Positions 1 to 64,000 of a stretch of 64,000 nt of DNA are shown piece by piece (within the stretch, counting starts at the first letter, position 1; the number at the start of each line of letters is the position of its first letter). The DNA is from Rhodopseudomonas palustris HaA2 (GTDB lineage: Bacteria > Pseudomonadota > Alphaproteobacteria > Rhizobiales > Xanthobacteraceae), in the NCBI RefSeq assembly GCF_000013365.1, contig NC_007778.1, forward strand, positions 2,108,001 through 2,172,000, given 5' to 3'. Both the position numbers and the translations under genes were made by a program. The notes beneath the pieces were generated by a model. The model was not told the DNA's origin and searched no databases. It saw only the letters and a program-made list of their open reading frames with translations.

Positions 1-1
1 G

Positions 2-244
2 ACGCCGCCGAAGGAAATGCTGGCACGGCGCCCCGACCTGCCGCGCTTCATGGAGGGCGGCCCCGAGAATCCGCTCGGCGCCCGCGCGATGTATCTTGGC
101 TCGTCGCTGTATCGCATCCACGGCTCCAACGAGCCGTGGACGATCGGCACCAACGTCTCGTCCGGCTGCATCCGGATGCGCAACGAGGACGTCATCGACC
201 TCTACGGTCGCGTCAATGTCGGCGCGCGGGTGGTGGTGATCTGA
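2..244 (+). CDS. L,D-transpeptidase (YkuD family), C-terminal part
   Basis: The 5' end lies outside the window; 80 residues remain. They carry the end of a YkuD catalytic domain: the conserved His in RIHGSNEPWTIG and the Ser-x-Gly-Cys-x-Arg motif SSGCIRM, whose Cys is the nucleophile. YkuD enzymes act in the periplasm, making 3-3 peptidoglycan cross-links or attaching lipoproteins. The frame ends in VGARVVVI followed by TGA, and a strong hairpin follows 22 bases later. The family call is firm. Which paralogue it is cannot be said from this fragment. Confidence 0.85.
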   Translation, partial: TPPKEMLARRPDLPRFMEGGPENPLGARAMYLGSSLYRIHGSNEPWTIGTNVSSGCIRMRNEDVIDLYGRVNVGARVVVI

Positions 245-265
245 GCCGCTGCGCCACTCACGACA

Positions 266-289
266 ACGGCCGCCCGTGGGCGGCCGTTT
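266..289. terminator. Intrinsic terminator, probably bidirectional
   Basis: A perfect 10-bp inverted repeat, ACGGCCGCCC (266-275) and GGGCGGCCGT (278-287), ends in TTT on the + strand. It sits between two convergent genes, the L,D-transpeptidase (ends 244) and the DUF2076 gene (ends 319 on the minus strand), so it can serve both. Confidence 0.7.
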
Positions 290-318
290 CAGGTCGGGCT
301 GTGGCGAACCCGGGCGGC

Positions 319-1170
319 TCAGGCGAAGTCGCTGTCGCCGCCGCCGTCGAAATCCGAATCCAGATCCATGTCGTCCTGGTCGTAGCCGGCGTCCGCGACC
401 TGATCGCGATCGCCGTTCGATCCCGGATCCATCGCGCTCTGGCGCGACGAACCGCCGTCGTCGACGCCGCCGCGCTGTGAGCCGATGTCGCCCAGGCCGG
501 CCTGTTGCGCGAGGTTGCCGCCCGAGGACTCGCCGCCCCACGGGCTCTGGGTGCCGCCGCCGAGGCCGGACTGATCGGCCATGCTCTGCTGGCCGCTGCC
601 GCCGCCCATCATGCCGCGGATGCTCGACAGCAGCAGCGAGCCGCCGACCACGCCCGCTGCCGCCGCCGCCGCGGTGCCGAGGAACGATCCACCGCCACCG
701 CCGGCCGGAGAAGGCGCGCCGCCACCGAACGGACCACCGAATCCGCCGCCCTGCTGCGGCGCGTATTGGCCGGGGGAAGGTTGCCCCATCTGCTGCTGAC
801 CCAGCACCTGCCCGGTATTCCAGGCCGGCCGGCCGCCGCCAGTGCCGGGAGGCGGCACGTTCGGGACCGAACTGCGCTGCTGCGGCTGGCTTTGGCCGAA
901 GATCGTATCCCGCATCGTGTCGAGGAAGCCGCCGCCGCGATGGGCCTCGGTTTCGTTCTGGCCTTCCAGTTCCTGGATGCGGTCGTGAGCGCGCTTCAGC
1001 GCCTCGTCCTGCACCAGCACGGTCTGCACCAGCCCATAGATCGCGTTGGGCGCAATCCGCTGGCCCTGGGCGATCGCCGCGGCTGCGTCCGGATCGCGCG
1101 GCGCGGATTCGAGGCGGGCGAGCCTTTCGAACAGATCGTCCACAAGCTGGCGCTCTTGCGGTGTCATGAT
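319..1170 (-). CDS. DUF2076 domain-containing protein
   Basis: A 283-residue protein starting MTPQERQLVDDLFERLARLE, the typical DUF2076 opening. The N-terminal ~80 residues are helical and probably coiled-coil (VLVQDEALKRAHDRIQELE). A Gly/Pro/Gln-rich middle follows, then one Ala/Gly-rich hydrophobic stretch (FLGTAAAAAAGVVGGSLLL) that may enter the membrane, and an Asp-rich acidic tail ending DSDFDGGGDSDFA. The start at 1170 is preferred over an in-frame ATG 18 bases upstream because GAGGGAG lies just before it. DUF2076 proteins have been annotated as periplasmic ligand-binding sensor proteins, but there is no secretion signal here and I assign no function. Confidence 0.8.
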   Translation of the reverse strand: MMTPQERQLVDDLFERLARLESAPRDPDAAAAIAQGQRIAPNAIYGLVQTVLVQDEALKRAHDRIQELEGQNETEAHRGGGFLDTMRDTIFGQSQPQQRSSVPNVPPPGTGGGRPAWNTGQVLGQQQMGQPSPGQYAPQQGGGFGGPFGGGAPSPAGGGGGSFLGTAAAAAAGVVGGSLLLSSIRGMMGGGSGQQSMADQSGLGGGTQSPWGGESSGGNLAQQAGLGDIGSQRGGVDDGGSSRQSAMDPGSNGDRDQVADAGYDQDDMDLDSDFDGGGDSDFA

Positions 1171-1286
1171 GGTCTCCCTCAGGATCATCGTTGCTCCGCG
1201 CGACGCAGCCCGCCGGATGCGGCGCGACGCGCGCGAGTGCTGAAAAATGTAGGGAGCGGGCCGGGCCGCAATAAGTCCCGGGCGGA

Positions 1287-2162
1287 TTAATTTTCGGTAG
1301 GAGAGGGCGAGGCGGCCGGTCGCGCCAGCGTCACATTGTGCTCCGCCAGCAGCGGCAGGAAGCGGTCGCCGGCGAGAAAGGCGTGTTCGCGCTCGCGCTG
1401 ATCGGTGAACGGATCGAGGCTGATCAGCACATCATCGACGAAGCCGGGGTGACACATCACCAGCCCGCCGTCCGGCAGGCCGTCGAGAAACGAGGTCAGG
1501 AGTTTCTCGAAGTCGGTCTCGCGGGAGAAATCATAGGCGCCGGCAAAACCCGGATTGAAGGCGAGGCCGGCTTGCGCCGCGCGTTTGCGGAACGGGGCGC
1601 TCAGCACATCGAGCAGCAATGGTTTCGGCGCGCCGAGCCGCTGCGCCAGCGGCTGCGCCCGGCCGCATTGCCGGACCCAGGCGTGCGGCGCCAGCGCCTG
1701 AACCACGCCGACGAAGGCGTCGCGGACCTGCGGAAACAGCTGCACGTGCTGGTGGCCGTCGACGTAGTCCGGCATCCGCCCGAAGCGTTCGGCGAAGGCT
1801 TCGAGCTGCGCCGTCAATTCGGCGGCGATGACGTGCCGGTCGTGCCGGCGCAACAAGGTGCCGCGCAGCTTGCGGCCGAGCGGCAGGAAGATGCCGCCAT
1901 GCAGCGGGTGGTAGTGCATCGTCAGCGGCGAGAACGGCGCGGTCAGCGTCGCATGCAGGCCGATGGCGCAATCGGGATTGGCCGTGGTCGCATCCAGCAG
2001 CGCGCGGACGTCGGCGCGGCCGATCGCGGGCCCCACCATCATCACCGAGGTGGCGTTGATGCGGCGGCGCTCGATCAGGTCGAGGATGGCGCGGTTGACG
2101 CCGGGGCTGAGGCCGTAATCGTCGGCGCACAGCCAGATCCGCCGCGGCGCCACGGCGCTCAT
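1287..2162 (-). CDS. ChbG/HpnK (YdjC) family carbohydrate deacetylase
   Basis: A 291-residue protein of the YdjC/ChbG/HpnK fold. Visible metal and active-site motifs are LCADDYGLSPGVN (Asp pair near residue 14), GLHATLT and DYVDGHQHVQLFPQVR. Family members remove N-acetyl groups from sugars, e.g. chito-oligosaccharides (ChbG) or hopanoid-linked N-acetylglucosamine (HpnK). The start codon overlaps the stop of the upstream glycosyltransferase gene as ATGA, so the two are translationally coupled. The pair probably transfers and then deacetylates an amino sugar on a lipid or envelope glycan. The substrate is unknown; no other hopanoid genes are nearby. Confidence 0.85.
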   Translation of the reverse strand: MSAVAPRRIWLCADDYGLSPGVNRAILDLIERRRINATSVMMVGPAIGRADVRALLDATTANPDCAIGLHATLTAPFSPLTMHYHPLHGGIFLPLGRKLRGTLLRRHDRHVIAAELTAQLEAFAERFGRMPDYVDGHQHVQLFPQVRDAFVGVVQALAPHAWVRQCGRAQPLAQRLGAPKPLLLDVLSAPFRKRAAQAGLAFNPGFAGAYDFSRETDFEKLLTSFLDGLPDGGLVMCHPGFVDDVLISLDPFTDQREREHAFLAGDRFLPLLAEHNVTLARPAASPSPTEN

Positions 2163-3202
2163 TCGGCGGCGGTCTGCTTGGCCGGGCCGGCGTCGGCGCT
2201 CGGGTCGGATTGCCGGACGCTGTGCTCGGCGACGAAGTAGATCGGCCGCGCCTTCAGCTCGGACAGGATCTTGCCGATGTATTCGCCGACGATGCCGATC
2301 ATCAGTAATTGCACGCCGCCGATCGTCATCATGCCGACCATCAGCGATGGATAGCCGGGCACCGACTTGCCGCCGACCCAGGTCTCCCACAGGATCGACA
2401 GTCCGAACAGGAAGGCGCCGAACGCCAATGCCGCGCCGAGCAGACTGGCGATCCGCAGCGGCGCCACCGAGAACGAGGTCAGGCCTTCGATCGACAGGCC
2501 GATCAGCCGGCCGGCGCTGAAGCTGGTGAAGCCGTGGGTGCGCGGCGCCGGCTCGTAGTCGACCCGGAACTGCTTGAAGCCGATCCAGCTCGCCAGCCCC
2601 TTGAAGAAGCGGTTGCGCTCGGGGAGCAGCTTCAATGCGGTCGCCGCGCGCGGCGACAGCAGGCGGAAATCGCCGGCGTCTTCCGGGATCTTCTGCCGCG
2701 CGCCCCAATTGATCATCGCGTAGAAGCCGCGTACCGCGGCGCGGCGCAGCGCCGGCTCGTTGTCGCGATGCGCCTTGGCGGTGTAGACGACGTCGTAGCC
2801 GTCGTCGATCCAGTGCGACACCAGCGTCTCGACCAGCTCCGGCGCGTGCTGGCCGTCGCCGTCCATGAACAGCACGGCGCCGCGGCGGGCATGATCGAGG
2901 CCGGCGAGCAGGGCGGCTTCCTTGCCGAAATTGCGCGACAGCGACACCACCTGCACGTCGATGCCGACGGCGGGAAGATCGCGGGCGATGCTCAACGTCG
3001 CATCGGCGCTGCCGTCGTCGACATAGACGACCTCGCAGGCGAGCCCATAGCGCTGCCGCAGCGTGGCCGCGAGCGTCGTGAGCCGGTCGTGCAGCGCCGG
3101 CAATCCGGCGGCCTCGTTGAACGCCGGAACGACGATCGACAGTCCCAGCGCGACGGAACTCGCACCGGCATTCAGGCCTGACAGGTCGTTCCCCAGTCTC
3201 AT
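2159..3202 (-). CDS. Family 2 glycosyltransferase, membrane-anchored (DPM1/GtrB/ArnC-like)
   Basis: A 347-residue GT2 enzyme. The catalytic GT-A domain shows SIVVPAFNEAAGLP, VYVDDGSADAT, LSRNFGKEAALLAGL and the DXD-like MDGDGQHAPE. After about residue 230 come two transmembrane helices (around IASLLGAALAFGAFLFGL and MTIGGVQLLMIGIVGEYIG), the usual layout of enzymes that load a sugar onto undecaprenyl phosphate at the cytoplasmic face. It is coupled to the downstream YdjC-type deacetylase gene by a 4-base overlap. The sugar cannot be told from sequence, and there is no flippase or GT-C partner beside it. Confidence 0.88.
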   Translation of the reverse strand: MRLGNDLSGLNAGASSVALGLSIVVPAFNEAAGLPALHDRLTTLAATLRQRYGLACEVVYVDDGSADATLSIARDLPAVGIDVQVVSLSRNFGKEAALLAGLDHARRGAVLFMDGDGQHAPELVETLVSHWIDDGYDVVYTAKAHRDNEPALRRAAVRGFYAMINWGARQKIPEDAGDFRLLSPRAATALKLLPERNRFFKGLASWIGFKQFRVDYEPAPRTHGFTSFSAGRLIGLSIEGLTSFSVAPLRIASLLGAALAFGAFLFGLSILWETWVGGKSVPGYPSLMVGMMTIGGVQLLMIGIVGEYIGKILSELKARPIYFVAEHSVRQSDPSADAGPAKQTAAE

Positions 3203-3307
3203 CGGTCGGTCCCGGCTTCGCTTGCTGCGTTGTTAGTTCCGCACCGTGCCCGCGATCAGATGCGGCGTCGGCACTGTCGCGATGCCGGGCGGAACCATAA
3301 CCAAGTA

Positions 3308-4285
3308 TTATTGCCGCAGGAATGCTGCAAGTTTGCTGAACAGCGGATTGTCCTTGTCGAACACGTAGTCGAGCGAGGCGACCGACACCGTGTCGGCGCC
3401 GTGCTCGCGCAGGAAGCTGCCGAGCCCGTAGATCTGCGCTGGCGGGCAGTGCAGCGTCAGCATCCCCGAGGAGGTCGGGCCGCCGAACGGCGACACCACG
3501 CCGAACCGCTTGTGCGCCTCGGCGAGCAGCGCCTCGTTGCAGCCCGCGAAGCGGGTGCGGACTTCCTTGTACTTGCTGGCGCGGGCACGCGAGGCAATCT
3601 GGTCGAGGATGACGCGCGCTGTCTCCCGCACCTCGTCCGACCAATCGGCGTCGCGCGAGGCGACCAGATTGGCCTGGCTGCGCAGCATGATTCCGTCGTC
3701 GAGCACCTTGAGGCCGTTGGCGGCGAGCGTCGCGCCGGTGGTGGTGATGTCGACGATCATCTCGGCGGTGCCGACTGCGGGCGCGCCCTCGGTGGCGCCG
3801 GCGCTCTCGACGATGCGGTAGTCGACGACATTGTGCTGGGCGAAGAAGCCGCGCGTCAGGTTGATGTATTTGGTCGCGACCCGCATCCTTCGATTGTGCT
3901 GGGCGCGAAAGCCGGTGGTGACGTCGTCGAGATCCGCCATGGTGCGGACGTCGATCCAGGCCTGCGGCACCGCGACCACCACATTGGCGTAGCCGAAGCC
4001 GAGCCCGTCGATCAGCAGCACGCGGCGGTCGGCGTCGGCAATGCTCTCGCGCAGCAGATCCTCGCCGGTGACGCCGAAATGCACCGAGCCGCGCGCCAGA
4101 TTGGCGGCGATCTCGCTGGCCGACAGATAGGCGACCTCGACATTGTCGAGGCCCGCGATGGTGCCGCGATAGTCGCGGGCGCCGCCGGGCTTCGACAGCG
4201 CCAGGCCGGCGCGGGCGAAGAAGGCTTCGGCGTTTTCCTGCAGGCGGCCCTTGGAGGGGACCGCAAGAACGAACGGTGCGGTCAT
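3308..4285 (-). CDS. hisG: ATP phosphoribosyltransferase, catalytic subunit HisG
   Basis: Catalyses the first step of histidine biosynthesis, condensing ATP and PRPP. The 325-residue protein opens [19 protein letters not shown] and contains the HisG signature region [22 protein letters not shown] and the PRPP-binding segment [18 protein letters not shown]. Its start overlaps the hisZ stop by 4 bases, so the two subunits are coupled. It is much longer than the ~210-residue short HisG that normally partners HisZ: the C-terminal ~75 residues (from about FGVVSPFGG) resemble a long-form regulatory domain. Confidence 0.95.
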
Positions 4286-5439
4286 GACGCGCTCCCAATG
4301 TTGGCGGGGCCGGACTGCGTCATCGCCTCGATCCAGATCGAGAACCCGACCGCGGGGATCGGGGCGCTCGCGCCGAGCTGGCTCATCAGCCCGTCATAGC
4401 GGCCGCCGGCGACCAGCGGATCGTCGCCATTGCCGGCGCGGTGCAGCTCGAATTCGAAGCCGGTGTAGTAATCGACGCCGCGGCCGAACGAGGTCGAGAA
4501 CCGGGTCTTCGTCAGGTCGATGCCGCGCGCCGCCATGAAGCCGATCCGGCTCTCGAACTGATCGATCGCCGCATCGATCGCGAGCTGAGCGTCGGCGGCG
4601 AGCGCGCGAAGCTGCGTCAGCGCGTCCTGCGGAGCGCCACTGATGGCGAGAAAGCGCTTGATCTTCTGCAGCGCGTCGCGCGGCAGGGCGCCGCTCTTCA
4701 GCGTCGACTGTTCGAGGAAGCGGTCGGCGATCTCGGAGACCGCGCGACCGCCGAGCGTCGTGGCGCCGGCGATCGACATCAGGTCGGTGACCAGCGCCAG
4801 CGCCGCCTTGCGGTCGGAGCCGGCCAGCGCCGCCAGCACGCCTTCGTATTCGTTGGCGCTGGAGGTCGCGAGCGTCAGCCGTTCGATGTCCTGCGCCAGG
4901 CTGGCCTGGCGGTTGAAATCCTTCATCAGCCGCCGCCGCCACACCGGATACAGCCCGAGCGCATCGATCAGCGCCGAGAACAGCGCGACGTCGCCGGTGC
5001 GGATGTCGACCTCACCGAGGCCGAACGCGCTGGTGGCTTCCAGCCCGAGCGCCAACATTTCGGCATCCGCGGCGGCGCGGTCCTGGCGGCCGAAGGATTC
5101 GATGCCGGCCTGCAGGAATTCGCTCGGCTTGCCGCCGCGCTGGCGGAACACCGGGCCGAGATAGCAGAACCCGGCCGGCTCGCCGGCGATAGCCGAGGCG
5201 AGATAGTCGCGCGCGACGGGAATCGTCAGGTCGGGGCGCAGGCACAGCTCTTCGCCGCTGGAATCGGTGGTGAGATAGAGGCTCTTGCGGATGTCCTCGC
5301 CGGAGAGGTCGAGGAACGGGTCGGCCGGCTGCAGGATCGCCGGCTCGGCCCGGACATAGCCGGCCTGGCCGAAGGATTGCAGCAGCGCCTCCGCCCACTC
5401 GGCGGATCCGGTCGCGCGAGCGGCGGCGGTCTTGGTCAT
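4282..5439 (-). CDS. hisZ: ATP phosphoribosyltransferase regulatory subunit HisZ
   Basis: A 385-residue class II aminoacyl-tRNA-synthetase-like protein that lacks synthetase activity and forms a hetero-oligomer with HisG. Histidyl-tRNA synthetase-like landmarks are visible: [34 protein letters not shown] (motif 2 type) and [10 protein letters not shown] near the C terminus. It is first in a two-gene hisZ-hisG unit. The ATG at 5439 is the only convincing start. No attenuator was recognised in the 130 bases upstream. Confidence 0.95.
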
Positions 5440-5571
5440 GGTCGAATTTCCAGCAGTCCCGGGCAGGGAAGGGGCAAAGGGTTGTCGGCGCAGCCCTTAA
5501 CACGGCCGAATGACAGTTTCGACCGTCATTCAAGAGATGCGTCAAGGCCATCCGGCCGATCCGCGAACGGC

Positions 5572-6327
5572 CTATTGGCCGGTCCAGTCCCCCGCCACCG
5601 CCTGCACCAGCGCCAGGGCCGCGACCGCGGCGGTGTCGGCGCGCATGATGCGGGGGCCGAGCGCCAGCCGCAGGATGTTCGGCTGGCGCAGCAAAACGTC
5701 GCGCTCGTCGGCGGCAAAGCCGCCTTCCGGGCCGACCAGAAGGTCGATTCCCTGCGCCGCCGCGGGGCGGGCGCCCTGCAGCGCGGCCACCGGATCGGCG
5801 ACCTCGGCGTCCTCGTCGCAGAACACCAGCAGGCGACCGCTTTCGGCCCGGGTCTCGAGCCAGCGCTCCAGCGCGACCGGTTCCTCGACACCGGCGAGGC
5901 TGAGGATGCCGCACTGCTCGGCCGCCTCGATCACATTGGCGCGCATCCGCTCGGTATTCAGCCGGTGCACCTGGGTGTGCCGCGTCAGCACCGGCTGCAG
6001 CCGCCCGGCGCCCATTTCGACGGCTTTCTGGGCCATATAATCCAGCCGGGCGTGTTTCAGCGGCGCAAACGCATAGGTCAGGTCGGGCAGGCGGTCCTGC
6101 GGCCGGGTTTGTTCGGCGACCTCGAGTTCCTCCGGCCGCTTACGGCCGGCGAGCACGGCGCGCCACTCGCCGTCGCGGCCGTTGAAGGCCAGCACCGGCG
6201 CACCGGAACTGAGCCGCAGCACATTGCCGAGATAATTGCTCTGGTCGCGGTTCAGCGGTACCCGCGCACCGGCGACGAGCGCAGCGTCGAGAAAGAGGCG
6301 GGGACTTCGGAATTCGTATCGGGACAT
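5572..6327 (-). CDS. rsmE: 16S rRNA m3U1498 methyltransferase RsmE
   Basis: A 251-residue SPOUT-class methyltransferase. The N-terminal PUA-like domain begins MSRYEFRSPRLFLDA. The C-terminal SPOUT knot shows DLLVGPEGGFAADE and LALGPRIMRADTAAVAAL, the S-adenosylmethionine-binding loops of RsmE. It methylates U1498 in the 30S decoding region. It stands alone, running toward hisZ, with a 206-base gap on the other side before the divergent exported-protein gene. Confidence 0.93.
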   Translation of the reverse strand: MSRYEFRSPRLFLDAALVAGARVPLNRDQSNYLGNVLRLSSGAPVLAFNGRDGEWRAVLAGRKRPEELEVAEQTRPQDRLPDLTYAFAPLKHARLDYMAQKAVEMGAGRLQPVLTRHTQVHRLNTERMRANVIEAAEQCGILSLAGVEEPVALERWLETRAESGRLLVFCDEDAEVADPVAALQGARPAAAQGIDLLVGPEGGFAADERDVLLRQPNILRLALGPRIMRADTAAVAALALVQAVAGDWTGQ

Positions 6328-6533
6328 GGGATCGCTTCCAGTGACCGGCTTTTAGTCCAAAGGTCCAGCAAAATCAGCAGGTAAACGTGGCGAACCGCCG
6401 CGCTGCCGCCCTATTCCACGGGTTGTTAAGGGCATTCGGGAATCGTAAAAGGCCGAGGCGACGACAGCATCGTCGCAGTTGAAGGGCGTTTGGGGATTCT
6501 TGGGACCATCGAACCTTTGCCGGAGGAGCAGCC

Positions 6534-7253
6534 TTGATCATCCGACGTTTGATTGTGCCGACGGTCGCCGCCGTCTTCACTTTGCACGCCATGCAGGCGA
6601 ATGCGCAAAGCGCGTTTCCCGCGCCATTGCCGAACCAGGCGTCCACGCCCGCCCAGTCGACGTCCTCGACGTCGGCCTTTCCGGCGCCGCTGCCGAACCA
6701 GTCGGGCGCGGCCGCGGCTCAGCCGTCACCGTTCCCGCCCGTGAGCGGCGGCGCATTCGGCGCCGGCGCAGCACCGCTGGCCGGTGGTGGCGGCGGCTTC
6801 GCTCCGCCCCCCCAGGCCGCGCCGGTGGGACAGCAGGCCGGCGGAGAGGCCTGCATGAACGATTTCCTCAAGCTGCGCGAGGAGGCCGAGAAGCGCGGCG
6901 CCGCGATTCAGGCCGCCGGCAAGCGCAAGGCTCCGGCATCGGAGGCCTGCAAGCTGATCATGGCTTTCGCGGCATCCGAAACCAAGATGATCAACTATGT
7001 GGTCACCAACTCGAAGAAATGCGGCATTCCGGGCGAGATCGCCGACCAGCTCAGGAAGGGCCACCAGAACACCACGGGCATGCAGAAGAAGGTCTGTGAT
7101 ATCGCATCCCAGCAGCAACAGCGTGGCCCGGCCGGCCCGAGCCTCGCCGACGTGCTCGGCTCGTCCACAGCGGCGCCCGAGGTGAATACGTCGGCCAAGA
7201 AATACGGTGGCACCACCTTCGACACGCTGAACGGCAACGTGCTGCAGAGATGA
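6534..7253 (+). CDS. Hypothetical secreted protein with four cysteines
   Basis: A 239-residue protein with a clear signal peptide (IVPTVAAVFTLHAMQANAQS, cleavage expected after ANA). A low-complexity Pro/Ala/Gly segment follows to about residue 100 with two copies of FPAPLPNQ. The helical domain at residues ~105-190 contains four Cys (EACMND, EACKLI, KKCGIP, KVCDIA), suited to two disulfides in the periplasm. The start is TTG, chosen because GGAGGAG lies 5-11 bases upstream and no ATG fits. The gene overlaps ubiA by 4 bases (ATGA). I do not recognise the family. Confidence 0.75.
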   Translation: MIIRRLIVPTVAAVFTLHAMQANAQSAFPAPLPNQASTPAQSTSSTSAFPAPLPNQSGAAAAQPSPFPPVSGGAFGAGAAPLAGGGGGFAPPPQAAPVGQQAGGEACMNDFLKLREEAEKRGAAIQAAGKRKAPASEACKLIMAFAASETKMINYVVTNSKKCGIPGEIADQLRKGHQNTTGMQKKVCDIASQQQQRGPAGPSLADVLGSSTAAPEVNTSAKKYGGTTFDTLNGNVLQR

Positions 7254-8200
7254 CCGGCGTCCCGATCAGCGGCGCGACGGCGCCGGTTGCCGACTCGACC
7301 GGCAACTGGGTCGACCGCCACGCGCCGGAATGGTCGCGGCCTTATCTCCGCCTCGCCCGGTTCGATCGTCCGATCGGTTCCTGGCTGCTGCTGATGCCAT
7401 GCTGGTGGTCGGCGGCGCTGGCGGCCGGCATGGCCAAGGAGCTCGGCCAACTGCCGCTGTTCTGCGCGCTGTTCTTCGTCGGCGCCTTCGTGATGCGCGG
7501 CGCCGGCTGCACCTGGAACGACATCACCGACCGCGATCTCGACGGCAAGGTCGAGCGCACCCGGTCGCGGCCGATCCCGGCCGGCCAGGTCACCGCCAAG
7601 CAGGCCGCCGCCTTCATGGTGACGCTGTCCTTCATCGGCCTTGCGGTTCTTCTGCAGTTCAACAATTTCACCATCGCGACCGGCATCGCCTCGTTGATCA
7701 TCGTCGCCGCCTATCCGTTCATGAAGCGGATCACCTACTGGCCGCAGATCGTGCTCGGGCTCGCGTTCTCGTGGGGCGCGCTGATGGGCTTCGCCGGCAC
7801 GTTCGCGCGGCTCGATCTGGTGGCGTTCGTGCTCTATGCCGGCTCGATCGCCTGGGTGGTCGGCTACGACACGATCTACGCGCATCAGGACGCCGAGGAC
7901 GATCTGATGATCGGCATCAAGTCCACCGCGCTGCTGTTCGGCGACCGGACCCACGCCGCGCTGCTGGTTCTCTACGGCCTCGCGGTGACGCTGCTCGGCA
8001 CCGCCTTGCTGCTGGCGGACTCCGGCTGGTTCGGCTGGATCGGGCTCGCCGCCTTCACGGTGCATCTGGTGTCGCAGATCGTCCGGCTCGACATCCACGA
8101 CAGCCCGCTGTGCCTGAAGCTGTTCAAGTCCAATCGCGACGCCGGCCTGTTGCTGTTCATCGGCCTGGCATGCGATGCCGTCGCCCGGACGATGACCTGA
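7250..8200 (+). CDS. ubiA: 4-hydroxybenzoate polyprenyltransferase UbiA
   Basis: A 316-residue integral membrane prenyltransferase of ubiquinone synthesis that attaches the isoprenoid tail to 4-hydroxybenzoate. Both Asp-rich Mg-diphosphate motifs are present: NDITDRDLDGKVERTRSRP (near residue 87) and YDTIYAHQDAEDD (near 208). About eight hydrophobic helices are visible. It is translationally coupled to the upstream exported-protein gene and followed by a strong terminator, so the two probably form one operon. Confidence 0.95.
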   Translation: MTGVPISGATAPVADSTGNWVDRHAPEWSRPYLRLARFDRPIGSWLLLMPCWWSAALAAGMAKELGQLPLFCALFFVGAFVMRGAGCTWNDITDRDLDGKVERTRSRPIPAGQVTAKQAAAFMVTLSFIGLAVLLQFNNFTIATGIASLIIVAAYPFMKRITYWPQIVLGLAFSWGALMGFAGTFARLDLVAFVLYAGSIAWVVGYDTIYAHQDAEDDLMIGIKSTALLFGDRTHAALLVLYGLAVTLLGTALLLADSGWFGWIGLAAFTVHLVSQIVRLDIHDSPLCLKLFKSNRDAGLLLFIGLACDAVARTMT

Positions 8201-8206
8201 CGGCCG

Positions 8207-8240
8207 GCTGGCGCAAGCCTGCGCCAGCGGTTTGATTTTG
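8207..8240 (+). terminator. Intrinsic terminator after ubiA
   Basis: A perfect 9-bp stem, GCTGGCGCA (8207-8215) and TGCGCCAGC (8220-8228), has a 4-base loop and is followed by a T-rich run GGTTTGATTTTG. It lies six bases after the ubiA stop. The T-rich run overlaps the FNR/FixK-type box that serves the next gene. Confidence 0.7.
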
Positions 8241-8245
8241 ATCAA
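8232..8245 (+). promoter_or_regulatory. FNR/FixK-type operator TTGAT-N4-ATCAA
   Basis: TTGAT TTTG ATCAA is a perfect match to the FNR/FixK half-site consensus. Its centre is at 8238.5. A class II activator site at -41.5 would put transcription start near 8280, about 29 bases before the favoured ATG at 8309. This suggests that the downstream membrane protein is induced at low oxygen. Confidence 0.65.
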
Positions 8246-8308
8246 TTCCGACCAGTCGGGCACCGGCCAGATCGGGCCTCGATGCTCGCGCAGCAAGGGC
8301 CGACCAAC

Positions 8309-8803
8309 ATGAACATGACGCACTACATGGAATTGCTGGCGAACAACCAGCCGTGGAACCTGCTGCTGTTCATGGCGATCCCGATCGTGCTCGCCGAGAC
8401 GATCGCGGTCACCGAGCTGTATCTGCTCTACACCCGTAACTATCACGGTCCGGCGCGGGCCTTGAACCGGGTCTGCAGCATCCTGGTCGGGTTCTATTTC
8501 GCCGGCGTGTTCGTCTATCTGCTGACCACCGCCGTGGTGCCGATCACCGCGGACAACGCCTGGCGCGGCATCGCCGACATCGTCGCGGTCGGGTTCTACC
8601 TGCTCGGCGTCGTGCCGCTGGTCGGGCTGGCGCTGGTCGATCTCAACATCATCGGCAAGAACCGCGACGCCCACGGCAAGATGGGGATCCATGCGAGCTT
8701 CGTCGCGATCTTCCTGATCGTCGGCCACATCGCGATGATCTTCGGCATGATGGACCCCGCCGTGCTCGGTGGCGGAATCGCCGGGAACGTTCATCACCAC
8801 TGA
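8309..8803 (+). CDS. Uncharacterised four-helix inner-membrane protein, probably oxygen-regulated
   Basis: A 164-residue protein starting MNMTHYMELLANNQ. Four hydrophobic segments are visible: around FMAIPIVLAETIAVTELYLL, SILVGFYFAGVFVYLL, IVAVGFYLLGVVPLVGLAL and FVAIFLIVGHIAMIFGMM. The end is His-rich (GNVHHH). An in-frame ATG at 8282 would add nine residues. The start at 8309 is favoured because the FixK-type box upstream predicts transcription from near 8280 and AAGGGC precedes the later ATG. I do not know its function; similar short proteins occur in related genomes. Confidence 0.7.
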   Translation: MNMTHYMELLANNQPWNLLLFMAIPIVLAETIAVTELYLLYTRNYHGPARALNRVCSILVGFYFAGVFVYLLTTAVVPITADNAWRGIADIVAVGFYLLGVVPLVGLALVDLNIIGKNRDAHGKMGIHASFVAIFLIVGHIAMIFGMMDPAVLGGGIAGNVHHH

Positions 8804-8839
8804 CCGGCCAGCCATCGCTCGCGGCAGCGGAAGGGCTGT

Positions 8840-9364
8840 TCAGTTGCGGGCGATGATTTCGCGCTCGCCGGCGTAGTTGCGCGGCGCGTCGAGCAGCGCC
8901 CCGGTGCGCCGGCGCATCAGGAAGCGCGGCCGGCGACGGCTGATCACGCTGTGGCGGCGGCGACGCTGCGCGGGGTCGCGCGGCGTGTCGTCGGGTAGTT
9001 GCGGCAGCGCGAAGATCTCGCTCCACAGCGCGCGGGCGCGTTCGATCTCGTCGTTGTCGTCGCTGATACACAGCGGCACCGACAGCGACGGATCGCGATG
9101 CACCAGCATCAGCATCCGGCCGTCGTCGAGACCGCGGCAGGCGATGCCGCGGAAGTCGCTGACGCGCACCTTGATCGCCATCCGCATGCCGGCCACGGCG
9201 CGGTGCAGGATCACGCGTTCGCGATGCAATTCGATTTGCCGGATGCCGCCGTCGGCACGCACGTCGTGCGCGTCGAAGCGGATCGGCAGTGAGAGGGGGT
9301 CGAGCCGCAGAGCGCGGCTCGACCCGACGGGATTGCTCCCGCCTGTTGCTGTTTGACGCCTCAC
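8840..9364 (-). CDS. Basic protein of the DUF6101 type
   Basis: A 174-residue protein with a GTG start (9364) preceded by GGGGAGAAC. It begins RRQTATGGSNPVGSSRALRLDP. The middle (IRQIELHRERVILHRAVAGM, then IKVRVSDFRGIACRG) looks like a beta-rich PilZ-like barrel. The C terminus is strongly basic (RRRRHSVISRRRPRFLMRRR). The position between ubiA and a pmbA-like gene matches the place I recall for DUF6101 proteins in Bradyrhizobium. Longer in-frame extensions upstream run through a repetitive region and are unlikely. Function is unknown. Confidence 0.6.
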   Translation of the reverse strand: MRRQTATGGSNPVGSSRALRLDPLSLPIRFDAHDVRADGGIRQIELHRERVILHRAVAGMRMAIKVRVSDFRGIACRGLDDGRMLMLVHRDPSLSVPLCISDDNDEIERARALWSEIFALPQLPDDTPRDPAQRRRRHSVISRRRPRFLMRRRTGALLDAPRNYAGEREIIARN

Positions 9365-9407
9365 GGCTTTGTTCTCCCCGCCGGATTTATCTGTCCGGTC
9401 GATGGGT

Positions 9408-9530
9408 GAAGCTTGCCAGAGCGGCGTCCGGAATCGCTTAAAAAGGCTGGTTAATCGAAGCTTGCGCGGCTTGCTTCGATCCGCATGATTGACAGAAGCT
9501 TGGCCGGCATGATTGACGGAAGCTTGCGGC
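9408..9530. repeat. Short tandem and dispersed repeat, GAAGCTTG core
   Basis: The core GAAGCTTG occurs four times in 119 bases (9408, 9457, 9495, 9519). The last two copies belong to two adjacent 24-base units at 9483-9506 and 9507-9530, both beginning GCATGATTGAC. A hairpin CGAAGC...GCTTCG spans 9456-9478. The rest of the 296-base gap between the divergent genes (9365-9660) shows nothing else I can name. It should contain both promoters. Confidence 0.6.
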
Positions 9531-9660
9531 AAAGCCGACAATGATTTGTTCCCGCGCCGCGCAAAGTGCTTGCAGTCCGCGCCGAGCAGGCACATCTGTG
9601 AAATCTCGGGATGCGTTTCCGGGCTCGCCGTCATTGCTTTCAGCCTCAGGATTTTTGTTT

Positions 9661-11058
9661 GTGAACTCTTCACCAAGCATTCGATCGCCGTCGTCGCCTT
9701 CCAAGGATCAGGACCTGTTCGATCAGTCGGCGTTGAGCGAACTGGCGCAGCGGCTGGTCGAGGCGGCGTTGCGCGCCGGCGCCGATCAGGCCGACGCGGT
9801 CGCGGTGCGCGGCGTCTCGCACGGCGTCGAACTACGCGATGGACGGATGCAGGAATCCGAGCGCTCCGAGGGCGACGATGTCGGCCTGCGCGTGCTGGTC
9901 GGCCGCCGCCAGGCGGTGGTCTCGACCAACGATATCACCGGCGACGGCGTCTCGAAACTGGCCGAGCGCGCGGTGGCGATGGCCCGGGTCGCGCCCGACG
10001 ACAAATATGTCGGCCTCGCCGATCCCGCGCTGCTCGCCCGCGATTTTCCCGATCTCGACATGCTCGATCCGCAGACGCCCTCGACCGCCGAGCTGGAGCG
10101 TCGCGCGCGCGAAGCCGAAGCCGCGGCGCTGGTGGTGAAGGGTGTCACCAAATCGGGCGGCGCCTCGGCATCGGCGGGCATCGGCGGCATGGTGCTGGTG
10201 ACCTCGACCGGCTTCCACGGCGCCTTCTTGCGCTCCAGCCAGAGCGTCTCGATGACCGCGATCGCCGGCGACGGCACCGGCATGGAGCGCGACTACGAAT
10301 ACACCACGGCGCCGCACGCCGCGGATCTGATGTCGCCGGAGACCGTCGGCCGCGTCGCCGGCGAGCGCACCGCGGCGCGCGTCGGCCCGCGCAAGGTCGA
10401 GACCTGCAAGGTGCCGGTGATCTTCGATCCGCGCGTCGCCGGCTCGCTGGTCGGGCATCTGGTCGGCGCGGTCAATGGCGCCGCGATCGCGCGCAAGACC
10501 TCGTTCCTGAAGGATCGGCTCGGCGACAAGCTGTTTCGCGACGGCATCCGCATCGTCGACGATCCGCTGCGCAAGCGCGGGCTGCGCTCGCAGGCGTTCG
10601 ACGCCGAGGGCGTCGCGGTGAAAGAGCTTGCGATCGTCGATGACGGCGTGCTGACCAGCTGGCTGCTCGACTGCGCCACCGCGCGCGAACTCGGGCTCAC
10701 CACCACCGGCCACGCGCATCGCGGCGTGTCGTCGTCGCCGTCGCCCGGGCCCTACAATCTGCATCTCGAAGGCGGCACGATGAGCCGGGCCGAGCTGATG
10801 AGCGACATCAAGCAGGGTTTCTACGTCACCGACCTGATCGGCTCCGGCGTCAACGGCGTCACCGGCGACTACAGCCGCGGCGCCGCCGGGTTCTGGATCG
10901 AGAACGGCGAGTGCACCTACGCGGTCAGCGAGGTCACCATCGCCGGCCATCTGATCGAGATGTACAAGACGCTGACGCCGGCCAATGATCTGACCTTCCG
11001 GTATGGCGTCAACGCGCCGACGCTGCGGATCGAGGGGCTGACGATTGCCGGACGCTAG
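9661..11058 (+). CDS. TldD/PmbA family protein (TldE-like)
   Basis: A 465-residue protein matching the PmbA/TldE half of the TldD/TldE protease pair, which matures modified peptides and degrades unfolded ones. The N-terminal domain includes ADAVAVRGVSHGVELRDG and DDVGLRVLVGRRQAVVSTND. The C-terminal domain includes RKVETCKVPVIFDPRVAGSL, LTTTGHAHRG and the end GDYSRGAAGFWIENGE. The zinc-binding HExxxH of TldD is absent, as in PmbA. The start is taken as GTG at 9661, after which similarity to the family begins; the upstream in-frame stretch lies in the repeat region. Confidence 0.85.
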   Translation: MNSSPSIRSPSSPSKDQDLFDQSALSELAQRLVEAALRAGADQADAVAVRGVSHGVELRDGRMQESERSEGDDVGLRVLVGRRQAVVSTNDITGDGVSKLAERAVAMARVAPDDKYVGLADPALLARDFPDLDMLDPQTPSTAELERRAREAEAAALVVKGVTKSGGASASAGIGGMVLVTSTGFHGAFLRSSQSVSMTAIAGDGTGMERDYEYTTAPHAADLMSPETVGRVAGERTAARVGPRKVETCKVPVIFDPRVAGSLVGHLVGAVNGAAIARKTSFLKDRLGDKLFRDGIRIVDDPLRKRGLRSQAFDAEGVAVKELAIVDDGVLTSWLLDCATARELGLTTTGHAHRGVSSSPSPGPYNLHLEGGTMSRAELMSDIKQGFYVTDLIGSGVNGVTGDYSRGAAGFWIENGECTYAVSEVTIAGHLIEMYKTLTPANDLTFRYGVNAPTLRIEGLTIAGR

Positions 11059-11860
11059 TCCCGATACGCGACACAGCGGGGCCGGGTCGCGCGACGCGAT
11101 GCTGCTGGCCGAGACGGTCCGGGACGCCGGTGGCTTGGCGCTGTCGATGTTCCGCACCGAGCTGCGCGAGTGGACCAAGGGCGCTTCGTCGCCGGTGTCC
11201 GAGGCCGATATCGCCGTCAACGATCTGATCCGGGATCGACTGCAAACCGCCGTTCCCGATTACGGCTGGCTGTCGGAGGAGAGCGCCGACGATCCCGCAC
11301 GGCTGGACAGGCGGCGGGTGTGGATCATCGACCCGATCGACGGCACCCGCGCCTATCTGGCCGGACGCGAGGACTGGTGCGTCTCCGCCGCATTGGTCGA
11401 GGATGCCCAGCCGATTCTCGCGGCGGTTTTCGCGCCGGTCAGCAACGAATTCTTCTTCGCGGCCCGCGGCGGCGGCGCAACCCTGAACGGCGTGCCGATT
11501 CGCGCGAGCCGCGGCGTGGAACTGGATTGCGTCAAAGTCGCGGGACCCAAGCCGCTGATCGAGCGGCTGTCGCTGCCGGCAGGCGCTCACATTCTTCCGC
11601 GGATCGGCTCGCTGGCATTGCGATTATGTGGCGTCGCCGATCGCCGGATCGACATTGCGTTCGCAGGTGGGCAAAGCCGCGACTGGGACCTTGCAGCGGC
11701 CGATTTGATCGTGCACGAAGCGGATGGTACACTAACAACCCTCGCGGGCGAGCCCATCGTCTACAACCGTCCCGAGGTCACGCACGGCGTGCTGTTGGCC
11801 GCGGGGCGCGATCGTCATGCTCGCATCGTCGAGCATTTTCGCAATCGTCCTGTGAATTGA
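11045..11860 (+). CDS. 3'(2'),5'-bisphosphate nucleotidase CysQ-like, inositol monophosphatase family
   Basis: A 271-residue member of the Li-sensitive phosphatase superfamily. The metal-binding motifs are complete: SEESADD, DPIDGTRAYLAGREDWCVS (DPxDGT) and DWDLAAADLIVHEADG. Such enzymes hydrolyse PAP from sulfate assimilation or inositol phosphates. It overlaps the pmbA-like gene by 14 bases if the TTG at 11045 is used. An ATG at 11099 is an alternative that removes 18 residues without touching the fold. The CysQ role is supported by family and gene order, not proved. Confidence 0.85.
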   Translation: MPDASPDTRHSGAGSRDAMLLAETVRDAGGLALSMFRTELREWTKGASSPVSEADIAVNDLIRDRLQTAVPDYGWLSEESADDPARLDRRRVWIIDPIDGTRAYLAGREDWCVSAALVEDAQPILAAVFAPVSNEFFFAARGGGATLNGVPIRASRGVELDCVKVAGPKPLIERLSLPAGAHILPRIGSLALRLCGVADRRIDIAFAGGQSRDWDLAAADLIVHEADGTLTTLAGEPIVYNRPEVTHGVLLAAGRDRHARIVEHFRNRPVN

Positions 11861-11895
11861 GCCTGCGTCCGCCCGTTTGCCGCTGAGGAACCTTG

Positions 11896-12141
11896 ATGCC
11901 CGACACTGCGCAGCAATTGCTTCATCTCGTCATCGGCGGCGAGCTCGAAGATCTCGAGAACGTCACCTTCCGCGACCTCGACAAGGTGGACATCGTCGGG
12001 GTGTATCCGAGCTACGCGTCGGCCTTCGCGGCGTGGAAGGCCAAGGCGCACCAGACCGTCGACAACGCCCATATGCGCTACTTCATCGTTCATCTCCATC
12101 GCCTGCTGGATCCCGGCCAGGACGCAAAGCTGGTAAGTTGA
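11896..12141 (+). CDS. DUF4170 domain protein
   Basis: A compact 81-residue protein with segments LLHLVIGGELEDLENVTFRD, VDIVGVYPSYASAFAAWKAK and AHMRYFIVHLHRLLDP, the pattern of DUF4170 proteins found beside waaA in rhizobial genomes. GAGGAAC lies just upstream of the ATG; a TTG directly before it is also possible. It sits between the cysQ-like gene and waaA in a tightly packed run and may be cotranscribed. Function is unknown. Confidence 0.8.
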   Translation: MPDTAQQLLHLVIGGELEDLENVTFRDLDKVDIVGVYPSYASAFAAWKAKAHQTVDNAHMRYFIVHLHRLLDPGQDAKLVS

Positions 12142-12157
12142 CCAGGCTTGCAGTGCG

Positions 12158-13504
12158 ATGACGAGCGCGTCACCTCCGCGGTGGCAGACGGGGCCTTTGC
12201 TGGCCGAACCGTTGCCGATGACGCTGCGCGTCTATCAGCAGCTCACCGCTGGTATCTCCCCGCTCGCCCCGCTGCTGATCCAGCGGCGGCTCAAGCAGGG
12301 CAAGGAAGAGCCGGCGCGGGTCGACGAGCGCCGCGGTGTCGCCGCGCATGTGCGGCCACACGGACCGCTGGTGTGGATCCACGGCGCCAGCGTCGGCGAG
12401 GTGCTGGCCGCGGCCGGACTGATCGAGCGGCTGCGCGCGCTCAACCTGCGCATCCTGCTGACGTCCGGCACCGTGACCTCGGCAGCCGTGGTGGCGAAAC
12501 GGTTTCCGCCCGACATCATCCATCAGTTCATCCCCTATGACGCGCCGCGCTTCGTCGCGCGCTTCCTCGATCACTGGCAGCCGTCATTGGCGCTGTTCGT
12601 CGAATCCGACCTGTGGCCGAATCTGATCCTCGCCTCCGCGGCGCGGCGGTTGCCGATGGTGCTGATCAACGGCCGGATGTCGCAGCGCTCGTTCCCGCGC
12701 TGGCGGCGCGCCGCAGCGACGATCGGCACGCTGCTCGGCAAGTTCGACATCTGCCTCGCGCAATCGCGGATGGACGCCGAGCGGTTCGCGGCGCTGGGCA
12801 GCCGCAACGTCATCACCACCGGCAATCTCAAGATGGACGTCGACCCCCCGCCGGGCGATCCGGCGCGGCTGGAACGGCTGATGGCGGTGACGCGCGGCCG
12901 GCAGGTGATCGTCGCCGCCTCGACCCATCCGGGCGAAGAGGAGATCCTGCTCGACGTCCACCGCAGGCTTGCCGGGGCGTTCCCGGCGCTGCTCACCGTG
13001 ATCGTGCCGCGGCATCCGCATCGCGGCGAGCAGATCGCTGGCCTGATTGAGGCCTCCGGCCTGCACGCGGCGTTGCGCTCGCGCGAGCAACTGCCGACCG
13101 CGGCGACGGCGATCTACGTCGCCGACACCATGGGCGAGCTCGGCCTATTCTACCGGCTGGCGCCGATCGTGTTCATGGGCGGCTCGCTGATCGAGCACGG
13201 CGGCCAGAATCCGATCGAGGCGGTCAAGCTCGGCGCCTCGATCGTGCACGGACCGCACGTCTCCAATTTCACCGACGTCTATCGCGCGCTCGACGACGAG
13301 GGCGGTGCCTTCACGGCGGCCGACGCCGACGCGCTGGTGCGGCGGTTCGGCCAGTTGCTGTCCGACAGCAATGCGCGCCAGACCTCGATCGATGCCGCCA
13401 CCCGCGTGGTCGATCGGCTCGGCGGCGCGCTGGACCGCACCGTCGCGGCGCTGGAACCCTATCTGCTGCAATTGCGCATCGAGCAGGGCGCCGCCGGTGC
13501 GTGA
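12158..13504 (+). CDS. waaA: 3-deoxy-D-manno-octulosonic acid transferase WaaA/KdtA
   Basis: A family 30 glycosyltransferase of 448 residues that adds Kdo to lipid IVA in lipopolysaccharide core synthesis. Recognisable elements are VWIHGASVGEVLAA, LALFVESDLWPNLI, GNLKMDV, STHPGEEEILL and PIVFMGGSLIEHGGQNPIEA. An alternative ATG at 12218 (MTLRVYQQLTAG) matches where the family usually begins, so the first 20 residues are doubtful. It overlaps lpxK by 8 bases. Confidence 0.93.
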   Translation: MTSASPPRWQTGPLLAEPLPMTLRVYQQLTAGISPLAPLLIQRRLKQGKEEPARVDERRGVAAHVRPHGPLVWIHGASVGEVLAAAGLIERLRALNLRILLTSGTVTSAAVVAKRFPPDIIHQFIPYDAPRFVARFLDHWQPSLALFVESDLWPNLILASAARRLPMVLINGRMSQRSFPRWRRAAATIGTLLGKFDICLAQSRMDAERFAALGSRNVITTGNLKMDVDPPPGDPARLERLMAVTRGRQVIVAASTHPGEEEILLDVHRRLAGAFPALLTVIVPRHPHRGEQIAGLIEASGLHAALRSREQLPTAATAIYVADTMGELGLFYRLAPIVFMGGSLIEHGGQNPIEAVKLGASIVHGPHVSNFTDVYRALDDEGGAFTAADADALVRRFGQLLSDSNARQTSIDAATRVVDRLGGALDRTVAALEPYLLQLRIEQGAAGA

Positions 13505-14513
13505 GCCGGGCTTCTGGCACAGGCCGCCTTCTTGGCTGTCGCGTCTGCTGCTGCCGCTCGGCGCCGTGTATGGCGAAATCACCTCCTGGCGAATGCGCAA
13601 GACCGGCGTCGAGGCCGGCGCGCCGGTGATCTGCGTCGGCAATTATCATCTCGGCGGCGCCGGCAAGACGCCGACGACGCTGGCGCTGGTCCGGCTGCTT
13701 CGTGACCTCGATGAACAGCCGATCGTGCTCAGCCGCGGCTATGGCGGCCGGCTGAAAGGGCCAATCCTGGTCGATCCGCAACGTCACGACGCGGCGGATG
13801 TCGGTGACGAGCCGCTGATGATGGCGCGCCGCGTGCCGGTGGTGGTGGCGCGCGACCGCGTCGACGGCGCCGCGCTGGCGCGATCGCAGGGCGCGAGCCT
13901 CCTCGTGATGGACGACGGTTTCCAGAATCCGGCGCTGGTCAAACACCTCTCGCTGATCGTGATCGACAGCCGGCGCGGCGTCGGCAATGGCTGCGTGTTC
14001 CCGGCCGGCCCGTTGCGCGCGCCGCTGCCGCTGCAGATCGAACGCACCGACGCGCTGATCATCATCGGCGACGGCACCGCGGCCGATGAAGTCGCCGCTG
14101 CGATCGCCACGCGAGGCGGCGTCGTTCTGCGGGCGCGGCTGCGGCCCGACGCGGCGTCGGTGGAGCGGCTGAAAGGCCAGCGCGTGCTGGCCTTCGCCGG
14201 CATCGGCGACCCGGCGCGGTACTTCGCGACGCTGCGCGCCAGCGGCATCGACGTCGCGGATCAGCGCGCGTTCGCCGATCATCATCCGTTCACGGTGGCC
14301 GAGCTCGAGAGTCTCGCCGAAACCGCGCGCCGCGAAGGCCTGACGCTGGTGACGACCGAGAAGGATCTGGCGCGCATCGGGGCCGCCGCGGCAACGCTCG
14401 GCAGCGCCATCGTTCCGTTCGCGGTGACATTGGCGGTCGAGGACGAACCCAGCTTGCGGTTGTTTCTGCTGGAGCAGATCAATCGCGCGCGCACCAAGCC
14501 GCGCGCCGGATAG
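13497..14513 (+). CDS. lpxK: Tetraacyldisaccharide 4'-kinase LpxK
   Basis: A 338-residue kinase that phosphorylates the 4' position of the lipid A precursor. The P-loop is GGAGKTPTTLAL, and SRGYGGRLKGP and LLVMDDGFQNPAL are typical. A hydrophobic N-terminal segment (SRLLLPLGAVYGEI) anchors it to the inner membrane. The start is GTG at 13497, overlapping the waaA stop; earlier in-frame starts would run far into waaA. The waaA-lpxK pair is standard lipid A gene order in this group. Confidence 0.94.
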   Translation: MREPGFWHRPPSWLSRLLLPLGAVYGEITSWRMRKTGVEAGAPVICVGNYHLGGAGKTPTTLALVRLLRDLDEQPIVLSRGYGGRLKGPILVDPQRHDAADVGDEPLMMARRVPVVVARDRVDGAALARSQGASLLVMDDGFQNPALVKHLSLIVIDSRRGVGNGCVFPAGPLRAPLPLQIERTDALIIIGDGTAADEVAAAIATRGGVVLRARLRPDAASVERLKGQRVLAFAGIGDPARYFATLRASGIDVADQRAFADHHPFTVAELESLAETARREGLTLVTTEKDLARIGAAAATLGSAIVPFAVTLAVEDEPSLRLFLLEQINRARTKPRAG

Positions 14514-14521
14514 CGCGCGTA

Positions 14522-14749
14522 TCAGCCCAGCGGCTTTGCCGCCGCTGGAAAATGCCGCTGCAGCACCGCGATCGGCGTGGCGTAGGCTTCCTTGAGATCG
14601 ACGCTCCAATATTTCAGCTCGTCGAGCGGAATCTGCACCCCGGTGACCGCGCAGCGCACATAGGTGCCCGGAGAGATCACACGGAAATCTCCATCCAGAT
14701 ACTGCACCTGCGCCTCGCCCGAGCCCGAGGGGCCAAATTTGTTCAGCAC
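14522..14749 (-). CDS. DUF2093 domain protein
   Basis: A 75-residue protein. The conserved region holds AQVQYLDGDFRVISPGTYVRCAVTG (here in parts: YLDGDFRVI, GTYVRCAVTG) and IPLDELKYWSV, characteristic of DUF2093. The start is GTG at 14749 with GGAG 7 bases upstream. Longer in-frame starts are not supported. It is convergent with lpxK, only 8 bases away. The role is unknown; the size and shape suggest a small single-domain cytosolic protein. Confidence 0.85.
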   Translation of the reverse strand: MLNKFGPSGSGEAQVQYLDGDFRVISPGTYVRCAVTGVQIPLDELKYWSVDLKEAYATPIAVLQRHFPAAAKPLG

Positions 14750-14942
14750 GGCTGATCTCCTGAAATACCCGTATGCGATGGCTGTTGCCCCGGCCGCATG
14801 CGGTCGATATCTCCCACAGATAGAACGGATGAGCCACGTTGCAAACCACCGACTTGTGATGAAATCGCCGTTCCGGCGCATGATATCCTGAATAGTGGGA
14901 GGCGCTGGCCGGCCGACCGGGATCATCGCCTGGACCTTAGCA

Positions 14943-15770
14943 ATGCGCCTGCCTTTGTTTCTGTCGATTGCCATTCTGCTCGCCGCGGGACGGGCGGCCA
15001 CCGCGGCGCCCGCGCCCGAAATGGTCGATCTATCGGGGGCGGGGAGCAGGCTCAGCGCGCTCCTGTTCAGACCGCGCGGCGATGGTCCGTTTCCGGTCGT
15101 GATCGGCCTGCACGGCTGCGGCGGGCTGGTCGGCGCGGCCGGGACGATCAGGCCCCGCTATGCCGATTGGGTGGACAGGTTGCTGGCATCGGGCCACGCC
15201 GTGCTGCTGCCGGACAGTTTCGGCTCGCGCGATCTCGGACCGCAGTGCCACGCCCGGAACCGCCGCGCATTGGCGCGGCGCGAACGCCTGGCCGACATCG
15301 GCGCCGCGCGGCACTGGCTGGCGGAGCAACCGTTCGTCGCGCGCCATCGCATTGGCCTGATCGGCTGGGACAGTGGCGCGAGCGCGCTGCTGTGGGCGGT
15401 GCGCCCGCAAACCGCGCTCGCCAAAGGCGATCCCGAGTTCCGCTCGGCGATTGCGTTCTATCCGGATTGCCGGGTTTCGGCGCGGCTCGGATGGAGCGCG
15501 CGGGTACCGACGCTGGTGTTGATCGGCGGCGACGACGACATCAGTTCGGCCTCGGCCTGCCGCGCGATGATCGACGGCGCGCGCGGCCGCAGCGCGCTGG
15601 CCCGGATCGTGGTCTATCCGGGCGCGGTGCACGATTTCGACGCCGCCGGCGTGGCGCTGCATCTCACCAGAGGCGACGACCCTGAGGAGCCGGCGCAAGG
15701 CCATCTCGGCTTCGATGCGGGCGCACGCAATGACGCCGAGCGGCGGGTGATGCACTGGCTGGGACGGTAG
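14943..15770 (+). CDS. Exported dienelactone hydrolase-like protein with altered nucleophile
   Basis: A 275-residue alpha/beta hydrolase with a signal peptide (LFLSIAILLAAGRAATAA). The oxyanion region is VVIGLHGCGG. The acid Asp sits in LVLIGGDDDIS and the His in VYPGAVHDFDA. At the nucleophile elbow, where relatives have GWSNG or a Cys, this protein has GWDSG, placing Asp143 at the nucleophile position with Ser144 next to it. It could be an inactive paralogue, use the shifted Ser, or use Asp as haloalkane dehalogenases do. The later ATG (14943) is chosen because it directly precedes the signal peptide. Confidence 0.8.
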   Translation: MRLPLFLSIAILLAAGRAATAAPAPEMVDLSGAGSRLSALLFRPRGDGPFPVVIGLHGCGGLVGAAGTIRPRYADWVDRLLASGHAVLLPDSFGSRDLGPQCHARNRRALARRERLADIGAARHWLAEQPFVARHRIGLIGWDSGASALLWAVRPQTALAKGDPEFRSAIAFYPDCRVSARLGWSARVPTLVLIGGDDDISSASACRAMIDGARGRSALARIVVYPGAVHDFDAAGVALHLTRGDDPEEPAQGHLGFDAGARNDAERRVMHWLGR

Positions 15771-15790
15771 AGCGCAGGCCGGCCGGAGTT

Positions 15791-17407
15791 CTAAAACAGC
15801 GAGCCCTGATCGATCGGCTTCGACACCCGCTTCGGCGCCGGCTTCGCTGCTGGCGTGGCGGGCTTGGCAATGTCCGGTCGCGTCGCGCCGCCGCCATCGG
15901 CGGTGACGCCGACGCGGCCGTCGGCGAATTCGACGCTGAGCCGCGCCCCCGCACTGACCGCCGCCGCCGCATGGAGCGCATGGCCGTCGGCGTCGCGCAC
16001 CAGCGCGAAGCCGCGTGCCAGCACGCCGCGATACGACAGGGCGGTGAGCAGCTTGCCGGATTGAACAAGGCGCGCCTGCTGGCGATCGCGCAGCGTCGCC
16101 CACGCCCGCCGGGCGCGCTCGGCGAGCCGCAGCATCCGCTCGCGCTCGCGCGCGATCCGCATCCGCTGCGCCTGCTCGTTGGCGAGCTTCGAGGCCTGCA
16201 GCCGGATCGCCAGACTCTCGAAGCGGTCGCGACGATGGCGCAGCGTGGCGCGGGTGCAATGCTTCAGCCGCTCGCCGGTGCTGCCGAGCCGCTGCGCGCT
16301 GTGGCTGACCTGGGCGCGCAGCACATTCAGCGTGATGCCCGACGCGGCCTTGGCGTAGCGGCGGTGATGGGCGTGGGTGTTGGCGCGCAGCGCGCGGGGC
16401 AGGGACGACGCCGCGCCGTCGAGCCGCTGCCGCGGGATCGCGAGCAGTTCGCCCGCAGCGGGCAGCGCGCGGGCGGCAGCGCGTAGTTCGTTGCGGCGTG
16501 AATCCTGGCCACGCGACCAGCACAGCATCATCCGCCGCGCGTAGCTCTGCACCTCGACGAACAATTCGGCGCGGACCGGCACCGCCATTTCGGCAGCGGC
16601 GGTCGGCGTCGGCGCGCGCTTGTCTGCGGCGAAATCGATCAGCGTCACGTCGGTTTCGTGGCCGACCGCAGAGATCAGCGGGATCATGCTTTCGGCCGCG
16701 GCGCGGACAACGATCTCCTCGTTGAACGACCACAGATCCTCCAGCGAACCGCCGCCGCGCGCGACGATCAGCAGGTCGGGGCGCGGGATCGGGCCGCCTT
16801 CGGGCAGCGCGTTGAAGCCGTGGATCGCGGCGGCGACCTGTTCGGCCGAGCCTTCGCCCTGCACCTTCACCGGCCACACCAGCACGCGGCGCGGGAAGCG
16901 GTCTTCGAGCCGATGCAGGATGTCGCGGATCACCGCGCCGGTGGGGGAGGTGACGACGCCGATCACCTCGGGCAGATACGGCAACAATTGCTTGCGCGCT
17001 TCGTCGAACAGCCCTTCGGCGCCGAGCTTGCGCTTGCGCTCTTCCATCAGCGCCATCAGCGCGCCGACGCCGGCGGGCTCCAGCGCCTCGATCACGATCT
17101 GATATTTCGACGAACCGGGATAGGTGGTGAGCTTGCCGGTGGCGATGACCTCGAGGCCTTCCTGCGGCTTGAACCGCATCCGCCCCGCGACGCCCTTCCA
17201 GATCACCGCCTCGATCTTGGCGCTCTCGTCCTTCAGGGCGAAATAGCAGTGCCCGGATGAATGCGCGCCGCGGAATCCGGAAATCTCGCCGCGCACCCGG
17301 ACGTGCCCATAGCTGTCCTCCACCGTCCGCTTCAGCGCCTGCGACAGCTCGGAGACGGTGAATTCACCGACATTGGCGAGGGTTTCGGGGGCGAGCAGTC
17401 GGGCCAT
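15791..17407 (-). CDS. xseA: Exodeoxyribonuclease VII large subunit XseA
   Basis: A 538-residue nuclease subunit. The N-terminal OB fold ([39 protein letters not shown]) binds single-stranded DNA. The catalytic region ([46 protein letters not shown]) follows. A long Arg/Ala-rich coiled-coil then binds XseB, and the tail is Lys/Pro-rich ([14 protein letters not shown]). Together with XseB it degrades single-stranded DNA in repair. xseB is not in this window. Confidence 0.95.
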
Positions 17408-17483
17408 GCGATTCGGTATCCTGGTTCGCCGGCAAATTAGGGATTTGCGTCCCGCTCGCCAATCAACCCTTGCTGAGCGAAAT

Positions 17484-17500
17484 ACTCTGTATTACAGAGT
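17484..17500. promoter_or_regulatory. Perfect palindromic operator candidate ACTCTGT-ATT-ACAGAGT
   Basis: A 7-3-7 perfect inverted repeat lies 31 bases before the ATG of the alpha/beta hydrolase gene, in the place of a promoter-proximal operator. The operon it heads ends with a winged-helix regulator gene (19074-19382), so autoregulation through this site is the simplest reading. Confidence 0.6.
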
Positions 17501-17530
17501 TCTCTGTGAATTCATCAGCAGGAGGCTGGC

Positions 17531-18520
17531 ATGGCATTGATGCGAAGAGCGGCGCGCTTGGTGGGCTGGGCCGTGAGTGTCGCCGGGGTCGTCGTCCTGG
17601 TCTTCGCGGCCCTGATCGCGGTGCCGGTGAGCAAACCGCCGGCGCTGGCCTCTATCGCCGAGACGGCCAGCGCGGTCGATCGCAGCACCATGCCGGCGCT
17701 GGCGCGGTTCCACGGGCGCGACGGCACCGAGCTGGCCTACCGGCGCTACCCGGCGCAGCAGGGCGGCGTCCGGCAGGTCGCTATCCTGGTCCACGGCTCG
17801 TCGGGCTCCAGCATCGCGGTCCATGCACTGGCGCAGGCGCTCGCCGCCCGCGGCGTGGAGACGTTCGCGCCGGATATCCGCGGCCATGGCGGCTCGGGCA
17901 CCCGCGGCGATATCGGCTATCGTGGCCAGCTCGGCGATGACTTTGCCGATATGGTCGCGATGGTGAAAGCCGCGCGCCCGGCAGCGCCGTTGGTGCTGAT
18001 CGGCCATTCCGCCGGTGGCGGCTTCGCGCTGCGGATGGCGGGATCGGCGACCGGCAAGGAGTTCAGCCGCACCATTCTGCTGGCGCCGTTCCTCGGCTAT
18101 CGCGAGCCGACCAACCGCGACAAGGGGGGCGGCTGGGCGTCGCCGGACATCCCGCGCATCATCGGCCTGTCGGCCTTGCAGGCGCTCGGCGTGGCCTGCT
18201 GCGACCATCTGCCGGTGATCGGCTTCGCGGTGCAGCCGCACTCCGAAAAATACGTCGTCGCGACCTATTCGTTCCGGCTGCTGATGGACTTCGCGGCCAG
18301 CCGCGACTTCCGCACCGACCTTGCTGCCGCGACCAGCCCGGTCACCGTGTTCAGCGGCGAGACCGACGAACTGATGGCGTCGGACAAGTATCAGGCGACG
18401 ATGGGCGACCGCGTCCGGGTCAAGATCCTGCCCGGCATCAACCACATGGGCATCGTCGGCAATCCGGCCGCCGTGTCGACGATTGCGGACGATGTCGCCG
18501 GCGTGGGCGCCGGCACATGA
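17531..18520 (+). CDS. Membrane-anchored alpha/beta hydrolase
   Basis: A 329-residue serine hydrolase. An N-terminal transmembrane helix (VSVAGVVVLVFAALIAVPV) probably anchors the domain on the periplasmic side. The oxyanion segment is ILVHGSSGSS and the nucleophile elbow LIGHSAGGGFAL. The acid is likely in FSGETDELM and the His in LPGINHMGIVG. GGAGG precedes the ATG. The stop overlaps the next start as ATGA, and the third gene is a regulator, so this is the lead gene of a three-gene operon. The substrate is unknown; the fold resembles lysophospholipase/monoglyceride lipase types. Confidence 0.85.
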   Translation: MALMRRAARLVGWAVSVAGVVVLVFAALIAVPVSKPPALASIAETASAVDRSTMPALARFHGRDGTELAYRRYPAQQGGVRQVAILVHGSSGSSIAVHALAQALAARGVETFAPDIRGHGGSGTRGDIGYRGQLGDDFADMVAMVKAARPAAPLVLIGHSAGGGFALRMAGSATGKEFSRTILLAPFLGYREPTNRDKGGGWASPDIPRIIGLSALQALGVACCDHLPVIGFAVQPHSEKYVVATYSFRLLMDFAASRDFRTDLAAATSPVTVFSGETDELMASDKYQATMGDRVRVKILPGINHMGIVGNPAAVSTIADDVAGVGAGT

Positions 18521-19071
18521 CCGGTATCGACGCCAGGCAGGCCGCGCAGGCGCTGTCGGAGATCGACGGCGTGGTGCGCCGGGTCCGCCAATCGCGGATC
18601 TACGACATCGCCAGCCTGATGCTGATGCAATGGGGCGCGCTGGTGGTTGCCGGCTATCTCGGCTCCTATGTCTGGCCGCGTGCGGCCGGCTGGTTGTGGG
18701 TCGCGGTCAATGTCGTCGGCATTGCCGGCTCGTTTTCGATCGGCGCCTTCGTCCGGCGGCGAACCGGCGCCGGCGGCTTCGATCTGCGGGTGCTGCTGGC
18801 GCTGTTGCTGTTCTTCGCCTTCGGCTATTTCACTTGCGTGCTCGGCCATTTCGGCCCGCGTGAACTGGGCGCGTTCTGGGCGCTGTATTTCATGCTGGTC
18901 TACACCATCGCCGGCTTGTGGGTCGGCCGCGCCTTCGTGGCGATCGGGCTCGGCATCGCGGCGTTGACGCTGCTCGGCTACTTCTTTGTCGGCGTGTGGT
19001 TCGAGCCGTGGATGGCGGTGGTCAATGGCGGCGGTTTGATCCTGGGCGGCCTCTGGATGCGTCGGGACTGA
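18517..19071 (+). CDS. Six-helix membrane protein of the hydrolase-regulator operon
   Basis: A 184-residue protein with a short soluble N terminus (EIDGVVRRVRQSRIYDIAS) followed by about six hydrophobic helices, e.g. around WVAVNVVGIAGSFSIGAFV, VLLALLLFFAFGYF and FVAIGLGIAALTLLGYFFV. It overlaps the hydrolase stop by 4 bases and is followed after 2 bases by the regulator gene. Small membrane proteins paired with this type of regulator are common, but I cannot name a function. Confidence 0.75.
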   Translation: MTGIDARQAAQALSEIDGVVRRVRQSRIYDIASLMLMQWGALVVAGYLGSYVWPRAAGWLWVAVNVVGIAGSFSIGAFVRRRTGAGGFDLRVLLALLLFFAFGYFTCVLGHFGPRELGAFWALYFMLVYTIAGLWVGRAFVAIGLGIAALTLLGYFFVGVWFEPWMAVVNGGGLILGGLWMRRD

Positions 19072-19073
19072 CG

Positions 19074-19382
19074 ATGGCCGCGTTCGACGACATCATCCAC
19101 CAGCCGCTGCGGCTGAAGATCATGGCGGCGCTGAATGCGCTGCCGGATGCGCAGGGCATGGAATTCGCCCGGTTGAAGAAGCTCACCGGCGCCACCGACG
19201 GCAATCTCGGGGCGCATATCGAAACCCTGTCCAAGGCGGGCTATGTCGCGGTCGACAAGACCTTCGTCGGCAAGAAGCCCCAGACCACCGTGACCGCGTC
19301 CGCCGCGGGGCGCGCTGCCTTCGCCCGTCATGTGGCCACGCTGCGGGAAATTATCGCCGGGGCCGTGCCGGGCGGCGGCTGA
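19074..19382 (+). CDS. Winged-helix transcriptional regulator (HTH_34 type)
   Basis: A 102-residue single-domain DNA-binding protein: [18 protein letters not shown], then [20 protein letters not shown] as the recognition helix region, and a wing around [18 protein letters not shown]. This is the layout of small MarR/ArsR-like winged-helix proteins classed as HTH_34. Translation starts 2 bases after the membrane-protein stop. The likely target is the palindrome at 17484-17500 in front of its own operon. Confidence 0.85.
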
Positions 19383-19476
19383 CGACATATCCACATCCGC
19401 GGCGACGCCCGCGTTGCCCGGAGCCCCGGCCGTGTTACACCTCGCGCACCATCCTCGGGGTACGGTCAGGCTTGCG

Positions 19477-20760
19477 ATGAATATTCTGTTGCTCGGCTCC
19501 GGCGGGCGCGAACACGCGCTGGCCTGGAAGATCGCCGCCTCCCCGCTGGTGACCAAGCTGTTTTGCGCGCCGGGCAATGCCGGGATCGCGCGCGAGGCGA
19601 CCTGCGTTGCGCTCGACGTCACCGACCATGCCGCGGTGATCGATTTCTGCAAGGCGAATGCCATCGAACTGGTGGTGGTCGGGCCGGAGGCGCCGCTCGC
19701 CGCCGGCATCGTCGACGATCTCGCCGGCGCCGGCATCAAGGCGTTCGGCCCGACGCAGAAGGCCGCGCAGCTCGAAGGCTCCAAGGGCTTCACCAAGGAT
19801 CTGTGCAAGGCGCACGACATTCCCACCGCCGCCTATGAGCGCTTCAGCGATCCCGCCGACGCCAAGGCCTATATCCGCGTGCAGGGCGCACCGATCGTGG
19901 TCAAGGCCGATGGGCTCGCGGCCGGCAAGGGCGTCGTGGTGGCGATGACGCTGGCCGAGGCCGAAGACGCGGTCGACATGATGTTCGGCGGCGCGCTCGG
20001 CGACGCCGGCATCGAGGTCGTGGTCGAGGATTTCATGATCGGCGAGGAGGCCTCGTTCTTCGTGCTGTGCGACGGCGAGCACGCGCTGCCGCTCGCCACC
20101 GCGCAGGACCACAAGCGCGCCTTCGACGGCGACAAGGGGCCGAACACCGGCGGCATGGGGGCGTATTCGCCGGCGCCGGTGATGACGGACGCGATCTGCA
20201 AGCAGGCGATGGAGCGTATCATCGGCCCGACGCTGAAGGCGATGAAGGCGATGGGCGCGCCGTTCAAGGGCGTGCTGTTCGCCGGGCTGATGATCACCGA
20301 GGACGGTCCGCAACTGATCGAATACAATGTCCGCTTCGGCGATCCGGAATGCCAGGTGCTGATGATGCGGATGATGTCCGACATCGTGCCGGCGCTGCTC
20401 GCCTGCGTCGATGGCCAACTCGCCCACCTCACGCTGCGCTGGTTCGACGAGCCGGCGCTGACCGTGGTGATGGCGGCGAAGGGCTATCCGGGCGGTTACG
20501 AAAAAGGCACGCGGATCGCCGGCCTCGACCGCGCCGAGCAGATCCCCGGCGTGCAGATCTTCCACGCCGGCACGGTCGCGTCGGGCGACTGGGTGCTCGC
20601 CAATGGCGGCCGCGTGCTGGCCGTCACCGCCTCGGCCAAGACGGTGGCCGAGGCGCAGCGCCGCGCCTACGAGGCGATCGGCGTCATCAACTGGCCCGAA
20701 GGCTTCTGCCGCCGCGACATCGGCTGGCAGGCGGTGGCGCGGGAACGCCGAAAGAAGTAG
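19477..20760 (+). CDS. purD: Phosphoribosylamine-glycine ligase PurD
   Basis: GAR synthetase of purine biosynthesis, 427 residues, an ATP-grasp enzyme. It begins [18 protein letters not shown] and contains [49 protein letters not shown] and the metal-binding [14 protein letters not shown]. The start at 19477 is the family start; in-frame codons upstream extend into unrelated sequence. It is a single gene followed by a repeat-rich gap. Confidence 0.97.
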
Positions 20761-20789
20761 TTCAGTTGTTCGACATTCGCCCAGGCGCT

Positions 20790-20935
20790 GGACTGCTCCC
20801 TCTCCCGCTTGCGGGAGAGGGTTGGGGTGAGGGCGAGCCGAGCACCGAGCCCGCGTAGTTCGGAGACTCAGCTTCCCCCACCCGGATCGCTGGCGCGATC
20901 CGACCTCCCCCGCAAGCGGGAGAGGTTGCGCCGTG
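20790..20935. repeat. Inverted intergenic repeat (CCCTCTCCCGC type)
   Basis: A perfect 11-bp hairpin, CCCTCTCCCGC (20798-20808) and GCGGGAGAGGG (20811-20821), is followed by a GGGGTGAGGGC run. An oppositely oriented partner at about 20904-20926 (CCCCGCAAGCGGGAGAGG) closes the element. This kind of palindromic unit is scattered between genes in Bradyrhizobium and Rhodopseudomonas. It fills most of the 238-base gap after purD and could act as a terminator in both directions. Confidence 0.7.
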
Positions 20936-20998
20936 CCAGCCGGCCCTGGCATGCGAAAAGTATTTGGGATGCACGAGTAAGAATTGGAGGAGCTCCCG

Positions 20999-21904
20999 AT
21001 GCCCGATCTCGCCGACTTGTTTCCGGGCTTCGGCTCGGAATGGATCAACACCTCGTCCGGCCGCATCTTCGCGCGCACCGGCGGTGACGGGCCGCCGCTG
21101 CTGCTGCTGCACGGCTTTTCCGAAACCCATGTGATGTGGCACCGCGTCGCGCCGCTTCTCGCCGAGCGCTTCAAGCTGATCATCGCCGATCTGCCCGGCT
21201 ATGGCTGGTCCGACATGCCGGAGAGCGATGCCGAGCACACGCCCTACACCAAGCGGGCGATGGCCGCGCAACTGATCGAGGCGATGGAGCAACTCGGCCA
21301 TGTGCACTTCGCGCTCGCCGGCCACGACCGCGGCGGCCGCGTCAGCTATCGGCTGGCGCTCGATCATCCCGGCCGGCTGTCGAAGCTGGCGGTGCTCGAT
21401 ATCCTGCCGACCTACGAGTACTGGATGCGGATGGACCGCGCCTATGCGCTGAAGATCTATCACTGGAGCTTCCTCGCGCAGCCCGCACCGCTGCCGGAAA
21501 CGCTGATCGGCGCCAGTTCGGATTTCTATCTGAAGAACAAGCTCGCGAGCTGGGCCAAGAAGAAGGATCTGTCCTGCTTCGATCCGCGCGCGATGGAGCA
21601 CTATCTCGCGCCGTTCCGCGATCCGATGCGGCTGCACGCGATGTGCGAGGATTATCGCGCCGGTGCCAACGCCGACTTCGCGCACGACAAGGCCGACCAT
21701 GATGCCGGCAAGAAAATCCCGGTGCCGATGCTGGCGCTGTGGGGCGATGCCGGCATCGCCCAGTCCGCGGCGACGCCGCTCGACACCTGGCGGAACTGGG
21801 CGAAGGACGTGCAAGGCGGCCCAGTCGATTCCGGCCATTTCCTCACCGAGGAGGCGCCGGAGCAGACGGCGCAGGCGCTGCTCGATTTCTTCACGGCAGG
21901 CTAG
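20999..21904 (+). CDS. Haloacetate (fluoroacetate) dehalogenase
   Basis: A 301-residue alpha/beta hydrolase that hydrolyses haloacetates to glycolate through an Asp nucleophile. The catalytic set known from the R. palustris fluoroacetate dehalogenase RPA1163 is present at the same numbers: Asp110 in GHDRGGR, Arg111 and Arg114 for the carboxylate, Asp134 ([12 protein letters not shown]), His155-Trp156 (IYHWSFLA) and Tyr219 (CEDYRAG) for the halide, and His280 (DSGHFLTEE). GGAGGAG precedes the ATG at 20999, where the family starts. Substrate preference among haloacids cannot be fixed by sequence alone. Confidence 0.93.
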
Positions 21905-22005
21905 GCGCATCGAGCGGCGTCTCGCGACGGGCTTTGCACGCGCCCGCCCAACGCCTAATGTCCGCCCGGCGTTGTCGCCGATAAAAACCACCGGGAGGAA
22001 TATTC

Positions 22006-22305
22006 GTGATCTATGTCGTCGCCACTTTGACCGTGAAGCCTGAAATGCGTGCCGAACTGATTGCCGGAGCGAAAGACTGCATCGCCGAGACCCGCAAGGA
22101 ACCGGGCAACATCGCCTACGACATGCACGAGAGCGTCAGCGATCCGACCAAGATGGTGTTCGTCGAGCAGTGGGAGAACGCCGAGGCGCTGGGACCGCAC
22201 GGCAAGGCCGAGCATTTCAAGGCGTTCGGCCGGATCGCCGCGAAGTGCCTGTCGGCGCCACCGAAGATCGAGATCATCACGCCCGAGAAGGTCGACGTGA
22301 AGTAA
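22006..22305 (+). CDS. ABM-domain monooxygenase-like protein, copy 1
   Basis: A 99-residue ferredoxin-like dimeric alpha-beta barrel protein: IYVVATLTVKPEMRAELI, NIAYDMHESVSDPTKMVFVE and AEHFKAFGRIAAKCLSAPP. It belongs to the antibiotic biosynthesis monooxygenase family, which includes quinone-modifying and heme-degrading enzymes. The start is GTG at 22006 with GGGAGGAA upstream. A paralogue of the same length follows after 24 bases, so the pair is a tandem duplication and probably cotranscribed. The substrate is unknown. Confidence 0.85.
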   Translation: MIYVVATLTVKPEMRAELIAGAKDCIAETRKEPGNIAYDMHESVSDPTKMVFVEQWENAEALGPHGKAEHFKAFGRIAAKCLSAPPKIEIITPEKVDVK

Positions 22306-22329
22306 CAACAACAAGAAAAGGGAAACGCC

Positions 22330-22629
22330 ATGATCTACGTCGTCGCCACCACGCAGGTGAAACCGGAATCCCGCGAGGCCTTCATCGAAGGCGCCAAGGC
22401 CTGCATTGCCGAGACCCGCAAGGAGAAGGGCTGCATCGCCTATGACAGCCACACCAGCATCAACGATCCGAACATTTTCGTCGTGGTCGAGCGCTGGGAG
22501 AGCCGCGACGACCTCAACGCCCACGCCCGCGCCCCGCATATGAAAGCGTGGCGCGAACTGTCCAATCCGCTGAAGGCCGCGCCGACGGTGATCGAGATCA
22601 TCAGCGACGGCAAGGTCGAGACATTCTAG
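22330..22629 (+). CDS. ABM-domain monooxygenase-like protein, copy 2
   Basis: A 99-residue paralogue of the preceding gene, sharing the opening IYVVAT, the segment CIAETRKE and the same end layout ([12 protein letters not shown]). Roughly half of the residues are identical by eye. It differs by a Cys in [10 protein letters not shown] and an Arg/His-rich segment ([14 protein letters not shown]) where copy 1 has LGPHGKAEHFKAF. This suggests diverged substrates or a heterodimer. The ATG follows a purine-rich stretch. Function is unknown beyond the family. Confidence 0.85.
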
Positions 22630-22666
22630 GCGCGTCGTCCCGCGCCGAAAGCCGAAGAGTATCGTC

Positions 22667-23314
22667 ATGATCCGAGCGAGCAAGGTCCACGGGCAATATC
22701 ACTGGAAGGAGCCGGCGGCCGACACCGTGGTGCTCGATTTCGACGACCGGCATCGCCGCCGCATGGCGATGACCGGCACCCGCGGATTGTCGTTCCTGCT
22801 CGATCTCGAACACGCCACGGCGTTGCGCGGCGGCGACGCGCTGGTGCTCGACGACGGCCGGCTGATCGAAGTGGTCGCGGCGCCGGAGCCGTTGCTGGAA
22901 ATCCGCGGCCGCGATCCGCAACACCTGGTGCGGCTCGCCTGGCACCTCGGCAACCGCCATCTGCCGACCCAGATCATGGCCAAGGCGCTGCGCATCCGCC
23001 GCGATCACGTCATCGCCGACATGGTCAGGGGGCTCGGCGGCAAGGCGGTCGAGATCGAGGCGCCGTTCGATCCCGAAGGCGGCGCCTATGCGCCGGCGCA
23101 CGAGGGCGCCGCGCATCATGATCATGGCGGCCATGAGCATCGGCACCATGACCATGGTCATCATGACCACGCCGATCATGAGCACGATCACAAGCACGAT
23201 CACGGCAAACACGATCATGCCGGGCATGATCACGCCCACGATCACCACGTCCATGACGAGCATTGCGGCCACGATCACGGGCACGGCCATTCCCACAAGC
23301 ATGACCACAAGTAA
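22667..23314 (+). CDS. ureE: Urease accessory protein UreE with long His-rich tail
   Basis: A nickel metallochaperone of 215 residues. The N-terminal domain ([35 protein letters not shown]) and the metal-binding domain ([16 protein letters not shown], containing the conserved His) are typical. From about residue 143 to the end the chain is a His/Asp tail with about 33 His in some 70 residues and a single Cys (DEHCGHD), suited to storing many nickel ions. The DNA in 23100-23314 is correspondingly repetitive. ureF follows after one base, but no urease subunit gene lies upstream. Confidence 0.96.
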
Positions 23315-23315
23315 C

Positions 23316-24029
23316 ATGCCGGAGGCGACCGCCGGGCCGCTGTCGGCGGAGCAGGGCGCGTCGCTGTATCGGCTGATGACCTGGCTGTCGCCGGCGTTTC
23401 CGGTCGGTGCGTTTTCCTATTCCAGCGGCCTCGAATGGGCGGTCGAGGCCGGCGACGTCGCCGACGCGGCGTCCTTGCGCGACTGGCTCGGCGCGATGCT
23501 CGAACACGGCGCCGGCTTTTGCGACGGTGTCTTCCTCGCGCAGGCCTATCGTGCGGTCGAGGCCGGCGACGACGCGGCGCTGCGCGACGTCGCCGAACTT
23601 GCGGCCGCGATGGTGCCCTCGGCCGAGCGCCATCTCGAAACCACGGCGCAGGGCAAGGCTTTCATCGAGATCGTGCGTCACGCCTGGGCCAGCGACGGCC
23701 TCGCCCGCGCGGTGGGCGCCTGCAACGGCGCGCTGGCCTATCCGGTCGCGGTCGGCCTCGTCAGCGCGACGCATCGCGTGCCGTTGGCCGCGACGCTGCA
23801 CGCGTTTCTGCATGCGGTGGTCTCGAACTGGATTTCCGCCGGCGCGCGGCTGGTGCCGCTCGGCCAGACCGACAGCCAGCGCCTGCTGGCCGCGCTCGAA
23901 CCCGCCGTGATCGCCACCGGCGACCGCGCGTTGCGCGCCTCGCTCGACGATCTCGGTGGCGCCACCTTCCGCGCCGACCTCGCCAGTCTGCGCCACGAGA
24001 CGCAGTACACGCGGCTGTTCAGGTCGTAG
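23316..24029 (+). CDS. ureF: Urease accessory protein UreF
   Basis: A 237-residue all-helical protein that regulates GTP-dependent nickel insertion with UreD/UreH and UreG. Diagnostic segments are [31 protein letters not shown] and [15 protein letters not shown]. The ATG at 23316 comes one base after the ureE stop; an in-frame ATG at 23301 is possible. The next gene is a divergent CoA ligase, so ureG is missing from its usual place. Confidence 0.95.
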
Positions 24030-24052
24030 CGGCTTCGATGTGCCTTACGCCC

Positions 24053-24150
24053 GTCATTCCGGGGCGCTTGCGAAGCAAGCGAACCCGGAATCTCGAATTG
24101 TTTGCGTGTCCGATTCCGGGTTCGCGCCTTACGGCGCGCCCCGGAATGAC
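24053..24150. repeat. Inverted intergenic repeat (GTCATTCCGGGGCGC type), copy 1
   Basis: A 98-base nested palindrome. The outer arms are GTCATTCCGGGGCGC (24053-24067) and GCGCCCCGGAATGAC (24136-24150). The inner arms are CGAACCCGGAATC (24080-24092) and GATTCCGGGTTCG (24112-24124). A second copy lies at 29599-29757. It separates the convergent ureF and CoA ligase genes and could terminate both. Confidence 0.8.
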
Positions 24151-24168
24151 GAATGAGGGGATCGTGGC

Positions 24169-25731
24169 CTAACCCACCATCCGGTCGCGGCCCTTCCAGA
24201 AATCGGCGCGCAGCACCTTCTTGTCGATCTTGCCGACGCCGGTCATCGGCAGTTCGCTGACGAATTTGATCTGCTTCGGCGCGTGCGCGGAGCCCTTGCG
24301 GCTCTTCACCAGTTCGATCAATTCCTGCTCGTCCGGCTTGCTACCTGCGCGGGCGACGACGATCGCGGTGACGGCTTCGCCCCATTTGTCGTCGGGAACG
24401 CCGACGACGGCGACCATCGCGACGTCGCGATGCGTCGACAGCACGTCCTCGACCTCGCGCGGGAAGATGTTGAAGCCGCCGGACACGATCATGTCCTTCT
24501 TGCGGTCGAGAATGTACATGTAGCCGCGATCGTCGCGCCGCGCGATGTCGCCGGTGTGCAGCCAGCCGTTCTTCAGCGTCTCGGCGGTCTGCTCGGGACG
24601 CTTCCAGTATTCCGCCATCACATGCGGCGCGCGCACGCAGATTTCGCCGGACTCGCCGGTCGCGACCTCCTGATCGTTCTCGTCGAGGATCCGCGCGTCG
24701 CAGGCGGCGATCGGAAAGCCGCAGGACAGGAACAGCTCGGGCTGCTTCGGATCGTGATCGGCCTTGCGCAGCACCGACACCGGGTAACACTCGGTCTGGC
24801 CGTAGAGCTGCGAGAACACCGGGCCGATTCGTTCGATGCCTTCGACGAGGCGCGTCGGCGACATCGGCGAGGCGCCGTACAGCACCAGCTCAAGCGAGGA
24901 GAGATCGGTGCTCGCCAGCTTCGGATGATCGAGCAGCACATAGACCATGGTCGGCACGAACAGCGTGAAGTTGATGCGCTCGCGTTCGATCGTGGCGAGG
25001 ACCGCCTCCGGATCGAAGCCCTTCAGCATGTGCACGGTGCCGCCGCGCATCAGCGCCGGCAGCACCTTGGTCCCGGCGACATGGCTGATCGGCGCCACCG
25101 TCAGATAGCGCGGGTCCATTGGGATCTCGAAATCGGCGAGGATCGCTGCCGCGAAGCCGGCGTTCTCGCGATGCCGACGCAGTGCGCCCTTGGATTTTCC
25201 GGTGGTGCCGCCGGTGTAGTTCAGCACCGCGACGTCGTCGATCCGGGCGAAGTCGCGCGGCGTTGCGGAGCCCGCCTTGTCGATCGCGACCAGCAGGTCG
25301 ACGCCGTAGTCGGCGCGCCCGAGCGTGAAGACGTGCCGCAGCTTGCTCGCTTGCCCGGCAAGCTCGCCGCCGCGCTGCAGGAACGCCGCGGCGTCGATCA
25401 GCAGGATCGCCGCCTCGGAATCGTCGATCTGGTCGAGCTGGTCCTGCAGCGAGCCGAGCGGATGCAGCCAGGTGATCGCAAACCGCGACAGCTGCGCCGC
25501 GACGCCCGCGCACCAGCTCTCGGCGCGATTGGCGGTGAGCAGCGCGACGCGCGTGCCGGGCTCCATGCCGAGCCCCATGAACACCTTCTGGATGCTGCCG
25601 ATCATGTCGATCGCGCCGCGATAGCTCATGCTGCCGCCCGGCCACGCGAAGGCATTGCGCGACGGATAGCGCGACAGCGCACGCAGCGTCTGCGTGCAGG
25701 CGGTGGGGAAGGCGTAGAGGGCGTCGGTCAT
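24169..25731 (-). CDS. AMP-dependent acyl-CoA synthetase/ligase
   Basis: A 520-residue ANL-superfamily enzyme that activates a carboxylic acid to its CoA thioester via an acyl-adenylate. The phosphate-binding loop is YTGGTTGKSKGA. The adenylate region is LYGQTECYPV, with GWLHTGDIARRDDRGYMYI and DRKKDMIVSGGFNIFPREVE as the hinge. The catalytic Lys is in LPMTGVGKIDKK. Fatty or aromatic acids are both possible. It is divergent from the nitronate monooxygenase-like gene 107 bases away, and the two may share regulation. Confidence 0.9.
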   Translation of the reverse strand: MTDALYAFPTACTQTLRALSRYPSRNAFAWPGGSMSYRGAIDMIGSIQKVFMGLGMEPGTRVALLTANRAESWCAGVAAQLSRFAITWLHPLGSLQDQLDQIDDSEAAILLIDAAAFLQRGGELAGQASKLRHVFTLGRADYGVDLLVAIDKAGSATPRDFARIDDVAVLNYTGGTTGKSKGALRRHRENAGFAAAILADFEIPMDPRYLTVAPISHVAGTKVLPALMRGGTVHMLKGFDPEAVLATIERERINFTLFVPTMVYVLLDHPKLASTDLSSLELVLYGASPMSPTRLVEGIERIGPVFSQLYGQTECYPVSVLRKADHDPKQPELFLSCGFPIAACDARILDENDQEVATGESGEICVRAPHVMAEYWKRPEQTAETLKNGWLHTGDIARRDDRGYMYILDRKKDMIVSGGFNIFPREVEDVLSTHRDVAMVAVVGVPDDKWGEAVTAIVVARAGSKPDEQELIELVKSRKGSAHAPKQIKFVSELPMTGVGKIDKKVLRADFWKGRDRMVG

Positions 25732-25838
25732 GGGCGTTCTCCCGGATCTTTGTCATCGGCCATTGCGCGTGCCAATGTTAGGCGACGAACCTAGCACGCC
25801 GCTGCGCGGAAGATGCAAACAGAGCAGGAGGAACTGCC

Positions 25839-26801
25839 GTGGAAATGTCCGATCGTCTCGCCCGGTTTCGCGGCCGGCTCGAGCTTCCGTTGATCGCGGC
25901 GCCGATGTTTCTGGTATCCGGCGTCGATCTGGTCGCCTCCGCATGTAGCAACGGCGTGATCGGATCATTTCCGACGGTGAATTGCCGTAATACGGAACAA
26001 CTCGAAAGCTGGATCGGCACGATCGCGCAGCGGTTGGCGGACCACGAGCAACGGAGCGGCCGTCGCGCGGCGCCGTGGTGCCCGAACCTGATCGTGCATC
26101 GCTCCAATGCGCGGCTCGCCGACGACCTCGCGGTGCTGCTGATGCACAGGCCCGAGATGGTGATCACCAGCGTCGGCTCGCCGGAGGCCGTGATCCAGCC
26201 GCTGCACGATGTCGGCGCGATGGTGCTGGCGGACGTCGCCAGCATTCGCCACGCGGAACGCGCGGCGGCGGCGGGCGCCGACGGGCTGGTGCTGCTGACC
26301 GCCGGCGCCGGCGGGCAGACCGGCTGGCTCAATCCGTTCGCGTTCGTCCGTGCCGTGCGTCGGTTCTTCGACGGCGTGATCGTGCTGGCCGGCGGAATCG
26401 GCGACGGCGTCGCGCTGCGTGCGGCGATGACGCTCGGCTGCGATCTCGGCTACATGGGCACCAAGTTTATTGCGACGCAAGAGAGCGCCGCCGACCCACG
26501 CAACAAGGCGATGCTGGTCGAGTCCTCTGCCGACGATATCCTGCTGACGACGGCGTTCACCGGCCTGCAGACCAACATGCTGCGGCCGTCGATCGTGGCT
26601 GCCGGACTCGACCCGGACGATCTGCCGGTACGCGGCGCGATCGACATCGGCAAGGACATCGACGTCGGCGCGCGCGAGAACCGGCCGCAACGCTGGCGCG
26701 ATATCTGGAGCGCGGGACATTCGACCTCGGGCGTCGGCGGCATCGTGCCGGTCGCGGAGCTGGTCTCGCAAACCGCGCAGGAATTCCGCACTGCAGGATG
26801 A
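25839..26801 (+). CDS. Nitronate monooxygenase family protein (2-nitropropane dioxygenase-like)
   Basis: A 320-residue FMN-binding TIM barrel: LPLIAAPMFLVSGVDLV, VLADVASIRHAERAAAAGAD, the FMN-phosphate segment VLLTAGAGGQTGWLNP, VLAGGIGDGVALRAAM and LGYMGTKFIAT. The family oxidises alkyl nitronates with O2 or acts as enoyl reductase-like enzymes. The start is GTG at 25839 after AGGAGG; an ATG two codons later is equally usable. It is followed by an alcohol dehydrogenase gene in the same direction. Confidence 0.87.
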   Translation: MEMSDRLARFRGRLELPLIAAPMFLVSGVDLVASACSNGVIGSFPTVNCRNTEQLESWIGTIAQRLADHEQRSGRRAAPWCPNLIVHRSNARLADDLAVLLMHRPEMVITSVGSPEAVIQPLHDVGAMVLADVASIRHAERAAAAGADGLVLLTAGAGGQTGWLNPFAFVRAVRRFFDGVIVLAGGIGDGVALRAAMTLGCDLGYMGTKFIATQESAADPRNKAMLVESSADDILLTTAFTGLQTNMLRPSIVAAGLDPDDLPVRGAIDIGKDIDVGARENRPQRWRDIWSAGHSTSGVGGIVPVAELVSQTAQEFRTAG

Positions 26802-26879
26802 GCGCATTGTCGCGCCAGTCGACGGCTGTGCTGCGCCATGTCATATCTAGACGATAAGAAAAATCGGGGAGACCACGCC

Positions 26880-27932
26880 ATGAAGAGCTTTCGCGTCTCG
26901 GGCTTCGGCCAGCCGCTTAGCGAAGACAACCGGCCGACGCCGGAATTGACCGGCACGCAGGTGCTGCTGCGCGTCAAGGCCGCCGGCATCTGCCACAGCG
27001 ATCTGCACATCTGGGAGGGCGGCTACGAACTCGGCCACGGCCGCAAGAAGCTGTCGCTGGCCGATCGCGGCGTGGCATTGCCGCTGACGATGGGGCACGA
27101 GACCGTCGGCGAGATCGTCGCCGCAGGACCCGACGCCAAGGATGCGAAGATCGGCGATGTCGCGCTGGTGTATCCGTGGATCGGCTGCGGCCAATGCGCG
27201 GTGTGTCGCGAAGGCGACGAGAACATGTGCCTCAAGCCGCGGTTCCTCGGCGTGTATTGCGACGGCGGCTATTCCGACGAACTGATCGTGCCGCATCCGC
27301 GCTATCTGCTCAGCCTCGACGGGCTCGATCCGGTGACCGCGGCGCCGTATGCGTGTTCGGGCGTCACCACCTACAGCGCGCTGAAGAAGCTGGAATTCGC
27401 CTTCGACGGTCCGATCGTGATGTTCGGCGCCGGCGGGCTCGGGCTGATGGCGCTGTCGCTGCTGAAGGCGATGGGCGGCAAGGGCGCGATCATGGTCGAT
27501 ATCGACGCCAGGAAGCGCGAGGCGGCGGAGCAGGCCGGCGCGATGGCGACGGTCGACGGCGCGGCGCCCGACGCGCTGGAGCAAATCGCCAAGAAGGCCG
27601 GCGCGCCGGTGCGTGGCGCGCTCGACCTCGTCGGCAATTCGCAGACCGCGCAACTCGGCTTCGACTGTCTCACCAAAGGCGGCAAGCTGGTGATCGTCGG
27701 CCTGTTCGGCGGCGGCGCGCCATGGGCGCTGCCGTTCATCCCGATGCGCGCGATCACGATTCAGGGCTCGTATGTCGGCAATCTGCGCGAGACCCAGGAA
27801 CTGCTCGATCTGGTGCGCGCCAACAAGATCGCGCCGATTCCGGTGACGCCGCTGCCGCTGCCCAAGGCCAACGAGGCGCTGATGGATCTGCAGAAGGGGC
27901 GGTTGGTCGGCCGCGCGGTGCTGACGCCGTGA
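26880..27932 (+). CDS. Zinc-dependent alcohol dehydrogenase (MDR superfamily)
   Basis: A 350-residue medium-chain dehydrogenase. The catalytic zinc ligands are Cys in AAGICHSDLH and His-Glu in MGHETVGEI. The structural zinc motif is CGQCAVCREGDENMC. The cofactor fold is IVMFGAGGLGLMALSLL, with an Asp (MVDIDARKRE) after the second strand that points to NAD(H). The start at 26880 has GGGGAG upstream; an in-frame ATG at 26838 lacks a ribosome site. It is probably cotranscribed with the nitronate monooxygenase-like gene (78-base gap). The alcohol or aldehyde substrate is unknown. Confidence 0.9.
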   Translation: MKSFRVSGFGQPLSEDNRPTPELTGTQVLLRVKAAGICHSDLHIWEGGYELGHGRKKLSLADRGVALPLTMGHETVGEIVAAGPDAKDAKIGDVALVYPWIGCGQCAVCREGDENMCLKPRFLGVYCDGGYSDELIVPHPRYLLSLDGLDPVTAAPYACSGVTTYSALKKLEFAFDGPIVMFGAGGLGLMALSLLKAMGGKGAIMVDIDARKREAAEQAGAMATVDGAAPDALEQIAKKAGAPVRGALDLVGNSQTAQLGFDCLTKGGKLVIVGLFGGGAPWALPFIPMRAITIQGSYVGNLRETQELLDLVRANKIAPIPVTPLPLPKANEALMDLQKGRLVGRAVLTP

Positions 27933-27941
27933 TCGCCGTCG

Positions 27942-28568
27942 TCAGTCCGGCTCGCGCATGGCGAGCCCCTCCGCCTCGGCGAGGTCCTGCGGCGTGTTGG
28001 CGTTGAAGAACGGATCGGCCGGCTCGACCGGCCATTCGGCCATCGCGCGCGGATAGCGCGCGGTGAAGCGGTCGACCTTGCGGATGTCGTCGGCGAGCAA
28101 GGCGCGGCGCAGGTCGATGCGCAGGCCGACGGGCCACAGCGCGATCACCGGATGCGAGCGGCCGGCCGATGCGGCGACGGCGATGTCGGCCTGCTGATCG
28201 ATCCGCGCCTGATGCAGCCGCGCGACCAGATCGCGCGGCAGAAACGGACAATCCGCCGGCGTGCTCAGCATCCATCGGGCGGCGGGCCGGTGCTCGGCGA
28301 CCCAGTCCAGCCCGGCGAGCACGCCGGCGAGCGGACCGCGAAAACCATCGACCGGATCGGCGATGACCGGCAGGTCGTAGTCCGCGAACCGCGCCGGGTC
28401 GCCGTTGGCGCTCAGCGCCAGGATGTCGCATTGCGATGCCAGGCGGTCGATCACCAGCGCCAGCAGAGTTCGGCCGCCGACCATGCGCAGCGCTTTGTCG
28501 CCGCCGCCCATGCGCTGCGCCAGGCCTCCGGCGAGGATGATTGCAGGTGGGGCGGGGGGGTCGGCCAT
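27942..28568 (-). CDS. mobA: Molybdenum cofactor guanylyltransferase MobA
   Basis: A 208-residue nucleotidyltransferase that adds GMP to molybdopterin to form the MGD cofactor. The signature AIILAGGLAQRMGGGDKAL is at the N terminus, with VIADPVDGFRGPLAGVLAGL, MLSTPADCPFLP and DPFFNANTPQDLAEA further on. The start is 28568 (MADPPAPPA); 28586 is an alternative. It runs convergent with the alcohol dehydrogenase gene, 9 bases apart. Confidence 0.92.
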   Translation of the reverse strand: MADPPAPPAIILAGGLAQRMGGGDKALRMVGGRTLLALVIDRLASQCDILALSANGDPARFADYDLPVIADPVDGFRGPLAGVLAGLDWVAEHRPAARWMLSTPADCPFLPRDLVARLHQARIDQQADIAVAASAGRSHPVIALWPVGLRIDLRRALLADDIRKVDRFTARYPRAMAEWPVEPADPFFNANTPQDLAEAEGLAMREPD

Positions 28569-28688
28569 CGAGCGTCTTCCGAACATTTCGGGGCACCTCA
28601 TGGTGGTACAGGCGGAGGCGCTCGTCCGCAATAAGGCGAACGGCGGAGTGATTGACGCAGGCCACGCGCTTCGCCATCGTCCGCGGCG

Positions 28689-28937
28689 ATGACAACGATC
28701 AAGCTCGACCTGACCGGACTGAAATGTCCGCTGCCGGTGCTGAAGACGCGCAAGGCGCTGACCGCGCTGCGCGGCGGTGACCGGCTGGAAGTGCATTGCA
28801 CCGATCCGATGTCGCTGATCGATATTCCGGTGCTGATCCGGCAGACCGGGGATCAGGTCGACAGCGCGACACGATCCGAAGCGGCGATCGTGTTCGTCAT
28901 CACCAAGGCCGCTACCGCCGATCGCGCCGACGACTGA
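28689..28937 (+). CDS. TusA-family sulfurtransferase
   Basis: An 82-residue protein with the TusA fold. The active Cys is in LTGLKCPLPVLKTRKAL (CPxP), followed by RLEVHCTDPMSLIDIPVL and VFVITKA. TusA-type proteins pass persulfide sulfur in tRNA thiolation, molybdenum cofactor or dissimilatory sulfur metabolism. It is divergent from mobA with 120 bases between, so a role in sulfuration of molybdenum cofactor or its enzymes is plausible but unproved. Confidence 0.88.
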   Translation: MTTIKLDLTGLKCPLPVLKTRKALTALRGGDRLEVHCTDPMSLIDIPVLIRQTGDQVDSATRSEAAIVFVITKAATADRADD

Positions 28938-28950
28938 AGCGGCGCGGTCG

Positions 28951-28975
28951 GGAACCAATGATCATCTCGGACGAT
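28951..28975 (+). promoter_or_regulatory. EcfG-type promoter candidate upstream of the H1-like gene
   Basis: GGAAC (28951-28955), a 16-base spacer, then CGAT (28972-28975) differ from the alphaproteobacterial general stress consensus GGAAC-N16/17-CGTT by one base. It lies 27 bases before the ATG at 29003, leaving a short leader. Confidence 0.5.
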
Positions 28976-29002
28976 TGATCTTTGTTTCCATGGGAGGAAT
29001 TG

Positions 29003-29359
29003 ATGGCCAGAAAATATGCGAAGAAAGCGTCGGCCAAGGTCGCGCGCGCGATGAAGAAGCGCAAGTCCGGCACGCTGAAGAGCGGCGGCTCCGGCAAGAC
29101 GGTGAAGAGCCGCAAGCAGGCGATCGCGATCGGCCTGTCGGAAGCGCGCGCCGAAGGCAAGAAAGTGCCGAGCAAGAAGGGCGCGAAGAAGACCGGCACC
29201 AAGGCCACGAAGAAGACGACCAAGAAGTCGGCGAAGACGACCACAAAGAAGACGGCGGCGAAGAAGGCGACCAAGAAGTCGTCGAAAGAGAAGACGAAGA
29301 AGACGGCGGCCCGCAAGTCGGCGACGGGCCGCAAGCGCACGCCGTCGAAGAAGGGTTGA
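29003..29359 (+). CDS. DUF6496-type protein with histone H1-like lysine-rich tail
   Basis: A 118-residue, very basic protein. The N-terminal part (ARKYAKKASAKVARAMKKRK, GTLKSGGSGKTVKSRKQA, IAIGLSEARAEGKKVP) matches DUF6496. From about residue 60 on it is almost only Lys, Thr, Ala and Ser in TKKTTKKSAKTTTKK-like repeats, as in histone H1 and mycobacterial HU tails. DNA compaction is the expected activity. GGGAGG is placed well before the ATG at 29003. An EcfG-like promoter lies upstream and the ku-ligD pair follows, so a role in stress-time chromosome protection is plausible. Confidence 0.8.
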   Translation: MARKYAKKASAKVARAMKKRKSGTLKSGGSGKTVKSRKQAIAIGLSEARAEGKKVPSKKGAKKTGTKATKKTTKKSAKTTTKKTAAKKATKKSSKEKTKKTAARKSATGRKRTPSKKG

Positions 29360-29446
29360 GCTCCGTCGACAAACGCCCTCGCTACAAACGTCCTAGAGCC
29401 CTTCATCGAATGATTGAAGCAACGCGGCATTCTCGCGTGCGGTGTC

Positions 29447-29564
29447 GTCATCCTGAGGTGCGAGCGCAGCGAGCCTCGAAGGATGCGGCCAAGGCGTTTG
29501 CGGCTCATCCTTCGAGGCCCGCAGCGCCGCGCATGGCGCGGCCCAGCGGGCACCTCAGGATGAC
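29447..29564. repeat. Inverted intergenic repeat (GTCATCCTGAGGTGCGAG type)
   Basis: A 118-base palindromic element with end arms GTCATCCTGAGGTG (29447-29460) and CACCTCAGGATGAC (29551-29564), and inner arms CCTCGAAGGATG and CATCCTTCGAGG. It is a different family from the GTCATTCCGGGG repeats and lies directly before copy 2 of that family. The 421-base gap 29360-29780 holds these two repeats and no gene that I can see. Confidence 0.8.
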
Positions 29565-29598
29565 GGCGGTGATTCCATCAAAACCAGAGCTGCTCTAG

Positions 29599-29757
29599 CG
29601 TTCGTCATTCCGGGGCGCTCGCGCAAGCGAGCGAACCCGGAATCCATAACACCTACGCCAACTGGCAAGACGTACTCGATCGCCTTCCTCGCTCAAATCC
29701 GAGCACCGGGGTTATGGATTCCGGGCTCGCGCTACGCGCGCCCCGGAATGACGAACG
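29599..29757. repeat. Inverted intergenic repeat (GTCATTCCGGGGCGC type), copy 2
   Basis: A 159-base palindromic element with outer arms CGTTCGTCATTCCGGGGCGC at the left end and GCGCCCCGGAATGACGAACG at the right end. The inner arms are GAACCCGGAATCCATAAC and GTTATGGATTCCGGG. The outer arms match copy 1 at 24053-24150; the central ~60 bases do not. It lies just past the ku stop and may terminate ku. Confidence 0.8.
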
Positions 29758-29780
29758 ATGGATCGATTGGTAAAGGCGCC

Positions 29781-30662
29781 TCAGCTCGCCTTGCGTGAAC
29801 GCGCCGCCGAGCGGTGGGCCTTCTTCGCCGCGCGGCTACCGCCGCGTGACGCCGCGCGCCGCGGCGCAGGCTTGCTGCCCTTCTTGCCGCCGAGGCTCTG
29901 CTTGAGCGCATCCATCAGGCTGACGACGTTGTCGGACGTCTCGCGCGGCTCGGGGATCTTGATCGACTTGCCGGCGGCCTTGCGCTTGACCAGCGCCTTC
30001 AGCGCGGTCTCGTAGTCGTCCTTGAAGGTCGACGGATCGAAATGCGCCGCCTTGGTGTCGAGGATGTGCCCGGCGAGTTCGACCATGTCCTTGGAGATTT
30101 TCGGGCTCTTGATGCCGTCGAAATAATCCTCGGCGTCGCGCAGTTCGTAGGGATAACGCAACGTGGTGCCGAGCAGGCCCTTGCCGAGCGGCTCGATCGC
30201 GATCACATGCTCGCGGTTGGTCAGCACGATCCGCCCCAGCGCGACGCGGCCCTTGTCCTTCATCGCGTCGCGGATCACGGCGAAGGCGTCTACCCCGGCC
30301 TTGCCCTCCGGTGCGATGTAGTACGGATGGTCGAGGTAGCGCTTGTCGATCTCGTCGGCGGGCACGAAGCTGTCGATCTCGATGGTGTGGGTACTCTCGA
30401 TCTGCACCGCTTCGAGCTCGTCCTTCTCGATCGCGACATACTTGCCCTTGCGGACTTCGTAGCCGCGGCCCTTCTGCTGCTTTTCGACCACGTCGCCGGT
30501 TTCCTCGTCGATCATCTGCTGCTTCAGCCGGTTGCCGGTCTCGGTGTTGATCATGTGAAAGCGGGTCTTCTCGACGCTGGTCGAGGCCGGATACAGCGCC
30601 ACGGGACAACTGACCAAGGACAGTTTCAGCGAGCCCTTCCAGTAGGCGCGGCGCGGGGCCAT
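29781..30662 (-). CDS. ku: Non-homologous end-joining protein Ku
   Basis: A 293-residue bacterial Ku that binds DNA double-strand ends as a homodimer and recruits LigD. The opening APRRAYWKGSLKLSLVSCPV and the ring-forming segments FHMINTETGNRLKQQMID, GYEVRKGKYVAIEKDELE and YLDHPYYIAPEGKAG are typical. After the core (~residue 255) it has a basic tail rich in Arg, Ala, Ser and Lys ([17 protein letters not shown]), the extended C terminus that lets Ku bind or slide on DNA. GGAGAG precedes the ATG at 30662. It is divergent from ligD across 131 bases. Confidence 0.96.
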   Translation of the reverse strand: MAPRRAYWKGSLKLSLVSCPVALYPASTSVEKTRFHMINTETGNRLKQQMIDEETGDVVEKQQKGRGYEVRKGKYVAIEKDELEAVQIESTHTIEIDSFVPADEIDKRYLDHPYYIAPEGKAGVDAFAVIRDAMKDKGRVALGRIVLTNREHVIAIEPLGKGLLGTTLRYPYELRDAEDYFDGIKSPKISKDMVELAGHILDTKAAHFDPSTFKDDYETALKALVKRKAAGKSIKIPEPRETSDNVVSLMDALKQSLGGKKGSKPAPRRAASRGGSRAAKKAHRSAARSRKAS

Positions 30663-30715
30663 GATGCTCTCCGATGACGGGGGATGCGGGGCGACCGGAC
30701 GGCGGCGTCCGATCG

Positions 30716-30740
30716 GGAACTTCAACCCAGCGGTGGGGTT
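30716..30740 (+). promoter_or_regulatory. EcfG-type promoter candidate for ligD
   Basis: GGAAC (30716-30720), 16 bases, GGTT (30737-30740): one base from GGAAC-N16-CGTT. It points to ligD, whose ATG is 54 bases further. It overlaps an equivalent motif on the other strand aimed at ku. Confidence 0.4.
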
Positions 30741-30748
30741 TTGGTTCC
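30724..30748 (-). promoter_or_regulatory. EcfG-type promoter candidate for ku
   Basis: On the minus strand GGAAC (30748-30744), 16 bases, GGTT (30727-30724), the same one-base variant as the ligD motif. It points to the ku ATG at 30662. The two motifs together form a near-symmetric segment 30716-30748. Confidence 0.4.
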
Positions 30749-30793
30749 GGTGCTCGGCGACATGCGCACGAGCGCTGCGAGGCGGAGACGACC

Positions 30794-33538
30794 ATGGCGG
30801 CCAGCAAGACCCTCACCCTGTATCGCAACAAGCGCGACTTCGAACAGACCGCCGAGCCGCGCGGCGATGCCGAGGTCGTGCCGTCGAAGCGGCGGCGCTT
30901 CGTAATTCAGAAGCACGACGCGACGCGGCTGCACTACGACCTGCGGCTCGAATATGACGGCGTGTTCAAGTCCTGGGCGGTGACGCGCGGCCCATCGCTC
31001 GATCCACGCGACAAGCGGCTCGCGGTCGAGGTCGAGGACCACCCGCTCGACTACGGCGACTTCGAAGGCACCATTCCCAAGGGCCAGTACGGCGGCGGCA
31101 CGGTGCAACTCTGGGACCGCGGCTATTGGGACTGCGATGATCCCGAGCGGGGGTTCAAGACCGGCGATCTGAAATTCACGCTCGACGGCGAGAAGGTGCA
31201 CGGCAGCTGGGTGCTGGTGCGGATGCGCCACGACCGCAACGGCGGCAAGCGGACCAACTGGCTGCTGATCAAGCATCGCGACGACGACGCCCGCGAGGGC
31301 AAGGCCAACGACATTCTCGACGAGGATCGCTCGGTGGCGTCGGGCCGGACCATGAAGCAGATCGCCGAAGGCAAGGGGCGGGCGCCGAAGCCGTTCATGA
31401 CAGGCAAGGTGGCGCGGGTGAAGGCCGACGCGGTGTGGGACTCGAACAAGGGGCTGGCCGCGGACGCGCGCGCGGCCGACGACGCCGGAAAGGCGGCGAG
31501 ACCCAAGCGCGCCGCGGCGAAGAAGGCGCCGAAGAAGGCCGCAGCGAAGTCCCGCACAACGAAGACGACGTCGAGGGCCACGCGCAAGCCGGTGAAGGTC
31601 GCCGCAATGCCGGACTTCATCCCGCCGCAGCTCTGCACTTCGGTCGAGCGTCCGCCCGGCAGCGACGGCTGGCGCCACGAGATCAAGTTCGACGGCTATC
31701 GGATGCAGTTGCGCATCGCGCACGGCGAGGCTGCGCTCAGGACCCGCAAGGGGCTCGACTGGACCGCGAAATTTCGGGCGATCGCCGACGAGGCTGCGGG
31801 CCTGCCGGATGCGATCATCGACACCGAGATCGTCGCGCTCGATCATCACGGCCATCCCGACTTCGCGGCGTTGCAGGCGGCGCTGTCGGACGGCGACAGC
31901 GACAAGCTGATCTGCTTTGCGTTCGATCTGCTCTATGCCGACGGTGAGGATCTACGGTCTTTGCCGCTGTCCGAGCGCAAGCAGCGCCTGCAAGATCTGC
32001 TCAAAGCCGCGCGCGGACGTCGCAAGGAAGGCCTGATCCGCTATGTCGAGCACTTCGAGACCGGCGGCGATGCCATCCTGCAATCGGCCTGCAAGCTGTC
32101 GCTCGAAGGCATCGTCTCCAAGAAGCTGGACGCGCCGTATCGCTCCGGCCGCAGCGACAACTGGACCAAGGCGAAGTGCCGTGCCGGGCACGAGGTGGTG
32201 ATCGGCGGCTGGAAAACGACGGCCGGCAAATTCCGGTCGCTGATGGTCGGCGTGCAGAGCGACGATCGCGCGGGGAATCATCATTTGGCTTACGTCGGCC
32301 TGGTCGGCACCGGATTCGGCCAGGACGTGGTGAAGCGCATCCTGCCCGAGTTGAAGGCGCGCGCATCAAAGGACAATCCGTTCGCGGGCGAAAACGCGCC
32401 GCGCAAGACCAGCGACGTGAATTGGGTGACACCGGACCTGGTCGCCGAGATCGAATTCGCCGGCTTCACCGGCGCCGGCATGGTGCGGCAGGCGGCGTTC
32501 AAGGGGCTGCGCGCCGACAAGCCGGCGGACGAAGTCGTGGCGGAGAAGCCTGCCCAGGTCGGGATCGCGCGGCCGAAGCCGAAGCGCGGGACGAAAGCAG
32601 CCCCGGCTGTGCGGAAAGTCGCGTCCGCCGCCAGCCGCGCCGAGGTGATGGGAATCTCGATCTCCAAGCCGGACAAGGTGCTGTGGCCGGCGAGCGAGAT
32701 CAGCGAGGCGATCACCAAGCTCGACCTCGCACATTACTACGAAGCGGTCGGCGACTGGCTGATCGCGCACATCAAAGGGCGGCCGTGCTCGATCGTGCGG
32801 GCGCCCGACGGCATCGACGGCGAGCATTTCTTCCAGCGCCATGCGATGCCCGGGATGTCGAACCTGATCGACCTCGCGAAGGTCTCCGGTGACCGCAAGC
32901 CCTATGTCCAGATCGATCGTGTCGAAGGGCTGATCGCGGTGGCGCAGATCGGCGGCCTCGAACTGCATCCGTGGAACTGCGCGCCCGGCGCCTACGACGT
33001 ACCAGGGCGGCTCGTGTTCGATCTCGATCCCGCCCCGGATGTCGGCTTCGACGACGTGGTCGCCGCGGCACGCGAAATGAAAGACCGACTGGAGACGATC
33101 GGACTGTCGACGTTCTGCAAGACCACCGGCGGTAAGGGACTGCACGTCGTGGTGCCGCTGCAGCCGAAGGACGACGTCGACTGGAAGCAGGCCAAGATAT
33201 TCGCGCAGACGGTGTGCGCGCAGATGGCCGACGACAGTCCTGAGCGTTATCTGCTCAACATGTCGAAGCAGCAGCGCAAGGGAAAGATCTTCCTCGACTA
33301 CCTGCGCAACGACCGGATGTCGACGGCGGTCGCGGCGCTGTCCCCCCGGGCGCGCGAGGGAGCCACTGTATCGATGCCGGTGACCTGGAGTCAGGTCAAA
33401 GCGGGCCTCGATCCGAAGCGGTTCACGCTGGGTACGGTGCCGGCCCTGCTTCGCAAGACCAAGGCGTGGGCGGACTACGACGAATCAGCGGCCCCGCTGA
33501 GGGCGGCGCTCGAGGCGCTCGCATCCAGCGGGGCTTGA
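30794..33538 (+). CDS. ligD: Multifunctional NHEJ DNA ligase LigD (PE-LIG-POL)
   Basis: A 914-residue ATP-dependent end-joining ligase. The phosphoesterase domain (~30-190) shows [16 protein letters not shown] with His41, His47 and Asp49, and [12 protein letters not shown] with His83. A Lys/Ala/Arg-rich linker follows (~235-268, [16 protein letters not shown]). The ligase domain (~275-570) has the adenylated Lys298 in [10 protein letters not shown] and later [18 protein letters not shown]. The primase-polymerase domain (~620-900) has [14 protein letters not shown] and [12 protein letters not shown]. The ATG at 30794 follows GGCGGAG. Domain order matches Pseudomonas LigD. It works with Ku encoded next door. 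Confidence 0.96.
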
Positions 33539-33554
33539 AGGCGTCGCAGAGGGA

Positions 33555-33719
33555 TCAGATCTTGCCGAGCAGGAGCAGGATCACCAGAATGATGATGATC
33601 AGGCCGAGGCCGCCGCCGCCATAATAGCCGGTGCCGTAGAACGGTCCGCCGCCGATGCCGCTGAAACCGCCCAGCAGGGCAATGATCAGAATAATCAGTA
33701 TGATTGTGCCGATAGACAT
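33555..33719 (-). CDS. DUF3309 small membrane protein
   Basis: A 54-residue protein, MSIGTIILIILIIALLGG at the N terminus, a Gly/Tyr-rich hinge (GGGPFYGTGYYGGGGLG) and a second hydrophobic segment (IIIILVILLLLGKI). This two-segment layout is DUF3309. AAGGAGAG stands right before the ATG. It converges on ligD, 16 bases away. An EcfG-like promoter 56 bases upstream fits the stress-induced small-protein pattern. Function is unknown. Confidence 0.85.
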   Translation of the reverse strand: MSIGTIILIILIIALLGGFSGIGGGPFYGTGYYGGGGLGLIIIILVILLLLGKI

Positions 33720-33774
33720 CTCGCTCTCCTTGTCGCGACGGGTCGCCCGAATGCTCCGCCTCTGTCAGAGCGGA

Positions 33775-33799
33775 AACACGCGGCGAGAGTGAAGGTTCC
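33775..33799 (-). promoter_or_regulatory. EcfG-type promoter candidate for the DUF3309 gene
   Basis: Minus strand GGAAC (33799-33795), 16 bases, TGTT (33778-33775), one base off GGAAC-N16-CGTT, about 56 bases before the ATG at 33719. Confidence 0.4.
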
Positions 33800-33890
33800 A
33801 TAGATTGAACCGGCCGCATGCCCTGTTATTTCCGGTGGAGCGCCCTAAATACCGATCGACGCAACACCCCGATGACGGAAGGAAGTACGG

Positions 33891-34199
33891 ATGTCAGCTC
33901 CGCTTGTCGTATCGATACCTCATCGGCTGGGACGTGACGAAGCCGCGCGCCGTCTGAAGAGCGGGTTGGGCCAGGCGGCGGTCAGCGTGCCTATGCTGAA
34001 GCTCGACGAGGAGATCTGGCAGGGCGACCGTATGATTTTCAGAGTGCGCGCGCTGGGCCAGGTCGCGGCCGGCCACGTCGATATCGCCGACGATCACGTT
34101 CTGCTGGAAGTGCGATTACCATGGCTGCTGCAGAAATTCGCCGACGTCGCCCAGCAGACGATCCGCAAGCGCGGACACTTGCTGCTTGAGAAGAAGTAA
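33891..34199 (+). CDS. Polyhydroxyalkanoic acid system family protein
   Basis: A 102-residue protein: PLVVSIPHRLGRDEAARRLK, then MIFRVRALGQVAAGHVDIAD and LEVRLPWLLQKFADVAQQ. This matches the small PHA_gran_rgn family linked with polyhydroxyalkanoate systems, although many members are not near PHA genes and none are here. GGAAGG precedes the ATG. It is alone on the + strand between the DUF3309 gene and the trehalose operon. Confidence 0.8.
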   Translation: MSAPLVVSIPHRLGRDEAARRLKSGLGQAAVSVPMLKLDEEIWQGDRMIFRVRALGQVAAGHVDIADDHVLLEVRLPWLLQKFADVAQQTIRKRGHLLLEKK

Positions 34200-34229
34200 C
34201 GCGTATCGCCGCATCGCGACAGGGATGCG

Positions 34230-34244
34230 TGTTGCTACGCAACA
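34230..34244. promoter_or_regulatory. Short perfect palindrome TGTTGC-TAC-GCAACA
   Basis: A 6-3-6 inverted repeat lies 31 bases after the PHA-family stop and about 90 bases before a small ORF candidate. It lacks a T-run, so it is more like a protein-binding site than a terminator. The regulator is unknown. Confidence 0.3.
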
Positions 34245-34329
34245 AGCAAGTCATCGAATCTTTTGCATCTGCGTCTTAAGGCTCGCGTAACCGCTGGCTG
34301 AAATCATCGCGAAGCGGAGGAGGGAACCG

Positions 34330-34395
34330 ATGACCAATCGGCACGAGATCCGCCAAGCCGTCCGGCGCGAGATCCCGGACGGCTTTGCTCTGTAG
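34330..34395 (+). CDS. Candidate 21-residue small protein
   Basis: ATG at 34330 is preceded by an unusually good ribosome site, GGAGGAGGG (34316-34324), and opens a 22-codon frame reading MTNRHEIRQAVRREIPDGFA then Leu and TAG. The peptide is basic and helix-compatible. The 3' half of the frame coincides with a perfect 11-bp hairpin (34355-34385), so this could also be the terminator of the upstream gene with a fortuitous frame, or a leader-type ORF. Expression evidence is needed; I give it modest weight. Confidence 0.35.
   Translation: MTNRHEIRQAVRREIPDGFAL
34355..34386 (+). terminator. Strong hairpin, probable terminator between convergent units
   Basis: AAGCCGTCCGG (34355-34365) pairs perfectly with CCGGACGGCTT (34375-34385) around a 9-base loop, followed by T and GCTC. 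It lies between the + strand PHA-family gene and the end of the leftward glucan operon (treY stop at 34414), where a terminator is expected. Confidence 0.55.
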
Positions 34396-34413
34396 TCTCC
34401 CCGCGACCGCGAT

Positions 34414-37200
34414 TCAGGCGCTTGTCTTTCGGCGTGGCCGAGCCGGGCCGGCGAGATTGCTCAGGCGCGCCTGACGGACCGCGACCGGCAGATTGCGAAA
34501 CAGCTCGGAGAGCTTCACGTCGCTTCCGGTCGTGCCTTCGACGGTGAATCCGGAAACATCCACTGTGGCGTCGAACGCGTCGCCGCGCGGCCATCGCCGG
34601 CCGTTGTCCGACAGCGGTGCGAAGTTCTTTCCAACTACCACGATCACGGCCTGAGCGCCGCGGGTGCGGGCGAAAGCGATCGCATGGTCGCGATGCGGAC
34701 CCGAGATCGCGAGCGGCCGATAATCCCCGTCGGTGAACACGCTGCGGAGTTCGTTGCGGATCGCGAGCAACTGCCGGGTCCAGGCCAGCTTGACGCGGCC
34801 GTCGCTCCAGTTGCGCAGCAGCGCGTCCCAGTCCGGCTCGGCAAGCGCTGCGAGCGCCTTTTCGCGGGCGGCAAAATCGACCGGGCGGCGATTGTCGGGA
34901 TCGACCAGAGAGAAGTCCCAGAACTCCGTGCCCTGATACAAATCAGGGACGCCGGGCATCATCGTCTTCAGCGTGACCTGGCTCAGCGAATTCAGCGCGC
35001 CGATCACGGAGACGCGCTCGGACGCGCGCTGCAGCGAGTCGAGGAACGCGCCGGACTGGGCGGGGTCGAGAATGCGGTCGACGAAGATGCGGATGCCTTC
35101 CTCATAAGCGAGGTTCGGGTTGATCCAGTTGGTCTCTTCTTTGCCTTCGCGCGCGGCCTTCAGCGCGTAGCCCTGAATCCGGTCGGTGAAGTCGGCGTCG
35201 GGTTCGAGCGGCCAGGCGCCGAGCAGGCCCTGATACAGCATGTATTCGAACGTCGCCGACGGGGCCCGCATCGCGCCGTCCGTCACCAGATGGGCCGCGT
35301 TCAGCAGCTTCCATTTGGCGACCAGGCTGGCCCATTCGCCCGGCATCTCCGCCAGCGCCAGCAGCCGCGTCCGCGCGTCTTCGCCGCGCTTGGCGTCGTG
35401 GGTCATGGTCGCGGTCATGCCGTGCGGCCAGTCCTGCGCCCGCTGCGTCATCAGCTGATGGAAGGCATCCGGCGCCAGCGCGTGCGCGGCGGGTTCGCCG
35501 CCGACCTCGTTGAGCGCGAGCAGGCGATGGTAGCGATAGAAGGCGGTGTCCTCTAGCGACTTCGCCATGGTCGGCCCGGTGAATTGCTGGACCTTGAGCG
35601 CGAAGCGGCGCACCCGCGGCTTGCTGTGCGCGGCCCGGCCCTTCAGCAGGTCCATCGTCAGCGCGTCCTGCAGGAAGTCGAAAATGCCGTCGTCCGCGCC
35701 GAACCAGTCGGCGCGCGCCTTCTCGATGGTCTGGGCGATCAGTTCGCGATCGGGTCCGTTCGGGCCGGACCCGCTGATATAGGTGCGATACACCGGGAAG
35801 TGCAGCACGTAGAGTTCGAACACCTGCCGCAGATTGTCGGCGGAGAAATCGCGCGTCGAATAGTGCCCGCTGGCGATCCGGGCCAGCAGCCGCGTCAGCA
35901 CGGTGAATTCGCTGAGCAGCAGCGTCTCCAGCACGCGGCGCTTGGCGCGCATCAGCACCGGCGGAAAATCCGGCGAGGTGTTGCTCACCTGCCGCCAGAC
36001 CTCGTCGAGCGGCTGCAGGCCTGCGCCGTCGACCAGCGCCTGGGTGATGACATTCAGCCATTCGTAGCCGGTGGTGCCGTGGACACCGGCGAAGCGCCGC
36101 AACGGCTCGCCGTCGCCGAGGATCTTCTCGATCACCATGTAGAGCGGCGGCGCGGCAGGCCCCTGCGCCTCGCGGGTGAGCCGGCGCAGGCGCTGGAAAT
36201 ATTGCGCAGGGTCGCGCAGGCCGTCGATGTGGTCGAGCCGCAGGCCCTGTAGCTGACCGTTGGCGATCAGCCGCTTCACCAGCGTGTGGATCCCCTCGAA
36301 CGTGCCGGCGTCCTCGACGCGCAAGCCGGCGAGGGTGTTGACGTCGAAGAAGCGGCGATAGTTGATCTCGCTCGCGGCGAGTTGCCAATGGCCGAGCTTG
36401 TAGTGCTGGCGTTCGAGCAGATTGTGCAGCGCCTGAATCTGCGTATTGCGGCCTTCGCCGGCCCGATAGGCGGCGAGGCCCTTGTCGATCAGGTCGGCGC
36501 TGCCCGGAACAGCCTTCAGCGCCGCCTTGAAGTCCGGCGCTTCCTTGCGATCCGGGTGGCGCAATCCGCGATAGCGCGCGGCGAGCGCGAGGATCGCCTT
36601 GCCGGCGGGATGATCGGTGGCATCGGCCTCGCGTACGATCGTACGCAGGATCTCGCTGTAGCGCTGCGGCGCGATCGGCAACCGGTGTTCGAAGTACCAA
36701 GCCGAGAAACTGCCGTCGCCGGCGTCGTAGCGTAGCCCGATCTCGCCGCTCTCCAGCGCCTTGCCGTAGGAGGTTCCGATGATCGGCAGCAACACCCCGC
36801 CGCGGTTGCGGAACGGCAGCATCTCCCAGTCGATGTCGAACGAGGCGGCATGCGGCGATGCCGGGCCCCATTCCAGAACGTCCAGCCACCATGGATTGTC
36901 GGCGAAGTGAACGCCGACATGGTTGGGGACGAAGTCGAGGATCAGGCCGATATCGTGGCTCTTCAGCGCCGCGGACAGTCGCGCGAACGCCTCTTCGCCG
37001 CCGAGTTCGGGGTTGAGCGTGGTGTGATCGACGATGTCGTAGCCGTGGGTCGATCCGCGGCGCGCCTTGGTGAAGGGCGACGCGTAGAGATGCGAAATCC
37101 CGAGCGCCTTGAGATACGGCACGATCGCGGCCGCATCGTCGAAGCCGAAAGCGGCGGTGAGCTGGATACGGTAAGTCGCAGTCGGGATCGCGGGAGGCAT
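34414..37200 (-). CDS. treY: Malto-oligosyltrehalose synthase TreY
   Basis: A 928-residue GH13 enzyme that turns the reducing end of a maltodextrin into a trehalose unit by intramolecular transglycosylation. It begins PTATYRIQLTAAFGFDDA and contains LILDFVPNHVGVH, the nucleophile region LQGLRLDHIDGLRDP and the acid region MVIEKILGDGEPL. The C terminus includes MMPGVPDLYQGTEFWDFSLVDPDNRR. Its ATG at 37200 shares one base with the treZ stop. It is the last gene of the six-gene operon, and its product is the substrate of TreZ. Confidence 0.96.
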   Translation of the reverse strand: MPPAIPTATYRIQLTAAFGFDDAAAIVPYLKALGISHLYASPFTKARRGSTHGYDIVDHTTLNPELGGEEAFARLSAALKSHDIGLILDFVPNHVGVHFADNPWWLDVLEWGPASPHAASFDIDWEMLPFRNRGGVLLPIIGTSYGKALESGEIGLRYDAGDGSFSAWYFEHRLPIAPQRYSEILRTIVREADATDHPAGKAILALAARYRGLRHPDRKEAPDFKAALKAVPGSADLIDKGLAAYRAGEGRNTQIQALHNLLERQHYKLGHWQLAASEINYRRFFDVNTLAGLRVEDAGTFEGIHTLVKRLIANGQLQGLRLDHIDGLRDPAQYFQRLRRLTREAQGPAAPPLYMVIEKILGDGEPLRRFAGVHGTTGYEWLNVITQALVDGAGLQPLDEVWRQVSNTSPDFPPVLMRAKRRVLETLLLSEFTVLTRLLARIASGHYSTRDFSADNLRQVFELYVLHFPVYRTYISGSGPNGPDRELIAQTIEKARADWFGADDGIFDFLQDALTMDLLKGRAAHSKPRVRRFALKVQQFTGPTMAKSLEDTAFYRYHRLLALNEVGGEPAAHALAPDAFHQLMTQRAQDWPHGMTATMTHDAKRGEDARTRLLALAEMPGEWASLVAKWKLLNAAHLVTDGAMRAPSATFEYMLYQGLLGAWPLEPDADFTDRIQGYALKAAREGKEETNWINPNLAYEEGIRIFVDRILDPAQSGAFLDSLQRASERVSVIGALNSLSQVTLKTMMPGVPDLYQGTEFWDFSLVDPDNRRPVDFAAREKALAALAEPDWDALLRNWSDGRVKLAWTRQLLAIRNELRSVFTDGDYRPLAISGPHRDHAIAFARTRGAQAVIVVVGKNFAPLSDNGRRWPRGDAFDATVDVSGFTVEGTTGSDVKLSELFRNLPVAVRQARLSNLAGPARPRRKTSA

Positions 37201-38963
37201 CAGGACTCTTCGAGGCGCCAGGTCACCGCCCACGGCGGAATCATCCCGTTCCAATCGTCGCCCCACACATTAGTTCCATCGGGCGGTGCCTTGAAGGCGA
37301 CGTCGTGGTCCGACAGATTGGCGACGAGCTTGAGCGTGGCGCCGTCTCCGAGCCGCCAGCGGGCGCGGAGCAGGCCGTCCTCGGCGATCTCGGCATTGCC
37401 GAAGCGGGCGCCTGGCAGGCGCGGCACGAGAGTGTTGCGCCGGATGTCGAGCAGCCGCTTCACGAGCGCCAGCCGCGCTGCGCCGCGGCCGTCGTCGCGC
37501 TCGCTCCAGTCGATGACCGCGCTCTTGAAGGTCGATTCGTCGAGCGGGTCGGGGACCTCGTCGCCGTATGTCTCGTAGGCGCCGGCGAATTCCTTGCGTC
37601 GACCCCGGCGGACGGCATCGGCGAGTTCGCCGTGGAAATCGCAGAAGAACGGAAACGGCGCCTGCGATCCCCATTCCTCGCCCATGAACAACATCGGGAT
37701 CGTCGGCGCCAGCAGCGTGATCGCGAGCGCGGCTTCGACCGCCTTCGGCTTCGCCAGGCTTTCCAGCCTGTCGCCGAGCGCGCGATTGCCGATCTGATCG
37801 TGGTTCTGCAGGAAATTGACGAAAGCGAGCGGCGGCAGCTTGCCGCTGGGCTCGCCGCGCGGCTGACCGCCGCGATGCCCGGACGGCTCGCCCTGATAGA
37901 CGAAGCCCGAGCCCAGCGCGCGGGCGATGGCGTTCAGCGGCGCGTCTGCATAGTCGGAATAGTACCCCTGCTTCTCGCCGGTCAGGGCGACGTGCCAGGC
38001 GTGGTGATAGTCGTCGTTCCATTGCGCGCGATACTGTCCGCGCGGGGGATCGACGACAGGATCGAGGACGGCGGCGATGTTGTCGTCGTTTTCGAGCACC
38101 AGGTGGATGTGGCGGCCGGTCTCTGCGGCGAGCTTGCCGACTTCCCGGCTCAGTTCGTGCAGCATCGGGATTTCGCCCTGATCCGGGATGGCGTGCACGG
38201 CATCGAGGCGCAACCCGTCGAAATGATATTCGCGTAGCCAGTACACGGCATTCTCGATCGCGAAGGCCCGGACCTGTTCGACGTCGTAATTGATCCCGTT
38301 GCCCCACGGCGTGTGCGAATCCGAGAAGAACGGCGGCGCGTATTGGCCGATGTAGTTTCCTTCGGGGCCGAAATGATTGTAGACGACGTCGAGGAACATC
38401 ATCAGGCCGCGCTCGTGCGCCGCGTCGATCAGCGCCTTGAGATCCTCCGGCCGCCCATAGGCGCTGTCGGGTGCGTACCACAGCACGCCGTCATAACCCC
38501 AATTGCGGCGCCCGGGAAAATCCGCCAGCGGCATCAGCTCCAGCGCGGTCACGCCGGTGTCGACCAGATGATCGAGCCGGTCGATCATCGCGCGGAACGT
38601 CCCCTGCGGCGTGAAGCTGCCGACATGCGCTTCCAGCAGCACCGTCTCGTGCCACGGCCGACCACGCCATTCGCCGGCGCGCCACGGATAGGCCGCATGA
38701 TCGATCACTTCGCTCGGGCCCTGAATATCCTCGGGCTGGAAGCCGGATGCGGGATCAGGAACGTCGGTCGTATCGTCGATGCGGAAGCGATAGCGCGTGC
38801 CGCCGCGCGCCCCGTCGATCTCGACCTTGAACCAGCCGTCCTTGTCGCGTTGCATCGCATGCGGACGATCGAGCACGACGTCGACGCGCGTTGCGTTGGG
38901 AGCCCACAGCCGGAATTCGGCGCCGTTCTCGGTCAGCCGCGGGCCGAAGCTCCGCCCCTTCAT
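37200..38963 (-). CDS. treZ: Malto-oligosyltrehalose trehalohydrolase TreZ
   Basis: A 587-residue GH13 enzyme that releases free trehalose from maltooligosyltrehalose. The N-terminal domain (FGPRLTENGAEFRLWAPNA) is the CBM48-like module. The barrel shows MFLDVVYNHFGPEGNY, the nucleophile FDGLRLDAVHAI and the acid HLVLENDDNIAAV. MLFMGEEWGSQAPFPFFCD is a TreZ feature. It overlaps glgX (ATGA) upstream and treY downstream, so the three are coupled. Confidence 0.95.
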   Translation of the reverse strand: MKGRSFGPRLTENGAEFRLWAPNATRVDVVLDRPHAMQRDKDGWFKVEIDGARGGTRYRFRIDDTTDVPDPASGFQPEDIQGPSEVIDHAAYPWRAGEWRGRPWHETVLLEAHVGSFTPQGTFRAMIDRLDHLVDTGVTALELMPLADFPGRRNWGYDGVLWYAPDSAYGRPEDLKALIDAAHERGLMMFLDVVYNHFGPEGNYIGQYAPPFFSDSHTPWGNGINYDVEQVRAFAIENAVYWLREYHFDGLRLDAVHAIPDQGEIPMLHELSREVGKLAAETGRHIHLVLENDDNIAAVLDPVVDPPRGQYRAQWNDDYHHAWHVALTGEKQGYYSDYADAPLNAIARALGSGFVYQGEPSGHRGGQPRGEPSGKLPPLAFVNFLQNHDQIGNRALGDRLESLAKPKAVEAALAITLLAPTIPMLFMGEEWGSQAPFPFFCDFHGELADAVRRGRRKEFAGAYETYGDEVPDPLDESTFKSAVIDWSERDDGRGAARLALVKRLLDIRRNTLVPRLPGARFGNAEIAEDGLLRARWRLGDGATLKLVANLSDHDVAFKAPPDGTNVWGDDWNGMIPPWAVTWRLEES

Positions 38964-41035
38964 GCGCCCGCTCCGGAAAACGCCAGCACCGAGCGCGGCG
39001 GTGCCGACGTTTCGCTGCCTGCCGGTAGCGGCGCGACCTGGACGCTGTCCTTGGTCGTATCGAACAATTGGTGCCAGTCCTGATATTCAGGCAATTTCGG
39101 CAGCTGAAACCGGATCTTCTCGGCGCCCGAATTGAGCACGATGAAGATCGCTTCGGCACCCGGCTCGGAGGGGCTCAGCACGTAGGCGAGAAACCGTCCG
39201 TCCGGAAACGCCCAATCCTGCTCCGTCATCTCGGTGGCCGATGGCGTCAGCCACAGTACCCCATAGGACCCGTCGGCGCGCCGGCCGTCGAGCCATCGAC
39301 GCGAGCGGATCTGCGGAAAGCGGCGGCGGATCTCGCTCATCAGGCCGACGAAATCGACCATGTCGTCTTCGCGATTGAGGCCGTCCCAATTGACCCACCC
39401 GATGTCGTTGTCCTGGCAATAGGCGTTGTTGTTGCCGTTCTGCGAGTTGCCGACTTCGTCGCCGGCGAGCATCAGCGGAACGCCCTGGGCCAGAAACAGA
39501 CAGGCCAACTGGTTCTTGCGGAGCTGGCGGCGCAGCGCGACGATCGTCGGATCGTCGGTCGGGCCCTCGTGGCCGCAATTGTTGCTGTGATTGTCGTTGG
39601 AGCCGTCGCGGTTGTCCTCGCCGTTGGCGAGGTTGTGCTTGTCGTTGTAGCTGAACAGATCCGCGAGCGTGAAACCGTCGTGCACGGTGACGTGGTTGAT
39701 GCTGGCGCGCGGCATCCGGCTGTCGTGGTTGAAGATGTCGGACGAGCCGGTCATCCGTCGCGACACTTCGCCGATCAGGCTGCCTTCGCCGCTCCAGTAG
39801 CGTCGCATCGCGCTGCGATAGCGGTCGTTCCATTCCGACCATTGCGACGGGAACGCGCCGACCTGATAGCCGCCCATGCCGAGGTCCCACGGCTCGGCGA
39901 TCAGCTTCACCGAGGCCAGCACCGGGTCCTGACGCAGCGCGGTGAAGAACCCGGAATTGCGCTCGTAACCGTTCGGTCCACGCGCCAGCGTGGTGGCGAG
40001 GTCGAAGCGGAAGCCGTCGACGTGGCAGACCTCGACCCAGTAGCGCAGACTGTCCATCACCATCTGCAGGACACGCGGATGATTGAGATTGACCGAGCTG
40101 CCGCAGCCGGTGAAATCATCGTAGAACCGCGGATTGTCCGGCATCAGCCAGTAATACGAGGCGTTGTCGATGCCGCGGAAGGACAGCGTCGGGCCGAGAT
40201 GATTGCCCTCGGCGGTGTGGTTGTAGACGACATCGAGGATCACCTCGATGCCGGCGTCGTGCAGCCGCGCCACGGTTGTGCGGAATGCGTCGAGCGGATT
40301 GTCCGGCGCGTAGCGCGGTTCCGGCGCGAAAAACGAAATCGTATTGTAGCCCCAGTAGTTCACCAGCTTCTTCTCGACCAGCACGCGATCATCGATAAGC
40401 GCGTGGACGGGAAGAAGTTCGATCGCGGTGACGCCGAGACGCTTGAAATGATCGATCATCGCCGGCGCGGCGAGCCCGCCGAAGGTGCCGCGCAGGCCGG
40501 GCGGCACGTCTTCGCGCAGCTGCGTCAGGCCCTTGACGTGGGCTTCGTAGATGATGGTGTCTTCCCAGGGAATGTTCGGCCGGCTCTCGTGGCGCGAGAA
40601 GCCGCCGGTCTCGTCGACCACCACCGCCTTCGGCATGCCGCGGGCGTTGTCGCGGCGATCGAACGACAGATCCTCGCGAGGGCTGCCGGCGCGATAGGCG
40701 AAGTGCGCATCGCTCCACACCAGCCGGCCGGACAGCCGCTTGGCATAGGGATCGAGCAGCAGCTTGTGGGCGTTGAAGCGATGGCCTCGCTCGGGATCGT
40801 AGGGGCCGTGCACCCGGTAGCCGTAGAGCTGGCCGGGCGACACGTCGTTGAGATAGCCGTGCCAAACGTCCTCGGTGCGCTCCGGCAGCTCGATCCGCTC
40901 CAGCTCGCGGCGGCCCTGGCTGTCGAACAGGCACAATTCGACCTTGTGGGCATTGGCCGAGAACAGCGCGAAATTGGTGCCGCGGCCGTCCCAGGTGGCG
41001 CCGAGACGGGAGCAGCTTCCGGCGGTAAGGCGCAT
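38960..41035 (-). CDS. glgX: Glycogen debranching enzyme GlgX
   Basis: A 691-residue GH13 isoamylase-type enzyme that cleaves alpha-1,6 branches of glycogen. It starts MRLTAGSCSRLGATWDGRGT with an N-terminal CBM48 domain. It contains VILDVVYNHTAEGNHLGPT, the nucleophile VDGFRFDLATTLAR, the acid KLIAEPWDLGMGGYQVG and NNAYCQDNDIGWVNW. The start at 41035 lies 2 bases after the glgB stop; in-frame codons further upstream belong to glgB in another frame. It feeds linear chains to TreY. Confidence 0.96.
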   Translation of the reverse strand: MRLTAGSCSRLGATWDGRGTNFALFSANAHKVELCLFDSQGRRELERIELPERTEDVWHGYLNDVSPGQLYGYRVHGPYDPERGHRFNAHKLLLDPYAKRLSGRLVWSDAHFAYRAGSPREDLSFDRRDNARGMPKAVVVDETGGFSRHESRPNIPWEDTIIYEAHVKGLTQLREDVPPGLRGTFGGLAAPAMIDHFKRLGVTAIELLPVHALIDDRVLVEKKLVNYWGYNTISFFAPEPRYAPDNPLDAFRTTVARLHDAGIEVILDVVYNHTAEGNHLGPTLSFRGIDNASYYWLMPDNPRFYDDFTGCGSSVNLNHPRVLQMVMDSLRYWVEVCHVDGFRFDLATTLARGPNGYERNSGFFTALRQDPVLASVKLIAEPWDLGMGGYQVGAFPSQWSEWNDRYRSAMRRYWSGEGSLIGEVSRRMTGSSDIFNHDSRMPRASINHVTVHDGFTLADLFSYNDKHNLANGEDNRDGSNDNHSNNCGHEGPTDDPTIVALRRQLRKNQLACLFLAQGVPLMLAGDEVGNSQNGNNNAYCQDNDIGWVNWDGLNREDDMVDFVGLMSEIRRRFPQIRSRRWLDGRRADGSYGVLWLTPSATEMTEQDWAFPDGRFLAYVLSPSEPGAEAIFIVLNSGAEKIRFQLPKLPEYQDWHQLFDTTKDSVQVAPLPAGSETSAPPRSVLAFSGAGA

Positions 41036-41037
41036 GC

Positions 41038-43188
41038 TCAATCTTCCGGCTTCAGAAAGATCGCGGCCAGCGGCGGAATGTTCAGACTGAGCTCGGGCAC
41101 CAATCCCTCGAGAGTCCGAACCTCGCCGGCGTTGCCGACATTGCTGCCGCCGTAAATCGCGGCGTCGGAATTCAGCACCTCGCGCCAGCGGCCGGGGAAG
41201 GGCACACGGACGCGGTAGTCCTGATAGACGTTCGGGGAGAAATTCACGATCACCAGGCAGCGCGCCCGGGTGTCGTTGCCCTTCCGCATCCAGGCGAACA
41301 CGTTGCGCGCGGCGTCTTCGGTGATGATCCATTCGAAGCCGAACGGATCGCAATCGAGCTGATGCAGCGCCGGCAAGTCCCGGTACAGTCTGTTGAGGTC
41401 GCGGACCAGCGCCTGGATGCCGGCGTATTTCGGGGTGTCGAGCAGGTGCCAGTCGAGTGAGCGATCGTGATTCCACTCCCGCTCCTGGCCGAATTCGCTG
41501 CCCATGAACATCAGCTTCTTGCCCGGATGCGCGAACATGAAGGCGTAGTAGGCGCGCAGATTGGCGAAGCGCTGCCATTCGTCGCCCGGCATCCGGCCGA
41601 GGATCGAGCGTTTGCCGTGCACGACCTCGTCGTGCGACAGCGGCAGGATGAAGTTCTCCGAGAATGCGTAGTGCAGCCCGAACAGGATCTGGCCGTGGTG
41701 ATATTTGCGGTGGATCGGATCCTTGCTGATGTAGTTCAGCGTGTCGTGCATCCAGCCCATGTTCCACTTGTAGCCGAAGCCGAGCCCGCCGAACTCGACC
41801 GGGCGCGACACCTGCGGCCAGGCGGTGGATTCCTCGGCTGCCGTGGTGGCCTGCGGGAATTTGGCGTAGACCTCGGCGTTGAAGCGGCGCAGGAAGTCGA
41901 TCGCCTCGATGTTCTCGCGGCCGCCGAACTTGTTCGGGATCCAGCCGCCCGCCGGCCGGCTGTAGTCGAGATACAGCATCGAGGCCACCGCATCGACCCG
42001 CAACCCGTCGATGCGGTAGCGTTCCAGCCAGAACAGCGCGTTCGACACCAGGAAGTTCACCACTTCGGTGCGGCCGTAATTGTAGATCAGCGTGCCCCAG
42101 TCCAGATGCCGGCCCTGCAGCGGGTTGGCGTGCTCGTACAGCGCGGTGCCGTCGAAATTGCCGAGCCCGTGCGGATCGTCGGGGAAGTGGCCGGGGACCC
42201 AGTCGAGCAGCACGCCGATGCCGTGCTCATGGCAGGCGTCGATCAGCGCGCAGAAATCCTCCGGCGTGCCGAACCGGCTGGTCGGCGCAAACAGCCCGGT
42301 CGGCTGATAGCCCCAGGAGCCGTCGAACGGATGCTCGCTGACCGGCAAAAATTCGACATGGGTGAAGCCCATGTCGCGGACATAGGCCGGCAATTGCTCG
42401 GCGAGCTCGCGATAGGTCAGCCACTGCTCGCCGTCCTTGCGGCGCCACGAGCCCAGATGCACCTCGTAGATCGACATCGGCGCGCCGAGCGCGTTGATGT
42501 TGTCCGGCGCCGGGCGTGGCAGCGGCAGCCGGGTCTGATCCACCACGATCGAGGCCGTCTTCGGCCGCATCTCGGCGGCGAACGCCATCGGATCGGACTT
42601 TTGCGGCAGCGTCTCGCCGTTCGGCCCGGTCATGTCGAATTTGTAGTGATCGCCGGCGGTGGCGCCGGGGATGAACAGCTCCCAATAGCCGTTGCCGCGC
42701 ACCCGCATCTGGTGCCGGCGCGGATTCCAGAAGTTGAAGTCGCCGACCACGCTGACGCGGCGGGCATTGGGCGCCAGCACCACGAAGCCGACGCCTCTGA
42801 CGCCTTCCAGCACCATCGGGTGCGCGCCGAGCTTGTCGTACAGCCGCTGATCGGTGCCTTCGCCCAGCAGATACAGATCGAACTCGGTCAGGATCGGGGG
42901 AAAGCGATACGGATCTTCGAGATCCACGGTAGTGTCGCCGAACCGGGCGCGGAGCTGATAGCGATGTGAGCCGTTCGGCAGCGGCCCGGCGAACAGACCG
43001 GCATCGTGAACCCGCTCGAGGATGGCCGTCTCGCCATGCTCGCCGACCGCCTCGACCGCGGTCGCATCCGGCAACAGCGCCCGGACGACGACGCGGTCGT
43101 CCTCGGGATGCGGGCCGAGATAGCGAAACGGGTCCGCGTGGCGGCCTTCGAGCACCGCATAGGCGTCATCGGTCAATTGGACGGTCAT
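41038..43188 (-). CDS. glgB: 1,4-alpha-glucan branching enzyme GlgB
   Basis: A 716-residue GH13 enzyme that introduces alpha-1,6 branches. Two N-terminal beta domains are present ([38 protein letters not shown]). The barrel includes [16 protein letters not shown], the nucleophile [19 protein letters not shown], the acid [14 protein letters not shown] and [17 protein letters not shown]. It branches the linear chains made by GlgE. GGAGAATTC precedes the ATG, which overlaps the treS stop by 4 bases. Confidence 0.97.
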
Positions 43189-46100
43189 GAATTCTCCTCG
43201 GGCTGCCGAGTCAGGATGCGAAGAATGCCAGCCAGCGGCACGCGGAGCCAATCGGGACGATAGGCGAGTTCGTATTCGATCTCGTATAGCGCCTTTTCGA
43301 TCAGGAAGAAGTCCAGGATCTGATCGGCTGCCGCACGATCCACGGGCCACACCGGGCTGTCGGCCATCGTCTCGCGATAGGCAGCCAGGAACGCCTCCGT
43401 CGAGCGCGTCCGCCAGACATCGAGCGCGGCCGCGATCTTGCCGGACTCGTCCACCAGCGCCTTCTGCGCGCGCTCCAGCGCCGCGGTCGTGGAATAGTCG
43501 ATCGAGCGGATCAGTCCGGCGACATCGCGCGCAGCCGGCGCCTTGGCCCGCCGCTCGGCCTGGGACCGCCGCGGTTCTCCTTCGAAGTCGATGATGAAGA
43601 TGTCGTCCTTGACGATCAGCATCTGGCCGAGGTGGAAGTCGCCATGATGCCGGATCTTCAGGCCGCCGGCACTGCCGAAAAGGCCACGGAGCCCCTCCGA
43701 CAGGCCGTTGCGCTGCGCCAGCAGATCGTCGATCAGGGCCCTGTCGGCGTCCCTGAGACCGTCGCGCTTCCGCGCCAGTTCGTCGAGCACGCGTCCGGCG
43801 TTGGCCGTCACGGCCTCGGTCCAACTCCGCGCATCGTCGTCCGCAATCGGGACCGGCGCGAAATCGTCGACCTCGGGATGGCCGGCGAGGGCGATGTGCA
43901 TCTCGGCGACGCGCTTGCCGGTCTGCTGCATGTAGCGCAGATACGGCGCGAGTTCGTCGCTGGCGCTATCTTCCTCGGTATTGATCAGCAGTCGCTGGTC
44001 GTCGACATAGCGGTCGAGATAGCCGGACGTCACGGTCCAGCCGTCGCCCTGATTGGCGACGAAATCGTGCACCACCGCGATCGCGCTGACCTTGTCGCCC
44101 TCGACCAGTTCGACACTGCCGAGCAACGACGGGGTGTTGGAATAGCCGGCGACCTCGGAGAGGAAGCGGCCCATCTCGATCTCGGGATTGATGCCGCTCT
44201 CGAGCCGGCGATACAGCTTGACGACGTAACTCTCGTCGACCAGCGCCGTCGAGTTCGACTGCTCGGTGTCCACCGCGCGAATGTGGTTGTAGGGACCGGC
44301 CGGCTTGTCGGCGAGTCGGGAGCCGGGCCTGAATTCCAGCCGGTCGCCGTCGTTCTCGACGACGAGCGATTCACGCAGATTGTCGAGCAGCAGCGTGGTG
44401 AATTCGGTGTCGGCGGCGACGTCGAGCAGCGTTCCTTCGCGCGCGCCCTGGCGGACCGCCGCGAAGGCGCGCGGATTGTAGCGCTCGCGATCGAAGCGGA
44501 CCCAGTCGATCTGCATCGGCAGCACGTAGCGGGTGTTTACGCCGCGCACGGTGGCTTCGAAGAACGTCAGCCAGGGCCGGTTGTCATGCGTGATCGAGAA
44601 GGGGATCGCCGAGGTCAAATGCGGCTGGATCGCGCGCGGCGAACGTTCCGGAAACCATCGGGTTCGCGACAGATAGGCCGGCAGCACGTCGCGCTCGAAC
44701 ACGCCGCGGGTCCGCGCCAGTGTCATCCAGGTCGAGCCCAGCGGCACCACCAGGGTCTCGAACTCAGGCACCGTCGCGGCGGGCGCGACGTGCTCAGATG
44801 TGTCGCGCTCCTCGAGCTTGAACCAATAGAAGCCGTAGGGCGCGAGCGTGATCATATAGGGCAGTTCGCCGATCGCCGGAAATTTGGTGCGGCCGAGCAT
44901 CTCCTGCGGCACGCGATCCTTCCACGGCGACAGGTCGAGCTCGGTGGCCTGCGCCGAGCGCGACAGATTGGCGACGCAGAGGATCACCTCGTCCTCGTAC
45001 TGCCGGACATAGGACAGCACCGAACGGTTCACCGGCCTGATGAAGGTCATCGTGCCACGCCCGAAGGCGAGGGTGGATTTGCGGACCGAGATCAGCCGCT
45101 TGGTGGCGCTCAACAGCGACGACAGGCTGCGCGCCTGGGCCTCGACGTTGACCGAAGCATAGCCGTAGACCGGGTCCATGATCGGCGGGGCGTAGAGCCG
45201 CGCCGGATCGGCTCGCGAGAAGCCGCCGTTGCGATCCGACGACCATTGCATCGGCGTGCGCACGCCGTTGCGGTCGCCGAGATAGATGTTGTCGCCCATC
45301 CCGATTTCGTCGCCGTAGTAGATGATCGGCGTGCCGGGAAACGACAGCAGCAGCGAATTCATCAGCTCGATCTTGCGGCGGTCGTTGTCCATCAGCGGCG
45401 CGAGCCTGCGGCGAATGCCGACGTTGATGCGCGCGCGCGGATCGGCCGCGTAGGTGGTCCACAGATAGTCGCGCTCGACGTCGGTGACCATTTCAAGCGT
45501 CAGCTCGTCGTGGTTGCGCAGGAACATCGCCCACTGGCAGTTCGCGGGAATTTCCGGGGTCTGCCGCATGATGTCGGTGATCGGGAAGCGATCCTCCTGG
45601 GCGATCGCCATGTAGATCCGCGGCATCAGCGGGAAGTGATAGGCCATGTGGCACTCGTCACTGTCGCCGAAATATTCCTGCACGTCCTCCGGCCACTGAT
45701 TGGCCTCGGCCAGCAGCACCTTGCCCTTGGCGTAGGCGTCGAGCTCCGCGCGCAGCGTCTTGATGACGGCGTGGGTCTCGGGGAGATTTTCGTTGTTGGT
45801 GCCGTCGCGCTCGCACAGATAGGGAATCGCATCGAGTCGGAAGCCGTCGACGCCGGTATCGAGCCAGCGCTTCATCACCTTGACGACCGCGCCGACGACG
45901 TGCGGATTGTCGAAGTTGAGGTCGGGCTGGTGCGAGAAAAAGCGGTGCCAGTAGTACTGGCCGGCTTCCGGATCCCAGGTCCAGTTCGACTTCTCGGTGT
46001 CGGTGAAGATGATCCGGGTGCCCTGATATTTCTGGTCGCTGTCGCTCCAGACGTACCAGTCGCGTGCGCTGGAGCCCTTGCCGCTGCGTCGCGCCCGCTT

Positions 46101-46487
46101 GAACCAGTCGTGCTGGTCGGAGGTGTGATTGATGACGAGTTCGGTGATGACGCGCAGATTGCGCTTCTTGGCCTCGACGATGAAGCGGCGGAAGTCCTTC
46201 ATCGTGCCGAAGTCCGGATTGATCGAGCCGTAGTCGGCGATGTCGTAGCCGTCGTCGCGCTGCGGCGAGGGGTAGAACGGCAGCAGCCACAGCGCGGTGA
46301 CGCCGAGGTCCTGGAGGTAATCCAGCTTCTCGGTGAGGCCGGCGAAGTCGCCGATGCCGTCATTGTTGCTGTCGGCGAAGGCCTTGACGTGGAGCTGGTA
46401 GATGATCGCGTCCTTGTACCAAAGCTCGTTGGTGGCGTCGGCTTGGGCGCGGGAATCGGTCGAGTCGATCGGCGACATCACGTTCAT
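43185..46487 (-). CDS. treS: Trehalose synthase-maltokinase fusion (TreS-Mak)
   Basis: A bifunctional protein of 1100 residues. Residues ~20-560 are TreS (GH13), interconverting trehalose and maltose: [15 protein letters not shown], nucleophile Asp219 in [12 protein letters not shown], acid region [14 protein letters not shown] and [18 protein letters not shown]. Residues ~600-1100 are maltokinase (Pep2-like), which phosphorylates maltose to maltose 1-phosphate: [26 protein letters not shown] and [17 protein letters not shown]. The fusion couples the two steps that supply GlgE, encoded directly upstream (11-base gap). The start has GAGGAG upstream; ATG 46478 is an alternative. Confidence 0.96.
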
Positions 46488-46498
46488 GGTTGCGCTCC

Positions 46499-48454
46499 TC
46501 ACGCCAGGCAGCGGAAAAGCAGCGCAGGATCGCGTTGCGGATCGATCCGTAGCGTGAGGCCGCCCCATTCCACGGCGTGCCGCTCGCCGGTGAGCAGATT
46601 CTCGACCGCCACGACCGGGCGGCGCTCGCCGCCGACCTCGACCTGGGTGTCGCCGAGCGGAAACCAGAATTCATGGAAATCGCGCGACAGCGCGATCGCG
46701 ACGGCCACGACGTTGGTCAGGTCCGTTGAGTATTTGACGAAGCCGGTCACGTTGGGATCCTGGATATCCACGAAGCGAAGATTGCTCGTCTGCTGAAGCG
46801 CCGGATTGTTGCGGCGGGCCTGATTGATCTCGCGGATATAAGGCTTGATATTGCCCGGTCTGTCCCAGTCGCGGACCTTGATCTCGTATTTTTCGGAATC
46901 GAGATACTCCTCCTTGCCGGGGATCGGCGCGTGTTCGATCAGCTCGAAGCCGTTATAGATGCCATAGGTCGATGACAGCATCGCGGCGAGCGCAAGGCGG
47001 GATTTGAACATCCACGGCTCGCCGCCCTGCAGATGGTAGGGGAGGATGTCCGGGGTATTGACGAAGAAATTCGGGCGGTAGAAATCACGCTCCGGATAGC
47101 CTGTCAGTTCGCGCAAGTATTCCTCGATCTCCCACTTCTGCGTCCGCCAGGTGAAGTAGGTGTAGGACTGGCTGAAGCCGAGTTTGGCGAGCCCCTTCAT
47201 CAGCTTCGGCCGGGTGAAGGCCTCGGCGAGAAACAGCACGTCGGGGTGAGCGAGCTGAACCTCGTGGATCAGCCATTCCCAGAACCGCAGCGGCTTGGTG
47301 TGCGGGTTGTCCACCCGAAAGATCTTCACGCCGTGGTCGACCCAGAACAGGATCACGTCGCGCAGCGCATTCCACAGCGAGCCGGCGTCCTCGCAGGTGA
47401 AATCCGGATTGACGATGTCCTCGTATTTCTTCGGCGGGTTCTCGGCGTATTTCATCGAGCCGTCGGGACGGCGCTTGAACCAGTCCGGATGCTGCTTCAG
47501 CCACGGGTGATCCGGCGAGCATTGCACCGCGATGTCGAGCGCGATCTCGACGTTCACCAGCTTGCAGGCTTCGACCAGCGCGTGGAAATCGTCGAGCGTG
47601 CCGAGCTCGGGATGCACCGCGTCGTGGCCGCCTTCCTCAGCACCGATCGCATAGGGGCTGCCCGGATCGCCGGGGTCGGCCTTCAGCGAGTTGTTGCGGC
47701 CTTTGCGATTGACGCGGCCGATCGGGTGGATCGGCGTGAAATACAGCACATCGAAGCCCATCGCCGCGATGTCCGGCAACCTTGCGATGCAGTCGCGGAA
47801 GGTGCCGTGCTGGCCGGGCACCGTGCTCTGGCTGCGCGGCACCATCTCGTACCACGCTCCGCAGCGGGCGCGTTCGCGGTCGATCATCAGCGGCAGCAGC
47901 GCGGAGCGGGTGACGTCCGGCCGCGCCTGGCTTTCGGCCATCGCGTCGCGCAATTCGGGGGTGAGCAAAGGCGCCACGTCGCCGGTCTGCAGATAGTCCT
48001 CGCATTGCCGCTGAATAACGGTCAGCGCTTCGTGCCCGCCGTTCAGAGCTTTGGTCAGCATCCCGGCGCCTTCCAGCGCGTCGAGTGCGACGTCTTGCCC
48101 CGCCTTCTGCTTCAGCTCGATGCCGTGCCGCCAGGTCGCGAATTCGTCGGTCCACGCTTCGATCGCATAGACATATCGTCCAATATGATCGGGCACGAAG
48201 GAGGCGGTCCAGCGATCGTTGACGACGTGACGCATCGGGACGCGCTGCCAATCCTGATCCTGCTCGCGCCGCCAGACCAGCGCCGCAGCGATCACCTCGT
48301 GACCGTCGCGATACACGTCCGCCCAGATCTCGATGGGCTCGCCGACAACCCGCTTGACGGGAAATCGGCCGCTGTCGATGATCGGGAAGATATCTTCAAT
48401 TTGGAAAGCGCCGCCAGCCGAGACGGTCTGGAATGCTTGAGTCGATCTGTTCAC
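46499..48454 (-). CDS. glgE: Maltose-1-phosphate maltosyltransferase GlgE
   Basis: A GH13_3 enzyme that extends alpha-1,4-glucan with maltosyl units from maltose 1-phosphate. It carries FQIEDIFPIIDSGRFPVKRV at the N terminus, VLYFTPIHPIGRVNRKGRNN, the nucleophile Asp382 in KIFRVDNPHTKPLRFWEW and Glu411 in LFLAEAFTRPK. With GTG at 48454 it has 651 residues, the usual size. A longer TTG start is possible but has no family support, and the ribosome site before the GTG is poor. It is the first gene of the leftward operon. Confidence 0.94.
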   Translation of the reverse strand: MNRSTQAFQTVSAGGAFQIEDIFPIIDSGRFPVKRVVGEPIEIWADVYRDGHEVIAAALVWRREQDQDWQRVPMRHVVNDRWTASFVPDHIGRYVYAIEAWTDEFATWRHGIELKQKAGQDVALDALEGAGMLTKALNGGHEALTVIQRQCEDYLQTGDVAPLLTPELRDAMAESQARPDVTRSALLPLMIDRERARCGAWYEMVPRSQSTVPGQHGTFRDCIARLPDIAAMGFDVLYFTPIHPIGRVNRKGRNNSLKADPGDPGSPYAIGAEEGGHDAVHPELGTLDDFHALVEACKLVNVEIALDIAVQCSPDHPWLKQHPDWFKRRPDGSMKYAENPPKKYEDIVNPDFTCEDAGSLWNALRDVILFWVDHGVKIFRVDNPHTKPLRFWEWLIHEVQLAHPDVLFLAEAFTRPKLMKGLAKLGFSQSYTYFTWRTQKWEIEEYLRELTGYPERDFYRPNFFVNTPDILPYHLQGGEPWMFKSRLALAAMLSSTYGIYNGFELIEHAPIPGKEEYLDSEKYEIKVRDWDRPGNIKPYIREINQARRNNPALQQTSNLRFVDIQDPNVTGFVKYSTDLTNVVAVAIALSRDFHEFWFPLGDTQVEVGGERRPVVAVENLLTGERHAVEWGGLTLRIDPQRDPALLFRCLA

Positions 48455-48544
48455 GTGATGCGATAGGACCGTAGCCCTATTTCCCTGGAAGTCGAACAAC
48501 GCCCGGTCGTCTCGTAACAAAGCCTCAGGAACGGCAAAGTTCCC

Positions 48545-48569
48545 GGAACTCACTCTACGCAATCGCGTT
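48545..48569 (+). promoter_or_regulatory. EcfG-type promoter upstream of malQ (perfect consensus)
   Basis: GGAAC (48545-48549), exactly 16 bases, CGTT (48566-48569), an exact match to the alphaproteobacterial general stress promoter. It lies between glgE and malQ and points to malQ, whose ATG is 72 bases downstream. An overlapping GGAAC on the other strand (48543-48539) with CTTT after 16 bases could serve glgE but is weaker. Confidence 0.6.
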
Positions 48570-48641
48570 GCAGACGACTATCCTCTTCGGAATTGGCGGA
48601 TTCGCCGCGCACCCCGCGCGGCGACGCAGACAGCGTGCCTG

Positions 48642-50615
48642 ATGGATTTATTGACCAAAGCTGCAGAACTCGGAATTCAAACCGAATTCTTCGATGGGCA
48701 GGGGCAGCGCCACGTCACTCCGCCCGACGCCCTCAAGATCGTTCTCGATGCGATGCCGGTGCGGTCGACGCATCGATTGCTCGACCGGATCGCCGTTGTT
48801 CGGGCCGGGGAAGAGGCTGCTGCAGATCTGAGCGATGCAGCGGTCTTGCCGGTGGCGTGGAAAATTGTCGCAGGCGACGCCTGCGTGGCGGAAGGGACGA
48901 CCCAGCAGCGCCGCGTCACCTGGCCGTCGCATTTGCCGGTCGGCAGCTATCGTCTGCATCTTTCAGACGCGGGCGGTCACACTGAGGAGGCGCCGCTCCT
49001 GGTGACGCCGCCCACCGCCTTTCGCGGCGAGTTCGATCGCTCCTGGATCATCGCGGTGCAACTCTACGGACTGCGCTCCGCGCGCAATTGGGGCATCGGC
49101 GACTTCACCGATCTGGCGCGATTGATCGAGATTGCGGCCGGATGGGGCGCAGGCGGCATCGGCCTCAATCCGTTGCATGCGCTGTTCGACGATCGGCCGG
49201 GCGACTGCAGTCCGTATTCGCCCAACAGCCGCATGTTTCTCAACCCGCTGTATATCGATGTCGAGCGACTGCCCGAATTCAAACTCGCCGATCTGCCGGG
49301 CGCCGCGGACGCGCTCGCGCCGCTGCGCGACGCGGAACTGATCGACTATCCGAAATCGGCCGATCTCAAATGGCGTGCGCTACGGATGGCTCACGCGGCG
49401 TTTCGCGCCGCGCCGGCGCCGGATCGACGCGCCGCGTTCGAGGCCTTTCGCCGCGAGCGCGCTCCGCTGCTGACCCGGTTCGCCTGCTTCGAGGCGCTGA
49501 GGCATCGGTTCGCCAAGCCGTGGTGGGAATGGCCGGATGAATGGCAGCATCCCGACGATGTCCGTTGCGCCCGCTTGCGTGACGGTGCCGACGGCGCCGA
49601 GATCGAATTCATCGAATACGTCCAATGGTGCGCCGACGATCAGTTGCGCGCCTGCCACGACCTCGCTGCCGCGCGCGGCATGGATGTCGGGCTTTATCTC
49701 GACGTTGCGGTCGGCGTGCAGAGCGACGGCTTCGACGCCTGGAACGAGCAGGTCGCGATCTCCCGGCATCTGTCGGTCGGCGCGCCGCCGGACCAGTTGA
49801 ACTCGGCCGGGCAAAACTGGGGCCTCGCGGGCTTCAACGCCGCGGGGCTCGAACTCACCGGCTTTGCGTCGTTCCGCGAGATGCTGCGCGCCTCGATGCG
49901 CTATGCCGGCGCGATCCGGCTCGATCATGTTCTCGGCTTGAACCGGCTGTATCTGGTGCCGCACGGCTACGCCGCCGACAGCGGCGTGTATGTGCAGATG
50001 CCGTTCGAAGCGCTGCTGGCGGTCACCGCGCAGGAGAGTGTCGCCAATCGCTGCGTGGTGATCGGCGAGGATCTCGGCACGGTGCCGGAAGGCTTCCGCG
50101 AGCGCCTGGCGGCGTGGGGCGTGTGGTCGTATCGCGTGATGATGTTCGAGCGCGACTTCCATCAGGGGTGGTTCTTCGGCGTCGATCATTATCTGCCGGA
50201 GGCGCTGGTGACCTTCAACACCCACGACCTCGCGACCTATTCGGGCTGGCGCGCCTCGACAGACCTGCAGTTCAAGCATTCGGTGGGGATCGATCCCGGC
50301 GAGAGCGACGATGCCAGGCGATACGCCTTCGCGATGCTCGGCGACGTGCTGCGGCAGCAGGGCATCGAACAGGAGGATATCTATGCGGTGCTCACCTTCC
50401 TGGCGCGAACCCGGTCGCGACTGCTGGCGATCTCGCTCGAAGATCTGCTCGGCGTGATCGATCAGCCCAACGTGCCCGGCACCGTGTTCCAGCATCCGAA
50501 CTGGCGCCGTCGCCTGCCGCGCGCGCTGGACGAGATCGCGTCGGCGATCAATCAGCAGGCGCTGTCCGCCGCGACGCGGGAGCGCCGGTCCGCGGTGACA
50601 TCCGTTGCCGGGTAG
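48642..50615 (+). CDS. malQ: 4-alpha-glucanotransferase (amylomaltase) MalQ
   Basis: A 657-residue GH77 enzyme that disproportionates maltodextrins and releases glucose. It has an N-terminal extension domain (~1-130). The GH77 barrel includes VQLYGLRSARNWGIGDFTD, YSPNSRMFLNPLYIDVE, the nucleophile AIRLDHVLGLNRLYLVP, the acid VVIGEDLGTVPEGFR and ALVTFNTHDLATYSGW. The ATG at 48642 is the only good start, though its ribosome site is weak. It overlaps the next gene by 11 bases and is divergent from the glgE operon. Confidence 0.95.
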   Translation: MDLLTKAAELGIQTEFFDGQGQRHVTPPDALKIVLDAMPVRSTHRLLDRIAVVRAGEEAAADLSDAAVLPVAWKIVAGDACVAEGTTQQRRVTWPSHLPVGSYRLHLSDAGGHTEEAPLLVTPPTAFRGEFDRSWIIAVQLYGLRSARNWGIGDFTDLARLIEIAAGWGAGGIGLNPLHALFDDRPGDCSPYSPNSRMFLNPLYIDVERLPEFKLADLPGAADALAPLRDAELIDYPKSADLKWRALRMAHAAFRAAPAPDRRAAFEAFRRERAPLLTRFACFEALRHRFAKPWWEWPDEWQHPDDVRCARLRDGADGAEIEFIEYVQWCADDQLRACHDLAAARGMDVGLYLDVAVGVQSDGFDAWNEQVAISRHLSVGAPPDQLNSAGQNWGLAGFNAAGLELTGFASFREMLRASMRYAGAIRLDHVLGLNRLYLVPHGYAADSGVYVQMPFEALLAVTAQESVANRCVVIGEDLGTVPEGFRERLAAWGVWSYRVMMFERDFHQGWFFGVDHYLPEALVTFNTHDLATYSGWRASTDLQFKHSVGIDPGESDDARRYAFAMLGDVLRQQGIEQEDIYAVLTFLARTRSRLLAISLEDLLGVIDQPNVPGTVFQHPNWRRRLPRALDEIASAINQQALSAATRERRSAVTSVAG

Positions 50616-52410
50616 GATCGAAGACTATGCGCTGATCGGCGATTGCGAAACCTCGGCACTGGTCGGTCGCAATGGATCGATCGACTGGCTGTGCTGGCCG
50701 TCGTTCGATTCCGACGCCTGCTTCGCAGCTTTATTGGGCGATGAAAATCACGGCCACTGGCAGATCGGCCCGTCGCAGGAGCTCAGGACGACGACGCGGC
50801 GCTATCGCGGCGACAGTCTGATCCTCGAGACGCAATTCGAGACCGACACCGGAACCGTCACGCTGATCGATTTCATGCCGATCCGCGGCAAGGCGTCGGA
50901 CATCGTGCGCCTGGTCCGCGGCGACGCCGGAAAAGTCGAGATGCGCATGCATCTGGTGCTGCGCTTCGGCTTCGGCGTCAACATTCCGTGGGTCAAGCGC
51001 GGCGAGAAGCCGGGTGAATTGCTGGCGATCTGCGGTCCGGACATGACGGTGCTGCGCTCGCCCGTGCGCACCCACGGCGAAGGCCTGACGACGGTCGCTG
51101 AATTCGTGGTGAGCGAAGGCGACACGGTGCCGTTCGTGATGACCTACGGCGCGTCGCACCTGCCGTTGCCCGGCACGATCGATCCGATCGCCGCACTGCG
51201 CGACACCGAGGAGTTCTGGTCGGACTGGACCGGCCAATGCACGTACACCGGCGAGTATCGCGATTTGGTGATGCGGTCGCTGATCACGCTGAAGGCGCTG
51301 ACCTTCGCGCCCACCGGCGGCATCGTCGCGGCGCCGACGACGTCGCTGCCGGAGCAACTGGGCGGCGCGCGCAATTGGGACTATCGGTTCTGCTGGCTGC
51401 GCGATGCGACCTTCACGCTGTTCGCGCTGATGAACAACGGCTACACCGCGGAGGCTGCGGCCTGGCACGGCTGGCTGCTGCGCGCAGCCGCCGGCGCGCC
51501 GGCCAAATTGCAGATCATGTACTCGATCGACGGCCATCGCCGGCTGCTGGAATGGCAGGCCGACTGGCTCCCCGGCTACGAGGGGGCGCAGCCGGTGCGG
51601 ATCGGCAATGCGGCCCACGCGCAACTGCAGCTCGACGTCTACGGCGAGCTGATCGACGCCTTCCACCAATGGCGGATGGCTGGGATCGAACTCGACGGCG
51701 ATTCCTGGGCGATGGAATGCGCCGTACTCAAGCATCTGTCGACGATCTGGAGTCAGCCGGACAGCGGCATCTGGGAGCGCCGCGGCCCGGCCAAACATTA
51801 CGTCTTCTCGAAGGTGATGACCTGGGTCGCTTTCGATCGCGGCATCAAAAGCGCGGAAAAATTCGGCCTCAAGGCGCCGCTGGCGGCATGGCGCGCGCTG
51901 CGCGACGAGATTCATCGCGACGTCTGCGCCAAGGGCTTCGATGCGAAACAGAATGCCTTCGTCGATCACTACGGCGCCGACGTGCTGGACGCCAGCGTGC
52001 TGTTGATCCCCGCGGTCGGCTTCCTGCCGCCGGACGACCCGCGCGTGCGCGGCACGGTCGCGGCGATCGAGGCCCACATGATTCATGATGGATTCGTGCT
52101 GCGCCACGATCCGCGCGAAACCCCCGACGAACCGCTTCCGGTCGAAGGCGCGTTCCTCGCCTGCAGCCTGTGGCTGGCCGACGCCTATGTGTTCGACGGC
52201 AGGATCGACCAAGCCAAGGTGCTGTTCGATCGCGTCGTCGGCATCGCCAACGACGTCGGCCTTCTCGCCGAGGAATATGATTCCGTTGCCGGCCGGCAGA
52301 CGGGCAATTTCCCGCAGGCGCTCACTCACATCGCGCTGATCATCACCGCCAATAATCTCAGCGCGGCGAAGGCCGCAACCGGCAAGCCGGCGGTGCAGCG
52401 CTCGAAATAG
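50605..52410 (+). CDS. GH15 family glucoamylase/trehalase-like hydrolase
   Basis: A 601-residue GH15 protein: RIEDYALIGDCETSALVGRN and SIDWLCWPSFDSDACFAALL at the N terminus, then the (alpha/alpha)6 barrel with GARNWDYRFCWLRDATFTLF, KVMTWVAFDRGIKSAEKFG and the general-base region LLAEEYDSVAGRQTGNFPQA. Bacterial relatives include both glucoamylases and trehalases, and the trehalose locus makes either role reasonable. There is no signal peptide, so it is cytosolic. The start is TTG at 50605 inside the malQ end; no closer ATG preserves the conserved N terminus. Confidence 0.9.
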   Translation: MPGRIEDYALIGDCETSALVGRNGSIDWLCWPSFDSDACFAALLGDENHGHWQIGPSQELRTTTRRYRGDSLILETQFETDTGTVTLIDFMPIRGKASDIVRLVRGDAGKVEMRMHLVLRFGFGVNIPWVKRGEKPGELLAICGPDMTVLRSPVRTHGEGLTTVAEFVVSEGDTVPFVMTYGASHLPLPGTIDPIAALRDTEEFWSDWTGQCTYTGEYRDLVMRSLITLKALTFAPTGGIVAAPTTSLPEQLGGARNWDYRFCWLRDATFTLFALMNNGYTAEAAAWHGWLLRAAAGAPAKLQIMYSIDGHRRLLEWQADWLPGYEGAQPVRIGNAAHAQLQLDVYGELIDAFHQWRMAGIELDGDSWAMECAVLKHLSTIWSQPDSGIWERRGPAKHYVFSKVMTWVAFDRGIKSAEKFGLKAPLAAWRALRDEIHRDVCAKGFDAKQNAFVDHYGADVLDASVLLIPAVGFLPPDDPRVRGTVAAIEAHMIHDGFVLRHDPRETPDEPLPVEGAFLACSLWLADAYVFDGRIDQAKVLFDRVVGIANDVGLLAEEYDSVAGRQTGNFPQALTHIALIITANNLSAAKAATGKPAVQRSK

Positions 52411-52420
52411 GCGCCCGCCC

Positions 52421-53233
52421 TCACATCTGCGCGTTGCGGGCGAGGATGAAGTCGATCGCCGCCGCGAAGCCGGCGTCGTCGTTCGTGGCGGTGACGTGCG
52501 ACGCGAGCCGCTTGACGTCGTCGGTGGCGTTGCCCATCGCGATCGGAAGGCCCGACACGCGAAACATCGCCAGATCGTTCTGCATGTCGCCGAGCGTGGC
52601 GATCGCGTCCGTCGCGATCCCGAGCCGCCTCGCCATCGCCTGCACGAAGGTGCCCTTGCTCTGACCGGGTGGGGTGACGTCGAGGTAGTAGTCCTGCGAG
52701 CGGATCGCCAGCGCGGCGTCGCCGAGCGCCGCCTGCAATTCCTGTTCGCAGCGCGCCACCAGCGCGAAATCCGGACTGGCGCCGACGATCTTGCAGGCCT
52801 TGTCGGCCAGCGGCGCGAAGTCGTCGAGCCGGGTCGGATCGAACCGGATGGTGCGCTGCTCGTGCGGCACGTATTTGCCGTCGTCGCGGCGGATGTACCA
52901 ATTGTCGTTGGTGAAGAGCCAGGCGTCGATGCCGTAGCGCTCGAGCAGATCGAGGCTGGTCTTCACCGCCGCCGCGGGAATGAGGTGCTGCTCGATCACC
53001 GCGAGCGACGGCTCAACGATCGAACTGCCGTTGAACGGCCCGAGCGGCAGCGTGATGCCGAGCGGATCGCTGAACATCCGCATCCCGACCGGCGGCCGGC
53101 TCGACGTCAGCGTGAAGCCGAGGCCGGCCTGCCGCAGCTTCGCCACCGCGGCGCGGGTCTGGTCGGTGAGGCGCTTGTCGGATGTCAGCAGCGTGCCGTC
53201 GACATCGGAGATCACCAGTGCGATGCGGCTCAT
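52421..53233 (-). CDS. Cof-type HAD-superfamily phosphatase
   Basis: A 270-residue HAD hydrolase with motif I LVISDVDGTLLTSDK, motif II FTLTSSRPP, the Lys of motif III in GQSKGTFVQAM and motif IV ATLGDMQNDLAMF. The type IIB cap lies in the middle (IDAWLFTNDNWYIRR). Such enzymes dephosphorylate sugar phosphates or cofactors. It is the last gene of the sugar-phosphate operon and overlaps gntK by 4 bases, which suggests a phosphosugar as substrate. It is convergent with the GH15 gene. Confidence 0.87.
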   Translation of the reverse strand: MSRIALVISDVDGTLLTSDKRLTDQTRAAVAKLRQAGLGFTLTSSRPPVGMRMFSDPLGITLPLGPFNGSSIVEPSLAVIEQHLIPAAAVKTSLDLLERYGIDAWLFTNDNWYIRRDDGKYVPHEQRTIRFDPTRLDDFAPLADKACKIVGASPDFALVARCEQELQAALGDAALAIRSQDYYLDVTPPGQSKGTFVQAMARRLGIATDAIATLGDMQNDLAMFRVSGLPIAMGNATDDVKRLASHVTATNDDAGFAAAIDFILARNAQM

Positions 53234-53766
53234 CGGTTCAAGGCCTGTTGCTGAGGGAGTTGGACGACGATGGCGTCGACGATTTGCGCGACCGACGCGT
53301 CGATGGTCACCGTGATGGCGCGCTCGTCGGGGGTGGGCTTCTCGAGCGTCGCGAACTGGCTGTCGAGCAGCCCCGCCGGCATGAAATGATCCTTGCGTGC
53401 CGCCATCCGCTGCGCGATTAGCTCGCGGCTGCCGTCGAGATAGACGATGCGGACGTCGTTGCGGCCGTGCACGAGGATATCGCGATACGCCCGCTTCAGC
53501 GCCGAGCAGCCGAACACGGCATGGTCGCCGCTGTCGGCGATCCGATCGATGTCCGCCGCGATCGCGCGCAGCCACGGCCATCGATCGTCGTCGGTCAGCG
53601 GCTGGCCGGCGCTCATCTTCGCGACATTGCCCGGAGGATGGAAGTCGTCGCCGTCCTGATAGGCCCAGCCGAGCCGCTCGGCGAGCCGTTCGCCGATGGT
53701 GCTCTTGCCGGAGCCGGACACGCCCATCACGATCAGGACGCGGGCTCGGGGATCGTCAGCGCTCAC
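53230..53766 (-). CDS. gntK: Gluconokinase GntK
   Basis: A 178-residue P-loop kinase that phosphorylates gluconate to 6-phosphogluconate. Walker A is MGVSGSGKSTIGERLA, then YQDGDDFHPPGNVAKMSAG, FGCSALKRAYRD and DHFMPAGLLDSQFATLE, all typical of GntK. It overlaps pgl by 11 bases upstream and the HAD gene by 4 downstream. Together with Gnd it lets external gluconate enter the pentose phosphate pathway. Confidence 0.94.
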   Translation of the reverse strand: MSADDPRARVLIVMGVSGSGKSTIGERLAERLGWAYQDGDDFHPPGNVAKMSAGQPLTDDDRWPWLRAIAADIDRIADSGDHAVFGCSALKRAYRDILVHGRNDVRIVYLDGSRELIAQRMAARKDHFMPAGLLDSQFATLEKPTPDERAITVTIDASVAQIVDAIVVQLPQQQALNR

Positions 53767-54502
53767 GAACGGTCTCCGGCAGCGCGTCCTCGGTGATCAG
53801 CCACACCGTCTCGCCGTTGGATCGGGCGCGGCTGGCCGGCAGATCGGCGCCCGCGAAGATGCGGCCGACGATCTCCCGCTTGGCCGCGCCGTGGACGAGG
53901 AACAGCATCTCGCTACACGACGCCAGCGCCGGAAAGGTGAGGGTGACGCGCGGCACGAACGGCGCGACATGCGCCGTGTCGACCCCAGCGGCCCAGCGAT
54001 CGGTCACCTCGAGCTGCGGCCAGCCGGGAAACAGCGACGCGGTGTGGCCGTCCGGGCCGACGCCGCCGAGCACCAGATCGAACAGCGGCCGCTTGGGATC
54101 CAGCGTTGCCGCGCCGTAGAACGCCTGCAAGTCGCGCGCGTAGCGCTGCGCGGCCTCGTCCGGGGTGGCGCTGTCGTGCGCCGGAATGGCGTGGATGTTC
54201 TGCGGCGGCGCGCGGCCGTCGAGCAGCACGCGCTTGATCGCGCCCATGTTGCTTAGCGGGCTATCGAACGGCACGAAGCGTTCGTCGCTGATGAACCAGT
54301 GCACGCGCGGCCATGGAATCCGATCGGCGAATTCGCCCGCGAGCAGTTCGAACATCCGCTGCGGCCCGGAGCCGCCGGTCAGGCAGATCGCCGGGCGCTC
54401 GTGATGCAGCGCGATGCGGGCGATCAGCCGCTGCGCCGCGACCCGCGCCAGCGCTTCGGCATCGGCAGCGGTGACGATCTGGCGATGATCGCCGACCTTC
54501 AT
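53756..54502 (-). CDS. pgl: 6-phosphogluconolactonase Pgl
   Basis: A 248-residue NagB-like lactonase of the oxidative pentose phosphate pathway. It contains ICLTGGSGPQRMFELL, HWFISDERFVPFDSPLSN and GGVGPDGHTASLFPGWPQL. It lies between zwf and gntK with overlaps on both sides (4 and 11 bases), so expression is strictly coordinated with the dehydrogenase that makes its substrate. Confidence 0.94.
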   Translation of the reverse strand: MKVGDHRQIVTAADAEALARVAAQRLIARIALHHERPAICLTGGSGPQRMFELLAGEFADRIPWPRVHWFISDERFVPFDSPLSNMGAIKRVLLDGRAPPQNIHAIPAHDSATPDEAAQRYARDLQAFYGAATLDPKRPLFDLVLGGVGPDGHTASLFPGWPQLEVTDRWAAGVDTAHVAPFVPRVTLTFPALASCSEMLFLVHGAAKREIVGRIFAGADLPASRARSNGETVWLITEDALPETVRER

Positions 54503-56009
54503 CTGGCCGAGCCGCGCCAGTTGCGGCCGTCGCGGGCGAGCAGGGTTTCGGCGTCCTGCGGGCCTTCGCTGCCGGCTTCGTAGGTCTGAAGCCCGTTGGC
54601 GCCCGCCCTCTCCCAGGCATCGAGGAACGGCTGCACCGCGCGCCAGCCGGCCTCGACGCCGTCGGCGCGCTGGAACAGGATGTTGTCGCCGATCATGCAG
54701 TCGTGCAGCAGCGTCTCGTAGCCGTTGCTCGGCGCGACCTTGAAGTAATCCTTGTAGCGGAAGCTCATCTCGACGCCGTCGATCGCGATCGTCGGGCCGG
54801 GAATCTTGGTGTTGAACTGCAGTGAAATGCCTTCGACCGGCTCGATCCCGATCACCAGATAGTTCTGCGACAATTGCTCCACCGGCGTGCAGCGGAACAT
54901 CGCGAACGGCGCCTGCTTGAACTTGATCGCGACCTCGGTACGCTTGGCGCCGAGCGCCTTGCCGGTGCGCAGATAGAACGGCACGCCGGCCCAGCGCCAG
55001 TTGTCGATCGTCAGCTTCAGCGCCGCATAGGTTTCGGTGGTGCTGCCTGGCGCGACATCCTTGACGCTGCGATAATCAGGGATCTCGGTGTCGCCGACCT
55101 TGCCGGCGATGTATTGTGCGCGGACCGAATTGCGCAGCGCTTCCTCTTCGTTCTGCACCTGAATCGCGGTGAGCACTTCGGCCTTGGCCGAGCGCACCGA
55201 ATGCGCGTTGAAATGCGCCGGCGGCTCCATCGCCACCAGCGACAGCAACTGGAACAGATGGTTCGGCACCATGTCGCGTAGCGCGCCGGTCTTGTCGTAG
55301 AAGCTGCCGCGATGGCCGACGCCAAGCTTTTCGTCGACGGTGATCTGGATGTGGTCGATATGATCCCTGTTCCAGATCGGCTCGAACATGCCGTTGGAAA
55401 AACGTAGCACCAGGATGTTCTGCACCGTCTCTTTGCCGAGATAATGATCGATCCGGTACAGATCGTGTTCGGCGACGATGCCGAGCAGATGGTCGTTCAG
55501 CGCTTTGGCGGAGGCGAGGTCGGTGCCGAACGGCTTCTCGACGATCAACCGGCGCCACGCCTGATCATTGCCCTGCAGCAGGCCGGCACGACCGAGTTCG
55601 GTCGCGATCGGCGCGAAGGCATCGGGCGGTGTCGCCAGATAGAACAGCCGGTTGCCGCCGGTGTTGCGATTGGCCTCGAGCTTTTCCAGCCGCTCGCGCA
55701 GCCGGTCGAACGAGGGCGGGTCGGACGGATCGGCGCTGACCGCCGTCACGCAGTACAGCAGCTTGTCGGCGACATCCTCGTTCACCGGCCGCGTCGCGAA
55801 TTTACGCAGGCCGTGCATCAGGCTGGCGCGCAGGTCCTCGCTCGACATCTCCGAGCGAGTGATGCCGACCACGCAGAATTTCTCCGGCAGCAGATCGGCT
55901 TCGGCGAGATTGTACAACGCCGGAACCACCAGGCGGTGAGTGAGGTCGCCGGTGACGCCGAAGATGACGAAGGCGCAGCCGTCCGGAACCTGTGGATTCG
56001 CCTGAGTGG

Positions 56010-56013
<4 letters not shown>
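54499..56013 (-). CDS. zwf: Glucose-6-phosphate dehydrogenase Zwf
   Basis: A 504-residue NADP-linked enzyme, first step of the oxidative pentose phosphate and Entner-Doudoroff routes. The nucleotide loop is [18 protein letters not shown]. The active-site signature is [17 protein letters not shown], with [14 protein letters not shown] before it. The start is GTG at 56013, overlapping the gnd stop as GTGA; earlier in-frame codons run into gnd. It is the third gene of the operon. Confidence 0.97.
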
Positions 56014-57047
<1,034 letters not shown>

Positions 57048-57110
57048 GAAGGATCTCCTATGTGTCCGGGCTCCGCTTGAATGCGGAGCCTCGTTGTCGT
57101 CGTTCAGTCG

Positions 57111-59963
57111 TTAGTTCAGTGCGTCGCGGATCGCCTTATCCAGCGACTTCAGTCCGGCCCCGAGGTCGCCCTTGAGATGGACGCGGAGCGCGCGACGGCC
57201 ACGTTCCGTGAGCACGTCGAAATCGCCGCGGGCCTGCGCAGCCTTGATCACGCCGAAGCTCGCGCTCTGGCCCGGGACGGCGAGATCGTTCGCATCGTCG
57301 GCGGTGATCTGCAGGAACACGCCGCTGTCCGGCCCGCCCTTGTAGGCCTGGCCGGTGGAGTGCAGGAAGCGCGGGCCGAATTCGGCGCAGGTCGCCAGAT
57401 GCCTGGCGTCGCGCACCGCGAGGCGCATCGACTGCAGCGTGTCGATATGCGCCGCATTGCGTTCGATATAGGCCAGCAGCGCCACATAGTCGCCGCTCTG
57501 CGTGCGGGCGAGATGCGCCTTGATCCACGAATCCAGCGTGCCGTCGGCCCCGGCCTTGCGTAGCGCCGCGACGTTGGACTCGTCGGTGTAGAGATCGGCG
57601 TCCGCCGTCGTCAGAGCCGGCTTCTCGGGCGGAAGGACGCCGGAGGTCTCGAACGCCGCGGTCAGTTCGCGGGTCTTGATCTTGGCGGATTCGACGTCCG
57701 GCTGGTTGAACGGATTGATGCCGAGGATCGCACCGGCCACCGCGGTGGCGAGTTCGAAGCGGAAGAACTCCTGGCCGATCGCGTCGGCTGATTTCAGCAC
57801 GATCCGCACCACCGGATGGCCGGCGTCCTCCAGTGCTGCGAGCTTGGCGTCGTGCGCGGCGTCGCTCTCGCCGTCGGTGCGCAGATCGATGAACAGCCGG
57901 TCGTTGCCGTAAGTCGACGGCGCGGCCAGCGGCTCGCCGTCGATCGGAATCAGGCCCTTGCCGTCCTTGCCGGTCGATTCCGCGATCAGTTGCTCGGCCC
58001 AGGCGCCGAAATCGGCGATCGCCTTCGACGACGTGATGGTCACCTTGTCGCGGCCTTCCAGCCCGGCGCAGCCCATCGCGAGGCCGAGCTGCACGCCCGG
58101 GTTTTCCTGCGGCGGCACGTCAGGCCCGCAGGAGCGGACCATCGCCATTGTCAGGTCGAGCAGTTGGCCGAGATCGATGCCGGCCGCGGCGGCCGGCACC
58201 ATGCCGAACGGTGACAGCACCGAATAGCGACCGCCGATGGTCGGATCGCCATGGAAGATGCGGGCGAACTTCGCTTCGGTCGCGACCTTTTCCATCGACG
58301 AGCCGGGATCGGTGACGGCGACGAAATGCTGTCCGGCCTTGTCGGCGCCGACGGTCTCGCCGACGCGGGCGAAGAAGTAATCCTTCATCACGTTGGGCTC
58401 GGTGGTGCCGCCGGATTTCGACGACACGATGAACAGCGTCGTTCCGAGCGTGACGCTGTGCTCCAGCGTGCGCACCTGCGCCGGATCGGTGGAGTCGAGC
58501 ACATGCAGCTTCGGGAAGCCCGGCTGCTGCGCGAAGGTGTGGGCGAGCACTTCGGGACCGAGGCTCGATCCGCCCATGCCGAGCACGACGGCGTCGGTGA
58601 AGCCGCGCGCCTTCACCCATTTGGCGAATTCGGTGTAGTCGGCGAGCTTCGCCTTCTCCGCCGCGGCCGAAGTCAGCCAGCCGAGCCATTTGTCTTCGTC
58701 GGTGCCGGTCCACACCGATTTATCACGATCCCACAGCCGACGGATCTTGCCGGTGTTGCGCCAGTCCTCGCCATGCTCCTTGACGGATTTGGCGAGATCG
58801 TCGGCGAGTGCGAGCTTCTGGGTGTCGATGCCGCCGGCAAGCACGGTTTCGCGCTTGAACGCCACCGCGCCGAGCAGCTTGTCGAACGAATCCGCGAACA
58901 ACTGCACTGCTTCGGTGACCAGCCTGTCGGTGATCGCATCGAGCGAGACGCCGACATTGGCGAGATCCTTCAGCGCCGCGCGGGCGTCGTCGACGTGTTC
59001 TTCCAGGCTGGCGCGCGGCTTGCCGTGATCGCGGAAGGCGTCGAGCGTCGCCGGCGGCACGGTATTGACGGTGTCGGGGCCGATCAGCTCCTCGATATAG
59101 ACGACGTCGCTGTAGGCTTTGTTCTTGGTGCCGGTCGATGCCCACAGCAGTCGCTGCGGCTTGGCGCCACAAACCTGCAGCTTCTTCCAGCGGTCGCCGG
59201 AGAACAGCCGCTTGTAGTCCTGATAAGCGATCTTGGCGTTGGCGATCGCGATCTTGCCCTTCAGCTTCTCCAGCCGGGCCTTCTCGGCCGGATCGTTGGC
59301 GGTGGCGATCTTGTCGTCGAGTTCCTTGTCGACCGCGCTGTCGATCCGGCTGACGAAGAAGCTGGCGACGCTGGCGACGTGTGACGGGTCGCCGCCGTTC
59401 GCGATCAGCGCTTCGAGCCCGGAGAGATAGGCCTCCGCGACCTCGACATAGACCTTCTGCGAGAACAGCAGCGTGACGTTGACGCTGATGCCCTTGGAAA
59501 TCAGCTGCTTGATCGCGGGCAGGCCCTGCCGTGTGGCAGGGACCTTGACCATCAAATTCTCGCGCTTCACCGCGGCCCACAGTCGCTCGGCTTCGACGAT
59601 CGTCGCCTTGGTGTCGAGCGCCAGATAGGGCGAGACCTCGAGGCTGACGAAGCCGTCGCGGCCTTCGAGCTTGTCGTAGGTCGGGCGCAGCACATCGGCT
59701 GCGTGCTGAATGTCCTCGACCGCGACCGCCTCGTACAATTCGCCGACCGAACGGTCGCCCTGCGCGAGAGCGGCGCCGATCGCGCCGTCATATTCGTCCG
59801 AGGAGCCGATCGCCTTTTCGAAGATCGATGGGTTGGAGGTGACACCCTTCACGCCGTCGGCGTCGATCAGCTTCGTCAGGTCGCCCTTGGCGATAAAGCC
59901 GCGGGCCAAGAAATCCAGCCAGATTGCCTGGCCGTGTTGTTCGAGCGCTTTGACGGGGTTCAT
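57111..59963 (-). CDS. Bifunctional transaldolase/glucose-6-phosphate isomerase
   Basis: A 950-residue fusion. Residues ~1-365 are transaldolase: LIDADGVKGVTSNPSIFEKA, the Schiff-base Lys140 in NLMVKVPATRQGLPAIK and VNVTLLFSQKVYVEVAEAYL. Residues ~400-950 are phosphoglucose isomerase: VVLGMGGSSLGPEVLAHTFA, LFIVSSKSGGTTEPNVMKD, FHGDPTIGGRYSVLSPFGM and LGINPFNQPDVESAK. The fusion links the non-oxidative pentose phosphate branch to glucose 6-phosphate. It is the first gene of the operon with gnd, zwf, pgl, gntK and a HAD phosphatase gene. Confidence 0.96.
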   Translation of the reverse strand: MNPVKALEQHGQAIWLDFLARGFIAKGDLTKLIDADGVKGVTSNPSIFEKAIGSSDEYDGAIGAALAQGDRSVGELYEAVAVEDIQHAADVLRPTYDKLEGRDGFVSLEVSPYLALDTKATIVEAERLWAAVKRENLMVKVPATRQGLPAIKQLISKGISVNVTLLFSQKVYVEVAEAYLSGLEALIANGGDPSHVASVASFFVSRIDSAVDKELDDKIATANDPAEKARLEKLKGKIAIANAKIAYQDYKRLFSGDRWKKLQVCGAKPQRLLWASTGTKNKAYSDVVYIEELIGPDTVNTVPPATLDAFRDHGKPRASLEEHVDDARAALKDLANVGVSLDAITDRLVTEAVQLFADSFDKLLGAVAFKRETVLAGGIDTQKLALADDLAKSVKEHGEDWRNTGKIRRLWDRDKSVWTGTDEDKWLGWLTSAAAEKAKLADYTEFAKWVKARGFTDAVVLGMGGSSLGPEVLAHTFAQQPGFPKLHVLDSTDPAQVRTLEHSVTLGTTLFIVSSKSGGTTEPNVMKDYFFARVGETVGADKAGQHFVAVTDPGSSMEKVATEAKFARIFHGDPTIGGRYSVLSPFGMVPAAAAGIDLGQLLDLTMAMVRSCGPDVPPQENPGVQLGLAMGCAGLEGRDKVTITSSKAIADFGAWAEQLIAESTGKDGKGLIPIDGEPLAAPSTYGNDRLFIDLRTDGESDAAHDAKLAALEDAGHPVVRIVLKSADAIGQEFFRFELATAVAGAILGINPFNQPDVESAKIKTRELTAAFETSGVLPPEKPALTTADADLYTDESNVAALRKAGADGTLDSWIKAHLARTQSGDYVALLAYIERNAAHIDTLQSMRLAVRDARHLATCAEFGPRFLHSTGQAYKGGPDSGVFLQITADDANDLAVPGQSASFGVIKAAQARGDFDVLTERGRRALRVHLKGDLGAGLKSLDKAIRDALN

Positions 59964-60113
59964 GTGCCTGGTCTGTTCATTCTGTGCGGATGAGGCCTCG
60001 CGGGCATTTCCGTCCGGGAGCGGAGGCTTGTCAACTCATCCTCAGTGTCAGCTTGCTCGGTGCCGGCTTGCGTGCGCCTGCCAGTGTGTCAGCCGATCCC
60101 GCTGAGGGTAAAA

Positions 60114-60138
60114 TACGTTTGAAATGCCAAACGGTTCC
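60114..60138 (-). promoter_or_regulatory. EcfG-type promoter candidate for the tal-pgi operon
   Basis: Minus strand GGAAC (60138-60134), 16 bases, CGTA (60117-60114), one base from consensus, about 150 bases before the ATG at 59963. The rest of the 227-base gap shows no other feature that I recognise. Confidence 0.4.
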
Positions 60139-60190
60139 GGGCCGATGTCTATCGCAATCATGTGATGCTGGAATTACAGCACCGTCCGGG

Positions 60191-60862
60191 TCAGTCGCCG
60201 AGATCGCTTTTCGACAGGTCCCACAGCAGTTTGTAGATTCCGGCGCTGACCACCGCCGATCCGTTTTCCACGATGCTCCGCTCGAAACCGGCCGTTGCAG
60301 TTCGCACGGCGTCGACGCCGGTGCCGTCGATCAGGACGAACCAGTCCAACGCCCCGGGACTGACCACGCCGGGCGGGTCGGTCAGCGGCCTCGACAAGGC
60401 CGGATCGTTTTCCAGAAGATGCATCGAAATGAGGCCGTCGAACGGCAGCGGATCGAGTCGCTCGGCGATGGCCGCGCGCAACGTCGCCTCGCTGCCGAGA
60501 GCGGGCCTGATCCGGACCAGGCCGAGCACGGCGCCGCGACCCTGGCCGCGGCTCGCGGTGATCCGCGCCACGCCGCGGATCATGTTCTGGAATTTGGCGA
60601 TATTGCGGTTCGACCATTCGGTCTGATTGGCGAGCGCCGCGCGATAGGCCGGGCTGCTCAGCACGTCGAACGTCCGGGTCGAATACAGGCCGAGATATTT
60701 CGGCGAGGCGTCGTGCGCGACGTAGCGCCGGGCTTCGAGAAAGCCGTCGATCGCGACGCGCTCGGCGATGTGTTCGCGGTCGTACCAGCGATTGAAGTCG
60801 GCCTCGTCGGCCGGATCGACGTCCATTGAGGTCAGCAGCATTCCCTGTCCGGCGAGCGGCAT
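60191..60862 (-). CDS. EthD/ferredoxin-fold-like hypothetical protein
   Basis: A 223-residue protein with two similar halves expected to form a dimeric alpha-beta barrel. The N-terminal half has LLTSMDVDPADEADFNRWYD, REHIAERVAIDGFLEARRYV and YLGLYSTRTFDVLSSPAY. The pattern FNRWYDREHI is shared by EthD-like and DUF4286-like proteins. The second half (AVLGLVRIRPALGSEATLRA, WFVLIDGT) repeats the fold. No catalytic residues can be assigned. It is followed upstream after 13 bases by the prolyl aminopeptidase gene, so the two may be cotranscribed. Confidence 0.65.
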   Translation of the reverse strand: MPLAGQGMLLTSMDVDPADEADFNRWYDREHIAERVAIDGFLEARRYVAHDASPKYLGLYSTRTFDVLSSPAYRAALANQTEWSNRNIAKFQNMIRGVARITASRGQGRGAVLGLVRIRPALGSEATLRAAIAERLDPLPFDGLISMHLLENDPALSRPLTDPPGVVSPGALDWFVLIDGTGVDAVRTATAGFERSIVENGSAVVSAGIYKLLWDLSKSDLGD

Positions 60863-60875
60863 CCGCCAATGTCCT

Positions 60876-61865
60876 TTACGTTGTTATCCTGCCTGCGACG
60901 TCGTCGATCGCGGCGATCACCGCGTCGCGAATCCCCGGGTCGTACAGAAGATGCCCGGCGGCATCGACGATGCGGAGCTCGGCGTCCGGCCACGCCGCGA
61001 TCAGCCGATGCGCGGTGGCGGGCGGGCACAGCAGATCGTAACGACCCTGCACAATGATGCCGGGAATGCCGGCGAGCGCGCGCGCTCCCTGCAGCAACTG
61101 ATCGGGGCGCATGAAGCAGTCATGCGCGAAGTAGTGCGCTTCCATGAACGGTGTCGACGGCATCGGCCGGCTGTTGTTCTTGTCGAAGACCTCGAGGCGA
61201 TGTCGCTTCGGTGCGATCTGCGACATGATCGATTCGGTTTCGCCCCAGGCCCGCGCCGCGGGGCCATGCACCGCCGGGTCTGGATCGAGGATTCGGCGCC
61301 AATAGGCGTCGAGCGGCGCCGCGCGCTCGGCCTCCGGCAGCATGCCCAGAAAATCAGCAGACAGTTCCGGATAGAAACGCGGCAGGGTGGACAGAAACGC
61401 CTCCTCGAGCTCGGCGCGGGTACCGAGGAAGGTCGCGCGCAGCACGATGCCGCTGACGCGTTGCGGATGTGCCTGCGTATAGGCCAGCGCCAGCGTCGCC
61501 CCCCACGAGCCGCCGACCACAAGCCAACGTTCGATCCCGAGCGTGGTGCGGATCGACTCCATATCGGCGATCAGATGCGGCAGTGTGTTCGCCTCACGCC
61601 CGCCTTTCGGCCGGCTGCGGCCGGCGCCGCGCTGATCGAACAGCACGGCGTGAAACCGCCGCGGATCGAACAGCCTCCGGTGGTCCGGCTGACAACCGCT
61701 TCCCGGGCCGCCATGCAGATAGACCGCGGGAAGACCGTCGGCGTTACCGTTGGTTTCGACATAGATTTCATGGCCGTCGCCGACCGCGAGCATTCGAGAG
61801 CTGAGCGGCGCTGCGGCCTTGGTGCTGTCGTCGGACCGGATCTCGGATTTTGCGTCGGGTGCCAT
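60876..61865 (-). CDS. pip: Prolyl aminopeptidase (proline iminopeptidase)
   Basis: A 329-residue alpha/beta hydrolase of peptidase family S33 that removes N-terminal proline. It contains AVYLHGGPGSGCQPDHRRLF (oxyanion motif HGGPG), VLFDQRGAGRSRPKG, the nucleophile elbow VVGGSWGATLALAYTQAHP, IIVQGRYDLLCPPATAH with the acid Asp, and the His in VDAAGHLLYD. Substrate-binding SIMSQIAPKRHRLEVFDK matches the family cap. The ATG at 61865 is preferred to a GTG directly before it. Confidence 0.93.
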   Translation of the reverse strand: MAPDAKSEIRSDDSTKAAAPLSSRMLAVGDGHEIYVETNGNADGLPAVYLHGGPGSGCQPDHRRLFDPRRFHAVLFDQRGAGRSRPKGGREANTLPHLIADMESIRTTLGIERWLVVGGSWGATLALAYTQAHPQRVSGIVLRATFLGTRAELEEAFLSTLPRFYPELSADFLGMLPEAERAAPLDAYWRRILDPDPAVHGPAARAWGETESIMSQIAPKRHRLEVFDKNNSRPMPSTPFMEAHYFAHDCFMRPDQLLQGARALAGIPGIIVQGRYDLLCPPATAHRLIAAWPDAELRIVDAAGHLLYDPGIRDAVIAAIDDVAGRITT

Positions 61866-61987
61866 CACGTTTCGTTACAGGGAAACCTTCACCGATGCGA
61901 GCAGCCGATGAAGCGTCATGCGGGAGACAGGGTTGCGCATCGCGCAACTTGCCCTCACCTTTGCGGAGGACAAGACGGAAGCCATGG

Positions 61988-62245
61988 ATGCCGAGATATT
62001 TCTTCAATACACGGATCGGTGAGGAACTGATCCCAGACCCGGAAGGCGAGGATCTGCGCGATGCGGATCACGCCTGGCAAGTCGCGCGCGCGACGATCAA
62101 GGAAATCGTCAAGACCGAGGCCGCTCAGGTCGATCTGATCCGCGCCAGCCTCGAAGTCACCGACGAGGACGGCGACGTCGTGCTGGATTTTCCGTTCAGC
62201 GAAGCGCTGATCGATATGCCGCCCTTGCCGCGGAACAGGCATTGA
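61988..62245 (+). CDS. DUF6894-like small protein
   Basis: An 85-residue protein starting MPRYFFNTRIGEELIPDPEG, with EDLRDADHAWQVARATIKEI and VTDEDGDVVLDFPFSEALID. The opening P-R-Y-F-F and the Asp/Glu-rich segment are typical of the small DUF6894 proteins, which are abundant in Bradyrhizobium and Methylobacterium. The ATG at 61988 matches the usual family start. It is divergent from pip. Function is unknown. Confidence 0.7.
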   Translation: MPRYFFNTRIGEELIPDPEGEDLRDADHAWQVARATIKEIVKTEAAQVDLIRASLEVTDEDGDVVLDFPFSEALIDMPPLPRNRH

Positions 62246-62313
62246 TGCGGGTGGATTCACGGTAGCGCCGCATCGGGGGCCGCGCTATCACGTCATTGTC
62301 AACCGAGGGGAAC

Positions 62314-63711
62314 ATGCAGGAAATCTGGCGATTGTCCGCGGCCGACCTGGCCGCATTGATCCGTGCCCGCAAGGTGTCTGCGCGCGAAGCAGCACAGGCG
62401 GCGCTGGATCGGCTCGATTCCGTCAATCCGGCGATCAATGCGGTGATCGACCATCGCCCCGACGTGACGCTGGCGCAAGCCGACGCGGTCGACGCCGCGC
62501 TTCAGCGCGGCGACGACGCTGGTCTGCTGGCCGGCGTGCCGGTCACGGTCAAGGTCAATGTCGATCAGCAAGGCTTCGCCACGACCAACGGTCTGACGCA
62601 GCAACGCGACCTGATCGCTGCGTCCAACAATCCGGTGGTCGACAATCTGCGCAAGGCCGGCGCCGTGATCGTCGGTCGCACCAATACGCCGGCGTTCTCC
62701 TATCGCTGGTTCACGTCGAACAAACTCCACGGCGAAACGCTGAACCCGCGCGATTCCTCGATCACGCCGGGCGGCTCGTCGGGCGGCGCCGGCGCGGCGG
62801 TCGCGGCCGGCATCGGCCATATCGCGCACGGCACCGATATCGCGGGCTCGGTCCGCTATCCCGCCTATGCCTGCGGCGTTCACGGCCTGCGGCCGACGCT
62901 CGGGCGGATCGCCGCCTACAATGCCTCGTCGCCGGAGCGTCCGATCTGTCCGCAGATCAGCGCGGTGTCGGGCCCCTTGGCGCGGACGATCGGCGATCTG
63001 CGGATCGCGCTCGCGGTGATGTCGCAGCCGGACGCGCGCGATCCGTGGTGGGTGCCGGCGCCGCTGGACGGCCCGCCGATGCCGAAGCGCGCCGCGCTGT
63101 GCATCGCGCCCGATGGACTCGAGGTCGTCCCCGAGGTGCGCGACGCGGTGGTCGACGCCGCGCGCCGGCTGGAGCAGGCCGGCTGGAGCGTCGAGGAATT
63201 GCCGAACACGCCGCCGCTGCGTGAGGCTGCCGATCTGCAGGCGCGGCTGTGGCTCGGCGACGGCTATCAGGCGATGCTCGCGGCCGCCGAGCGCGAGGGC
63301 GACGAGGGCGCGCTGGCCTGCCTCAACGGCAATCGCGACCGGGAAATTCCCGATGCTGCGGCATTCTCCAAACTCCTGGTGCGCAGGGCGACGCTGACGC
63401 GCGACTGGCAGCTTTTCTTCGAGCGCTACGCGGTGCTGCTGATGCCGGTGTCGGGCGAATTGCCGTTTCCGCAGCGGCTGGATCTGAAGGACGAAGCCTC
63501 GTTCAAGCGGGTGTGGGCGGCGCAGATGCCCCAGGTCGGCATCCCGTTCATGGGTCTGCCCGGACTGACGGTTGCGACCGGGCTGGTCGGCCGGGTACCG
63601 GTCGGCGTGCAACTGGTCGCCGGCCGCTATCGCGAAGATCTGTGCCTGCTCGCCGGCGAGGCGATCGAGGCCGGCGGCACGCCGGCGTCGCCGATCGATC
63701 CGGTGCGGTAG
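62314..63711 (+). CDS. Amidase signature family hydrolase
   Basis: A 465-residue amidase with the Ser-cisSer-Lys triad: Lys in GVPVTVKVNVDQQG, the cis-Ser in ITPGGSSGGAGAAVAAGIGH and the nucleophile Ser in GTDIAGSVRYPAYACG. The family covers GatA, fatty acid amide hydrolases and aryl amidases. There are no gatB or gatC neighbours, so this is a catabolic or detoxifying amidase with unknown substrate. GAGGGGAAC precedes the ATG at 62314; an in-frame TTG 18 bases earlier is less likely. The glutathione peroxidase gene follows after 10 bases. Confidence 0.9.
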   Translation: MQEIWRLSAADLAALIRARKVSAREAAQAALDRLDSVNPAINAVIDHRPDVTLAQADAVDAALQRGDDAGLLAGVPVTVKVNVDQQGFATTNGLTQQRDLIAASNNPVVDNLRKAGAVIVGRTNTPAFSYRWFTSNKLHGETLNPRDSSITPGGSSGGAGAAVAAGIGHIAHGTDIAGSVRYPAYACGVHGLRPTLGRIAAYNASSPERPICPQISAVSGPLARTIGDLRIALAVMSQPDARDPWWVPAPLDGPPMPKRAALCIAPDGLEVVPEVRDAVVDAARRLEQAGWSVEELPNTPPLREAADLQARLWLGDGYQAMLAAAEREGDEGALACLNGNRDREIPDAAAFSKLLVRRATLTRDWQLFFERYAVLLMPVSGELPFPQRLDLKDEASFKRVWAAQMPQVGIPFMGLPGLTVATGLVGRVPVGVQLVAGRYREDLCLLAGEAIEAGGTPASPIDPVR

Positions 63712-63721
63712 GGCGGCGACG

Positions 63722-64000
63722 ATGGCGTCGATTTATGATTTTTCGGCCAGGACGCTTGCGGGCGAAGAGCTGCCGCTGAAGCGGTTCGAGGGGCAGGTGC
63801 TGCTGATCGTCAACACCGCCAGTGCCTGCGGATTCACGCCGCAATACAAGGGCCTCGAAGCACTACAGCAGAAATACGGCGCGCGCGGATTTTCGGTGCT
63901 CGGCTTCCCCTGCAACCAGTTCGGCGCGCAGGAATCCGGCAGCGAGGCGCAGATCGCGCAATTCTGCTCGACCCATTACGGCGTCAGTTTCCCGATGTTC
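63722..64000 (+). CDS. Glutathione peroxidase (5' part)
   Basis: The first 93 residues of a thioredoxin-fold peroxidase; the gene runs off the window. It begins MASIYDFSARTLAGEELPL and has the catalytic Cys in NTASACGFTPQYKGLEAL, plus the conserved FPCNQFGAQE motif with the active-site Gln. It has Cys, not selenocysteine, at the peroxidatic position. It reduces hydroperoxides using thioredoxin or glutathione. It is probably cotranscribed with the amidase gene (10-base gap). Confidence 0.93.
   Translation, partial: MASIYDFSARTLAGEELPLKRFEGQVLLIVNTASACGFTPQYKGLEALQQKYGARGFSVLGFPCNQFGAQESGSEAQIAQFCSTHYGVSFPMF

What the first reader, a model, noticed from the sequence alone, without database searches (positions are those of the whole stretch)
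28951..60138. Shared EcfG-type stress promoters point to a stress-survival island
Six sites of the form GGAAC-N16-CGTT (one perfect, five with one mismatch in the -10) sit in intergenic regions and point to genes: the H1-like DUF6496 gene (28951), ligD (30716), ku (30748 minus), the DUF3309 gene (33799 minus), malQ (48545, perfect) and tal-pgi (60138 minus). I did not notice comparable intergenic matches in the first 28.9 kb. My own estimate is that one perfect match per 64 kb would arise by chance on two strands and two spacings, so the placement in front of the units, not any single site, is the argument. If real, DNA end-joining, nucleoid proteins, trehalose/glucan turnover and NADPH production respond together to the PhyR-EcfG general stress response.
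Basis: partly seen in the sequence, partly recalled or inferred. Interest (0 to 1): 0.75.

Follow-up and report, generated by a model that had tools for sequence, protein, structure and literature searches.

The report
One stress promoter, two DNA-repair genes
The predicted stress-response promoters in this stretch of a Rhodopseudomonas genome look real and are conserved in relatives, and two of them turn out to be a single 33-base element that appears to be read in both directions to switch on the two DNA-break-repair genes ku and ligD together.

Summary
Seven promoter-positioned sites compare with a mean of 0.61 for the 359 other permuted motifs (6 if the malQ start is not set by hand), and they recur upstream of the same genes in relatives. 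The genome encodes PhyR, NepR and EcfG. Expression was not tested.

The new result: the ku and ligD sites are one 33-bp interleaved element (30716-30748), each promoter's -10 lying inside the other's spacer. The exact pattern occurs once in each of 69 of 296 family genomes, never in the reversed control, always between divergent ku and ligD. In a Ku-based sample, 19 of 19 divergent loci seen keep the 33-bp frame, 16 exactly. The embedded second -10 is present in 31 of 33 ku promoters facing ligD, and 2 of 39 not facing it.

The "island" is weaker: 7 sites in 64 kb against 14 in 400 kb (nominal p 0.019). GSR control of ku-ligD and glucan genes is known elsewhere.

The parts
30716..30748 (.). 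33-bp interleaved face-to-face EcfG-type promoter pair between ku and ligD, GGAAC-N3-AAC-N11-GTT-N3-GTTCC
30716..30740 (+). ligD-directed EcfG-type promoter, -35 GGAAC, N16, -10 GGTT
30724..30748 (-). ku-directed EcfG-type promoter, -35 GGAAC, N16, -10 GGTT (CGTT in G003, G004, G011)
29781..30662 (-). ku (Ku beta-barrel, PF02735)
30794..33538 (+). ligD (phosphoesterase, ligase, primase-polymerase domains)
28951..28975 (+). EcfG-type site before the DUF6496 gene, -10 CGAT
29003..29359 (+). DUF6496 gene; lysine-rich C-terminal part read from the sequence
   Evidence: sequence
33775..33799 (-). EcfG-type site before the DUF3309 gene, -10 TGTT
33555..33719 (-). DUF3309 gene
48545..48569 (+). perfect EcfG site before malQ, perfect in 15 of 16 genus genomes
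48642..50615 (+). malQ, 4-alpha-glucanotransferase (PF02446); start chosen by hand, the script preferred 48852
48519..48543 (-).
46499..48454 (-). glgE (GlgE_dom_N_S), first of a same-strand run of genes down to 34414 with alpha-amylase and CBM48 domains; the names treS, glgB, glgX, treZ and treY for them are recalled from such clusters, and 41038-43188 was not scanned
60114..60138 (-). EcfG-type site before tal-pgi, -10 CGTA
57111..59963 (-). tal-pgi fusion (transaldolase plus phosphoglucose isomerase)

Best explanation
The sites are promoters for EcfG, the general-stress sigma factor of alphaproteobacteria. On stress PhyR would take NepR off EcfG, and EcfG-RNA polymerase would then start transcription of DUF6496, ku, ligD, DUF3309, glgE (with the glucan and trehalose genes behind it), malQ and tal-pgi. 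For ku and ligD a single 33-bp element serves both genes. Read in one direction it is GGAAC-N16-GGTT for ligD; in the other it is GGAAC-N16-GGTT (CGTT in some relatives) for ku. Each -10 lies 3 bp below the other promoter's -35, inside its spacer, and each predicted start falls at about the other's -35. Polymerase should therefore be able to occupy it in only one direction at a time, switching both genes on with the same signal and, when EcfG is abundant, making them share initiations. Shown here: the sites, their placement, their conservation, the fixed geometry and the presence of the regulator genes. Inferred: EcfG binding, the start positions, mutual exclusion, and its effect on the Ku:LigD balance.
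For: Placement against permuted motifs; conservation in relatives; NepR, EcfG and PhyR genes in one locus, with GGAAC-N16-CGTA before phyR. The exact 33-bp pattern occurs once per genome in 69 of 296 family genomes with 0 reversed-control hits, and all 69 lie between divergent ku and ligD: 30 of 30, 14 of 14 genus loci, 7 and 18 of 18. In a Ku-based sample of 119 genomes, 22 loci have Ku of 65% identity or more; all 19 of these with divergent ligD keep the 33-bp frame with at most 1 change in 16 fixed bases. AAC at positions 9-11 of the ku promoter: 31 of 33 with divergent ligD against 2 of 39 without, Fisher p 1e-15, nominal because loci are related. Central 11 columns average 38% identity among 85 unique elements. 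One genome has 34 bp, moving both spacers to 17 together. In Sphingopyxis granuli ku-ligD is in the GSR regulon, and TGTT, CATT and GGTT are the most frequent non-consensus -10 boxes and were used as in vitro templates (PMC7083833, passages). A Sphingomonas melonis table of EcfG-controlled transcripts lists ku, a 4-alpha-glucanotransferase, a trehalohydrolase and GlgX, the last three with low motif scores (PMC6599016, passages).
Against: No expression, start-site or ecfG-mutant data for this organism. Whole-genome motif counts are not raised (55 against 64 reversed). The -10 variants CGAT, CGTA and CTTT are not among those I read of in the in vitro work. Away from the genus, tal-pgi keeps the site in 7 of 17 genomes, and one permuted motif also reached 7; DUF6496 keeps it in 9 of 17, where CGGAA-CGTT also reached 9 and GGAAC-GCTT 11. 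Upstream of ku genes that do not face ligD, the motif with up to one mismatch is found in 20 of 49, but a shifted word, GAACG-CTTG, in 22. Six of the 22 loci with Ku of 65% identity or more lack the exact 33-bp pattern: 3 have no ligD found beside ku, 3 have one change. Of 33 divergent loci, L041 (outside the family) does not have the 33-bp frame.
Confidence: 0.86

Rival explanations
1. The ku-ligD palindrome is an operator for a dimeric regulator rather than two promoters.
For: It is a near-symmetric inverted repeat kept at fixed spacing.
Against: Ku genes without a facing ligD keep the ku-directed half more often than the other: GGAAC in 41 of 49 and GTTCC in 18 of 49 within 150 bp, and AAC at 9-11 is mostly lost (2 of 39). 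Spacers stay at 16, or become 17 together when a base is added.
Confidence: 0.05
2. Real promoters, but served by another ECF sigma factor that also reads GGAAC.
For: An almost invariant AAC in the -35 is reported for ECF sigma factors in general (PMC7083833, passage).
Against: The N16 spacing and the -10 set match the GSR motif of PMC7083833, and ku is a GSR target there and in PMC6599016 (passages).
Confidence: 0.07
3. Chance matches in a GC-rich genome.
For: Total motif counts are near chance.
Against: Placement and conservation upstream of the same genes across relatives.
Confidence: 0.02

Closest known systems
EcfG-dependent promoters of the alphaproteobacterial general stress response (PhyR-NepR-EcfG)
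   Same: -35 GGAAC, N16-17, -10 CGTT or GGTT/TGTT/CATT; targets include ku-ligD (PMC7083833, passages; ku also in PMC6599016, passages)
   Different: Two complete promoters interleaved on opposite strands; no such arrangement was mentioned in the passages I read
Bidirectional promoters of E. coli (Warman et al. 2026, PMC12825309; abstract and introduction read)
   Same: Pseudo-symmetric DNA that engages polymerase in one of two exclusive orientations and drives divergent transcription
Stress-inducible NHEJ of Sinorhizobium meliloti (Dupuy et al. 2019; title seen in a reference list; paper not held; content recalled)
   Same: NHEJ genes placed under the general stress response (recalled)
   Different: Promoter arrangement there not checked

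Membership tests
EcfG-type promoter | -35 GGAAC with N16-17 spacing to a CGTT-like -10 | tested here: met
   All seven have GGAAC and N16; -10 CGTT in one, one mismatch in six
EcfG-type promoter | Upstream of a gene and conserved there | tested here: met
   DUF3309 in 2 genomes only
EcfG-type promoter | EcfG, NepR and PhyR encoded in the genome | tested here: met
EcfG-type promoter | Transcription lost without EcfG, start 5-10 bp below the -10 | not testable with these tools
   needs RNA work
Bacterial bidirectional promoter | Sequence symmetry that offers a full promoter on each strand of one element | tested here: met
Bacterial bidirectional promoter | Shared or overlapping -10 with starts most often 10, 18 or 23 bp apart | tested here: not met
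   The two -10s are at positions 9-12 and 22-25 of the element; starts about 30 bp apart are predicted, not mapped
Bacterial bidirectional promoter | Mutually exclusive polymerase binding | not testable with these tools
   follows from the overlap, not measured

The most novel reading that the evidence does not exclude
In Rhodopseudomonas, Bradyrhizobium and their kin, Ku and LigD are expressed from a single interleaved two-way EcfG promoter, held at 33 bp so that polymerase must choose one direction per initiation. This would keep the two end-joining partners in a set ratio with low cell-to-cell noise under stress, and would be a class of bidirectional promoter distinct from the shared -10 class.
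Probability: 0.5. Interest if true: 0.65.

Novelty: new variant of a known kind. Interest (0 to 1): 0.5.

Why it matters
The bidirectional promoters I read of use the housekeeping sigma factor and a shared -10 (PMC12825309). Here a stress sigma factor appears to use a different, rigid geometry, kept for one gene pair across several genera. It gives a compact test of whether polymerase competition is used to balance two proteins that work together, and it ties end-joining repair to the stress response in a group that includes Rhodopseudomonas palustris, which survives growth arrest for months (PMC13343836), and Bradyrhizobium.

Tried and rejected
Bulk motif counts: near chance, so placement and conservation were used instead. 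Other face-to-face GGAAC...GTTCC pairs in the own genome: 111 against 85 reversed. The printed list was cut; among the places shown I saw by eye none other with both -10s, but this was not scored. Of the 118 stretches fetched, 68 lie between ku and ligD, 1 has ligD only within reach, 49 have neither. Titles were shown for 80 of the 118; the 29 'neither' ones among these are scattered over unrelated phyla, a few of them alphaproteobacteria, as chance would give. One hit between ku and ligD is titled a Mucilaginibacter MAG and may be mis-binned.

Limits of my own tests. The 33-bp pattern was the query, so its frequency there is biased; the Ku-based sample is the fair one, but only its 30 best matches came with loci, so weaker Ku genes were not looked at. 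The 33 and 49 loci come, and the genomes were picked for lacking the exact pattern; 10 of the 49 had no site and are outside the 39. In one search the divergence flag of the 14 genus loci was set by hand; one search tested it for all 14. Two low-identity ku loci (L099, L102) were left out of the column counts (73 elements; 85). In one search three weak GlgE matches and one DUF6496 locus were dropped.

A dimeric operator was considered and judged unlikely; LexA was dropped from recall of its box, with no test. B. japonicum start-site paper (PMC4842269, passages): 'ligD' and 'bidirectional' do not occur in its main text; Ku was not searched, supplements could not be opened. Print searches for this arrangement: no papers; one paper, PMC7083833; listings; no listed title or abstract start described it. 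The NHEJ survey PMC7719229 (passages) has no 'promoter' or 'divergent' in its main text. The library lacks most subscription papers; Gourion et al. 2009 (B. japonicum regulon) and Dupuy et al. 2019 were not read.
Full report
Check of the observation. The six sites are at the stated places. Letter counts alone do not set them apart: 20 matches with up to one mismatch against 13.0 expected for N16, reached by 5 of 100 shuffles; 10 against 13.0 for N17; 55 perfect N16 in the genome against 64 for the reversed pattern. I therefore called genes with a codon-usage script and asked where exact-GGAAC sites with at most one -10 mismatch fall. In the window 7 of 17 are promoter-positioned, against a mean of 0.61 over the 359 other permuted motifs, none reaching 7. 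The malQ start was set by hand; without that, 6 within 250 bp or 7 within 300 bp, still above all 359. In a 400-kb even sample of the same genome 14 of 76 are promoter-positioned, a number that two permuted motifs also reach; 5 are perfect, which no other motif reaches (mean 0.48). The seventh window site, 48543 minus, points to glgE. Around the perfect sites outside the window, 34 of 54 are promoter-positioned, 9 otherwise intergenic and 11 coding (slightly looser limits, no permuted control).

Conservation. G002 matches nearly the whole window; in G003, G004 and G011 the shared order begins at about 22 kb, and in G014 at about 28.7 kb, with some genes missing. Counting G000, the sites recur upstream of the same genes: malQ, glgE, ligD and tal-pgi 6 of 6, ku 5 of 5, DUF6496 5 of 6, DUF3309 2 of 2 (the DUF3309 gene was not found in G003, G004, G011 and G014). 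The number of genes with a hit in every ortholog is 7 of 52, against a mean of 0.33 and a best non-GGAAC value of 3; that 7 includes a doubtful site before the gene at 20999 and excludes DUF6496. The malQ site is perfect in 15 of 16 genus genomes; G008 did not align. In other genera of the family the malQ site, with up to one mismatch and N16 or N17, is found in 13 of 13 loci with divergent malQ. GlgE keeps GGAAC with a GCTT-like -10 in 14 of 14, but only 8 of 14 by the CGTT rule. tal-pgi keeps a site in 7 of 17, where one permuted motif also reaches 7, and DUF6496 in 9 of 17, where CGGAA-CGTT also reaches 9 and GGAAC-GCTT 11.

Regulators. NepR, an ECF sigma factor directly behind it and a divergent PhyR lie in one locus, with GGAAC-N16-CGTA before phyR. 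In R. palustris CGA009 ecfG is raised about sevenfold in growth arrest (PMC13343836, passages).

The ku-ligD element. The two sites overlap: GGAACTTCAACCCAGCGGTGGGGTTTTGGTTCC, 30716-30748. Read as GGAAC-N3-AAC-N11-GTT-N3-GTTCC, the exact pattern is found once in each of 69 of 296 family genomes in 7 genera, with no reversed-control hit. All 69 lie between divergent ku and ligD: 30 of 30 loci, 14 of 14 genus loci, 7 more and 18 of 18. Because that search presupposed the pattern, I also started from Ku alone. Among 119 family genomes, 22 loci have Ku of 65% identity or more; 19 of these have ligD divergent within 250 bp, of which 16 are exact and 3 (G091, G097, G135) have one change in the 16 fixed bases; for the other 3 no ligD was found beside ku. 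Weaker Ku matches were looked at only in the 8 further loci given, none with ligD beside it. Among 22 genomes chosen because they lack the exact pattern, G213 has a 34-bp version in which both spacers become 17 together, and G300 has ligD 819 bp away. Outside the family, L041 has divergent ku and ligD without this frame.

Natural control. AAC at positions 9-11 of the ku promoter is the facing promoter's -10. It is present in 31 of 33 ku promoters that face ligD and in 2 of 39 that do not; of those 2, one has ligD 819 bp off and one has no ligD in the 610 bp held. Ku genes without facing ligD still carry GGAAC-N16/17-CGTT: perfect in 11 of 49 (mean 0.19, best non-GGAAC 5), up to one mismatch in 20 (a shifted word reaches 22), up to two in 41 (mean 4.2, best non-GGAAC 26). 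Unique elements keep the fixed letters by construction of the search, while the central 11 columns average 38% identity. Most ligD -10s are GGTT (74 of 85), and ku -10s are GGTT (48) or CGTT (29). In a wider collection, 68 of 118 fetched stretches with the pattern lie between ku and ligD; the scan was cut at its limit.

Mechanism. A palindromic operator would not explain why ku promoters without ligD keep mainly one half with EcfG spacing. Two interleaved EcfG promoters explain the fixed 33 bp, the embedded second -10, its loss when ligD is absent, and the paired change to 17. In E. coli, bidirectional promoters bind polymerase in one of two exclusive orientations, and competition matters when activity is high and lowers noise (PMC12825309, abstract and introduction). 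Whether that holds here is inference. The same region has a second divergent pair, glgE and malQ, with their -35s back to back, 1 or 3 bp apart in 15 of 16 genus genomes, which is a different geometry.

Island. Ku (or the ku-ligD element), glgE and tal-pgi lie within about 31 kb in 9 of 17 genomes looked at, five of g37 and four of g39, all picked for carrying the element. So the linkage reaches beyond the genus, but the regulon is spread over the genome.

Known background. GSR control of ku-ligD in Sphingopyxis is published (PMC7083833, passages); a Sphingomonas table lists ku and glucan genes (PMC6599016, passages); treS and the ots genes are EcfG-controlled in Bradyrhizobium diazoefficiens (PMC8092242, passages). 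What I did not find in the searches listed under Tried and rejected is the interleaved element. The genus name is inferred: the G008 locus (same genus as the window) shares 29 of 38 sampled 100-base words with a record titled Rhodopseudomonas sp. B29.

Noticed in passing
window 48519-48569: glgE and malQ EcfG-type sites stand back to back, the two GGAAC 1 or 3 bp apart in 15 of 16 genus genomes; a similar layout is kept in 13 loci of other genera.
   Followed up: partly
window 29446-29762: Four inverted repeat pairs (16-28 nt arms, 89-100% complementary) between the DUF6496 gene and ku, like dispersed palindromic repeats (the comparison is recalled).
   Followed up: no
L099, L102: Two family genomes carry the 33-bp element before a distant Ku (49-53% identity) facing a LigD relative (56-58% identity; best match covers only residues 271-600), so the layout is not limited to close orthologs.
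   Followed up: partly
G010 and G014 (genus): In G014 ligD keeps its site but no ku was found in the syntenic region; in both genomes the only ku found is a 52-53% identical copy.
   Followed up: no
window 20742-20767 (+): GGAAC-N17-AGTT at the 3' end of the upstream gene, before the gene at 20999; G002 has a perfect match at another distance.
   Followed up: no
L041: A divergent ku-ligD pair outside the family has a different overlap: a 20-bp GGAAC...GTTCC palindrome with a ku site ending in AGTT and no clear ligD -10.
   Followed up: no
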